Shown piece by piece: positions 1 to 40,726 of a stretch of 40,726 nucleotides of DNA (positions are counted from its first letter, which is position 1; each line of letters starts with the position of its first letter). The notes beneath the pieces were generated by a model. That model searched no databases, was not told the DNA's origin, and was given only the letters and a program-made list of their open reading frames with translations. The position numbers were made by a program, and so were the translations under genes. Origin of the DNA: a virus; IMG/VR virus record IMGVR_UViG_3300020034_000450, positions 1-40,726 of that record. One strand, given 5' to 3'.

Positions 1-4
1 GCCG

Positions 5-343
5 ATGCCCGAGACCCCATCGGTGACGCGCACGCCGCTCGAGCGAGGCGGCGTGCGCTACGAGCTCCACGGGCACGTGGTCGCGGCGTCGCGCGCCACG
101 TTGGCCCTGTGGGTGCAAACGGATTTGAAGGCCAACGTGAAACGCTTCGTGATCGACGTCGAGCACGCGTTGTACCTCGACGGCCACGCGTGGCGGTTAT
201 TCAAGTCCGCGTCGGAAGTGATCATGCGGCACGAGGGCACGTCGCTGGAGTTCCACGGTGCGAACGACGATCAGCTGATCCTGTTTCAGCTCACGCGGTT
301 GTCGAACGTGTTCAAAGTCACGCGTGCGGCGGTAAGCGCATGA
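5..343 (+). CDS. STAS-domain protein (anti-sigma-factor-antagonist-like)
   Basis: The 112-residue product has the look of a single STAS domain, the fold of anti-anti-sigma factors such as SpoIIAA. A hydrophobic strand ending in Asp (residues 47-51) leads to a Leu-Asp-Gly-His-Ala turn (58-62), then a helix, a second strand (about 80-84) and a final Leu-Ser-Asn-Val-Phe-Lys-Val (99-105) like the usual 'L..lf.v' end. In classical members the turn is Asp-Ser-Ser-Gly and the Ser is phosphorylated by an anti-sigma kinase. Here Gly60 and His61 replace the serines, so phospho-control is unlikely. Its stop overlaps the next start (ATGA at 340). If the window is circular it follows the integrase stop by four bases and belongs to the early operon. 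The fold assignment is by pattern only. The role is unknown, perhaps interference with host stress-sigma control. Confidence 0.55.
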   Translation: MPETPSVTRTPLERGGVRYELHGHVVAASRATLALWVQTDLKANVKRFVIDVEHALYLDGHAWRLFKSASEVIMRHEGTSLEFHGANDDQLILFQLTRLSNVFKVTRAAVSA

Positions 344-495
344 GACTCTTGTCAAGTTGTCTCGTGGTGATCAGCGTCGGTTGGTTCTGTCTCGCGCTTT
401 GGGCGCCTGACGCGCCGAGGCCCGCGCGGTGGACGCTGGCCGTCATCGGCGTGCTCTGCGTGATCGCCGCGGTGATGCTGTGGCGGTTGCCGTGA
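340..495 (+). CDS. Small two-helix membrane protein
   Basis: This 51-residue product has two hydrophobic segments (about residues 3-21 and 32-49) separated by a short Pro/Arg loop. It is predicted to be a hairpin inner-membrane protein. The ATG overlaps the stop of the STAS gene and its own stop overlaps the following GTG, so it is translationally coupled on both sides. Nothing identifies a function. A holin-like role is possible from size and topology, but the position at the end of the early operon does not support this strongly. Confidence 0.55.
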   Translation: MRLLSSCLVVISVGWFCLALWAPDAPRPARWTLAVIGVLCVIAAVMLWRLP

Positions 496-674
496 GGTGG
501 CAATTCGAGATCCCGACCGAAGAGCAAGCGCGCGAGCAGCTCAAGGGGCGGTCGTACCAGGACACGATGTTCAAAGACGCGGTCTCGGCGCAGCGTCGAT
601 TGATGCCGGTGACGACGCCACAGGAGCTTGCGGCGAACAAGGCGTGGCTCGAAGAACAGCGGCGGGCGAAATGA
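492..674 (+). CDS. Small hypothetical protein
   Basis: The 60-residue product starts at GTG 492, which overlaps the preceding stop in a GTGA junction; upstream in-frame codons belong to the shadow of the preceding gene. It is hydrophilic, mostly helical by composition, and ends in a basic stretch (Glu-Glu-Gln-Arg-Arg-Ala-Lys). Its stop overlaps the next ATG. It is not recognised; gene status rests on its place in an unbroken chain of coupled genes. Confidence 0.45.
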   Translation: MRWQFEIPTEEQAREQLKGRSYQDTMFKDAVSAQRRLMPVTTPQELAANKAWLEEQRRAK

Positions 675-973
675 GCACGTGCAGCGGATGCTGGCGTGAT
701 CAATCGGTGCCCGGCGGAGTCGGTGTGCTCGCCACGTCGGGTGGCGAGTTCTTCGTCGTCCACGACCGGCCGACCGAACTGTGTCCGACACAGGAACCGC
801 ATCACGCAGACGCATGCGGCGAATTCCTGCCGGTCCGCCCGGGCTTCGAGCCTGACAAAGACGGTCTCCGTCGATCGACGCTGTGGATGCCATACAACTG
901 GGAACCCGTCTTCGATGCGCTCGATTGTGGAAAATCGATGTTTGCCATTCTCGAGGAGAGGTGCGCGCGATGA
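671..973 (+). CDS. Hypothetical Cys/His-containing protein
   Basis: The 100-residue product opens with a Cys-x-x-Cys pair (residues 4-7) and has a later Cys-(His-His)-Cys cluster near residues 40-51, which could bind a metal. The start ATG 671 overlaps the previous stop (ATGA), and the stop overlaps the next start in the same way. No family is recognised. Position directly before the VRR-NUC gene suggests an accessory early function. Confidence 0.5.
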   Translation: MSTCSGCWRDQSVPGGVGVLATSGGEFFVVHDRPTELCPTQEPHHADACGEFLPVRPGFEPDKDGLRRSTLWMPYNWEPVFDALDCGKSMFAILEERCAR

Positions 974-1500
974 CGGCGATGATCACTGCGTTTGACACGA
1001 TGGTCAACGGCATGGTCGCCATGGACATCCCGCGCGAGAAGGCCGAACGCGCCGCGCGGATCAAGCTCGGCATCGCCGGATCCGGCGCCGACGTCGTCGA
1101 CCTGGATGACGACGCCCTCGAGGACGTGCACGTCGCGCAGGGAGACAAGCTGATGCGCGCGCTCGGCTTCGAGGTCGTCTGCTTCTCGCAGAAGAAACGC
1201 GCGAAGGTCACACCCGGCATCCCCGATCGCCGCTACATGCGCCGGCCGCGCGTTGCCGGCCGCGCCACGTTCCCCGACGATCGTGTCGTCGAGCAACTCG
1301 GGCCCGCGGTCACGCTCTGGATGGAGTGGAAAGCGTCGTGGGGCCGACAGTCCGACCCGCAGAAGAATTTCCAAGCGCTCACGGAGGCGTGCGGCGAGCC
1401 GTACGTCGTCGGCGGCTACGCGCAGCTTGTCGAGTGGTTGCTGGCGCAGCGCCTCGCCGTCCGGGTCGGCGACATTCTCGAACCCGTTCGAGAATTGTGA
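970..1500 (+). CDS. VRR-NUC domain nuclease
   Basis: The 176-residue product carries a PD-(D/E)XK nuclease core of the VRR-NUC type. Visible motifs are Gly-Ile-Pro-Asp (Asp86), the Glu-Trp-Lys triad piece (Glu119, Lys121) and a following Gln131 in an amphipathic helix, then Tyr-Val-Val-Gly (145-148) and a closing helix. VRR-NUC proteins are structure-specific or single-stranded-DNA nucleases, common in phages next to the terminase or among early genes. The N-terminal 60 residues are an extra helical region. The start is ATG 970, overlapping the preceding stop. It probably resolves branched DNA before packaging, which is inferred from position upstream of the terminase genes. Confidence 0.75.
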   Translation: MTAMITAFDTMVNGMVAMDIPREKAERAARIKLGIAGSGADVVDLDDDALEDVHVAQGDKLMRALGFEVVCFSQKKRAKVTPGIPDRRYMRRPRVAGRATFPDDRVVEQLGPAVTLWMEWKASWGRQSDPQKNFQALTEACGEPYVVGGYAQLVEWLLAQRLAVRVGDILEPVREL

Positions 1501-1502
1501 CT

Positions 1503-1847
1503 ATGTCCGCGACCGTCGTCGGCGAAGTTCGCGTCACGAGCCCTCGTCGTGTGTGGGTCGCGTCGGCGATGACATCGATCACCTGCCTGCCGAGCGTCGA
1601 CGGCCATCACATCAAAGATCCGCTCGTGTGGGAGCACGGATGTCTCCGGTGCAAGCACATCGTCGTTCGCGGCGGCAACGAATGCGGCCGGCTCGTCTAC
1701 CTCGTCGGTGGAGGCTTGGTGAATCCACGGGGCGATCCGCTCGTCATACTGGCGTCGGTCGTCGTCTCGGAGATGCGGCAGATGGCCGAGGCGAAGATGG
1801 ACTACGCCGCGGCGCTCGAGTACCTGGGCATCCGGTTCCTCGGCTAG
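1503..1847 (+). CDS. Hypothetical zinc-ribbon-like protein
   Basis: The 114-residue product has a His-Gly-Cys-Leu-Arg-Cys motif (about residues 48-53) and a later Asn-Glu-Cys-Gly (about 62-65), suggesting a small metal site. The remainder is a predicted beta-rich core ending in a helix (Met-Ala-Glu-Ala-Lys-Met...). ATG 1503 lies two bases after the VRR-NUC stop. It is the last gene of the early chain before the terminator/leader in front of terS. No family is recognised. Confidence 0.5.
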   Translation: MSATVVGEVRVTSPRRVWVASAMTSITCLPSVDGHHIKDPLVWEHGCLRCKHIVVRGGNECGRLVYLVGGGLVNPRGDPLVILASVVVSEMRQMAEAKMDYAAALEYLGIRFLG

Positions 1848-1874
1848 CGCGTGGCGTCGTTGCGAACGCGAGTG

Positions 1875-1927
1875 TAGCATAGGGTCACCAGCCCGATCAC
1901 AACTCACCGTACCGTCTCACCCACGGC
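1875..1927 (+). promoter_or_regulatory. Late-unit leader 1: TAGCAT box plus conserved 17-base element
   Basis: TAGCAT (1875-1880) is the first of three TAGNAT boxes that precede conserved leaders. No convincing -35 is seen here (closest is TGGCGT at 1852). The conserved element ACCGTCTCACCCACGGC lies at 1911-1927. It can fold as a small CCGT/ACGG hairpin that competes with the terminator stem beginning at 1925. The same element recurs at 6699 and 23093. Confidence 0.5.
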
Positions 1928-1968
1928 CCGCCACCCTCGCTCGAGGGACTGCGGGCCTTTTCCGTTTT
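1925..1968 (+). terminator. Intrinsic terminator or attenuator before terS
   Basis: GGCCCGC (1925-1931) pairs with GCGGGCC (1951-1957). The loop itself contains a CCCTC/GAGGG hairpin, and the stem is followed by TTTTCCGTTTT (1958-1968). The T tract ends two bases before the ATG of terS, leaving no room for a Shine-Dalgarno site. It either ends the early operon or attenuates the terS unit. Confidence 0.7.
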
Positions 1969-1970
1969 CG

Positions 1971-2564
1971 ATGACCGACACCGCATTCCCAACGCCCGCT
2001 CCCGTCTCCGACGTGCGTCCCCTCTCACGACGCATGGAGAAGTTCTGCGAAGAGTTTCTTGTCGACCTGAATCGCACGCACGCGTGCATTCGGTCGGGAC
2101 ACTCCGCACGGTCTGCGCGTAGCGCGGGCTGCCGGCTCATGAAGGATCCTCGCATTCTCACGCGGATCAATGAGCTGATGCGCGAGCGCGAAGAGACGAC
2201 GCGGGTGAAAGCGTTCAAGGTGCTCGAGGAGCTCGCCGTGATCGCTTTCTCGTCGATCGACCATTACGCGATCGACGAGAACGGGAACGTCACAGTCAAA
2301 GCCGACGCGCCAGTCGGTGCGATGCGCGCCGTGTCCAAGATCCGCCGCAAGGTCAAAGTTCTCGAGCAGAACGACACGAGCACGATCGTGGAGTACGACA
2401 CCGAGCTCACGCTGATCGATAAGAACCCGCCGATCACCAACGCGTTGAAGCATCTCGGTCTGTTGAAGGAGATCGTGGAGCACCGCGACCTGACGCTCGA
2501 AGATATGATCCGCGCGGCCGAAGCAGAGGAGCATCGTGACCCCGACGGCATCGAGACGAAGTAG
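1971..2564 (+). CDS. terS: Terminase small subunit
   Basis: The 197-residue product resembles the Terminase_2 type of small terminase subunit. Residues 18-75 form the expected helix-turn-helix DNA-binding region (Leu-Ser-Arg-Arg...Phe-Cys-Glu-Glu-Phe-Leu, then Ala-Gly-Cys-Arg-Leu-Met-Lys-Asp-Pro). A central oligomerisation part follows, and the tail carries the large-subunit contact. It recognises the phage packaging site and recruits TerL. The ATG at 1971 directly follows a terminator T tract and has no Shine-Dalgarno site; the next in-frame ATG (2034) would remove 21 non-conserved-looking residues and also lacks one. The 3' end overlaps terL by 29 bases. Confidence 0.85.
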   Translation: MTDTAFPTPAPVSDVRPLSRRMEKFCEEFLVDLNRTHACIRSGHSARSARSAGCRLMKDPRILTRINELMREREETTRVKAFKVLEELAVIAFSSIDHYAIDENGNVTVKADAPVGAMRAVSKIRRKVKVLEQNDTSTIVEYDTELTLIDKNPPITNALKHLGLLKEIVEHRDLTLEDMIRAAEAEEHRDPDGIETK

Positions 2565-4137
2565 CGCCGGATCCGGCGCCCCCGACCAGCGCCGGCGCGC
2601 GATCGCCGCGGTCAATGTCCTCCGCGGCGACTACGAGCGGTGGGCGGCGCGGTGCTATCGCATCCGCGACAAGTTCGGCCGCATCCGTCCGCTCCTGCTC
2701 AATCCCGTGCAGCGTGAGATCGGCCGCATTGAACGACAGCTGCTCGCCCATCACGATCAGGCCCGCATCCTCACGCTCAAGGCGCGGCAGGGGGGCGTGT
2801 CGACCGATCAGCAGGCAAGGGCACTGCATCAGATCTGGTCCCAACCCAACTTCGACGCACTGACGCTCGCGCATACGCGCGAGGACACGGCGAAGCTGTT
2901 CGCGATCACGACGCGTGCAATCGAGCATTTCCCTCGCGAACTGCTCCCTCGACTCGGCGATGCACAAACGAGCGAGATCAGCTTTCCGGGGCTCGATACG
3001 AAGTTCTTCACGGGGACCGCTGGCGCCCGTCGCACCGGCCGCGGACTCACGATTAAACGATTTCACGGATCTGAATTCGCGTTTTGGGATGATCCCGAAG
3101 GAGTACTCGGGAGCGTGACGCCGGCGCTGGTGCCGATCGGCAGCGTGGTGCAGCTCGAGACAACGGCGAGCGGGTTCGGTTCAGCGGCGCATCAATTCTG
3201 GCTCGAGGCGATCGCGCGCGGCTATACGCCGCTGTTCTTCGCGTGGTGGCAATGCGATCCGCTCAATTATCGGTTGCCGCTGATGGCCGACGACGAGCTC
3301 GGCTTCCTCGAGGACGAGGAACGCGATCTCATCGCGCGACATGGCCTCGATCTCGAACAGATCAAATGGCGACGGCTGAAGATGGCCGAGCTCACGCGAT
3401 CCACGTTCCTCACCGAGTACGCCGAGGACGCGGAGACGTGCTGGCTCGCGCCGGGCGGGATGTTCTTCGATGCCGAAATGCTCAAGTCGCTCCGACTGAA
3501 AGCACCAACACCGATCGAGACGCACCTGGGCGGCACCCTCGAGGTATTCATGACGGCTGCGGTCATCGGGAACACGCGAGGCACCGGGCCCGCACCGGAG
3601 ACGATCGTCATCGGCGCCGACGTCGCCGAGGGGATCGGCGGCGATCGATCGACGTTCAGCGCGCGCACCAGATCGACGTTCCGACCGGTGGCCACGTTTG
3701 CCGACGCACGCATGCCGCCGAAGGAATTCGCCGCGGTGCTCAACGAGTGGGGTCGCAAGCTCGGCATGGCCATGCTTATCGTCGAGAAGAACGCGCACGG
3801 CATCACCGTGCTCCGCCATCTGCGCGACGATCACCAGTATCCGCTCGATCGTATCTATCACCGTCGCCCGCTCGACGGTCCGGCCGACAACGAGAGTGAG
3901 CGCATCGGATGGGCAACGACCGCGGAATCAAAGCCGCTCTTGCTCGACGCGGGCCGTGAGATGTTCAGTGCGGCGAAGGACGGATACGCCGGCGTGCCGC
4001 CGCTTGAAGTGGTGCGCGACGCGTTCGGCGTCCGGCGGAACGACAAAGGCAAGATCGAACTCACCGGCAAGGACATGCTCGTCGCTGACATGCTCGCCTG
4101 GATCGGTCGATCGAGTCCGGACTATGTCTTTTTCTAA
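2536..4137 (+). CDS. terL: Terminase large subunit
   Basis: The 533-residue product is the ATP-driven packaging motor and headful or site-specific nuclease. The ATPase half shows a Lys-Ala-Arg-Gln-Gly-Gly-Val-Ser-Thr Walker A variant (residues about 82-90) and a Walker B-like His-Gly-Ser-Glu-Phe-Ala-Phe-Trp (about 178-185) with catalytic Glu. The nuclease half begins with Val-Ile-Gly-Ala-Asp-Val-Ala-Glu-Gly (about 356-364), typical of the RNase-H-like TerL nuclease. Length is normal. The GTG start at 2536 lies inside terS, so translation is probably coupled. Confidence 0.92.
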   Translation: MTPTASRRSSAGSGAPDQRRRAIAAVNVLRGDYERWAARCYRIRDKFGRIRPLLLNPVQREIGRIERQLLAHHDQARILTLKARQGGVSTDQQARALHQIWSQPNFDALTLAHTREDTAKLFAITTRAIEHFPRELLPRLGDAQTSEISFPGLDTKFFTGTAGARRTGRGLTIKRFHGSEFAFWDDPEGVLGSVTPALVPIGSVVQLETTASGFGSAAHQFWLEAIARGYTPLFFAWWQCDPLNYRLPLMADDELGFLEDEERDLIARHGLDLEQIKWRRLKMAELTRSTFLTEYAEDAETCWLAPGGMFFDAEMLKSLRLKAPTPIETHLGGTLEVFMTAAVIGNTRGTGPAPETIVIGADVAEGIGGDRSTFSARTRSTFRPVATFADARMPPKEFAAVLNEWGRKLGMAMLIVEKNAHGITVLRHLRDDHQYPLDRIYHRRPLDGPADNESERIGWATTAESKPLLLDAGREMFSAAKDGYAGVPPLEVVRDAFGVRRNDKGKIELTGKDMLVADMLAWIGRSSPDYVFF

Positions 4138-4381
4138 GCGCCGATCACCACGTCTCGCAGCCGTGGCGGTGTGGCTCCGCGTCAATCGTGCGGTGCTGCT
4201 CACCGCTGGCGCGATGCTCGCCGGCTGGCTGCTGCTGACGTTCGCGATTGCCGGCGTGCTGCGGCCGCGGATTGTGTGGCCGACGTCGCTCGGTCTGCTC
4301 GCCTTGTCCGCGGCCGGATGGAATCTCGTGGGCCGCGTCGTGTTTTTCGGACTGTATGACATCTCTCGCAAGGATTCCTGA
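4124..4381 (+). CDS. Small two-helix membrane protein
   Basis: The 85-residue product has a basic N-terminus (Lys5, Arg6, Arg7), two predicted transmembrane helices (about 23-46 and 52-76) and a charged C-terminus. The ATG at 4124 lies inside the last codons of terL and its stop is two bases before the portal start, so it is locked into the packaging operon. A role in lysis (holin) or as a membrane accessory to head assembly is conceivable; no family is recognised. Confidence 0.6.
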   Translation: MSFSKRRSPRLAAVAVWLRVNRAVLLTAGAMLAGWLLLTFAIAGVLRPRIVWPTSLGLLALSAAGWNLVGRVVFFGLYDISRKDS

Positions 4382-4383
4382 TC

Positions 4384-5646
4384 ATGCCGACTGTCTTTGA
4401 TCGCGCACTCGCGCGCACCCGCGGGCCGGCCGGATCCGGCGGCGGCTCGCTCGTGCCGTCGTACTTGAGCAAGCTGCCCCAGTGGACGAGCTGGGGGACG
4501 AAGCGCGCCGTCGACGAAGGCTTCAAAGCGTCGGTGTGGGTCTATATCTCCATTCAACGGCTCATGAAGGCCGCGGCCTCGGTGCCGTGGTACGCGTACG
4601 AGAAACGCGGGTCCAAGTGGGAGAAACAGGAAGACCATCCGCTGTCACAGTTGATGGCCCGGCCGAACCCGTTCATGTCGCGGCAGACCGTGATCGAGTT
4701 TCAAGTCGCGCACCTGCATCTCGCCGGGAACGCGATGCTCAAGAAGATCGAGATTCGCGGGCAGACCCGTGAACTTTGGCCGATCTGGGAGCTCGACAAG
4801 ATTCAGCCGGTCCCGTCGTCGATCGACTTTCTGGATCGCTACGACTTCCGCCGCGACGGTGATGCGATCCCGATCTACCCCAGCGAAGTGGTGCATTCGC
4901 AGTTCATCGATCCGTCAAACCCGTTCTGGGGCATGTCGCCGCTCCAGGCCGCCGCGCGCATCGTCGACACCGACATCGAAGCGGTCCGGTGGAATAAAAT
5001 CACGCTGCAGAACCGCGCGGTCCCGGACGGCGTGTTCGTCATTCCGCAGCAACAGACGCGCGCACAGCTGGACGAGGCGCGCGCGATCGTCACCGAGAAG
5101 TACTCTGGCGCCGATAACGCGCGTGTGCCCTGGGTGATTGGTTCGGGAATGACGTACACGCAGATGTCGCTCACACCGGTCGAGATGGACTGGCTCGAAT
5201 CCCGGAAGATGACCCGCGAGGAGATCTGCGCCACGTTCGGAGTGCCGCCGGCCATGGTCGGAATCATGGAGAGCAGCTCACTCGGCAACGACTATCTCGA
5301 CAGCATCCGACGCATCTTCTGGTCGGACACGGTGATTCCGATCCTCGATCTGCTGATGGACTCGTTCAATCGATCGGTGACGCCGGCGTTTGGTGACCCG
5401 GCCGTGCTGCAGCTCCGCTACGACACGACCGGTGTCGAGGCGCTACGCGAGGATCTCGGCGACAAGATCACGCAATTCGGAAAGTTGATGATGTCGGGCG
5501 TGCCGGTGAACATGGCCGCGCAGCGTCTCAATCTCGGCATCGACAAGATCGACGGCGGCGATGTCGCGCTCGTTCCGGGTACGCTGGTGCCGATCGCCGA
5601 CGCGGGGCAGGGAGACCCGCAGGCGCCAGCACCGAACGAGTTGTAG
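4384..5646 (+). CDS. Portal protein, HK97 family
   Basis: The 420-residue product matches the HK97-type portal: an N-terminal region leading to a conserved core with Pro-Ser-Glu-Val-Val-His (about 160-165), Pro-Phe-Trp-Gly-Met-Ser-Pro-Leu (about 178-185), and Met-Thr-Arg-Glu-Glu-Ile-Cys-Ala-Thr-Phe-Gly-Val-Pro-Pro (about 276-289), a hallmark of the family. It forms the dodecameric ring at the head vertex through which DNA enters and to which the connector binds. ATG 4384 is preceded by AAGGA with good spacing. The minor head gene follows after seven bases. Confidence 0.93.
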   Translation: MPTVFDRALARTRGPAGSGGGSLVPSYLSKLPQWTSWGTKRAVDEGFKASVWVYISIQRLMKAAASVPWYAYEKRGSKWEKQEDHPLSQLMARPNPFMSRQTVIEFQVAHLHLAGNAMLKKIEIRGQTRELWPIWELDKIQPVPSSIDFLDRYDFRRDGDAIPIYPSEVVHSQFIDPSNPFWGMSPLQAAARIVDTDIEAVRWNKITLQNRAVPDGVFVIPQQQTRAQLDEARAIVTEKYSGADNARVPWVIGSGMTYTQMSLTPVEMDWLESRKMTREEICATFGVPPAMVGIMESSSLGNDYLDSIRRIFWSDTVIPILDLLMDSFNRSVTPAFGDPAVLQLRYDTTGVEALREDLGDKITQFGKLMMSGVPVNMAAQRLNLGIDKIDGGDVALVPGTLVPIADAGQGDPQAPAPNEL

Positions 5647-5653
5647 CCACAAC

Positions 5654-6598
5654 GTGGCCGCGCTCGAGCTTAAAATCGCGTACCCGCTCCGGGATCCGGG
5701 CGACGACTACTGGGCGCGACTCCATCGACTCGCGTCGTCCGCTGAACCTGGCGTCCGGCGCGAGTTCCTGCAGGCCATCAAGCGCATGCAGGAGAATCTC
5801 GATCTCGCCGCGATCGAAGCCGCGCTCGAGCGGAACGATCTCAATGCGGTGATTCGGCTGGTGCCGTTCAGCGAGCTCGATGACGCGCTCGCTGAAGCGG
5901 AAGCCGGTCTCGAAACAGTGCGCTCGAGCGCATTCCTTGTCGGTCGTGAACAGGCGATGCCGTTCCTGCACGCCGAGCAGCTCGCGATCCATCTCGGTAG
6001 TCGCGGATCGATCGCGATCGCCTGGCGCCATCTATCGCCCACGGTGCTCGAGGCGATCAGAACGAATACGGCAACGCGAGTCACCAGGATCGCTGAACTC
6101 ACCCGTCGCACGATCAGTCAATTTGTGGAGCGCGCGTTTGTTCGCGGCGACCCGCATCGTGCGATCGCGACGGACATCAAGCAGATCATCGGACTGACGC
6201 CAGCGCAGTCGGATGCGGTCGATCGCGTGCGTCTCGCCATGGTGGACGAAGGAACTCGGCCGTCCGTTATAGCGAAGAGAGTCGAGCGTCTCCGCGCTAA
6301 GAAGGTAAAACAACGCGCAGTGACGATCGCGCGGCATGAATCGATCACGGCCGCGAACGACGGGCAGCGCGCCAGTTGGCGCATCCTCGCCGAGCGCGGC
6401 TTGTTGGATAGCAACGCGTTCGAACGGGAATGGTTGGCGATTGTGCCGACGGATGGCCGGACGTGTCCGATCTGTAAAGTGCTCGACGGCAAACGCGCGC
6501 CGATCGACGGCGACTACGAGCCAGCGGATGCGAAAGGCGGCCCGCCGGCGCACGTGGTCTGTCGCTGCACCGAGCGTCTCGTGCCCGTCAGTCCGTGA
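5654..6598 (+). CDS. Minor head / head morphogenesis protein, MuF-like
   Basis: The 314-residue product sits immediately after the portal, as MuF/SPP1 gp7-like proteins do. It has a long helical region. The C-terminus carries the diagnostic metal-type motif: Cys271-x-x-Cys274, then Pro-Pro-Ala-His300, and Cys303-Arg-Cys305. It helps capsid assembly and is packaged in small copy number or ejected with DNA in related phages. The start is taken as GTG 5654, seven bases after the portal stop; the longer upstream reading overlaps the portal gene and is Arg-rich out-of-frame sequence. Confidence 0.85.
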   Translation: MAALELKIAYPLRDPGDDYWARLHRLASSAEPGVRREFLQAIKRMQENLDLAAIEAALERNDLNAVIRLVPFSELDDALAEAEAGLETVRSSAFLVGREQAMPFLHAEQLAIHLGSRGSIAIAWRHLSPTVLEAIRTNTATRVTRIAELTRRTISQFVERAFVRGDPHRAIATDIKQIIGLTPAQSDAVDRVRLAMVDEGTRPSVIAKRVERLRAKKVKQRAVTIARHESITAANDGQRASWRILAERGLLDSNAFEREWLAIVPTDGRTCPICKVLDGKRAPIDGDYEPADAKGGPPAHVVCRCTERLVPVSP

Positions 6599-6628
6599 CG
6601 CGCCGCCGGATCCGGCGTCTTCTCACTG

Positions 6629-6658
6629 TTGACTGTTTGGCAGACGCAGCACTAGAAT
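6629..6658 (+). promoter_or_regulatory. Sigma70-like promoter for the capsid unit
   Basis: TTGACT (6629-6634) and TAGAAT (6653-6658) are separated by 18 bases. Both boxes are close to consensus and lie in a 167-base non-coding stretch between the minor head and protease genes. It is the best promoter match in the late region. Its -10 shares the TAGNAT form with the boxes at 1875 and 23041. Confidence 0.65.
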
Positions 6659-6698
6659 AGCTCCAGGGCCAGCGCACCGCGGCCTCACAACTCATCGC

Positions 6699-6715
6699 AC
6701 CGTCTTATCCACGGC
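6699..6715 (+). promoter_or_regulatory. Conserved 17-base leader element, copy 2
   Basis: ACCGTCTTATCCACGGC is identical to copies 1 and 3 except at pyrimidine-for-pyrimidine positions in the loop of a possible CCGT/ACGG hairpin. It lies about 35 bases downstream of the expected start site and its last five bases (ACGGC) are the start of the following terminator stem. This fits an attenuator with two mutually exclusive folds. Confidence 0.55.
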
Positions 6716-6750
6716 CTCACGCCTTCATTGGCGCGGGGCCGTTTTCGTTT
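6711..6750 (+). terminator. Intrinsic terminator or attenuator before the prohead protease
   Basis: ACGGCC (6711-6716) pairs with GGCCGT (6737-6742). An inner CGCC/GGCG stem sits beyond a 3x3 internal loop with a TTCATT apex. The run TTTTCGTTTT (6742-6751) follows. Because it lies downstream of the promoter at 6629 and upstream of the protease start, it would attenuate that promoter unless bypassed. Confidence 0.7.
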
Positions 6751-6765
6751 TCCCGGAGCCGTGGT

Positions 6766-7467
6766 TTGCAGCTCGAGCGCAAGGTGGTTTCCGCGGAGTT
6801 CAAAGCTGATGTCGCCAAGCGACGCATCGAAGGCTATGCGTCGACCTTCGGCAACGTCGACGGGAACGACGACATTGTGCTCAAGGGCGCCTACACCCGG
6901 ACGCTCGAGAACGATCTGCCGATCGGCCGCATCAAGGTCAAGCGCAATCATCAGGTGCTGATCGGGAAGCCCGAGCACGCCGAGCAAGACTCAAAAGGGC
7001 TGCTCACCGTCTCGCGCATCAGCGATACCGATCTCGGGAACGAAACGCTCATCCTCGTGCAGGACGGCGTGATCGACGAGATGTCTATCGGGTTCAAGGC
7101 CGAAGAGAAGTCGTATACGACGGTCGAGGGCAAGCGTGTGCGCGAGCTCGCAGGCGTGAAGCTGTACGAGTGGAGCTTCATGGACGACGTAGCGGCGAAC
7201 TCGCAGGCCAGTGTCATCGGCGTGAAGTCGCTGTACGACGTCTCGTGCGTGCTCGACCAGATGCAATCCGCGGTCTACGCGCTGCAACGCCTCGCGTCAT
7301 TGCCGGCCGATGTCGCCGCCCGGGTGGCCGCGCTCGTCCGCGATCTCCAAGCCCTGCCGTCCGTCTCTGGCGACGCGGAATACGACGCGCGCCAAGCGGC
7401 ACAAGTCGCCTCGCTCTCCACGCTGCTCTCGGAATTCACCAACTCCCTCCGCACCACCAACTCGTAA
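6766..7467 (+). CDS. Prohead protease, HK97 type (U35)
   Basis: The 233-residue product matches the HK97 prohead serine protease. It starts with the usual Val-Ser-Ala-Glu-Phe-Lys and Gly-Tyr-Ala-Ser-Thr-Phe-Gly-Asn, has the catalytic His at 62 (Lys-Arg-Asn-His) and the nucleophile Ser107 (Asp-Glu-Met-Ser-Ile-Gly-Phe). It cuts the delta domain from the capsid protein during maturation and then itself. The start is TTG 6766, seven bases after GGAG; no ATG or GTG fits better, and the family N-terminus begins here. The C-terminal 80 residues are helical and may act as the scaffold-like tail. It is the first gene of the capsid unit. Confidence 0.92.
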   Translation: MQLERKVVSAEFKADVAKRRIEGYASTFGNVDGNDDIVLKGAYTRTLENDLPIGRIKVKRNHQVLIGKPEHAEQDSKGLLTVSRISDTDLGNETLILVQDGVIDEMSIGFKAEEKSYTTVEGKRVRELAGVKLYEWSFMDDVAANSQASVIGVKSLYDVSCVLDQMQSAVYALQRLASLPADVAARVAALVRDLQALPSVSGDAEYDARQAAQVASLSTLLSEFTNSLRTTNS

Positions 7468-7481
7468 CGGAGCTCACGGCC

Positions 7482-8663
7482 ATGGCCGATCTCGAATTGA
7501 AAAAGTTGCACGACGACCTGTCGGCCGCGACCACCGCGTTCCGCGAGGCGAACGATCGGCTCGAAGCCGAGACCAAACGTGTCGGTGCCGGCTCAGTCGA
7601 AGCGAAGGCGTTGGTCGACAAGATGAACGCGCGCCTCGACGACATCGAAGTGAAGATGCAGCGCGCGCGGTTCATGCGCGACGGCACCGGCCAGAGCGAG
7701 GCCAAATCCGACGTCGACGTCATCGAGACCAAGGCCTTCAACAATTTCGCGCGGTTCGGCGACGAACGGTTGTCGGTTGAGGAAAGGAAAGCCGTAGCCG
7801 AGCGGAAGTCGTTGACGACCGACAGTGATCCGGACGGCGGCTACGTCGTGCCGACGACCACCTCGAGCCGGTTCATCCGGAAGCTGATCCTCGTCTCGCC
7901 GATTCGGCAGTATGCCACGGTCGAGACGATCTCGAAGGGCAACGATCTCGAGATCCCTGCCGAGGGTCCGCAGTCGTTCGCGGCCGGGCGCGTCGGTCAG
8001 CGGTCTACACGGCCGGAGACCGCCGCCGGACAGATGCGCCTCGAGAAGATCCCGACGCACGAGTATTACGCGAAGCCGATGCTCACGCAACAGATGATCG
8101 ACGACACGAGCATGGACGTTGAGGGCTGGGCCGCGGATCGCGTCGGCACAGCGATCGGACAGATCGAAGGCCAAGATTTCGTGGCCGGATCCGGCGTGGG
8201 TGGACCCGAAGGCTTCAACAGCTCGAGCGTCACCGACATTCACGGTGGCGACGCGGCGTTGATCAAAATCGACGGCCTGTTCGACATGATGGCGGATCTG
8301 CCCACCTATTACGCGCAGAACGCGCGGATCTATTCCAATCGCAAAACGAAGTACGCGATCCGGAAGCTGAAGGATGGGCAAGGGCAATACCTCTGGCAGC
8401 CGTCGGTCATCGTTGGCGCGCCGCCGACCTTTGACGGCACGGAAGTCGTCGAGATCTACGACATGCCCGATATCGCGGCGAATGCGTTCCCCGTGGTGTA
8501 TGGCGACCTCAAGGCCGCGTACACGATAGTTGATCGCATGCAGCTCCGATTGCTCCGCGATCCGTACACGTCGAAGCCATTCGTCGAGCTCTACTTCACG
8601 AAGCGCACCGGCGGCCAGATCGTGTTGGCCGAGGCGCTGCGTCGCCTGAAGATCGCGGTCTAA
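7482..8663 (+). CDS. Major capsid protein, HK97 fold
   Basis: The 393-residue product begins with a coiled-coil delta domain (residues 1 to about 109), rich in Lys/Glu/Asp. The boundary at Arg108-Lys109-Ser110 followed by Asp-Gly-Gly-Tyr-Val-Val-Pro (118-124) is the usual start of the mature subunit, so cleavage near Lys109 is likely. The remainder fits the HK97 fold through the C-terminal Gly-Gly-Gln-Ile-Val-Leu-Ala-Glu-Ala-Leu. ATG 7482 follows CGGAG. The upstream in-frame extension overlaps the protease gene and is rejected. Confidence 0.93.
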   Translation: MADLELKKLHDDLSAATTAFREANDRLEAETKRVGAGSVEAKALVDKMNARLDDIEVKMQRARFMRDGTGQSEAKSDVDVIETKAFNNFARFGDERLSVEERKAVAERKSLTTDSDPDGGYVVPTTTSSRFIRKLILVSPIRQYATVETISKGNDLEIPAEGPQSFAAGRVGQRSTRPETAAGQMRLEKIPTHEYYAKPMLTQQMIDDTSMDVEGWAADRVGTAIGQIEGQDFVAGSGVGGPEGFNSSSVTDIHGGDAALIKIDGLFDMMADLPTYYAQNARIYSNRKTKYAIRKLKDGQGQYLWQPSVIVGAPPTFDGTEVVEIYDMPDIAANAFPVVYGDLKAAYTIVDRMQLRLLRDPYTSKPFVELYFTKRTGGQIVLAEALRRLKIAV

Positions 8664-8675
8664 CCGGAGACGCTC

Positions 8676-9191
8676 ATGGCTACGCAACCCGGCGTCAACA
8701 TACCGAACAGCACCGATCAGGGCGGCATCGTCACGCACATTAACGGCACGCTGCAGGTTGAATCCGGCGGCGTGCTCGCACTCATGGCGGGCTCGGTGCT
8801 CGCCGGCGTTGCCGATCAGAACATTCGAGTGCGAGCGACGATCGCGCAGGTCAACGCTGGCCTCACGCTGTTGCCGGCCGTGCCCGGCTTCAAGTATCGC
8901 ATGATCTCCGCGCGTGCGATCGCGGTCGGCGGCGCGGCGGGCGCAGTCACGACGGTCGATGTGATCGGCACGCAGGCGGCGAGCCCGGCGAAACTGGCCG
9001 CGTTCGCGCAAGCATCGCTCACGCAGAGCACCGTGTTGACCGCTGGCGGAGCTGGTGCCGCCGTCCTCGCCGACGGTGCGTCGTTCGTGCAGAACGATGT
9101 GAATACGGCGATCACGCTCGGCAAAACGGGCGCAAGCGTCACGACGGCCACCGCGATCGACATTCTGCTCAGCTACGCGCTCGAGCCGTAA
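8676..9191 (+). CDS. Putative capsid decoration protein
   Basis: The 171-residue product is rich in Ala, Gly, Thr and Val with alternating patterns typical of beta structure, has no charged helices, and directly follows the major capsid gene with its own GGAG site. That composition and position fit a head decoration or stabilising protein. There is no specific family motif I can name, so the role is inferred from synteny. Confidence 0.55.
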   Translation: MATQPGVNIPNSTDQGGIVTHINGTLQVESGGVLALMAGSVLAGVADQNIRVRATIAQVNAGLTLLPAVPGFKYRMISARAIAVGGAAGAVTTVDVIGTQAASPAKLAAFAQASLTQSTVLTAGGAGAAVLADGASFVQNDVNTAITLGKTGASVTTATAIDILLSYALEP

Positions 9192-9227
9192 CCCACGTTT
9201 CTCACGCCTCATTCGAGGATCTGACCC

Positions 9228-9644
9228 ATGGCACAGAAGGATCTGCACAACAACATCAAGGTGTCGCGCGCGATCTCACCGACGCGCGCGACCGACAACA
9301 CGGCGCTCGTGAGTCAGATCATCGACACGCAGGGCTATGAGTCGCTTGAGTTCGCGATCGCCGTCGGCACGATCGCCGATGCGGATGCGACGTTCGCCAC
9401 GACGATGGACGAGGGAGACGCGTCCAATCTCGCCGGATCGAACGCGGTAGCCGCCGCCGATTTGCTCGGCTCGTACGCTGGATCGTCCTTCGTGTTTTCG
9501 AATGACGACACGGTGTACAAGCTCGGCTATCGCGGCACGAAGCGGTACGTCCGACTCACGATCACGCCGAGCCTCAACACGGGCAACGCAGACATCTCCG
9601 CGCTCGCGATCCAATCGCACGCGCGTCACGCGCCCGTCGCGTAA
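9228..9644 (+). CDS. Putative head structural (decoration) protein
   Basis: The 138-residue product has the pattern of a widespread phage structural protein: Asp-Leu-His-Asn-Asn-Ile-Lys-Val near the N-terminus, Asp-Asn-Thr-Ala-Leu-Val-Ser-Gln-Ile-Ile-Asp-Thr-Gln-Gly-Tyr (about 23-37), and Arg-Tyr-Val-Arg-Leu-Thr-Ile-Thr-Pro (about 105-113). I have seen this family adjacent to capsid genes, annotated as hypothetical or decoration-like. GAGGAT precedes the ATG. It is probably on the capsid surface or at the vertex. Confidence 0.6.
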   Translation: MAQKDLHNNIKVSRAISPTRATDNTALVSQIIDTQGYESLEFAIAVGTIADADATFATTMDEGDASNLAGSNAVAAADLLGSYAGSSFVFSNDDTVYKLGYRGTKRYVRLTITPSLNTGNADISALAIQSHARHAPVA

Positions 9645-9671
9645 CGCTCTCGGTCTCTTCGGTGGTGCACG

Positions 9672-9700
9672 ATGAGGCGGGGCCACGCGCCTCGTCTCAT
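9672..9700 (+). terminator. Hairpin after the capsid/decoration genes
   Basis: A 12-bp stem (9672-9683 with 9689-9700, two G-U pairs, no mismatches) closes a five-base loop and is followed by CGTTGTTTCG. It sits in the 96-base gap after the decoration gene. It is likely a weak terminator that lowers expression of the low-copy connector genes relative to capsid. Confidence 0.6.
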
Positions 9701-9740
9701 CGTTGTTTCGTCGGTGTCACTTCTCTCTCCGGATCCTCGC

Positions 9741-9929
9741 ATGCGCGTTCGGTCGAACTATCCGCACTTCAGCGTCGATGGCGTGTTGCACGAGATCGGG
9801 GATGAATACGAGTTGGCGGCGGCCGACGAGCTCGCGTTTCGCCTGAAGGACGGGATTGTCTCGGACGCGGGCCTCGCGCTCGTCGAACCGCCGCCCTCCC
9901 CGCCGGCGGTCGCGCCGGATCCGGCGTAA
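9741..9929 (+). CDS. Small hypothetical protein
   Basis: The 62-residue product starts at ATG 9741 (an upstream in-frame ATG at 9672 lies within the hairpin and is unlikely). It has a short beta-like core (Phe-Ser-Val-Asp-Gly-Val) and a Pro-rich tail encoded in part by the GCCGGATCCGGC palindrome at 9914. Position between decoration and connector genes fits a small head or joining protein; not recognised. Confidence 0.5.
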   Translation: MRVRSNYPHFSVDGVLHEIGDEYELAAADELAFRLKDGIVSDAGLALVEPPPSPPAVAPDPA

Positions 9930-9933
9930 CACC

Positions 9934-10533
9934 ATGGCGCTGCCCACGCTCCAGGATTTCAAGAATCGCCTGCGCATCACGACGACCGCGGAGAATGCCG
10001 CGTTGGTCGCGATGCTCGGCGCGGCCACGCAGCTGGCGAAAGCCTACTTGGATCGTCCCCTCGAGGCGGTCGAGCGCACGTACGTCGTTGAAGATCAACG
10101 CGCGGCCGCGCTCAGTGTGAGTCGATTGAGCCGAGACCCGATCGCCGCGGCCTTCATTCGCGTGCCGGATGCGCCCGTCGACATCGCGCAGCCAATCACA
10201 ATCACTGATCGCAATGGCGTTGACGTTGACAGCACATCGTTCCGTGTGGATCGAGACACCGGCGTCGTGCGTGGTGGCGGCTTCGCGGGATTCCCGTACA
10301 CCATCATCGCGACGACTGGCCTCGCGACTCGCGCCGACTACGCTGAGATCGTTGAGCCGATGATCGGCCAGGCGATTCTCGATATCGCCTCCGATCTGTA
10401 TCAGCGGCGCAATCCTGCCGCGACCGACGAGAACGACGGCGCCGGTGGCTACGTCCGCTACGGTCGCGTCGAAGAAACGATTCCTGCGCGCGCGATCGCG
10501 TACCTCGCGCCCTGGCGCCGGCCGCAGGTATGA
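9934..10533 (+). CDS. Head-tail connector (adaptor) protein, gp6-like
   Basis: The 199-residue product starts with Leu-Gln-Asp-Phe-Lys-Asn-Arg-Leu-Arg-Ile (about 5-14) and Tyr-Leu-Asp-Arg-Pro (about 38-42), the usual opening helices of gp6/gp15-type adaptor proteins. It ends with Leu-Ala-Pro-Trp-Arg-Arg-Pro. Adaptors form a ring under the portal and receive the stopper. ATG 9934 is four bases after the preceding stop. Position between capsid genes and the stopper candidate supports the call. Confidence 0.7.
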   Translation: MALPTLQDFKNRLRITTTAENAALVAMLGAATQLAKAYLDRPLEAVERTYVVEDQRAAALSVSRLSRDPIAAAFIRVPDAPVDIAQPITITDRNGVDVDSTSFRVDRDTGVVRGGGFAGFPYTIIATTGLATRADYAEIVEPMIGQAILDIASDLYQRRNPAATDENDGAGGYVRYGRVEETIPARAIAYLAPWRRPQV

Positions 10534-10537
10534 CGGC

Positions 10538-10948
10538 ATGAGCATCAGCCGGCGAACGCGGTATCTCGGGATCTACAGCTACAGCGACACCGGCACAGAA
10601 GGCGTGCCGGTCGACACATGGACGTTCGACGCCGCCCACTGGGGCCGTGTCGACGATGTGCGTGGGAAGCAAGTGCTGCGCGCCGGCGGGGCCGAAGTGC
10701 AGGTCGACGCCGAGCTCGAATTCTCCGACGAGGCCGTGATTCCAGCGAACTGCATCGTCGTCGACGGCACCCGCGTCGACGCGGCGACCGCGTACCACGT
10801 GCGCTATCTGTTGCCGAAGTCGATGCATCGGCTGAAGCTCGTCTATGCGCAGCGCATCGATCGCAACAAGATCGATGCATCGAAGCTCCTGCTCGATGGC
10901 TCGTTCATTCTCGACGGATCAGAGATCCTTAACGGAGTCGGTGTCTAA
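10538..10948 (+). CDS. Putative head closure (stopper) protein
   Basis: The 136-residue product is beta-rich with a short N-terminal arm, followed by Trp-Gly-Arg-Val-Asp-Asp-Val-Arg-Gly-Lys (about 34-43) and a Val-Tyr-Ala-Gln-Arg-Ile-Asp strand (about 106-112), as in stopper proteins of the SPP1 gp16/HK97 gp7 class. These plug the portal channel after packaging and bind the tail. ATG 10538 follows the adaptor stop by four bases; the stop overlaps the next ATG (TAATG). The call is from size, order and pattern. Confidence 0.55.
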   Translation: MSISRRTRYLGIYSYSDTGTEGVPVDTWTFDAAHWGRVDDVRGKQVLRAGGAEVQVDAELEFSDEAVIPANCIVVDGTRVDAATAYHVRYLLPKSMHRLKLVYAQRIDRNKIDASKLLLDGSFILDGSEILNGVGV

Positions 10949-13855
10949 TGTCCGCCGTCATTGATTGGGCGCTCTACACGGAGCCGGCCGTCGGTCGCGG
11001 ATCGCCGGACGAAGCCGACGTGATCAATCGGCCATTGCGTCAGGTGCTAGAGCTCTCCGGTCTCGATCCGGACGTCCCGTTCGCCGGGTTCTCGGTTGTC
11101 GGTCATACGCATACCGCGGGCGATGTCGTCGCTGGCACACTCTCTCCGTCGCGCGGCGGGACCGGTCGTTCTGATCCGACGCCGGGTTCGCTCCTCGTGG
11201 CGGCCGGCGCGGCCGCGATGCTGTTGCTGGCGCCTGGAGCCTCGGGTCAAGTCGTGCGATCGAACGGAGCCGCCTGGACGGCGGACGTCATGGTCGCATC
11301 GGACATTAGCGATCTCCCAACTGCGGCGACCGGCATCACGCGCGTCGGGACGATCACTGTCGGCACGTGGCAAGGGTCCCCGATCGCCGACACCTATATC
11401 GCCACGCTCTCGGTAGCGGGCAAGGTCGCCAACTCGGCGACGACGGCCACCGCGGCGAACACGGCGAACGCAATCGTCGCGCGGGATGCGTCGGGCAATT
11501 TCGTGGCTGGCACCATTACGGCGAACGTCATCGGCGCCGTCACCGGATCCGTCACCGGGAATGCGGGCACCGCGACCAAGCTCTCGAGCCTGCGGACGTT
11601 CGGCGTATCCGGCGACGCCGCGGGCTCGGTGGGTTCCGATCTCACGAGCGGTGTCACGATCTCCCTCTCGCTCGCCGCCGGCGTTATTTCGGACGCGAAC
11701 ATCGCATCGACCGCGGCGATTGCGTATTCGAAACTGTCGCTCACGGGCGCGATCCTCAACACGGACATCAGCGCCGGCGCCGGGATCGTCGACACCAAGT
11801 TCGCCACGATCTCGACGCCGGGGAAAGTCGCGAACAGCGCCACGACGGCGACGGCGGTCGATGCGGTTGGAACGATCGTCGCGCGCGATGGCAGCGGCAA
11901 TTTCGCGGCGGGGACAATCACGGCGTCGTTCGCCGGCGACGGATCGATGCTCACGTCGCTCAATGCGGCCGCGTTGTCGAGCGGTGTGATTGCATCAGCA
12001 CGGCTCGCGGGCGCGTACAACGGCATTACGCAAGTCGGCACGTTGCTCGCCGGCATCTGGAATGCGACGGTGATCTCTCCGGTGTTCGGCGGTACGGGAC
12101 TGAACGCCGCGGCCGTGGGCGATCTGATGTACGGGTCCGGCGCCAACACGTGGGCTCGACTCGCCGGCAATCCGCTACCCACGCGCAAATTCCTCGTGCA
12201 GGCGGGCGACAGTGTAAATCCGGCGGCGCCGTCGTGGGGGAACCCGACGCCCGACGATATCGTCGCCGGCACGTTCAACGGCCTATTCACGTTCCGCGCA
12301 GGTCTGACATCGGGCATTGTCCCGGTGCCGTCGGCAGCGGCGTCGCTGCTGCCCAACCGAACAACGATCTTTGTCACCCCGGACACGAACGACGGGACAG
12401 CGCGCGCCGGATCCGTCATGGTCACTGGATACGGTGCGCCGCCTGCGTTCACTGGTGTGACCGCTGGAGGATCGCCGCAAGCGCCACTCGCGGTCTCGCC
12501 GGGCACGAACCTCGTCGAGATGATCGGCGTTGGATTCGACGGCGTCACGTGGAGCGCCGGCGGCCGTATGCGGGTGAATGCCGCGGAAGTGTGGACCTCG
12601 ACCGCACACGGATCGCAGCTCGTCTTCTCGACGACGCCGAATGGATCAACGGCGCTCACGGATGTCCTGACTATCGGCGATAGCGGCGCCGTCGCGGTCC
12701 TCGGTGACGTCACCGTCAATACGAACAAGCTCACGATCACGGCGAGCACGGGCGCGTTGACGGCGGCCGGCCAGATCACGACGACTGCGGGCTTCCTCTC
12801 TGGCGTCGCGGGCAGCGGCACCGGTGGGCGCTACGTTGCCCGCGATGACGGAGGCAATGACCGCTGGCAGTGGGGCCTCCTGAGCACCGTCGGAGCTCGC
12901 AACTGGTCGCTCTACGATTTCGGGAATAATAGAGAAGCGATCTCGGTGCACGCGACGACGGGCGTCGTCACGCTGCCGACGGGGTTGGTTGTTGGGACGT
13001 CGCTGACAGCCGCCAGTCTCTCAGTCGCCGGCGCCGCCAGTGCGGCATCGCTGACGGCGGGCACGGCGACCCTCACCGAACGACTCACCATCGACGATGC
13101 CACTGGCATCCGTTTCACGACAACGGACGCGGGTGTGTACGTCTCGGCAAGCAAACTGTTCATCGGTCGCTACTCGTCCGCGGGCAGTTTTGGACTCTCC
13201 GTCGATCCTGCATCTGGAACGCTCTCTGGAATGGCGGCCGCGTTCGCGGCAGCCATGACGATCACCACGACGCCCGCCACTGCGCTCATCCTGCAATTGA
13301 CAGGCAATGCGACGACCGGCGGCTATGTGAGTTTCCTCGACGCCACCGCCTCCAACGCGGTTCGTGGATTCATCGGGTTCGGCACGACGCTTGGCGGCGC
13401 CGCGTCGACAGAAATGGTACTACGATCTGAGAGTTCCACGGCCCTGACATTCAGCGGCGGCAACGTCGGACTGCGCATCGCAGCGACAACGGGTGCGGTC
13501 ACCGTGCCTCAGGCACTGGTGGTCAGTGGTCTTGCGTCATTCAACTCCGTGGTATCGATCGATGGGCTACCGACGGCCGCGACCTTTGGGAACACCGGAT
13601 TGCCCAATAAGCGCGTCATGATCGGGTACGATGCTGTTAGCGATTACGGGTTCGTCAGCGCGATACACGGGCACGGCCAACAAGACGCTCTTTTTGAATC
13701 CCATCGGAGGCGGTGTCCGCGTCGGCGTTGGCGGCTTTTTCGTCGACGGCGCGTTTGGCTGCAATGGGAACACGCCGCAAACAAAAGCAGTGTCAGGCGG
13801 AACGGTCGGCGGGGTGATCGCTGCGCTCGTCGCCAACGGCATCCTCTCGTCGTAG
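10948..13855 (+). CDS. Tail fibre-like protein, interrupted by a +1 frameshift
   Basis: The intended product is about 968 residues. It has fibre features: His-Thr-His-Thr-Ala-Gly-Asp (near 53), several Gly-Gly-Thr-Gly turns, and repeated modules with Gly-Lys-Val-Ala-Asn-Ser-Ala-Thr-Thr-Ala-Thr and Ile-Val-Ala-Arg-Asp-x-Ser-Gly-Asn-Phe (around residues 157-191 and 292-322). Reading is open in one frame from 10948, but at GGGC (13669-13672) the sense moves to the +1 frame, where Thr-Ala-Asn-Lys-Thr-Leu-Phe-Leu-Asn-Pro continues the fibre to TAG 13853-13855. The original frame becomes Arg-rich nonsense until it merges with the next gene. One extra base, real or from sequencing, explains this. 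Its place between the stopper and tail completion genes is unusual. Confidence 0.75.
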
Positions 13856-13929
13856 CCACTCGTATGCGTCGCCCGTTTCGCAATGCCCCGAAACGCTCAC
13901 CCGCTCGCCATCCCTTTACCACATCTCGA

Positions 13930-14301
13930 ATGAAACGCATTGAATTCCCCGCCGCGACTGACGACCTCGATCTCTACAATCTCGCGTACATCGGCGCATG
14001 CAACCCGGAAGCGCGCCTCGCGCCGGCCGAGCTCCGCACGCACGCGAAGCTGCTCGACGCCCTCGAGGCGCCCGGCGTGAAACAGACCGACGGCACTGGG
14101 TTCAAATTGCCGAAGGGCACGCCCGCGATAGTGCTGCTCGAGGAAGCTGAACGCGACTTGCTGAAGCGGCTGTGTGAGTCGTTCCACTGGAATCCCGTGT
14201 TCTCGCGGCGAGTCGTGCAGCTGTTCGATCTGCTCGAGCACGCGCCGGACTACTCGGTGCCTGTTCCGCTGCTGCCGCTCAACGCGTCACCAATAGAATA
14301 A
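13930..14301 (+). CDS. Hypothetical protein
   Basis: The 123-residue product starts at ATG 13930. An alternative ATG (13864) would add a basic 22-residue stretch. It is helical with conserved-looking Tyr-Ile-Gly-Ala-Cys-Asn-Pro-Glu (about 19-26), Thr-Pro-Ala-Ile-Val-Leu-Leu-Glu-Glu-Ala-Glu (about 64-74) and an acidic-Pro C-terminus. It appears fused to the tail-fibre frame only because the fibre's original frame stays open through the frameshift. It is located just before the tail completion gene; function unknown. Confidence 0.6.
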   Translation: MKRIEFPAATDDLDLYNLAYIGACNPEARLAPAELRTHAKLLDALEAPGVKQTDGTGFKLPKGTPAIVLLEEAERDLLKRLCESFHWNPVFSRRVVQLFDLLEHAPDYSVPVPLLPLNASPIE

Positions 14302-14311
14302 GCGTTCACTC

Positions 14312-14686
14312 ATGACGCCCGAGTTCGCGCGCTTTCAGCAGACCTTCAACGACGCCGTCCCTCAGGGCCTCGTCGCCGCGGCCGCCATCTATCACGGCGC
14401 GCTCCGGGCGAAGCTGCAGCGTGGGTACACCTCGGGCGACTTCACGACGGGGAACGTCAGCGCCTCGGTGCAGATGGACGCCGGCAGCCAGATCGGTGGT
14501 GAGTGGGAAGTGGCCGTCGGGACGAATCTCATGTACGCTCTTTACTGGGAGATGGGTCATCAGAACGTCTTCACGCGCCGGTACGAACGCGTCGAGCACT
14601 GGCGTGAGACGGCCGAGGAAGAAGGCGACGCTATGGCCGCCGCGTTCGGTGCCGTCGTCGCCACGCGCCTCGAGGCCGGTCAGTGA
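14312..14686 (+). CDS. Tail completion protein, HK97 gp10-like
   Basis: The 124-residue product has the gp10 family pattern: an N-terminal helix, Gly-Asn-Val-Ser-Ala-Ser-Val (about 47-53), a strand with Val-Gly-Thr-Asn-Leu-Met-Tyr-Ala-Leu-Tyr-Trp-Glu-Met-Gly-His (about 69-83), and a basic C-terminal helix. The Tyr-x-x-x-x-Glu-x-Gly-His segment is the family's hallmark. It joins the tail to the closed head. The next gene overlaps its stop (GTGA). Confidence 0.78.
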   Translation: MTPEFARFQQTFNDAVPQGLVAAAAIYHGALRAKLQRGYTSGDFTTGNVSASVQMDAGSQIGGEWEVAVGTNLMYALYWEMGHQNVFTRRYERVEHWRETAEEEGDAMAAAFGAVVATRLEAGQ

Positions 14687-15138
14687 CGACCGTCTCGACG
14701 GACCGACTCTACGCCACGCTCGTGCGTGACGCGCTCGCGTTCGTGCCGCCGGGCGGCGTTGCGCTGTCCGCCACGCTCGGGCATCGCATGTACCGACAGG
14801 CGGCGCCGCGCGATGCGGCATACCCGTACGCTGTGTTCTCGCTCCGATCGACCCGCATCGCCGACGGCAATAACTCGCTCAAGGTCCTCTACGACTTCGA
14901 GGGATTTGTGTGGAACCGTCCGCGGTCGACGCAGCCCGCGACCGAGCGGCTCGCCGACACCTGGGCCACGTATCTCCGCACGCTCCTCAATATCTCGAAC
15001 GGGTTGATGTACGCGACCGACGTGACCGCGGAGTCGTTGCCGCTCATGTCGACGCCGGCGGACGCCAACGTCGTGCAGGTTCTCGTCCGCGCGCGCCTGC
15101 AGGTCTGGCCGACGCTGATCTCATCGCTCTCCGCGTAG
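14683..15138 (+). CDS. Putative tail terminator protein
   Basis: The 151-residue product starts at GTG 14683, overlapping the previous stop. It has a mixed alpha/beta pattern with Tyr-Pro-Tyr-Ala-Val-Phe-Ser-Leu (about 46-53) and ends in a strand (Val-Leu-Val-Arg-Ala-Arg-Leu-Gln-Val), as in tail terminators of the gpU/gp17 type. These cap the tail tube and set its length together with the tape measure. Position between the gp10-like gene and the tail tube supports this. Confidence 0.6.
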   Translation: MTTVSTDRLYATLVRDALAFVPPGGVALSATLGHRMYRQAAPRDAAYPYAVFSLRSTRIADGNNSLKVLYDFEGFVWNRPRSTQPATERLADTWATYLRTLLNISNGLMYATDVTAESLPLMSTPADANVVQVLVRARLQVWPTLISSLSA

Positions 15139-15172
15139 TCACGGCCCTCGCTCTCTCACTGAGGATTCTCAG

Positions 15173-15739
15173 ATGCTCACCGGCTATTCCGCAAACCTCC
15201 CGAACGACACGCTCCTCGACATGGGCGTGCTGTTCCGCACCATCTCCGCCGTCTCGACGAAGATCGGCGTCACGCAGGGCGCGCCGGACTTCGACCCTGG
15301 CGTCGAGGAAGCCGACATTCAGTTCGACGGAATGCGGTGCAGCCTCAAAGGCCTCCAGCGCCGCGTCGGCTTCAAGCCGATGATCAAAGGCACGATCATC
15401 GAATTCGGTCCGACCGCCACGGGCAAGCAGGTGCAGGTGATCGAGCCCGGCTCGAGCGAAGCAACCGTCGGCGCGGTGACGACGACGACGCCGAAGGCGG
15501 CTGGACTGTTGTACGCATCCGGCGACTACCTCACCGACTTCCGCCTGATTTTCCAGCGCGCGAACGGACTCTTTGTCGCGATCTACTTCCCGATCGCGAA
15601 GGCCACGAAGTGGTCGATGAAGGGCGTCGACAAAGCCGAGGCGCAAATCTCGATCGAGATCGAAGCGATCGGCGATCCAACGGCGGACCTTGGTGTAGCG
15701 CCGTACCTCATCGAGCACCGCACGGCGCTGCCGGCGTAA
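15173..15739 (+). CDS. Major tail (tube) protein
   Basis: The 188-residue product, directly before the tail assembly chaperones, is beta-rich with the tube-protein course: Gly-Ala-Pro-Asp-Phe-Asp-Pro-Gly (about 36-43), Gly-Thr-Ile-Ile-Glu-Phe-Gly-Pro-Thr-Ala (about 73-82), a Leu-Ile-Phe-Gln-Arg-Ala-Asn-Gly strand (about 124-131), and Ile-Glu-Ile-Glu-Ala near the end. GAGGAT precedes the ATG. It stacks in hexameric rings to form the flexible tail tube. Confidence 0.78.
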   Translation: MLTGYSANLPNDTLLDMGVLFRTISAVSTKIGVTQGAPDFDPGVEEADIQFDGMRCSLKGLQRRVGFKPMIKGTIIEFGPTATGKQVQVIEPGSSEATVGAVTTTTPKAAGLLYASGDYLTDFRLIFQRANGLFVAIYFPIAKATKWSMKGVDKAEAQISIEIEAIGDPTADLGVAPYLIEHRTALPA

Positions 15740-15755
15740 CCCTCTTACGAATCTG

Positions 15756-16073
15756 ATGAAACCTCAAATCGTAGACATCGACGCCCTCGTCGCCGAGCTG
15801 CCCATTCGGGTGCTCGGCGGCGAGCACCTGGTGAAGCCGGTTAACGCGATCGCCACGAAGCTGGCCGATTCCATCACCGATGAGAATCGGGTTGATGTGA
15901 TGATTCAGATCGTGGCGATGGTAGTGCCGACACTCACCGTCGAGCAGCTCGGAACGCTCACGGTCACGCAACTCGACGCGATCCTACAAGTGTCGGCGCG
16001 TGGGGTGACTGCGGTCCGAGACTCGGACCCAAACGTGGACGGGCCGACGACCCTGACAGCGTCGCCGGCCTGA
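15756..16073 (+). CDS. Tail assembly chaperone, short form (gpG-like)
   Basis: The 105-residue product lies between the tube and tape measure genes, the invariable place of the G/GT chaperones that coat and protect the tape measure during tail assembly. It is mostly helical with an acidic character. Near the end of the frame is the in-frame slippery heptamer C-CCA-AAC (16028-16034); most ribosomes stop at TGA 16071-16073 and make this short form. GT fusion is described separately. Confidence 0.82.
   Translation: MKPQIVDIDALVAELPIRVLGGEHLVKPVNAIATKLADSITDENRVDVMIQIVAMVVPTLTVEQLGTLTVTQLDAILQVSARGVTAVRDSDPNVDGPTTLTASPA
16028..16070 (+). other. Programmed -1 ribosomal frameshift signal (G to GT)
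   Basis: The heptamer CCCAAAC (16028-16034) is in the correct phase X-XXY-YYZ for the short chaperone frame. Seven bases later a stem forms: 16042-16051 pairs with 16061-16070 (ten positions, one A-C mismatch) around a nine-base loop. After slipping, the -1 frame is open without a stop to 16435. All three elements of a classical phage -1 frameshift site are present. Confidence 0.85.
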
Positions 16074-16435
16074 TCCCGTATGACGAAGTCGGCGCCGTGT
16101 GCTCCGAGGTCTCAGAGCGGAACGGCCCAGAGTTCATGATCGTGCTGCGTCAACCCTTCGCGATCACGCTCTACGCGTATCTCATGCTCCGCGATCGCGA
16201 TCGGATTGCCGACATCAAAACGAGGAGTCGTGACGTGTATCGCGGGGTCCTGACGGCCATGGCCATGAACGATCCGAAGCGCCTCGAACGGGAGCGCGCC
16301 GAGGTGCGCGCCGACATGCGTAGCGCGCCGGATCCGGCGGCGCAGCGACAAAGTGTCACGGACCGCCGAGCGGCGGGTCTCGCGCTGGCGACCCTCATTG
16401 AGCGCTCGGGTGTGCTCGACGACCGGAGAAACTAA
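16034..16435 (+). CDS. Tail assembly chaperone, T extension (gpGT C-terminal part)
   Basis: This is the part read after the -1 slip, about 133 residues. The full GT product would be about 226 residues (93 from the first frame). It includes a basic C-terminal helix region. A GTG at 16097 could start an independent 112-residue protein, but the slippery site, the stem and the absence of a good ribosome site there favour a fusion. In lambda-like tails GT links the chaperone coat to the tube protein. It ends one base before the tape measure start. Confidence 0.8.
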   Translation, partial: RGRADDPDSVAGLIPYDEVGAVCSEVSERNGPEFMIVLRQPFAITLYAYLMLRDRDRIADIKTRSRDVYRGVLTAMAMNDPKRLERERAEVRADMRSAPDPAAQRQSVTDRRAAGLALATLIERSGVLDDRRN

Positions 16436-18214
16436 ATGACGACCTTCACGGCGATGAATGCCAAGATCGGGTCGGTCGGTGGGAAGGAACTGCTGTCCGA
16501 GCTCGGTGCGATTGACAAGAAGGTCGAGACGACCGCCTCGAAAATGAAAGCGGCTCTTGCGGCGACCGGCAACGATCTGGGCGCTGCGGCGCGGATGATC
16601 GTGGCCGAAGCCAATCAGGCGAACGTAGCCGTTGCCGAAATAGCGACCACGGCGACAAAGAGTTTTACGGCGACCGCGACGGCGATTGAGAGTGCCGGGA
16701 ATCGCATTTCGCATAGCGCGATGATCGGCATTGGCGAGCTGACCCGAGGGCTCGGTCGCATCGGGTCCACCGGGCAGCTCAGCGCGTTCGCGGTTCGCGA
16801 ACTGGCCGGCGGTGTCATGCGGCTCGGCGCATCGCTTGGCGCGGTCGGTGGGCTCGCCGGAATGGCAGTGCTGGCGGGCGGAGCGATCGTCGAAGCCTTC
16901 ACCAAAGCGAGAAAGGAACTCGAGAAAACACAAATCGAGTTCAATCAGCGACTCGATGAAATGGCGAAGTCGAGCAGTCTCGCTGGGCTCGGCGGCCGGT
17001 TCGGGATTGCCACAGAGATTCAGTCAGGCGATCCATTCGCGAAGATCCTGGGGCGCAACCCCGGAGAGAAAGATCTCGACTTCATCCGCCGCAGTCAGGG
17101 TATCGTCGGATTGCAGTCAGAAGTCGCTCGGCGGCAGGCGGCCGTCGACGGACAGCGGGGACTGTTCCGCGGGGGGAGCCGCGAAGCCGACGCTTTGCGC
17201 GAAGCGCAAGTGATGCTCAAGGCCGAGATCGAGAAGCATACCAAGACGGAGCGCTTGATTGCGGAGGTAAACAAGAAGGTCGTCGATGAAACAACGACCG
17301 GCATCAGAGAGGCCGCTGAAAGGAAATCGATCAAGGCGCTCTTCAATCCAGAGTCGCCGACAGGCAACGGCGTGTTTGGTGATCGATTGAAAGGCATGCT
17401 CGCCGGGACCCGGGTGCAGCAGATCGGCGAAACGCCTCGAGAGGCGGAACTGGAGACCTATAAGCAAATCCTCGCGAAGGAGTATCAGGAGGCGAAGACG
17501 CTCGACGAGAAGGACGCCATCCTGAACAAGATCAAGCGCGTGCTCGAGGAGATCGACAAGCTCAATCCCAGACTGTTCGCGAGTGTGACGGGCGACGGGG
17601 TGAAGGCCGCGAAGTTGCCCGCGCTCTCGGCAGCCGAGGAAGACGCCAAAGCAACGGTCAAGCGGATGACCAAGTTCGCCGATGACGCGGCGCAGCATAT
17701 CGCCTCAACCTTTGGGAGTACGATCGCGGCTGGATTCACCGCGGCCTTTGCGCCGGGTGGCAATTCAAAGTCGATCTTCAAAGCGATGACGTCCTCGATC
17801 CTGGAAGGACTCGGCTCGATGTTTGAACAGATCGGCGTCGCGTCGCTCGTCGGTCTCGAATTCATTCAGGGAATCAAGGCGGCGATCTTCGCGTTCGCGC
17901 CGGAAGTCGGCCTGGTCGCGGCGATCGGGCTGATCGCGTTCGGCGCCGCGCTCAAAGGCGCCGGCAGTCGCATCGGCTCGTCCGGATCCGGCGGCGCGAG
18001 TGGCGGCGGCTACACCGGCGCCAGCGTCACGCCCATCACGTCGATCGGCTACATCAACCCCGTGGCCCCTGCGGGCTCCTCGGCCTCCGCGAGTTCGATC
18101 GGCGCGCAACAGCCCGTGCATTTCACCATCATCGGCAAGGACGATCCTGCCGCGCAGCGCCAGATCCTCGAGCTCATGGCGCGCGCCAACCGCCGCGGAT
18201 CGACGAGCGGCTGA
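16436..18214 (+). CDS. Tape measure protein
   Basis: The 592-residue product is the tail length ruler. It has long helical stretches rich in Ala/Lys/Glu, a hydrophobic segment at about 130-152, a second hydrophobic region at roughly 440-515 and a Gly/Ser-rich C-terminus that includes a GCCGGATCCGGC-type site. It is short for a siphophage; at about 1.5 angstrom per residue the tail would be near 90 nm. No peptidoglycan hydrolase motif was found inside. ATG 16436 directly follows the GT stop. Confidence 0.8.
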   Translation: MTTFTAMNAKIGSVGGKELLSELGAIDKKVETTASKMKAALAATGNDLGAAARMIVAEANQANVAVAEIATTATKSFTATATAIESAGNRISHSAMIGIGELTRGLGRIGSTGQLSAFAVRELAGGVMRLGASLGAVGGLAGMAVLAGGAIVEAFTKARKELEKTQIEFNQRLDEMAKSSSLAGLGGRFGIATEIQSGDPFAKILGRNPGEKDLDFIRRSQGIVGLQSEVARRQAAVDGQRGLFRGGSREADALREAQVMLKAEIEKHTKTERLIAEVNKKVVDETTTGIREAAERKSIKALFNPESPTGNGVFGDRLKGMLAGTRVQQIGETPREAELETYKQILAKEYQEAKTLDEKDAILNKIKRVLEEIDKLNPRLFASVTGDGVKAAKLPALSAAEEDAKATVKRMTKFADDAAQHIASTFGSTIAAGFTAAFAPGGNSKSIFKAMTSSILEGLGSMFEQIGVASLVGLEFIQGIKAAIFAFAPEVGLVAAIGLIAFGAALKGAGSRIGSSGSGGASGGGYTGASVTPITSIGYINPVAPAGSSASASSIGAQQPVHFTIIGKDDPAAQRQILELMARANRRGSTSG

Positions 18215-18669
18215 TGGCCTCCTCGATTTCATTCGCCGATGCGTTCGGCGCCGCCGTGCTCACGAATGGGAAACCCGCCCCTGCCGATCGGTTCGGCAAT
18301 TGGGTCCCGGTGTCGAAGCCGATCGGCGAGTCCGCCTCGAGACAATCCGATGGCGCAATCACGATGTTTGTGTTTCGCACCGACTTCGGCGCGACGTTCG
18401 AGCTCGCGCAGATCCCCGTCGCGTCGATCGCGAGCATTCGCCTCGTCGACGTCGCCGCGCGGCTCGTCGCGTGGTTGCTGCAGGGCGGCACATGCAGCGT
18501 CACCACGGGCGATGTCGAGGGCCACGTGTATGCGACCTGTGGGCTCATGCCGGGCAGCTCGCCGTCGCTCACGATGACCGATCGTCGGAACCTCGAGTAC
18601 ACGCTGTCGCTGGCGTTGATCAATCTCGCCGGGTCGCCGGCGCCGATGGTCTGTCACTGGGTCGCATGA
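18214..18669 (+). CDS. Putative distal tail protein
   Basis: The 151-residue product overlaps the tape measure stop by one base (TGATG). It is beta-rich, with Asp-Phe-Gly-Ala-Thr-Phe-Glu-Leu (about 57-64) and Asp-Arg-Arg-Asn-Leu-Glu-Tyr-Thr-Leu-Ser-Leu-Ala (about 123-134). Its place between tape measure and tip protein fits a Dit-like or tail-tip adaptor. It lacks the Cys/His pair of NlpC/P60 hydrolases that often occupy this slot, so I do not call it a hydrolase. Confidence 0.5.
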   Translation: MASSISFADAFGAAVLTNGKPAPADRFGNWVPVSKPIGESASRQSDGAITMFVFRTDFGATFELAQIPVASIASIRLVDVAARLVAWLLQGGTCSVTTGDVEGHVYATCGLMPGSSPSLTMTDRRNLEYTLSLALINLAGSPAPMVCHWVA

Positions 18670-18694
18670 GGCGACGTGCCATGGGGAATCGCTG

Positions 18695-21600
18695 ATGTCG
18701 TCGTTCACCGAGGAATATCGCCTCCGGATCCGGAACGCGACGAACAGCGGCGACGTCCTCGTGATCACGAGCGTCCGCGGCGATGCCACCCCGTTTCTCC
18801 AGGCGCCGCCAAGTGGCGATGGCGCGAGCTTCGATCCCCTCACGGGGCAAGCGATGTGCGCGTCGTACACGGGCACGATCGTCGACGCGATCACGAGCGG
18901 CGTATCGCGCATCGTCACCGCGCAGCTCGAGGACGCGAACCAGCGGCCGCAGCTCGGCTATCGCGTGGCGTTCGTCGAATCACGGATCAACGGCGGCGCG
19001 TGGACGACGCTGGTCGCGGGATACCTCACACTGCTGCGCCTCACGAGCGCGGTGACCTGGGAGTACACGGTCCAGGATGCCTCGCGTGTGCAGGGCGGCT
19101 TCGAGACGTTCGGTGCGCTCGGCAACACGCTGATGACCACCTTCCTCGCGCTCTGGCCGAACCGCGGATGTGCGTTCGGTGGCCCCGTCATCGGCGGGTT
19201 TCTCGGGATGAAAGACTCGCTCGGGAAAGGCTGGACGATGAAGGTGCATCGGCTCGGCTTCGCTGGGTCGTACGTGTACTACTTCGAATATCTCTCCGGC
19301 TACGGTCCACCGAACTGGTTGACCAGCAAGAACATCAACGACTTTGCCGACGGCGTGAACGCCTCGGTGAAGGGATTGTTTCAGGCGCCGCGCAACGATG
19401 GGCACCTGTCCAGCTTCGCGACGATCAATGATTCGCTGCAGAATAGCTTTTGGTCTGGGCTCATCTTCCTCGTCAGCACCGCCGACTCGAGCACGCCAAT
19501 CGTCTACCGTCCGACGAGGAACACCGTCGCGAGCGCGGGGGCTGGTTTCCCGCTGGCGTACGATCAATCGAATCCCAACGCGCTCGTCGTGAGCGGCGGG
19601 ATCGACAAGAACAACACGTACAAAGGCGTCTTCACGATCCAGGATGGCCAAGCGGCGCTGAACGACGGCGACATCGTCACCGTGCGCGCGCTCACGATCC
19701 TGCCGACGGATCTCTCACCCATCTATGTCGATCAGCACCCGGCCGACTTCCTCGCCACGGTGTGGACGCAGGCGGGCATTCCGTTCTATCCCACGGCGAT
19801 CACGAATCTCAAAAACACGCTCGGCACCAAAGAGCGCGTCGCGCGGCGCATCACGCAGACCGAACAAATCGGGTCGTTGATCCAAGAGACCGTCTTCGCG
19901 CCGTACGGCGTGGCGGTGCGCGTGGGCACCATAGGAGACGCCGCCTCGAATGGGTTACTCGTGCCGTTCCCGACGAGGAAGCTGCCGACGGCGCTCCCCT
20001 CGGTCACGATCACTGATCAGGATGTGGTGCAGGACGAAACGAAGTTGCCGTACGAGCTCGATGCGTCGGCCGGCGTCAACACGCTCATCCTGAAACAGAA
20101 GATCCTCCAGACGATCCTCACCGGCGCTGATGACAAAGTGCTCGACGGGGTGACGGAGGGTGACTCGACGATCACGGAGTTCAACACCGACCCGAACGCC
20201 GTGCCGTCTGGCACCGTCACGATCGACGTCCCGGGGATGTTGCATCAGGATCAGAGCTGGTCGCCCAACCAAATCGGATGGCTCGACGCGACGGCGAAGA
20301 CATTGTTCGATCGATTCGGCCGCGGAAACATCAAGCTCGAGACAAGTCTGATTCGTGGCGGCGCTGGCGACGCGCTCAACCTCGGCGACGAAGCCCTCAT
20401 CGACATCGCGCAGCTGCCGAATCACAACGTCCGCCTAGGCGACAGTCCGTCGACGCCCGCGCGCCGAATGCAGCTCATCAGCGTCACCGAACTCCCGCAG
20501 CTGCGCCAAGCCCGCTTCTCCGACAGCGGCCCGAACGCGAACCAGCTCGCGACGGTCCCGACGCTCTCGATCGTGCTGGCTATCGATCTCCCGCGCAGTA
20601 TTGCGTTGGTGACCATCACGAACGCGGCGACGTTGAACGCGGCCGGGATTGGACTCCGACTGCAGGCGGCCGCGATCGCGGGAGGGCCGGCGCCCTTGGC
20701 CGCCGACTATGTCGACATCGCCGCGTTCGCTGACGGGTTGATTCCGACCACCGCGTTTCGCATCGGGCCGTACATCGCCGGCCAAACGCTCTACGTTCGC
20801 GCGAGGAGCGAAAAGAAGGGCAGTGCGGCATCGAACTATGGCGCGAGCGCGAACGTCACGCTGTCGGCCGTTGCCAATCCAACCAGCCTCGTTGCCACAC
20901 CGAGCGGTGCAGACGGATCGCTTTGCACGCTGACGTGGGCGCCGGGCGCAGGCACCGCAAACGACGTCGTCGACGTGTATCTCCGGACGAGCGGTCAGCC
21001 GTTCTCACTGGCGCAGCGGATCGACACGCTTCCGCCCGGCTCCAATCGCTACACGATTCAGCTGCTCACCGCTGGCGTCTCGTACATCGCGACCGTGCAG
21101 TACCGCGATCCGAATACGCTCGATCAGTCCGACGCGATCGACGTCGTGTTCATCGCTGGCGGCGTCACCCGCGTGCTCGCGGCGCCGGTCGATCAAACAC
21201 CGTTTTCCGGATCGGTGGATCCTGAGACGGGCTCGCCACTCCGTGATGGTGTCTTCGGTCTCGCCGTCCTCGCCGCTGAATTCCCTGGGCAAGTCGAGTT
21301 TGCGATCGCGACCGAGACCGGCGTCGCGAGTGGATTCTATGGCGCCTTCGTCACCGTCGACGCGCCGGTCCCAAGCGTGCTCGGAAACTGGACCAAGTTC
21401 TCGACGATCGCGCCGAACGATGGATTGCGTCGGCAGCTGCAAGCGCGCCACGTGCAGGCTGGCGCGACGTCGAGCGCGTACACACCGACCGTCGTGGCCA
21501 CGCCGTGGACGCCAAGCGCATTGCCGCCGGTGTCGACGCTGTCGCCGATCGTCGAGGTGACCTTCCTGCCGCCGACGGCGCCCGGTGTGAACGTGCGGCT

Positions 21601-22594
21601 CCAGGTGAACGGCGTCGATCCGATCGGCACGACGATGCAGGTCGCAATCAAGAGCACCGGCAGCGCGACGGGCATCATCACCGGCCCGGGCGTCGGCATC
21701 CTCAGTCCCAACGCCACGATATGGGAGATCTCTCAACCACAACCGGCGCAGGGTCCGGGATCGCTCGTCGTGCAGGGCGTGACGACGGACGGTCGGATCG
21801 CCGAGCTCGCGGTGACGATCCCGGAGGCGTCGACAGTCGCGGCGCCGCAGGGCACCGTGGCATTCACCGCGGACGGCAATTGGCAAGCGACTGCAGACGG
21901 ACCATCGAACGCGAAATCCTTCAAGTTTCTCTCGAGCACCGGTGCGTTCCCCTCGGATTCGCTCGTGCTCTCGAGCGGGAGTGTTGTCACGGGGCCCGTG
22001 CGTACGTTCAGCACGTCGGGCGGTCCACTCTCGATTGGACAGGCGATCTTTCTCACGATCATTCCGTTCACACAGCCAAGTGCGGGCGGCGTTGCGCTGC
22101 CGAGCATTCACATTCAGGGCGCGTATCTCAACCTCACCGGCAGCAAGACGGTCAACTACTCCGCGGGGAGCTATCTGCAGATCGATGGCACGGATAGCAT
22201 CACGTTCAACACGAACACGCTGCCCACATCGCCCGATCTCGGCATCGGGTCGCCGCTCAAACTCTCGATGCACCATTTGCTGCCCACCGGCGTGTCGATC
22301 GCCCAGGTAAGCATGTGGGGCACGTTCGGCGCGCAGGCCGGCAGCAACGTCGGGGTGTACGTGAATCGATTCTTTCGGCAAGTGACGGGCGGCGTCACCT
22401 CGCAACTGGGCTCTGGATCGCTCACCTACAATGGCGGGCAGCAGACCACGACGATGATTATGGCAGAGACGGTCGGGTCGAGCTCCGGGTACACCTCACG
22501 CGTCGACTGGACCGGGGCGATGGATGCTGGCCAAACGATCGGCGGCGGCGTCGCGATCACGTATTTCATGCCCGACTCCAAGAAAACTCTCTAA
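18695..22594 (+). CDS. Tail tip / host-specificity protein with Fn3-like domain
   Basis: The 1299-residue product is the largest gene and follows the distal-tail candidate. Residues 1 to about 620 form a hub-like module, including an Asp/Gln-rich part around 440-620. A repetitive beta region with a fibronectin-III-like domain (about 730-830, strand pattern with Leu-Thr-Trp and Tyr-x-Ala-x-Val) follows, and then Ser/Thr/Gly-rich beta domains. The last 130 residues look like a compact beta-sandwich suited to receptor binding. It probably contacts the cell surface. The ATG follows GGGGAATCGCTG. The boundaries are estimates. Confidence 0.7.
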   Translation: MSSFTEEYRLRIRNATNSGDVLVITSVRGDATPFLQAPPSGDGASFDPLTGQAMCASYTGTIVDAITSGVSRIVTAQLEDANQRPQLGYRVAFVESRINGGAWTTLVAGYLTLLRLTSAVTWEYTVQDASRVQGGFETFGALGNTLMTTFLALWPNRGCAFGGPVIGGFLGMKDSLGKGWTMKVHRLGFAGSYVYYFEYLSGYGPPNWLTSKNINDFADGVNASVKGLFQAPRNDGHLSSFATINDSLQNSFWSGLIFLVSTADSSTPIVYRPTRNTVASAGAGFPLAYDQSNPNALVVSGGIDKNNTYKGVFTIQDGQAALNDGDIVTVRALTILPTDLSPIYVDQHPADFLATVWTQAGIPFYPTAITNLKNTLGTKERVARRITQTEQIGSLIQETVFAPYGVAVRVGTIGDAASNGLLVPFPTRKLPTALPSVTITDQDVVQDETKLPYELDASAGVNTLILKQKILQTILTGADDKVLDGVTEGDSTITEFNTDPNAVPSGTVTIDVPGMLHQDQSWSPNQIGWLDATAKTLFDRFGRGNIKLETSLIRGGAGDALNLGDEALIDIAQLPNHNVRLGDSPSTPARRMQLISVTELPQLRQARFSDSGPNANQLATVPTLSIVLAIDLPRSIALVTITNAATLNAAGIGLRLQAAAIAGGPAPLAADYVDIAAFADGLIPTTAFRIGPYIAGQTLYVRARSEKKGSAASNYGASANVTLSAVANPTSLVATPSGADGSLCTLTWAPGAGTANDVVDVYLRTSGQPFSLAQRIDTLPPGSNRYTIQLLTAGVSYIATVQYRDPNTLDQSDAIDVVFIAGGVTRVLAAPVDQTPFSGSVDPETGSPLRDGVFGLAVLAAEFPGQVEFAIATETGVASGFYGAFVTVDAPVPSVLGNWTKFSTIAPNDGLRRQLQARHVQAGATSSAYTPTVVATPWTPSALPPVSTLSPIVEVTFLPPTAPGVNVRLQVNGVDPIGTTMQVAIKSTGSATGIITGPGVGILSPNATIWEISQPQPAQGPGSLVVQGVTTDGRIAELAVTIPEASTVAAPQGTVAFTADGNWQATADGPSNAKSFKFLSSTGAFPSDSLVLSSGSVVTGPVRTFSTSGGPLSIGQAIFLTIIPFTQPSAGGVALPSIHIQGAYLNLTGSKTVNYSAGSYLQIDGTDSITFNTNTLPTSPDLGIGSPLKLSMHHLLPTGVSIAQVSMWGTFGAQAGSNVGVYVNRFFRQVTGGVTSQLGSGSLTYNGGQQTTTMIMAETVGSSSGYTSRVDWTGAMDAGQTIGGGVAITYFMPDSKKTL

Positions 22595-22619
22595 ACTCTC
22601 TCGACGGTTCGAGGCTCAC

Positions 22620-23051
22620 ATGCATCAACGGTTACAGAAATTGTTCGATGAGCACCAGTCGCCAAGCCACGCGGGCACGCATCACGTGCACCTGCACGCG
22701 ATGCCGGTCGTGCGGCTCAACGCGATGATCCAAAAACAGGTCCTTGAGTATGAAGCGTTGCTCGAGGAGGCGACCATGGACCCGGAGCACCATCCCGATC
22801 TCACGCCGAAGCTCGAGGCGATCCGGCAGACGCTCGGAGCGCTCAAGCGAGACGCCGCGGCCGCGCAACAGGCGTTCTCGCTCGTCCGCATGGCGATGGA
22901 GCAGCTCGATCGCTACATGCCGGAGGCGCGCATGGACGTCGAACATATTCTTGACGGGATCGCGGCCAAGCGCGGCGCGCCGGATCCGGCGTCGGCCGCG
23001 CCGTCTGTGGCGGTCGAGACTGTTCAATCGTCTGGCACTGTAGTATCGTAG
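22620..23051 (+). CDS. Hypothetical coiled-coil protein
   Basis: The 143-residue product has a His-rich N-terminal stretch (His-Ala-Gly-Thr-His-His-Val-His-Leu-His, about 18-27), followed by long helices rich in Glu/Leu/Ala/Lys (about 35-115) with coiled-coil heptads, then an Ala/Pro tail. ATG 22620 is the first Met after the tip gene. It closes the tail transcription unit before the third leader. Not recognised. Confidence 0.55.
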   Translation: MHQRLQKLFDEHQSPSHAGTHHVHLHAMPVVRLNAMIQKQVLEYEALLEEATMDPEHHPDLTPKLEAIRQTLGALKRDAAAAQQAFSLVRMAMEQLDRYMPEARMDVEHILDGIAAKRGAPDPASAAPSVAVETVQSSGTVVS

Positions 23052-23109
23052 TTCCTGACGCCGCAGGGTTTCGCGGCGCCCCAATTCCTAGCACCGTCTC
23101 ATTCACGGC
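23041..23109 (+). promoter_or_regulatory. Late-unit leader 3: TAGTAT box plus conserved 17-base element
   Basis: TAGTAT (23041-23046) overlaps the end of the preceding gene. Upstream GACTGTT and GCACT(GT) resemble the promoter at 6629, but no clean -35 is seen. The element ACCGTCTCATTCACGGC lies at 23093-23109. A CGCCGC/GCGGCG hairpin lies between (about 23060-23077). Confidence 0.5.
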
Positions 23110-23147
23110 TCTCCGCCCATCTCGGGCAGAGGGCCGTTTTGTCGTTT
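23105..23147 (+). terminator. Intrinsic terminator or attenuator before the small membrane genes
   Basis: A stem of about 14 positions (one C-A mismatch and one G-U pair) starts with ACGGC (23105-23109) and ends with GCCGT (23133-23137), and runs into TTTTGTCGTTT. As in copies 1 and 2, the rising arm is the end of the conserved 17-base element. Confidence 0.7.
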
Positions 23148-23157
23148 GGGAGATTCG

Positions 23158-23265
23158 ATGCTCCGACCGAACTCGCCGCACCGTGCCGGATTGTGCTTGC
23201 TCGCGATCGTTGTCGCGTCAAGCGCGGTCATCGTGCTCGCCGCGCATGTGTGTGGCCGGTCATGA
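23158..23265 (+). CDS. Small single-span membrane protein (lysis candidate)
   Basis: The 35-residue product starts at ATG 23158, seven bases after GGGAG. It has one hydrophobic segment (residues 11-30) with small residues and Cys. Its stop overlaps the next ATG (ATGA at 23262). Below usual gene-caller length limits. Its size, single span and coupling to a second membrane protein suggest a lysis cassette (pinholin or lysis peptide), as inference only. Confidence 0.5.
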   Translation: MLRPNSPHRAGLCLLAIVVASSAVIVLAAHVCGRS

Positions 23266-23606
23266 CGACACGGGTGCGGAAACAGCACGAGCCCGTCGAC
23301 CCCGACGATCACTACGTCATGTCGCGCGACGAAGATCGGAGCATGTGGGCGAAGACGGCCTACGTGATGGAGAAATACAAACTCCTCATTTGGATCGGCA
23401 CCGTCGTCCTCGTCGCGTTCGGGTTCGACTTCAAGACGCCGGCGATGGCACAACACGGCCTCCAGGCGCAGATCGATACGCTCCGGCCGCAACAGCGGAA
23501 GCTCGAGGCCAAGCTGGACATTCTCCTCCGCCTGCAGTGCATGAACCGCGGGCTCACCGATCGCGAACGCCAGCTCGCGGGACTGAGCTGCTCGGCCGCC
23601 CAATGA
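23262..23606 (+). CDS. Membrane protein with C-terminal coiled coil (holin/spanin-like candidate)
   Basis: The 114-residue product has a charged N-terminus, one transmembrane helix at about 41-55, then a periplasmic-type coiled coil (about 60-90) and two Cys near the C-terminus. This N-in, long soluble tail layout resembles inner-membrane spanins or certain holins. It overlaps the preceding small membrane gene by four bases. No recognisable endolysin accompanies it, so the lysis assignment is tentative. Confidence 0.5.
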   Translation: MTTRVRKQHEPVDPDDHYVMSRDEDRSMWAKTAYVMEKYKLLIWIGTVVLVAFGFDFKTPAMAQHGLQAQIDTLRPQQRKLEAKLDILLRLQCMNRGLTDRERQLAGLSCSAAQ

Positions 23607-23616
23607 GGATTCGCTG

Positions 23617-23991
23617 ATGTCCTTGACGCTGTTCCCCGACAGCCGGTTGCGCACGGTCATGACGCCGAAGGCGGCAATCCCGACCTGGTTCGGCTGGCAG
23701 GTGCCGATCTACTGCGCGAGCTGCGGCACGCCGGCGGGCTGTGTGCCGGAGGAGAACATGACCTTCGCGTTCTACCTCTGTAACGAGTGTTTCAAAACGC
23801 ACGGCGACTCGACGCTCTTTATGACCATGCCGGATCAGGTCTTCTGGGCCACGGTCGCCGAGGCGCAGCTGGAGAAGTACGGCCGCTACCTGAGCGCCGA
23901 GGAGGTCGTGGAGAAGCTCACCGACCCGGAGTCGTTGGAAAGTCGTCTCGCTCGTGATCGCAAGTTCCTCACACCACACGCAGGAGAATAG
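23617..23991 (+). CDS. Hypothetical zinc-ribbon protein
   Basis: The 124-residue product carries two Cys-x-x-Cys pairs (about residues 33-36 and 55-58: Tyr-Cys-Ala-Ser-Cys-Gly and Leu-Cys-Asn-Glu-Cys-Phe) spaced as a zinc ribbon. A helical C-terminal half follows. GAGGAT precedes the ATG. Zinc ribbons may bind nucleic acid or stabilise structural proteins; no specific function can be assigned. Confidence 0.55.
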   Translation: MSLTLFPDSRLRTVMTPKAAIPTWFGWQVPIYCASCGTPAGCVPEENMTFAFYLCNECFKTHGDSTLFMTMPDQVFWATVAEAQLEKYGRYLSAEEVVEKLTDPESLESRLARDRKFLTPHAGE

Positions 23992-23995
23992 GACC

Positions 23996-24475
23996 ATGCC
24001 GTTCTGCTATGCATTGGCCTCGGCGCCGGGCACCAACCTCACGACGCACGCGACGCCGGGCACCGAAAACCCGAACCTCGCCGTTCGTCAGGTGACGCGC
24101 GGCGTCGATCTCACGTTGCTCCAGGTCATCGGCCGCGGCGTGCAGCTCACCACGATCACCGGCATTGCGTTCTTCGTGCGCCGGTTCACCACGGCCGGAT
24201 CCGGCGGCGGCGCCATCACGCCAGCGCCCCGGCGCGTGGGCACGACAGCGACGACGGTCGCGGCGGACTCCTCGTCCGCGTTGACACCCGGCACCACGTC
24301 CGGCGCGATCCAGGCCGTGTTCGGCTGCGGCGCGACAGGCCCGGGCGGATGGAACGCCATGAACTCCGACGCCGGCGCGCACCTCGAGGCGGGATCGTCC
24401 GACGAGTTCGACGTCAACAGTGTGTGCGGCGTCGCGTCGTTGCCGTTCAACCTCGGCGGCGAGATCTCCGAGTAA
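23996..24475 (+). CDS. Putative structural protein
   Basis: The 159-residue product is Thr/Gly/Ala-rich with beta-like alternation, no signal peptide and few charged residues. It starts with Met-Pro-Phe-Cys-Tyr-Ala and has Ser/Thr-rich repeats in the middle, encoded partly by the palindrome at 24194. Composition fits a virion surface or fibre-associated protein. A hairpin follows its stop. Not recognised. Confidence 0.45.
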   Translation: MPFCYALASAPGTNLTTHATPGTENPNLAVRQVTRGVDLTLLQVIGRGVQLTTITGIAFFVRRFTTAGSGGGAITPAPRRVGTTATTVAADSSSALTPGTTSGAIQAVFGCGATGPGGWNAMNSDAGAHLEAGSSDEFDVNSVCGVASLPFNLGGEISE

Positions 24476-24497
24476 TCGCTCCCGATGGTGTTCGTGG

Positions 24498-24535
24498 CAC
24501 GCGTCTCGTTGGGCGATGGCCTGGCGAGACGCGTG
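24498..24535 (+). other. Perfect 11-bp inverted repeat in an intergenic gap
   Basis: CACGCGTCTCG (24498-24508) and CGAGACGCGTG (24525-24535) pair perfectly around a 16-base loop in the 91-base gap between two late genes. No T tract follows, so it is not a standard terminator. It may be an mRNA processing or stability element, or a DNA-binding site. Confidence 0.55.
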
Positions 24536-24566
24536 TGGCATGCGGCAACGCCTTGAGGAATCTGGC

Positions 24567-25724
24567 ATGATCATGCGGGTCGGTGTGCGCCCGGGCTCAC
24601 GGGCGCGGGATGCGATCGGTGTCGGTGGTGGTTCAGGCCCGGCGCCGGCGACGAAGCTCACGATCACGACGCAGCCGTCGAGCGCCGCGTCGAGCGGCGT
24701 CGCGTTCCCGGTGCAACCGGTCATTCAGCTGCGCGACATCTTCAACCTGCCGGTCCTGCAATCCGGTGTGGTGGTGACGGCGACGGTCGCGAGCGGCGGT
24801 GATACGCTCGGTGGCACGACGACGGCGACGACCAATTCGAGTGGCGTCGCGACGTTCACGAATCTCCAATTGACCGGCAGCGCGACGGACACGTTGCAGT
24901 TTGCAGCGTCGGGACTGACGGCCGTCAACTCGAACAGCATTGCGGTGAGTGCGGCGTCGGGGTTCTTCGCCAACGCGCCGGCGGGATGGACGACGATCAA
25001 CGATCAGCCGTTCACGAGCATCCCGGTCCACGCGAGTGGCCCAGATGCGCAAGGGTGGACGGACCCCGATGGCAACACAGCTCGCTTCAGCCTCGAGACC
25101 GACCCCACGGCACCATTCCCGTCGCACGGCACCCTGAAGGGATCGTATCCGAATGGGTCCGCCGGCGGTGGCTCGTTCTTTCGGATGGCGCTGGACTACT
25201 CGTCCGGGCAGCAATTCAAGAACATTTATTGGAGTGTGATCATCCAGCTGTCCTCGAATTTCGACATGAACGGCAACGTCGGATCGAAATTTCTCTGGCC
25301 GTCCGGGACGATCGCTGAGGATTCGTTCACGTATACGACGTTCAACGCGGACAACGTGCTGGAATATGGGATCGTGCAGCAAGGCGGCCCCGTCCGCGAG
25401 ATGTATCAGAATATCGGATCGCCAGGGAACCTCGGCGTCTTCCAGAACTATCGCGGGCAATATGTCGAAATTCAGAACATCGTTCGCGCGAACAGTGCGA
25501 ACGGAACGGCCGACGGCGAATACCACTGCTGGATCGCAGGCACGAAGACCCACCAATACACGCCAGCGGACGGCAACGGCGTCGATTGGCACATGACGTC
25601 GTCGGGCCGAAAATGGATGTCGATGGACATCAATCCCACTTATGGCGGCGGAACCGCGCCGGTGCCGGTCGCCAACATGTTCATGAAGTGGAATCGCCTC
25701 TTCATCACCGGGAGTAACACCTAA
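24567..25724 (+). CDS. Receptor-binding-like protein: Ig-like domain plus lectin/lyase-like C-domain
   Basis: The 385-residue product starts at ATG 24567 after TTGAGGAATCTGGC (an ATG two codons later is possible). Residues about 28-130 form an Ig-like beta domain typical of bacterial surface proteins. Residues about 140-385 form a concanavalin/polysaccharide-lyase-like jelly roll, with Gln-Phe-Lys-Asn-Ile-Tyr, Lys-Phe-Leu-Trp-Pro-Ser-Gly, Gly-Glu-Tyr-His-Cys-Trp-Ile, Gly-Thr-Lys-Thr-His-Gln-Tyr-Thr and Asn-Pro-Thr-Tyr-Gly-Gly-Gly. The same C-domain recurs in the next gene. No signal peptide. Likely a virion glycan-binding protein; activity unknown. Confidence 0.6.
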   Translation: MIMRVGVRPGSRARDAIGVGGGSGPAPATKLTITTQPSSAASSGVAFPVQPVIQLRDIFNLPVLQSGVVVTATVASGGDTLGGTTTATTNSSGVATFTNLQLTGSATDTLQFAASGLTAVNSNSIAVSAASGFFANAPAGWTTINDQPFTSIPVHASGPDAQGWTDPDGNTARFSLETDPTAPFPSHGTLKGSYPNGSAGGGSFFRMALDYSSGQQFKNIYWSVIIQLSSNFDMNGNVGSKFLWPSGTIAEDSFTYTTFNADNVLEYGIVQQGGPVREMYQNIGSPGNLGVFQNYRGQYVEIQNIVRANSANGTADGEYHCWIAGTKTHQYTPADGNGVDWHMTSSGRKWMSMDINPTYGGGTAPVPVANMFMKWNRLFITGSNT

Positions 25725-26788
25725 TGCGTCATTTTCTCCGCGCGTCTCTCTGTGCGCTGGCTCTCGTGCTGCCGCTTCGCGCGCAGACGCCGAAGCAGCT
25801 CGCGCAGCTCGACACGCTCAACAAACAACTCGCCGCGACGAAGGCCTCACTGTCACTCGCCGCGTCCTCGTCGGCGTCGTTCTCATCGGCGATCTCGCAG
25901 GCGTCGACGTCGTTGGCGAAAGCGCAACAGATGCTCACGGCGCTCACGACCGTCGCGCCGCCCGTGGTCACGCCCCCTCCGGTAATCCCGCCACCGCCGC
26001 CGAAGGACACGACGAAGCCACCGGTCGTCACGCCGCCAAGCGGCGGCGGGTCTGCCTCGTGCCCGAATGAGCCAGCCGGCTACACGGTCATCAATGACAA
26101 CGCATTGAAGGACATTCCCGCGTGGCCGGCGAAGTCGTCGACCGGATGGATCGACGACGAACGGAACGCGAAGACGGCGATCAGCATCGTCAACGATCCG
26201 ACCGCGCCCGCCTCGCCGAACGTCGCGGCCGGTCTCTTCCCTGGGGGCATGACCGGCGGCGGTGCTCCGTTCTACGTGTATCGTCCATTCGCCGCGACCG
26301 AACAGTTTAAGAATCTCTATATCTGCGGGTTCGTGAAGCATGACGCAGCCTTCGACAACACCAACGGCAACGCCGGGACGAAGTTCATGTGGCCCGCGGG
26401 CGACCAGGTCCAGGGCGCGCTCACCTACATGAACCATGATGGAAGCGGAATGGACTTCACGGTCAACCAACAGGGTGCGGTTGACCGCATGCTATTCGGG
26501 AATCTGAATCGGGCCGCTGCGCAGATGTACTCGAAGCGCGGGCAGTGGGTTCGGTACGAAGTGTTGCTCAAAGCCAACTCGAGCAACAGCGCAGCGAATG
26601 GGGAGCTTCATGTTTGGATGAACGGCACGAAGACGCACCAATACACCGACGTGAATTGGCAGATGGCCTCCGCTCGCACGTGGCTCTCGCTCGCGTGGAA
26701 CCCAACCTACGGCGGCGGACCGAATCGGGTCCCTCGCGACCAGCGGCAGTATCTGGATCAGTTGCGCATCAGCGGCAGCAATAAGTAG
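25724..26788 (+). CDS. Secreted paralogue with lectin/lyase-like C-domain
   Basis: The 354-residue product has a classical Sec signal peptide (basic residues 2-6, hydrophobic 7-18, likely cut after Ala20). A short Ser/Ala coiled-coil part (about 21-75) and a Pro-rich linker (about 76-110) follow. The C-domain (about 115-354) is homologous to that of the preceding gene, including Gln-Phe-Lys-Asn-Leu-Tyr, Lys-Phe-Met-Trp-Pro-Ala-Gly, Gly-Thr-Lys-Thr-His-Gln-Tyr-Thr and Asn-Pro-Thr-Tyr-Gly-Gly-Gly. TAATG couples it to that gene. An exported copy of a receptor-binding-like domain in a phage is unusual; masking host glycans or releasing virions is an inference. Confidence 0.65.
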   Translation: MRHFLRASLCALALVLPLRAQTPKQLAQLDTLNKQLAATKASLSLAASSSASFSSAISQASTSLAKAQQMLTALTTVAPPVVTPPPVIPPPPPKDTTKPPVVTPPSGGGSASCPNEPAGYTVINDNALKDIPAWPAKSSTGWIDDERNAKTAISIVNDPTAPASPNVAAGLFPGGMTGGGAPFYVYRPFAATEQFKNLYICGFVKHDAAFDNTNGNAGTKFMWPAGDQVQGALTYMNHDGSGMDFTVNQQGAVDRMLFGNLNRAAAQMYSKRGQWVRYEVLLKANSSNSAANGELHVWMNGTKTHQYTDVNWQMASARTWLSLAWNPTYGGGPNRVPRDQRQYLDQLRISGSNK

Positions 26789-26819
26789 CGATGGAATTCA
26801 TGGCGGACGGAGTCGCGTA

Positions 26820-28925
26820 ATGTCTTTCGGCGCGGCGAGCGGCAGTCATACCGTTGTCGGGAACACCGTTGCTTCGGTGCTCACGGGCGTCAGTGTGGGC
26901 GACACCATTGTCGTCCACACGAGCCGCGACGCGAGCGTCACCTTCGTCTCGCTCACCGACGATAAGAGCACCAGCTACGCCATCCCGACCGTCTCGTCTG
27001 TCACCGCTTCGTTGCTCGACGCCAACAACGGCGAACTGCACGAGGTGTTCGTCGGTGTTGCAGGCAGTGCGGGAACGTTCACAATCACGTTGACGCTCAG
27101 CGGGGCACTTGGCGACGGGTGCATGCTCGTGTCACGGCACTCGGGTCGAAGCACAACATCGCCTGTCGTTGCGGTCGCCATCAACGCGCAGTATCCGCCC
27201 GTGGGATCGAATCCCGGAACCGGAGTCGGGGACATCACCTGCGGTCCGTTCGCCGTTCCGGCGGGCGCTGACATTCTGCTCAACCTCAGCGACGCGAGTG
27301 GCGCGCACAACACTAACTACTCCGCGACGGCCGGCTATACGCTCCAGCGAGAAGAGGGTGCAGCGGGTGTCTCCGCGCTCCAGGCGCTGATCACGAAAGA
27401 CAACACGTCTGGAACCCAGAGCGCGACCGCGACACAGGCGAACACGACGCCTTGTGGCTCGATCGTGATTGTGTTGGCGCAAGCATCCGGCGGCGCCTCG
27501 GTGGTCTCGGACGAAGACGCGAACGCCGGCGCGACGTCGGTGCGCGCCGCGATGCTGCTCGCGACGTCGCTCGGGTTGTGCGCGAATGCGCGCAGCGCGC
27601 AGCTCGCGATCGCGAACTACGACGACGGCGGGTTCCCGATCGCCGCGGTGCCGGCGGTCGAGGCCGAGCCGCCGTATCGCCAGCTGGTGTTCGACGAGCA
27701 GCGCAACACATTCCGTCGCGCCGCGGCGTGGGGCGACGACGAGCAGCTGCCGCTGCGTACGCAGATCGACGAGGAGGTGTGGTTCGGTCCACACCCGGAA
27801 TGGGCGACGAATCTCATTCCGGAGCCGTGGAGTTGGGACGACGGGAACACGTTGCCGCCCGCATCAGCGCCACCCGATGAGAATACGTGGACAGCGCCGC
27901 GGCCGCCGTTCGTCGCGCTGCGGTTCCCGATTCCCGATCCGTGGACCTGGGATGACGGCACGTCGTTCCCGCAGCAGACGCCGACCGTGGCGCTCGACGA
28001 CGGCGGGGATGGCGGGTGGACGCCGCCGCGGCCGATCGTGTTGCCGTTCATCGGGCCGCCGATCCAGGACGAGCATGTTGGCGCATCGCTCTACTGCGTC
28101 GACGAGCCGAACACGTGGGTGCGCACGGTCACGTGGCCGGATCCGGCGCCGGCGCCGATGTGGCGCTTCGCCGTCGAGGAGCTCGCGTTCCCGCTGGCGG
28201 CGTTGCACATCGATGAGGAGACGTGGTTCTCGCCGCTGCCTGAGTGGCCGACGACGCTGCTCCTCGAGCCGTGGGCGTGGGACGATGGCAATACGCTGCC
28301 ACCCAAGGCCGCGCCGCCCGAGGACTACGCGTTCCCGCTGCCCGTCGTCTGGTCGACGCCGTACGTCGCACCGCCGCCGCAACACGAAGAGGCCGCGCCG
28401 AGCCTGTACACGGTCAGCGAGCTCGATGTGTGGCCGGTGCTGCCAACGCCATGGGCGGTCGATTGGATCGCGCCCCGCGTCAACCTGGACGACGTGGTGC
28501 CGTCGCCGGCGTTGGTCGACGAAGATCCGTCGCACGTGCGTCGCACGTTGTCGAGCGACTACACGCCGGTGCTGTCGTTGCTGCAGGCCGACGAGCACGC
28601 GGTCCCGATTGCGGCGCCGACGTTCGTGGCCGAGGAGGACGCGCCGTTCGTGGTGCGCCGCCTCTCGCTCGAGTACGCGGCGTCGTACGCGGCGTTGTTG
28701 GTGTGGGCGACCGACGAGGTCGTCCCGCAACCGTCGCCGATCGCGAGCGATGACGAATCGATCGTGCCGCGGCCGCGGTGGATCGAAGCGTACGCGCTGG
28801 TGACACCGCTCGCGATCGATGACGGCTTCGTGCCGTCGGTGATCGTGGCGCCAACGGTGCGGCCGCGGGCGTTCTTCATTCCGGACCCGGGGCTCGAGCT
28901 CCGGTTCATTCCCGACTTCCTGTGA
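26820..28925 (+). CDS. Large repeat protein with acidic/aromatic repeats
   Basis: The 701-residue product has an N-terminal beta domain (1 to about 220) rich in Thr/Val/Ser/Gly, like an adhesin or fibre head. The remainder is a degenerate repeat region rich in Asp, Glu, Trp and Pro. The motif Pro-Trp-x-Trp-Asp-Asp-Gly appears at about 337, 375 and 485, and a roughly 27-residue block containing it is nearly duplicated (27781 and 28225). No signal peptide. It follows the secreted paralogue and may be a fibre or scaffold protein. No family recognised. Confidence 0.5.
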   Translation: MSFGAASGSHTVVGNTVASVLTGVSVGDTIVVHTSRDASVTFVSLTDDKSTSYAIPTVSSVTASLLDANNGELHEVFVGVAGSAGTFTITLTLSGALGDGCMLVSRHSGRSTTSPVVAVAINAQYPPVGSNPGTGVGDITCGPFAVPAGADILLNLSDASGAHNTNYSATAGYTLQREEGAAGVSALQALITKDNTSGTQSATATQANTTPCGSIVIVLAQASGGASVVSDEDANAGATSVRAAMLLATSLGLCANARSAQLAIANYDDGGFPIAAVPAVEAEPPYRQLVFDEQRNTFRRAAAWGDDEQLPLRTQIDEEVWFGPHPEWATNLIPEPWSWDDGNTLPPASAPPDENTWTAPRPPFVALRFPIPDPWTWDDGTSFPQQTPTVALDDGGDGGWTPPRPIVLPFIGPPIQDEHVGASLYCVDEPNTWVRTVTWPDPAPAPMWRFAVEELAFPLAALHIDEETWFSPLPEWPTTLLLEPWAWDDGNTLPPKAAPPEDYAFPLPVVWSTPYVAPPPQHEEAAPSLYTVSELDVWPVLPTPWAVDWIAPRVNLDDVVPSPALVDEDPSHVRRTLSSDYTPVLSLLQADEHAVPIAAPTFVAEEDAPFVVRRLSLEYAASYAALLVWATDEVVPQPSPIASDDESIVPRPRWIEAYALVTPLAIDDGFVPSVIVAPTVRPRAFFIPDPGLELRFIPDFL

Positions 28926-28947
28926 CTTCTCGCCCGAGGCGCGCCCA

Positions 28948-29274
28948 GTGATCACGATTCTTGAAATCACCGTCGGCGATACCGGCTTCACGCTGGCGGG
29001 GCGCATCGACGGCGGCGGGCTGGTGGATCTCGTCGGCTGCACGGTGACGCTCGATCTCATCCGCACCGATGGCGGCGGAGTCAATATGCTCAGCGCGGCG
29101 CCGGCGACGATCACGAACGCGGTGAAGCGAAGAGTCGCGTGCAAGTTGACGAACGCCGTCGGTCTGCCGGCCGAGGTCAAGGTGCGGTGGACCGTGACGC
29201 TGCCGGGAGGAGCGGGGATCGTACATGCGCCCGGGCCAGAGGACGAACAGGTCTATCTCAAACTCTGGCCGTAA
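28948..29274 (+). CDS. Small beta-sandwich protein, baseplate-upper-like
   Basis: The 108-residue product starts at GTG 28948, 23 bases after the preceding stop. It has a compact beta pattern with Gly-Cys-Thr-Val-Thr-Leu-Asp-Leu-Ile (about 30-38) and a C-terminal Val-Tyr-Leu-Lys-Leu-Trp-Pro, resembling the N-terminal domain of BppU-type proteins, which often stand alone near fibre genes. The role is inferred from that similarity. Confidence 0.5.
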   Translation: MITILEITVGDTGFTLAGRIDGGGLVDLVGCTVTLDLIRTDGGGVNMLSAAPATITNAVKRRVACKLTNAVGLPAEVKVRWTVTLPGGAGIVHAPGPEDEQVYLKLWP

Positions 29275-29288
29275 CAGACGCGGAATCG

Positions 29289-29765
29289 ATGAGCATGCAC
29301 ACCGACGACGGGCCGCGAATTGCACCACCCACCGGTATGCGGAACATTATGAGGTTTCTCATGGGCACTGACTCAGCACACCATCACAGCACGTCAGAAA
29401 GCGATGCGCGCAATCAGCGCATCCTACGCGACTTCGATCGACTCAAGCGGTCGTCGAAGCACCTGGGCGACGTTGCAGAAATCGCGGCGGAGCTCTCCCG
29501 TCTCACCACCAAAGTGTTGGAGGTTTTTATGGCAGGACAGACAGAACAGGACGCGAAGCTCGCTGAGCTCGAGAAGGCGGTCGAAGACGACGAGCTGGTC
29601 GACGACGCGAACGCGGATGCGATGCAGGCGGAGATCGATCGACTGACGGCGCTCGGAACCCCCGACACGCAGCCGACGATCGACACGCTGACGCGAATCA
29701 TGGGGAAACTGCACGGCCCGAAGGGACGCATGACGGAGCCCGGTAGCAGCACGGCCGCACAGTAG
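29289..29765 (+). CDS. Hypothetical coiled-coil protein
   Basis: The 158-residue product starts at ATG 29289 (several nearby Met are possible starts). It has His-rich and acidic parts, helices with heptads (about 40-105, Lys-Leu-Ala-Glu-Leu-Glu-Lys) and a Ser/Thr tail. It is the last gene of the rightward late region and is followed by a strong terminator. Not recognised. Confidence 0.45.
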   Translation: MSMHTDDGPRIAPPTGMRNIMRFLMGTDSAHHHSTSESDARNQRILRDFDRLKRSSKHLGDVAEIAAELSRLTTKVLEVFMAGQTEQDAKLAELEKAVEDDELVDDANADAMQAEIDRLTALGTPDTQPTIDTLTRIMGKLHGPKGRMTEPGSSTAAQ

Positions 29766-29775
29766 CAAATGCACG

Positions 29776-29807
29776 ACGGCGCCGGTCATCCCATCGACCG
29801 GCGCCGT
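29776..29807 (+). terminator. Bidirectional terminator between convergent units
   Basis: A perfect 12-bp stem (ACGGCGCCGGTC, 29776-29787, with 29796-29807) closes an eight-base loop. T-rich bases lie on the downstream side of the late operon (TTGTGTT). It separates the late genes from the leftward lipoprotein gene, whose stop is five bases beyond. Confidence 0.75.
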
Positions 29808-29811
29808 TGTG

Positions 29812-30255
29812 TTACTGGCGCGAGAACGCGTAGGCGGATATGGCCCGTCCGGAAAATTCCGGTCCGTCGGAGACGATCAGCGACGTGCTATGTGTGAGCT
29901 CGCTGTTTCCGACCCCGGCCTGCACAGCGTAGCCGTGACCGAGGCCTCGGTCGGCAATTGTATCGAATAGCGTAATCCTAGGCAGATTCACGCCCCAGAC
30001 GCCAGCTCGGTGCTGAGGAACGACCCCAGGCGGCATATCCCACACAAATTGGTTCCCAGAAGACAGCGATAGCACTCCCCCTCGAGCGCTGACCCACGCA
30101 CGCGTGCCTCCAACCACACCGAAGCTGTCCGTGAGGGTGTACCGCCCGATGAGCGTTTTCTCCGTCGGCTCGGACGACGTCACGCACGCCATTCCCAGAA
30201 TGGCGACCAGTGCGAGGAGTGCGCGTGCTGTCGCAAAACGCTGATATCCTGTCAT
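29812..30255 (-). CDS. Putative outer-membrane lipoprotein (moron)
   Basis: The 147-residue product has a lipoprotein signal: basic residues, hydrophobic 13-22, and Cys24 after Gly-Met-Ala, a relaxed lipobox, then Ser/Glu-rich residues. The mature part is beta-rich, opening Gly-Arg-Tyr-Thr-Leu-Thr-Asp (about 37-43) like small lipocalin-type lipoproteins that I associate with Gemmatimonadota. It is leftward, between the late terminator and the lysogeny genes, a usual place for lysogenic-conversion genes. No clear Shine-Dalgarno before the ATG. Confidence 0.55.
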   Translation of the reverse strand: MTGYQRFATARALLALVAILGMACVTSSEPTEKTLIGRYTLTDSFGVVGGTRAWVSARGGVLSLSSGNQFVWDMPPGVVPQHRAGVWGVNLPRITLFDTIADRGLGHGYAVQAGVGNSELTHSTSLIVSDGPEFSGRAISAYAFSRQ

Positions 30256-30334
30256 GATTCGCTAACTGCGCATCCTGAAGTCCTTCGTAACGTTGAACTC
30301 GCTGGCCTCACTCAACTTACGACAGGAGAAACAC

Positions 30335-30478
30335 ATGCGTCGCATCGCTCTCATTGTATCGCTGCTCACGGTTGCTGCTGCTGCGGCGTGCGCTGATATC
30401 TCCGCGCCGCACAACGACGGTCCTTGCAAGAGCGGCTACGAAAGCTCAAGCGGTTGGGTCTGCAGCGACAGCGTCTAA
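30335..30478 (+). CDS. 47-residue lipoprotein precursor
   Basis: ATG 30335 follows AGGAG by six bases, an excellent ribosome site. Residues 1-18 are a signal peptide ending in five Ala and Cys19, so a diacylated lipopeptide of 29 residues is expected, with two further Cys (36 and 43) able to form a disulfide. It converges with the TPR gene (stop-to-stop gap nine bases). No good promoter was found. Small phage lipoproteins can block receptors (superinfection exclusion), the preferred inference here; a signalling peptide is possible. Confidence 0.55.
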   Translation: MRRIALIVSLLTVAAAAACADISAPHNDGPCKSGYESSSGWVCSDSV

Positions 30479-30487
30479 TCCCGTATC

Positions 30488-31693
30488 TCACGCTGAGCAG
30501 TGCTCGAGGACGGCTTGTTCAATTCGTCTCAGGCGATGCTCAGCGTGAGCCGGTGGGGGAATCGGACGAAAGGAATAGAGGGCCGGAATTCGGCCCTCGA
30601 GTACGTCCTCCATGGCTCGGTCGGCGGTGAAGATAGTTTCCGCGAGCTTGTTGCTCTCGGCGATGGCGAGCACTCGTTGAATCGCTGCCAGCGCCTCCTG
30701 CGTTTCGCCTCGCGCTGCAGCATCGCGGGCGGTTGCCTCGTGAAACCGAGCCTCGACCAGCGGAGGAAGCACTGTGACCGAAAGAGAATCTCGGCAGTCG
30801 CGCATCATGTTCTGATCTCCCTCGTCGATCGCAACATTGTACGCGAGTACGGTTGCCTTCGCGCGAAGATCGCCATCGATCGCGCTCACTCGCAGCTCCG
30901 CCGCGATCGCGCCGGCCGAGAAGCTTCGGCCTAATTCACGAAGCGCTGTCGCCATGTTCATGAGCGCTCGATCCCGGTCGTTGGCGTCCGTCGTCCATTC
31001 CAGCGCCTGACGAGTGAAATCGAGCGCACCGATCGGGTCGTCGCTGAGACCAGCGATGCGAGCTAAATCGATTTTCGCCTTCGCCGCGATCGTGGGTTCC
31101 GAGTAGCGAATGGCGCGCCGCACAACTCGTTGGACGGCTGTTCGAGCAAGGGGAAGATTCCCTCGATCAATTGCGACCTTCGCGAGCCCAAGCTGCCCCT
31201 CGAGTCTCTTTGAGACATCGCGCGCCTGTTTGGCGAGCGCGATCATTTGATGGTAGGAGACCTCGGCGTCGTCGAACTGGCTGAGCAACCGCAGCGCGAA
31301 TGCCCGACGTTGGATCGCCAACAATCGGATATCGGCATCGCCGGTCGCAGTGTCGAACACCAACGTGAAGACGTCGACGGCGGCTTGCAGATGACCGCGG
31401 CTGTGGAGTTCGATGCCGTACGCCATCAGCTGCGCGCCGATCTCGGGTCGCTGGCCTGGCAGGTCTGCCTGTACTGCGGAGACGAGCAACCGCTTGAGCA
31501 TCCCGCTCAATCGAAAGTCGATGACCTTGACGATATGCTCATTGGCGTCTCTCTCGATGTCCTCGAAGGATTCATCAACGAAGAGCGCCGCGTGGCTCGC
31601 ACGAAAAACGGAGAATCCAGCGCGGAGCTGGAGCCATTCCATATCGACCGGTGCCCGCGTCGCGAGCGTCTGAAAGAATCCCATTCCAATCAT
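30488..31693 (-). CDS. TPR-repeat protein of the lysogeny region
   Basis: The 401-residue product is helical throughout with several tetratricopeptide-type repeats (clear Ala-Leu/Ala-Arg helices around residues 125-300). No HTH, catalytic or membrane motif is visible. It is leftward, 77 bases downstream of the XRE repressor and in the same direction, so it is probably expressed in the lysogen. TPR proteins usually bind other proteins or peptides; partner to the repressor is an inference. An alternative start is Met4. Confidence 0.7.
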   Translation of the reverse strand: MIGMGFFQTLATRAPVDMEWLQLRAGFSVFRASHAALFVDESFEDIERDANEHIVKVIDFRLSGMLKRLLVSAVQADLPGQRPEIGAQLMAYGIELHSRGHLQAAVDVFTLVFDTATGDADIRLLAIQRRAFALRLLSQFDDAEVSYHQMIALAKQARDVSKRLEGQLGLAKVAIDRGNLPLARTAVQRVVRRAIRYSEPTIAAKAKIDLARIAGLSDDPIGALDFTRQALEWTTDANDRDRALMNMATALRELGRSFSAGAIAAELRVSAIDGDLRAKATVLAYNVAIDEGDQNMMRDCRDSLSVTVLPPLVEARFHEATARDAAARGETQEALAAIQRVLAIAESNKLAETIFTADRAMEDVLEGRIPALYSFRPIPPPAHAEHRLRRIEQAVLEHCSA

Positions 31694-31770
31694 GGCGGAA
31701 ACTGTACAGCCCGTTCTCTGATTCGGATACTACCAAATTGTGACAGTTTTGCATTAGAGCGTTCTTAATC

Positions 31771-32274
31771 TCACGCGCTCTTCGCCTGACTCCCTGGCTT
31801 TGGCCCGATCGGCATGTTGCCGGTCGCGAGGATCGCCATCTCTTCGGCGAGCGAGCGGGCCGCGTCAGGATTCTCGCTCGCAATCTCAATCACGCTGAGA
31901 TACACAGCGGCCAAGTCGCGACGTGCCAAGCGACGTTCGTTGTCGCTGAGCAAAGGCCATTGCTCAGCGATGTGCCGTCGTTGCTTTTCAAGGCGCTCGC
32001 GACCGAGTTCCAGACCTTGGTTTGGTGGATTCTCCGCGATAGTGCCACGTGGCACGTCATTGTCTAGACTCTTTGACTGCGCCGGGTCCAGTTCCATATC
32101 ATAGAAATGCCTGAGCTTGCGAAGCTCGGCGGGGCCAATGTGGCCGGAGTTCTCCCAGCGTTCGATGGTCTTTGCCGACTTACCAACGCCCTGCGCGACT
32201 CGCTCGCGACTGTAGCCGGTCTTGTCCCGCAATCCTTTCAACTCCTCGGATATCCGACGTTCTTCTTTCGTCAT
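31771..32274 (-). CDS. XRE-family repressor, no peptidase domain
   Basis: The 167-residue product has an N-terminal XRE helix-turn-helix (residues about 8-58: Leu-Arg-Asp-Lys-Thr-Gly-Tyr-Ser-Arg-Glu, Lys-Ser-Ala-Lys-Thr-Ile-Glu-Arg-Trp-Glu). The C-terminal part is helical and lacks the LexA/CI S24 peptidase signature. Induction by RecA-driven self-cleavage is therefore unlikely. Start ATG is at 32274, within a direct repeat of the operator half-site. Its divergent neighbour is a small HTH gene. It is the prime candidate for the lysogeny repressor. Confidence 0.75.
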   Translation of the reverse strand: MTKEERRISEELKGLRDKTGYSRERVAQGVGKSAKTIERWENSGHIGPAELRKLRHFYDMELDPAQSKSLDNDVPRGTIAENPPNQGLELGRERLEKQRRHIAEQWPLLSDNERRLARRDLAAVYLSVIEIASENPDAARSLAEEMAILATGNMPIGPKPGSQAKSA

Positions 32275-32328
32275 TGTCTATACATCGGTCATTTTGACTC
32301 TTGAAGTTCTAGACATTGTCTATATACT
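32272..32328. promoter_or_regulatory. Switch operator and early promoter
   Basis: A perfect palindrome TAGACATTGTCTA (32310-32322) sits between TTGAAG (32301-32306) and TATACT (32323-32328), a 16-base spacer. It would block the rightward promoter when bound. Direct copies of CATTGTCTATA occur at 32272-32282 and 32314-32324, 42 bases apart. CATTGTCTA recurs at 32058-32066 inside the repressor gene. The repressor-side promoter is not clear; its ATG has no Shine-Dalgarno, so a leaderless message is possible. Confidence 0.7.
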
Positions 32329-32388
32329 TCTGTCGTTCGCTGAAACTTCGCTGACAGAACTATCACCAGACGCCAGAAGGTAGGACGC

Positions 32389-32595
32389 ATGGGACCCGTT
32401 CGGAAGACACTCGCCGAGGACCGCTTTATGTCGGTGCCTCAGGCGGCTAAGGCGATCGGAAAAGCCAATGGGACGGTTTCGTCGCTCGTTGTCGCCGGAG
32501 AGCTCGAGGGTGAGTACGTCGCGGGTCGCATCGTTATCACCCGCGATTCCGTCGAGCGATACAAGCAGAGAAATGAAACGGTGAGCGCGACATGA
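32389..32595 (+). CDS. Small MerR/excisionase-like HTH protein
   Basis: The 68-residue product has a helix-turn-helix of the HTH_17/MerR-like type (Met-Ser-Val-Pro-Gln-Ala-Ala-Lys-Ala-Ile-Gly, then Gly-Arg-Ile-Val-Ile-Thr-Arg-Asp-Ser-Val-Glu-Arg-Tyr). It is the first gene after the early promoter, opposite the repressor, so a Cro-like or early-regulator role is plausible. AAGGTAGG precedes the ATG. Confidence 0.65.
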   Translation: MGPVRKTLAEDRFMSVPQAAKAIGKANGTVSSLVVAGELEGEYVAGRIVITRDSVERYKQRNETVSAT

Positions 32596-32783
32596 CCGCG
32601 TCGATCTCAGCCGCGGAGAGTGTACCGCGCCCGCTGGCCGGGTGCGTGGCCCAAAACGATGCAGGGACGTCTGAGAATGCTGATGCCAGTTCGCCGCACT
32701 GCAGCGCCGATACCACAGGCCGCGTGTCGATCGAGGATGACGGGACCGTCGTCCGGACCGGGCCGAAGTTCATCGAACGCTGA
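32592..32783 (+). CDS. Small hypothetical protein
   Basis: The 63-residue product overlaps the previous stop (ATGA). Low complexity, rich in Ala/Ser/Asp/Gly, ends with Thr-Val-Val-Arg-Thr-Gly-Pro-Lys-Phe. Gene status rests on the coupling; no function. Confidence 0.4.
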   Translation: MTASISAAESVPRPLAGCVAQNDAGTSENADASSPHCSADTTGRVSIEDDGTVVRTGPKFIER

Positions 32784-32799
32784 CCCCACCACGCACGAA

Positions 32800-32838
32800 A
32801 GCCGGCACGGGCCTCTTGGAAGGCGTTCCGCACCGGCT
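32800..32838 (+). other. Structured early-operon leader
   Basis: AGCCGG (32800-32805) pairs with CCGGCT (32833-32838), with CGG/CCG and GCCT/AGGC pairings inside. It lies in the 83-base gap before the small membrane gene. No T tract follows. It may tune early expression. Confidence 0.4.
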
Positions 32839-32866
32839 CTCGGCACCACTTGAGAGGAGAAAGGTA

Positions 32867-33049
32867 ATGCTGCACTCGCTGTACACCAATCACCCGCACG
32901 TCCTACTGACCATTGTCGTCATCGGCCTCCTGGCGGTGCTCGCGGTGGTCGCCGCCGCGATCACGATTGTGGCGCTCGTCGTCCTGGATGTGCGGCACAA
33001 CGCCCAGGTCAAACTCGAGCAGGCGAAGCGCCGGGGGACCTACCCATGA
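32867..33049 (+). CDS. Small single-span membrane protein
   Basis: The 60-residue product starts at ATG 32867 after a strong GAGGAGAAAGG ribosome site. One hydrophobic helix (about 11-38) is followed by a basic, helical C-terminus. Its stop overlaps the next ATG (ATGA). Early expression and the strong ribosome site suggest a host-directed membrane function; none can be named. Confidence 0.55.
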   Translation: MLHSLYTNHPHVLLTIVVIGLLAVLAVVAAAITIVALVVLDVRHNAQVKLEQAKRRGTYP

Positions 33050-33576
33050 AACGCGGCTGGTACGACCGGGCCGAGGAGCTCGACGCCGCCCGCGACGCGG
33101 TAGCCGTGCGCGCGCTGCCGGATCACGCGGTGCCGTACAGCGTGCAGTTGGCGCACGAGCGGCGCGTCATGGCCGAGCACCAGCGCGCACAGGATGCCGT
33201 GATGGTCGAAGCGCGGCCGATCGTCGCGCCGGATCCGGCGCCGAAGAGTTGGACGGAATACGCGGCCGGCAATCCTCGGTGTCTCACGCCAGCGCAGGCC
33301 GCGGCTGGTCTCACGCCGGACCAAGCAGCACTCGTCGCGTGCCCGCACCACGACCTGTCGGTCATCATCGCCGGCGGCTCGACGCTCGACGATCACGACA
33401 CGAGTTACGCGCAGTGCCGCACGTGCCAGCAGTATCTCGTCGTCACGACGTTCTTCTCGAGCGATCGCGTCGACACGCGCCCGATGACCGAGGCGGAGCT
33501 GGTGCGCTGCGCGGCGAGCGAGAACGGTCGCGACCGCGCCGAGTGGCTCGGCGACTTCCAAGGCGGCGTCGAATGA
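33046..33576 (+). CDS. Hypothetical protein with a zinc-type site
   Basis: The 176-residue product overlaps its neighbours on both sides (ATGA at 33046; stop over ATG 33573). The middle has Ala-Cys-Pro-His-His (about 103-107) and Cys-Arg-Thr-Cys (about 125-128), which could coordinate zinc. The Asp-Pro-Ala segment at about 61-65 is encoded by a GCCGGATCCGGC palindrome. Not recognised. Confidence 0.5.
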   Translation: MKRGWYDRAEELDAARDAVAVRALPDHAVPYSVQLAHERRVMAEHQRAQDAVMVEARPIVAPDPAPKSWTEYAAGNPRCLTPAQAAAGLTPDQAALVACPHHDLSVIIAGGSTLDDHDTSYAQCRTCQQYLVVTTFFSSDRVDTRPMTEAELVRCAASENGRDRAEWLGDFQGGVE

Positions 33577-34319
33577 CCGCCACCGCCAAGGCACCCAAGG
33601 TGCGCGAGAAGCTCACCATGCACGAAGCCGTCGACCTCTGGCGCGCGCTGCAGCTCGCCGTCGAGGATCACGTCGACGAGATCGAGTTGAACGGCGGCGC
33701 GCTGCCCGACTGGATGGCGGCGATGTTCGACGAAGTGCAGCTGGCGATGGCCGATCGCGCCGACGCGCTCGCCTTCGTGATCGACGAGATGAAGGGCAAC
33801 GCCACCGCGGCGAAAGCGACGAAGGACCGCGCCGCGCGGCGGCAGTCAGTATGGGAGAACGTCGTCGAGAGCGTGAAGGCGTACGCGCTCCGCGAGGTCG
33901 AGCGGAGCGGGGAAGATCGCATTCGCGGCACGACGTCGGTGCTCCGGATCCAGAAGAACTCCGCGCCGTCGACGGATCTGTGGGCGCAGGCGGACGCGCA
34001 CCAGGACATTCTGCTCGCGGCATACGACACGGCTGGCGCATTGTCTCGCTTCATCACGGTCGCGCGCATCGCGACGCTCGACAAGAAAGCGCTCGGCGCC
34101 GCGTACGAAGCGCGCCGTGAGCAGCTCGTCGCCGAGACGCCGTTGCTCGCCGAGTCGGACATCCCTGACGACGTGCGGGCCCGGTACGGGGAACCGCTGA
34201 GCGCCGAGCAGATCGCGGCGGAGCTCGAGCGGATGCGGGTGCAGTACATCGCGGACAACCTCGCGTTCGAATTCCCGGGCGTGCGGTGCATTCGTGGCCA
34301 CCATCTGAGGATCGATTGA
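33573..34319 (+). CDS. Gp157-family protein
   Basis: The 248-residue product matches the siphovirus Gp157 family: an acidic helical N-terminus, a long coiled-coil (about 45-100, with Ala-Phe-Val-Ile-Asp-Glu-Met-Lys) and a Gly-Thr-Thr-Ser-Val-Leu-Arg-Ile-Gln-Lys-Asn (about 116-126) motif. A further 110 residues follow that motif. Gp157 genes sit in recombination/replication modules next to annealing proteins, as here. The upstream extension is out-of-frame Arg-rich sequence. Confidence 0.7.
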   Translation: MTATAKAPKVREKLTMHEAVDLWRALQLAVEDHVDEIELNGGALPDWMAAMFDEVQLAMADRADALAFVIDEMKGNATAAKATKDRAARRQSVWENVVESVKAYALREVERSGEDRIRGTTSVLRIQKNSAPSTDLWAQADAHQDILLAAYDTAGALSRFITVARIATLDKKALGAAYEARREQLVAETPLLAESDIPDDVRARYGEPLSAEQIAAELERMRVQYIADNLAFEFPGVRCIRGHHLRID

Positions 34320-34321
34320 CA

Positions 34322-35476
34322 ATGTCTCATGCGCTTGTGCACTCTGGCGATCACCCGATCGAACGCGCCGCGGCCGCGGATCTCCGGCTGCCGGCGCCGG
34401 TCGACAAGAACGCGCTCCGCGCCTACCTCACGCTGCTCGAGGATCCGGAAGCGCTGCAGTTGCAGAACCGGTTGGCGAAGGCGTACGATGCCGCGTGCGC
34501 CGCGCTGATCGGGCCGAACGACGTGCAGATCGAAGGGAAGGGCGACAACGCGCGGTCGTTCAAGAAGAAGTCCGCGTGGAAGAAGCTCGCGCGCTACTTC
34601 TCCATCTCGACGACGGTGCTCGAGCGCAACGAGCGATTCGTGTTGGACGAGAGCACCGGGGAGTCCGTCTTTGTCGCGACGTGCACCGTGCGGGCAGTCT
34701 CTCCGTGGGGCCAATACGCCGATTCGGTCGGCGCCTGCGCCACCGACGAGGAGACCGGGAAACGCAAGATCACCATCGCCGACGCGATCGGCACCGCGGA
34801 GACGCGGGCGTCGAACCGCGCGACGTCGAACCTGGTGGCCATGGGCGAAGTGAGCGCCGAGGAAGCGACGCGCGAGGAACGCGAGCAAGTGGTGCAGGAT
34901 GCCGCGGCCGAGCTGACGCTCGAGGAAGCGAAGGCGGTGAAGTTCCCGTGGCGCAATCCTGAGAAGTATCGCGATAAGCCGATGGGCGATCTGTCTGTCA
35001 ACATGCTCACCTCGGTACTCGACGCGACCGAGAAGGAAATCACCAAAGTCGGCGCAACGCCCCGCCGAGTGGAACTCAAGCGCGCGTGCGAACTACTGCT
35101 CACCTACCACGCGACCCGCGCGGAGTTTGCCGAGCCCAAGGCGACTGCGGCGCCGAGCGAACCGACCACCGAATCAAACGCTGCACCGACGGACGCTGGC
35201 GCTGCCTCGCTGGTCGCCCCGAGTACTGACCGCGAGGTCGCACCGGCTCCTGCGGCAACCGCTCCAGCCGCGGCGCCGAGGTTCACTGGTCCTGCCGCGT
35301 TCAAGCTGCCGTTCACCTGGCTGACCACCGACGTCGGCACGCCGATCGGCGAGTTGGGCAGCGACGAGCTTGAGGGCGTGCTGCAGTGGGCGATGAAGAA
35401 CGGCAAGCATCTCGAGCTCGTCGAAGCCGTGACGCAGCTGCTCGATGACCGTCGGTTCGCCGACGCGGAGGTCTGA
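34322..35476 (+). CDS. Putative single-strand annealing / Rad52-like protein
   Basis: The 384-residue product starts at ATG 34322, two bases after the Gp157 stop. Residues 80-95 (Phe-Lys-Lys-Lys-Ser-Ala-Trp-Lys-Lys-Leu-Ala) and 152-180 (Ala-Asp-Ala-Ile-Gly-Thr-Ala-Glu-Thr-Arg-Ala-Ser-Asn-Arg-Ala, then Gly-Glu-Val-Ser-Ala-Glu-Glu) resemble a widespread Rad52-type/annealing family core. A low-complexity Ala/Pro/Thr linker (about 265-320) leads to a small C-terminal domain. Neighbouring Gp157 supports a recombination role. Fold call is tentative. Confidence 0.45.
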   Translation: MSHALVHSGDHPIERAAAADLRLPAPVDKNALRAYLTLLEDPEALQLQNRLAKAYDAACAALIGPNDVQIEGKGDNARSFKKKSAWKKLARYFSISTTVLERNERFVLDESTGESVFVATCTVRAVSPWGQYADSVGACATDEETGKRKITIADAIGTAETRASNRATSNLVAMGEVSAEEATREEREQVVQDAAAELTLEEAKAVKFPWRNPEKYRDKPMGDLSVNMLTSVLDATEKEITKVGATPRRVELKRACELLLTYHATRAEFAEPKATAAPSEPTTESNAAPTDAGAASLVAPSTDREVAPAPAATAPAAAPRFTGPAAFKLPFTWLTTDVGTPIGELGSDELEGVLQWAMKNGKHLELVEAVTQLLDDRRFADAEV

Positions 35477-37041
35477 TGACGAGTCAATCCATCTCGATCG
35501 CGTGCATCTACTGCCGGTGCACCGACGACAACGCGTGTGTGCTCTCCGATAGCACGTGCAGCTGGTACGAAGAAGATCCGCGCGTGTGCAGCAACCCCGA
35601 ATGCTTGGCGAAGTATCAGGCGGGCGTGCCGCCGTTCGTCGAGCAACACCTGGGCGAGTACGACACGAACCCGCCGATCGCCGAGCGTGAGGAGGCGGCG
35701 TCTACCCTCGGCGATCTGCTCGCGTCGGACGTCGGCAAGCTCGTCGTACTCGCGCTCGACACGATCGCACCGGATCCGGCGCAGGCGCGCGACGAGGGCG
35801 CGGACGACGATCTGGCGTCGTCGATCGCCGCGCAGGGGGTGTTGCAACCGATCATCGTGTACGCGCACTTGGGCGACGAGTTCGGGAAGCTGTGGATGAT
35901 CGAGGATGGGGAGCGTCGGTACCGCGGCGCCATCAAAGCCGGACTCCGCGACATCCCCGCGCGGGTGATCGATGCGCCGTCGGACGAGGGCGACAAGCTG
36001 CTCCATCAGAATCTGTTCAACGACGGCAAGCGGCTGAAGCCGATGGAAGAAGCGCGGTCGTGGAAGCGCATCATGGCGTCGAAGCAGTGGACGATCGCGC
36101 AGTTGGCGAAAGCGCTTGGCCGGCCGAAGTCGACGGTGAGCGATCGTCTCGCGATCCTCGAGGCGCCCGCTGCATTTCGCCCGCTGTTTGAAACGGGAAC
36201 ACTCACTGCGGCCGCGGCGCCCATCCTTCGGGCATACGCGGAACTCCCCGACAAAGTGCTCGAGGACCTTGTCAAAGATCTGACCGAGCATGAATGGGAA
36301 GACGAGATCGCCGAGGGCAAGCCGATCGCGCTGGACCAGGTCAAGCGGGGACTGCAAAGCTCGATCGATGTCGGCGATGTGCTGCGCCCGATCGACAAGC
36401 GGATGGCCGAGATGTACACCGGGCCAGTGGTGACGATCAAGGGTGAGGCGTACGCCACCGACGTCAAGGCGTACGAAGCGATCACGACGAAGCAGACGTC
36501 GAAGCCGTCGCCCTCGACACACGTCGCAGCGCCGGAAAGAAATCCGTACGCTGAGCAGCAACGCAAGGCGCAGAAGGCAGCGAAGGCGAAGGCGGCGGTT
36601 CGTCGAGCGCAATTCGCTGCTGTGTCCGCGAAGCTGCCGTCGTCGCTCGACGCGAAGTGGTCGCTGTTTCTCGTGCAAAACCTGATGAAGGAAATGCACC
36701 ACGACGCTTTGCGCGCGGCCTGTACATCGCTCGGTGTCGAGACCAAGAAGAAGGGCGGTGCGTACGGCGGTTGGGATTTCGCCGGATCGCTCGGCAAGCA
36801 CGCTGAGTCGTTGAGCGCCGACGCGCGAGTACAGATGGCGCTGCAGCTGCTGCTCGCACCCGATCTCACGGTGTCACCGAACTACGACGGAGGGGCCAAA
36901 CGCCTCGCCGCGGCGGCCGAGCTGCTCAAGCTCGATCTCGCGAAGATCAAACCACCAATTGACGAAAAGGCGAAACTCGCCCTGCAGACTCGACTCGAGA
37001 AGAAACCCGCGAAGAAATCACCCAAGAAGGCGAGGCGCTGA
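35476..37041 (+). CDS. ParB-like nuclease/partition protein with Cys-rich N-terminus
   Basis: The 521-residue product begins with a Cys-rich module (Cys10, 13, 15, 21, 28, 38, 43) with a Cys-Thr-Asp-Asp-Asn-Ala-Cys core, a motif seen alone in phage proteins. A ParB-like domain follows at about 85-190 with Gly-Glu-Arg-Arg-Tyr-Arg (145-150), then an HTH (about 205-228: Ile-Ala-Gln-Leu-Ala-Lys-Ala-Leu-Gly-Arg). A Lys/Ala-rich linker and a C-terminal domain complete it. The start overlaps the preceding stop by one base. It could act in plasmid-like maintenance, replication or transcription control. Confidence 0.75.
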   Translation: MTSQSISIACIYCRCTDDNACVLSDSTCSWYEEDPRVCSNPECLAKYQAGVPPFVEQHLGEYDTNPPIAEREEAASTLGDLLASDVGKLVVLALDTIAPDPAQARDEGADDDLASSIAAQGVLQPIIVYAHLGDEFGKLWMIEDGERRYRGAIKAGLRDIPARVIDAPSDEGDKLLHQNLFNDGKRLKPMEEARSWKRIMASKQWTIAQLAKALGRPKSTVSDRLAILEAPAAFRPLFETGTLTAAAAPILRAYAELPDKVLEDLVKDLTEHEWEDEIAEGKPIALDQVKRGLQSSIDVGDVLRPIDKRMAEMYTGPVVTIKGEAYATDVKAYEAITTKQTSKPSPSTHVAAPERNPYAEQQRKAQKAAKAKAAVRRAQFAAVSAKLPSSLDAKWSLFLVQNLMKEMHHDALRAACTSLGVETKKKGGAYGGWDFAGSLGKHAESLSADARVQMALQLLLAPDLTVSPNYDGGAKRLAAAAELLKLDLAKIKPPIDEKAKLALQTRLEKKPAKKSPKKARR

Positions 37042-37044
37042 CCG

Positions 37045-37932
37045 ATGGGATTCTCTAAAATCTCCATCACCAAAAAGTCGGTCGACCTCTCGCGCGAGAC
37101 CAAGGACGCGAACGGCGCCGTCGAGGAAGTGCATCTCAACTCCCCCGAGTATCCGCTATCGACGTTCCGGGACGCGCTGCAGGCGTTCGCGCCGTTCGTC
37201 GTCGAGCTGCTCGAGATCCCGGAGTCGTGGCGCGAGACGCTCACGATCACGACGCTCAATCTGAGCGCGGACAAGAACGGGCACCGCGGGTTGATCGTCA
37301 CCGCGATTCGTCCGATCCCGAAGGCGTACGACAAGCCGCTCGTGATGAACACGCCGCTCGTGCGCGAGGGCGGCGAGGATCCGAGTCCGGACGCGTTTGT
37401 GCTGAGCGACGTCGTACTCGACCTGATCGCACTCGCCGAGAGTGAAGCGACGCGCTACGCCAACGGCGAGCGGGTTCAGACGGAGCTGTTCCCGAAGGCC
37501 GAGACGAAATCCGACAACGCGACCGCGTTCGACGATCGCGCGGCGGCCGCGGAAGTCGCGTCGACGCGGAAGCCGGGGCGCAAGAAAAAGCCGGTCGACT
37601 TCGTGCGCGGCGTCGGCGCGGTCGTCAACGCGGAATCGACGGAGCTGCTCGACGACGCCGGGATTCGGCAGTTGCTCCTGCAGGTCGAGCGTGTCGTGGA
37701 GGTCGATCAGATCGCGCGGTGGACGTCCAGTGAGCGCAATCTCGCGGTGGCGTGGGCGGACGTGCGGTTGAAGGAGATGGTGACTGGCAAGCTGAATAAG
37801 CCGCCGATCGTCGAGCCCGAGTGCGTGCGGGCCGCGGCCACGGTGCCGTTGTCGGCCGACAAGTGGACGGGACCGAAGCCGATGCGGATGACCGACGAAG
37901 CGGCGGCCGCGATTCGTGACGCGCGAGCCTGA
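37045..37932 (+). CDS. Hypothetical conserved phage protein
   Basis: The 295-residue product starts three bases after the ParB stop. The first 110 residues look like a folded domain known from GC-rich phage early regions: Pro-Leu-Ser-Thr-Phe-Arg-Asp-Ala-Leu-Gln (about 37-46), Leu-Thr-Ile-Thr-Thr-Leu-Asn-Leu-Ser (about 66-74). A Lys/Arg linker (about 175-185) and a helical C-domain follow. No function assigned. Confidence 0.55.
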   Translation: MGFSKISITKKSVDLSRETKDANGAVEEVHLNSPEYPLSTFRDALQAFAPFVVELLEIPESWRETLTITTLNLSADKNGHRGLIVTAIRPIPKAYDKPLVMNTPLVREGGEDPSPDAFVLSDVVLDLIALAESEATRYANGERVQTELFPKAETKSDNATAFDDRAAAAEVASTRKPGRKKKPVDFVRGVGAVVNAESTELLDDAGIRQLLLQVERVVEVDQIARWTSSERNLAVAWADVRLKEMVTGKLNKPPIVEPECVRAAATVPLSADKWTGPKPMRMTDEAAAAIRDARA

Positions 37933-37934
37933 CC

Positions 37935-38240
37935 ATGGCCACCGACGTTCAGAAGACACTCACGTTCTACAAAGTCGCGGCGGGCACCCGCTCGTCGCGC
38001 TGCAACGGCAGCACGTGCGGCAAGGTGATCTACTTCGTCGCCAACCCGCGCACCGGGCGCATGATGCCGATCGACTGCGACGTCGAGGGCGGGGAAGCGC
38101 CGAGCTTGCACGCGCCCGATCCGACGCAACAGAGTCTGTTCGGCGACAAGGTTGAGCATCACCACGGGAAAGGGGTGCTGCATTTCCTGACGTGTCCGGA
38201 TCGCGACGAGTTCTCGAAGCGAAGTGCGTCGCGTGGCTGA
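37935..38240 (+). CDS. Hypothetical zinc-binding protein
   Basis: The 101-residue product has Arg-Cys-Asn-Gly-Ser-Thr-Cys (about 22-28) and ends with His-Phe-Leu-Thr-Cys-Pro-Asp (about 83-89), a metal-site pattern common to a small phage family with Met-Pro-Ile-Asp-Cys in the centre. It starts two bases after the preceding stop. It may bind nucleic acid. Confidence 0.55.
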   Translation: MATDVQKTLTFYKVAAGTRSSRCNGSTCGKVIYFVANPRTGRMMPIDCDVEGGEAPSLHAPDPTQQSLFGDKVEHHHGKGVLHFLTCPDRDEFSKRSASRG

Positions 38241-38445
38241 GAAGACCGCAACGACGTGCCCTGTTGAAGGCTGCGAGAATCGCCGCGGCCAGGGCAAGCT
38301 GGTGTGTTTCTCCTGCTGGCGCCTCCTCCCGCGAGCGCTCGGTCTCAAGCTGTACGCGGCATGGAACGACGGGGATGAGACTGACGAATACCCTGCCGTC
38401 CGCGAACAGGTGCTATCACTCCTCGATCAAAAGAGGGCGAGATGA
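38233..38445 (+). CDS. Small zinc-finger protein
   Basis: The about 70-residue product has Cys-Pro-Val-Glu-Gly-Cys and Cys-Phe-Ser-Cys-Trp (near residues 9-14 and 25-29), then Leu-Pro-Arg-Ala-Leu-Gly, matching a known small phage zinc-finger pattern. Start could be GTG 38224 or 38233; the latter gives the usual short overlap with the previous stop. It ends within the next ATGA. Confidence 0.6.
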   Translation: MAEKTATTCPVEGCENRRGQGKLVCFSCWRLLPRALGLKLYAAWNDGDETDEYPAVREQVLSLLDQKRAR

Positions 38446-38696
38446 GCGAGACGAACCGCAACCGCCCCGACGTGCTCGCGAAGATCCTTCGCGTGTCGAT
38501 CGCACGGCTCGCGCCGGAGCCGTTGCCGTACCTCGGGTTCACGGATGTGCAGCTCGCCGCGGTGGAGTCGATCGAGCTGGTCGCGACGGCGCTCGAGGGG
38601 CTGCGGCTGGCGCCGGATCCGGCGGAGGTCGAGGCCTTGTATGGTCACGGCCGAGGCGACGTCCTCGGCGACGCGACGGGGTACACCCTTGGCTAA
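38442..38696 (+). CDS. Small hypothetical protein
   Basis: The 84-residue product overlaps the previous stop (ATGA). Helical and acidic in the second half, with Leu-Arg-Leu-Ala-Pro-Asp-Pro-Ala (about 54-61) encoded through the palindrome at 38612. Not recognised. Its stop overlaps the TTG of the J-domain gene. Confidence 0.45.
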   Translation: MSETNRNRPDVLAKILRVSIARLAPEPLPYLGFTDVQLAAVESIELVATALEGLRLAPDPAEVEALYGHGRGDVLGDATGYTLG

Positions 38697-39336
38697 CATC
38701 ACGTGGAGCGTCCTCACCGCGTGGCCCGCCAACCGGCCGAAGACGGACTCGATCGAGCGAGTCCCGTCAAGCCGATTCAAGTCGTCGTTCGCGCACACGC
38801 TCGATGAGCTCGAGAACGAACTCGATCGCATCGACGCCCACGACCCGATGATCGAGATCGACATGGATCGTCGCGAGCTCCGCGTGACCGGCGAGCCCCG
38901 CGCGAATTCCTCGACGCTCAAGACGCCCGGCGTGATCCTGCACTTCGTCGATCGCAACAAGCAAACGATCACGATGCCGTGCGATCGATACGATTCGTGG
39001 CAAGCGAACGTGCGCGCGCTCTTCCTGACGCTCCAAGCGCTGCGCGCCGTTGATCGCTATGGCGCCACCGCGAGCGGCGAGCAGTACCGCGGTTGGACCG
39101 CGTTGCCGGCGACGACCACGGCGTTCACCGTCGACCAGGCCGCGACGTTCCTCGCACGTCTCTCCGCGAACGGTGCTACCGCGGCGGACCTCGTCGCCAA
39201 TGTCGAGGCGGCGCGCAACGCCTACCGCCGTGCGGCCGCCAATACGCATCCGGACGGCGGCGGCTCCACCGGCAATTTCCAACTCGTGCAAGAAGCCAAG
39301 CGCGTGCTCGGCGCGCACTTCGGAGTTGCGTTATGA
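38689..39336 (+). CDS. Phage J-domain protein
   Basis: The 215-residue product has a C-terminal J domain: Tyr-Arg-Arg-Ala-Ala-Ala-Asn-Thr-His-Pro-Asp (HPD at 187-189), then Gly-Gly-Gly, then Phe-Gln-Leu-Val-Gln-Glu-Ala-Lys-Arg-Val-Leu, the usual DnaJ course. The N-terminal 140 residues match a conserved phage module (Arg-Ala-Val-Asp-Arg-Tyr-Gly, Glu-Gln-Tyr-Arg-Gly-Trp, 119-136). TTG 38689 is chosen; ATG 38641 is an alternative. It could recruit host DnaK to a phage process. Confidence 0.7.
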   Translation: MANITWSVLTAWPANRPKTDSIERVPSSRFKSSFAHTLDELENELDRIDAHDPMIEIDMDRRELRVTGEPRANSSTLKTPGVILHFVDRNKQTITMPCDRYDSWQANVRALFLTLQALRAVDRYGATASGEQYRGWTALPATTTAFTVDQAATFLARLSANGATAADLVANVEAARNAYRRAAANTHPDGGGSTGNFQLVQEAKRVLGAHFGVAL

Positions 39337-39536
39337 CCCCCGCGTACGTGAAACAGAAGGCGGCAGCGGCTTACCTCGGCGTCTCGGTCCGGTATTTCCG
39401 CGACTGCGTCGACGTGCGGCCGAAGGAATTGCCCGGCACCCGCACGCGCCCCATGCTCGTGTGGGCGATCGCCGATCTCGACGCGTGGGTGGCGCGCGTG
39501 AGCGATCCCAAATCTCGCGCGCGGAAGGCCTCATGA
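39333..39536 (+). CDS. xis: Excisionase-like HTH protein
   Basis: The 67-residue product has an HTH_17-type motif (Lys-Gln-Lys-Ala-Ala-Ala-Ala-Tyr-Leu-Gly-Val-Ser-Val-Arg-Tyr-Phe) and an adjacent wing-like part with Trp. It overlaps the J-domain gene and the integrase (ATGA on both sides), the usual place for a recombination directionality factor. The role as excisionase is inferred from size and position. Confidence 0.6.
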   Translation: MTPAYVKQKAAAAYLGVSVRYFRDCVDVRPKELPGTRTRPMLVWAIADLDAWVARVSDPKSRARKAS

Positions 39537-40726
39537 CCGCGTACAAGCGCGCCGGGCGCCGGATCCACCAGGTCAAAATCGGACTCAAATCGGGCGAATG
39601 GATCGCGCGCACGTCGGGCACGCGCGACGCTGTCACCGCGAAGAAGATGCAGCGCATGGTGGACGAGCTCGGGCCGCAAGGGACTCGTGCCTGGGACATC
39701 ATCGATCGCCTCGAGGCAAAGACCCTGACGGTCGCCGCGCTCTGGGATTTGTGGGTCGCGAATGACAAGACGCTCGATCGCGTGCGCGCGCAGCTCGACG
39801 ACGTCGACCTCGAGCCGATGGTCGCGCCGTGGCGTGAGACGTTGCTTGGGCCCGCGAGCGGCATCGCCGAGGACACCGCCGAGCACTACGTCACCGCGGT
39901 GCGGTTGCTCCTGACGAAGGACGCGCCGTTCCTGCGATCGGCGCTCACGCCCGCCAAGCTCCGCACGTGGATCGAGGAAATGACCGGCGTCGAGTCGGCG
40001 ACCGTTCGGAAGCGCGGGCAGGGGATGCGCCGGTTCACGAAGCACCTCGTCGGCCGACACGTGCTGAGCGTCGATCCGATGCGCGACGTCGCGCTGCCGG
40101 CGCCTGGCGGACCGCGCGTAGCATTCCTCGAGACGGTCGACGCGAAGCGGCTCGCGGATGCGCAGCCCTCGCCGTACGCGGCGTTCTCGGCGCTGCTGGC
40201 CGGATCCGGCATTGAGGTGTCCGTCGCGCTGACGCTCCGTCGCCGCGACATCGATGAGAAGAACCGCGAGATCCGCGCGGCGGGCACGAAGATGACGCAT
40301 GCCCGCGACCGCATTGTGCGCGTCGCCGAGTGGGCCTGGGCCTACGTCGAGCCCTTGCTTGAGGATCGGCACGCCGACGCCTTGCTGTTCGACGAGATCC
40401 CGACCCGCCGGGCCGCGCGTGACGTGCACGCGGACGCCGTTGCGGCGCTCGTGGCGAAAGGACACACGATCTACGATGGGTACACCATGCGTGACCACCG
40501 GCATACCTACGCCGTCCGTGCTATTCGGGCGGGTACGCCGGCGGAGCTCGTGTCGCGCCAGCTAGGCCACGTCAACGCGGTGCTCGTCCATAAGGTCTAC
40601 GGGCGATTCTCGCCGAGCCAGGTCGAGCGGGACAAGTGGGAACGGGTGGCCGCTGCTCAGGATGCGGCCACTGAGGCAGCCCAAAAAGCGAAGGGGAAGG
40701 GCCGGGCACCCGAGGCGGTCGCGTGA
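39533..40726 (+). CDS. int: Tyrosine recombinase (integrase)
   Basis: The 397-residue product has an N-terminal arm-binding part, a core-binding helix bundle (about 65-175), and a catalytic domain. Lys253, Arg323 (Arg320-x-x-Arg323-His-Thr), His346 and Tyr356 are present. The first catalytic Arg position (in Gly-Ser-Gly-Ile-Glu228) is Glu, and the His of the HxxR box is Arg320. This combination may be a family trait. The gene ends on the last base of the window. It integrates the phage at an attachment site that cannot be seen here. Confidence 0.8.
   Translation: MTAYKRAGRRIHQVKIGLKSGEWIARTSGTRDAVTAKKMQRMVDELGPQGTRAWDIIDRLEAKTLTVAALWDLWVANDKTLDRVRAQLDDVDLEPMVAPWRETLLGPASGIAEDTAEHYVTAVRLLLTKDAPFLRSALTPAKLRTWIEEMTGVESATVRKRGQGMRRFTKHLVGRHVLSVDPMRDVALPAPGGPRVAFLETVDAKRLADAQPSPYAAFSALLAGSGIEVSVALTLRRRDIDEKNREIRAAGTKMTHARDRIVRVAEWAWAYVEPLLEDRHADALLFDEIPTRRAARDVHADAVAALVAKGHTIYDGYTMRDHRHTYAVRAIRAGTPAELVSRQLGHVNAVLVHKVYGRFSPSQVERDKWERVAAAQDAATEAAQKAKGKGRAPEAVA

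Follow-up and report, generated by a model that had tools for sequence, protein, structure and literature searches.

A 12-bp palindrome dispersed over a phage genome as predicted loading sites for a ParB-family protein encoded by the same phage

KorB is a sliding clamp that depends on CTP, is loaded at the operator OB, and silences promoters at distances of more than 1 kb (PMC11790492). In the IncP plasmids R751 and RK2, to which this system belongs, a ParB-family protein is combined with palindromic sites that are scattered across a mobile genome, and R751 carries nine copies of TTTAGCnGCTAAA across 50 of its 53 kb. Noc of Bacillus, a ParB paralogue that works without ParA, is likewise paired with many dispersed palindromes, the NBS sites, and temperate HK97-type siphoviruses such as VarioGold and Aval contain a solo ParB and one to six dispersed copies of TGCASAnnTSTGCA. 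Phages often carry ParB-like genes without ParA, labelled "ParB-like nuclease" or "partition protein," whose target is not known. The stretch of viral DNA analyzed here (the window; 40,726 nucleotides) resembles the KorB/OB arrangement in holding many palindromes, 13 exact and 5 near copies, and a ParB gene on one element. It differs from KorB/OB in that its sites have another sequence and lie mostly within genes, away from promoters; the KorB_C domain was not found in the phage protein, whose match to the KorB domain was weak and below threshold, and no KorA-like gene was recognized in the phage, whereas R751 possesses both KorA and an IncC/ParA-type protein. Noc and its sites are chromosomal, have a membrane-linked role in division, and involve a different site sequence, whereas the VarioGold and Aval proteins are larger (770 to 950 aa, compared to 521 aa) and are accompanied by fewer sites, also of another sequence.

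The palindrome, GCCGGATCCGGC, is present in 13 exact copies in the 40.7-kb window, a density of 319 per Mb; all sites are listed without strand. Five copies are read in the AGSG frame, at 1075 to 1086 (within the gene at 883 to 1500), 4429 to 4440 (portal gene), 8184 to 8195 (major capsid gene), 24194 to 24205 (open reading frame [ORF] 23954 to 24475), and 40199 to 40210 (tyrosine integrase gene). Six are read as PDPA, at 9914 to 9925 (the end of ORF 9672 to 9929), 16327 to 16338 (ORF 16097 to 16435), 22979 to 22990 (ORF 22524 to 23051), 28136 to 28147 (ORF 26820 to 28925), 33228 to 33239 (open frame ending at 33576), and 38612 to 38623 (open frame ending at 38696); the RIR frame is not used. 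The copy at 2566 to 2577, 2 nt past the TerS stop codon, falls in the AGSG frame if the early GTG at 2536 is the TerL start and is otherwise located between the two terminase genes, and that at 6605 to 6616 is intergenic, ahead of the prohead protease, so that 11 or 12 of the 13 copies are inside genes. Copies with one mismatch occur at 12406 to 12417 (GCCGGATCCGTC), 17981 to 17992 (TCCGGATCCGGC), and 35769 to 35780 (ACCGGATCCGGC, a PDPA copy within the parB gene), and two copies with two mismatches but an intact core, CCGGATCCG, were found at 11542 to 11553 (ACCGGATCCGTC) and 18723 to 18734 (TCCGGATCCGGA, palindromic nonetheless); the 10-mer core CCGGATCCGG has 16 copies. These counts bear out the 13 exact and three near copies reported in the first-pass annotation, which also placed the motif in several coding frames and in noncoding DNA.

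Markov models of orders 0 to 5 predict 0.015, 0.022, 0.035, 0.044, 0.061, and 0.23 copies, respectively, in keeping with the earlier estimate of much less than one, and the enrichment therefore stands up to the higher-order models that had been named beforehand as a potential refutation. Among 400 simulated genomes (200 for order 3 and 200 for order 5), 12-bp palindromes, whatever their sequence, were never present in more than 4 copies. Shuffling of synonymous codons gave a mean of 0.55 and a maximum of 3 copies, against the 11 coding copies observed, which rules out codon bias as the source and agrees with the first reading of the motif as unlike ordinary codon usage; GGA and TCC are minor codons in this phage. 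Selection on GCCGGATCCGGC acts at the DNA level. The sites are also spaced over-evenly, the minimum distance among the 16 best sites being 1,215 bp (P of approximately 5e-5); spacing in other phages was only weakly even (combined P of 0.037). A reversed-pattern control was set aside as an unfair background, as it contains the rare CTAG.

The gene at 35476 to 37041, on the plus strand, encodes a solo 521-aa protein with ParB_N (residues 92 to 167) and HTH_ParB (residues 187 to 266) domains, which we propose as the reader of the palindrome. Matches to PF02195 (E=3.5e-11) and PF17762 (E=9.6e-11) both exceed the gathering score, and phmmer aligns the protein with 1vz0 at an E value of 9e-18. When the confident core (residues 85 to 300) of an AlphaFold model with a mean pLDDT of 63.5 was submitted to Foldseek, the top 29 matches were all ParB, Noc, or KorB; as modelled, the product is a member of the ParB superfamily with the ParB/Noc/KorB fold. 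Its nucleotide motifs comprise GERRYRG, of the GxRRxxA type, and QNLFN in place of ENLQR (ENxQR), and a normal CTP cycle is uncertain because of this degeneracy. Terminase, ParB, and portal searches found no close relatives.

The carriage of ParB and the presence of dispersed palindromes are associated. In a set of 119 sequences, each 9 kb or longer, with a dispersed palindrome scored at a P value of <1e-10, such palindromes were found in 8 of 23 ParB carriers and in none of 96 others (Fisher P of 6e-7); with the window, R751, and L305 removed, the figures were 5 of 20 and 0 of 96 (P=1e-4). The scan recovered the known KorB operators of R751 as a positive control. A 41.7-kb phage, G442 (IMGVR_UViG_3300023103_000067), was flagged by its palindrome alone, CGAACCSGGTTCG in 11 copies, and its ParB was found later; it has a related capsid (35% identity), but the palindrome is a different one of 13 bp and its ParB retains the canonical ENLQR. 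The remaining 15 of the 23 carriers, some of them partial sequences, had no such palindrome, and none that was strong and dispersed was seen in the ParB carriers Maja, Nyceirae, GEazy, Opie, ctl617, and Bbif-1. The palindrome of L305 is doubtful as a ParB site, with three copies in 3.4 kb distant from parB, and was omitted from the stricter comparison. Other candidates were rejected: GCAAATTTGC in L176, L179, L184, and L187 belongs to repeats, mostly 89 bp apart, and viral contigs with a 14-mer (L008, L103, G020, and others; one to three copies each) and three contigs with close pairs (two or three clustered copies) represent different phenomena.

Phages with VarioGold-type ParB proteins provide a second line of evidence. 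Palindromes of the form TGCANAnnTNTGCA numbered 55, in 41 of 80 loci encoding such a protein, compared to none in 80 control loci, and TGCASAnnTSTGCA was present in all 26 full phage records tested. Within this family, the G/C base of the motif tracks ParB residue 191, which ranks top of 330 alignment columns and adjoins the equivalent of Caulobacter ParB G201 and Noc R186, the residue that sets specificity (PMC7383237). Approximately four switches on the tree account for the covariation, with only one row departing; the independent switches are few, and the two starred independent pairs are not formally significant. The window's ParB shares 18 to 25% identity with these proteins, and its link to the exact motif GCCGGATCCGGC therefore rests on association.

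We conclude that the copies of GCCGGATCCGGC are probably dispersed loading sites for the phage's own ParB, a prediction made from sequence and supported by the association with ParB carriage, the recovery of the R751 operators, the VarioGold-type motif, and the residue covariation. The near copy within parB counts toward the same reading, since L293, L294, and L304, all related ParB elements, likewise contain a site in parB. Binding, clamp formation, and biological output are steps that we infer: ParB dimers would bind GCCGGATCCGGC through the HTH_ParB domain, close as a nucleotide-dependent clamp, and slide along adjacent DNA, and with 13 to 18 sites some 0.7 to 6.7 kb apart, ParB could cover the entire 40-kb genome. 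Sites that are mostly coding and over-evenly spaced suit the loading points of a sliding clamp. The set would then work as dispersed KorB operators or Noc sites do, not as a single partition centromere, and the output may be silencing or organization of the prophage or the marking and organization of the genome ahead of packaging. The first-pass annotation had offered a HIP-type iterated palindrome or a dispersed protein-binding site, with the ParB-like protein, a methylase, or host recombination and repair as possible readers; our data favor a dispersed site read by ParB and, as set out below, do not support a HIP-type palindrome read by host repair or a methylase.

An immunity repressor, for example the HTH_3 (XRE-type) regulator encoded at 31771 to 32274, might instead occupy the sites and block transcription elongation in the prophage, as stoperators do. 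Dispersed repressor sites over a temperate phage genome are described in PMC9283540, and this phage encodes both that regulator and a tyrosine integrase; however, the Cluster A stoperators described there are asymmetric, whereas GCCGGATCCGGC is a perfect palindrome. Stoperators are also largely intergenic and oriented with transcription, unlike the predominantly genic copies here, and dispersed palindromes associate with ParB carriage, the trait that was scored systematically. We consider this explanation unlikely. Equally improbable is the use of ParB-read sites for classical partition, or for maintenance of a plasmid-prophage, through a host ParA. Membership of the ParB family and the parS-like palindromes are in its favor, and full ParABS systems are reported in some temperate Gordonia phages (PMC10586128). 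Against it, hmmsearch (E<1e-3 for the window) found no ParA in the window, nor in G442, VarioGold, or Aval, whereas the same search detected ParA in L294, L303 to L306, L308, L310, and L311; the tyrosine integrase, moreover, suggests integration into the chromosome. Partition usually requires just a few clustered sites, in contrast to the 13 spread evenly here.

A little less probable still is a HIP-type iterated palindrome arising from host methylation, mismatch repair, or replication, to which the phage has ameliorated. PMC4390886 describes cyanobacterial HIPs as GC-rich palindromes in coding and noncoding DNA and reports alternate HIPs with matching methyltransferases, and GCCGGATCCGGC contains GATC, which is frequent in the phage (478 copies). 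HIP1, however, is an octamer, chromosome-wide and methyltransferase linked, whereas GCCGGATCCGGC is 12 bp long and phage specific. Among 84,980 species genomes scanned for two copies of GCCGGATCCGGC within 61 bp, there were 72 scattered pairs and no genome rich in pairs; the highest density among the genomes counted was 13 per Mb (47 copies in 3.7 Mb), and none approached the phage density, although the true host may be absent from the collection. A Gemmatimonadota host, guessed from lipoprotein style, is unproven, as portal matches in 395 genomes were only 21 to 30% identical, and each of these genomes held at most 30 copies. The phage L126 (99-kb full record; portal 45% identical) has no copy. 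Host repair as the reader is thus unsupported, as is a methylase, none having been found among the phage genes scanned, and the outcome of the host comparison favors a real feature of the phage. GC-rich 12-mers are more likely at 64% GC, but the Markov, simulation, and shuffle tests already refute an origin of the copies in chance or codon usage.

We tentatively suggest that a widespread class of temperate phages, hitherto undescribed, may couple a solo ParB clamp to its own evenly spaced loading sites, kept within coding sequence, as a genome-coating or silencing system in which site and protein coevolve; the window phage could be the densest case of this proposed class seen here. Candidate ParB target sites are now supplied for three unrelated-looking groups, dispersed palindromes offer a simple route to further cases, and the covariation of residue and base is testable. 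If this proposal is true, clamp-loading proteins would be a general means by which phages act on their whole genomes, adding a new layer of genome organization or lysogeny control.

The window, a complete viral record of 40,726 bases with a GC content of 64%, contains 13 exact copies of the 12-bp palindrome GCCGGATCCGGC, three near copies with one mismatch and two further near copies with an intact core and two outer changes each; variation among the near copies is confined to outer positions. Expected counts are 0.015 to 0.23 under Markov models of order 0 to 5; in simulation (200 genomes per order, orders 3 and 5) the commonest 12-bp palindrome, whatever its sequence, peaked at 4 copies, and the runner-up in the window occurs only twice; the first-pass annotation, which had counted 13 copies and three near copies where much less than one is expected, is therefore confirmed. 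CCTCGAGG is present in 9 copies against 1.7 expected under an order-3 model, and GATC and CGATCG are frequent (478 and 120 copies).

Eleven exact copies lie within genes, five in a frame reading Ala-Gly-Ser-Gly (AGSG), six in one reading Pro-Asp-Pro-Ala and none in the third; of the other two, the copy at 6605 is intergenic and that at 2566 lies at the terminase gene junction. Synonymous-codon shuffling over the gene set gave a mean of 0.55 motifs (maximum, 3) versus the 11 coding copies, and every AGSG copy employs the minor codons GGA and TCC, which make up 14% of the glycine and 15% of the serine codons, respectively. The enrichment is a DNA-level signal, unlike ordinary codon bias, as had been suggested. 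No two of the 16 sites with no more than one mismatch are spaced by less than 1215 bp, a more even distribution than chance would produce (P about 5e-5).

The palindrome at 40199 lies within the integrase gene (39515-40726), where the protein reads LLAGSGIEVSVALTL at the place of the TGxR box usual in tyrosine recombinases; on visual inspection, Glu seems to stand in place of the catalytic arginine. Elsewhere, two adjacent genes in 24420-26788 (ends at 25724 and 26788), which by eye share a similar C-terminal domain, possibly represent a duplicated tail depolymerase; the second weakly matches polysaccharide lyase/3-keto-disaccharide hydrolase families. The stretch 26820-28925 encodes a 701-amino-acid protein and is internally repetitive: direct repeats of 120 nt, 71% identical, lie at a distance of 444 bp. 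An XRE-type regulator and an adjoining TPR protein (31771-32274 and 30488-31693, minus strand), in the lowest-GC part of the window (about 59-61%), may act as a pair in lysogeny control or in quorum-like regulation.

The suggestion that the motif behaves like a HIP-type iterated palindrome was not upheld. One genome from each of 84,980 species was scanned for two copies of GCCGGATCCGGC within 61 bp, yielding 72 scattered loci and at most two per genome; a phage-like density would yield tens of such loci, so no scanned genome approaches it. The phage carries 319 copies per Mb, whereas the densest bacterial genome among those counted in full, the Actinomycetota MAG SZAS-4, carries 47 in 3.7 Mb, a density 25 times lower, and 395 Gemmatimonadota genomes contain no more than 30 copies each. 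The motif is also absent from 99 kb of the nearest phage by portal (45% identity). GCCGGATCCGGC is thus probably not a HIP, since it is not iterated in the host genomes searched, nor is it a host signature among them; the true host could lie outside the collection.

We propose as candidate reader the product of the gene at 35476-37041, a member of the ParB superfamily with ParB_N and HTH_ParB domains; a one-mismatch copy of GCCGGATCCGGC lies inside this gene, at 35769. The solved structures closest to it in sequence are Spo0J, ParB, Noc and KorB, and the core of its AlphaFold model matches this set, model confidence being low outside residues 85-300. The nucleotide motif GERRYRG is kept; QNLFN, followed by a two-residue insertion, replaces the ENLQR of relatives (conserved ENxQR), possibly reflecting an altered CTP cycle. 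No ParA was found in the window by a profile search that detected ParA in plasmid controls.

Carriage of ParB and of dispersed palindromes coincided in some other elements. A scan of every retrieved sequence 9 kb or longer (strong match, p<1e-10) recovered the known KorB operators of the IncP plasmid R751 (TTTAGCnGCTAAA, nine copies) and found strong dispersed palindromes in 8 of 23 ParB carriers versus 0 of 96 other sequences (Fisher, 6e-7); once R751, the window itself and L305, whose palindrome is doubtful, had been removed, the figures were 5/20 and 0/96 (p=1e-4). The 41.7-kb phage G442 (IMGVR_UViG_3300023103_000067; handles L313-L315, L140 and L325) was selected by its palindrome only (CGAACCSGGTTCG, 11 copies), and its ParB gene (37268-39046) was discovered later; it joins the window as another phage whose palindrome is spread over the genome. 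Sites lie within parB in the temperate phage VarioGold (L293), L294 and L304. L294 (Aphanizomenon "phage" Yong-DA), with five copies of GTTCAGAnnTCTGAAC, one of them the site within parB, resembles a ParAB plasmid with many polysaccharide genes rather than a phage. The related phages L176, L179, L184 and L187 carry AGGGAGCAAATTTGCGACCCG, which contains the palindrome GCAAATTTGC, four to five times, mostly 89 bp apart.

Among 80 viral loci with a solo ParB of the type found in VarioGold and a second temperate phage, Aval (L326), 41 contained a total of 55 TGCANAnnTNTGCA palindromes, versus none in 80 control loci, and TGCASAnnTSTGCA was present in 1 to 6 copies in all 26 full records tested. 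These phages (L332-L411, VarioGold and Aval) form a large temperate family that combines dispersed TGCASAnnTSTGCA sites with a long solo ParB; in some records, such as the full one of L364, the spacing is mostly about 7 kb. The motif has two forms, TGCAGA and TGCACA, best separated among 330 ParB columns by VarioGold residue 191, which in our alignment adjoins the position of Caulobacter ParB G201/Noc R186, a position that reads a neighbouring base (PMC7383237). In a 42-protein tree, the form switched about four times and residue 191 tracked it in all rows but one; as independent starred pairs number only two, this sequence covariation is suggestive rather than proof.

The ParB/GCCGGATCCGGC system is not ParABS, because no ParA was found, and its protein is not KorB itself, as neither KorB_C nor KorA was seen; the sites, being palindromic and mostly intragenic, are not a stoperator system. 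The system probably works as dispersed KorB or Noc systems do. In the open-access literature searched, we found no description of solo phage ParBs with cognate sites throughout the genome. KorB, a CTP-dependent sliding clamp, acts at distances of more than 1 kb from its operators (PMC11790492), and by analogy with this clamp, the phage ParB would load at GCCGGATCCGGC palindromes and then spread over the DNA between them, so as to cover the whole phage genome. A coverage role suits the sites better than promoter-by-promoter repression, since their spacing is even and promoters are ignored; candidate outputs would be prophage silencing, organisation or packaging.
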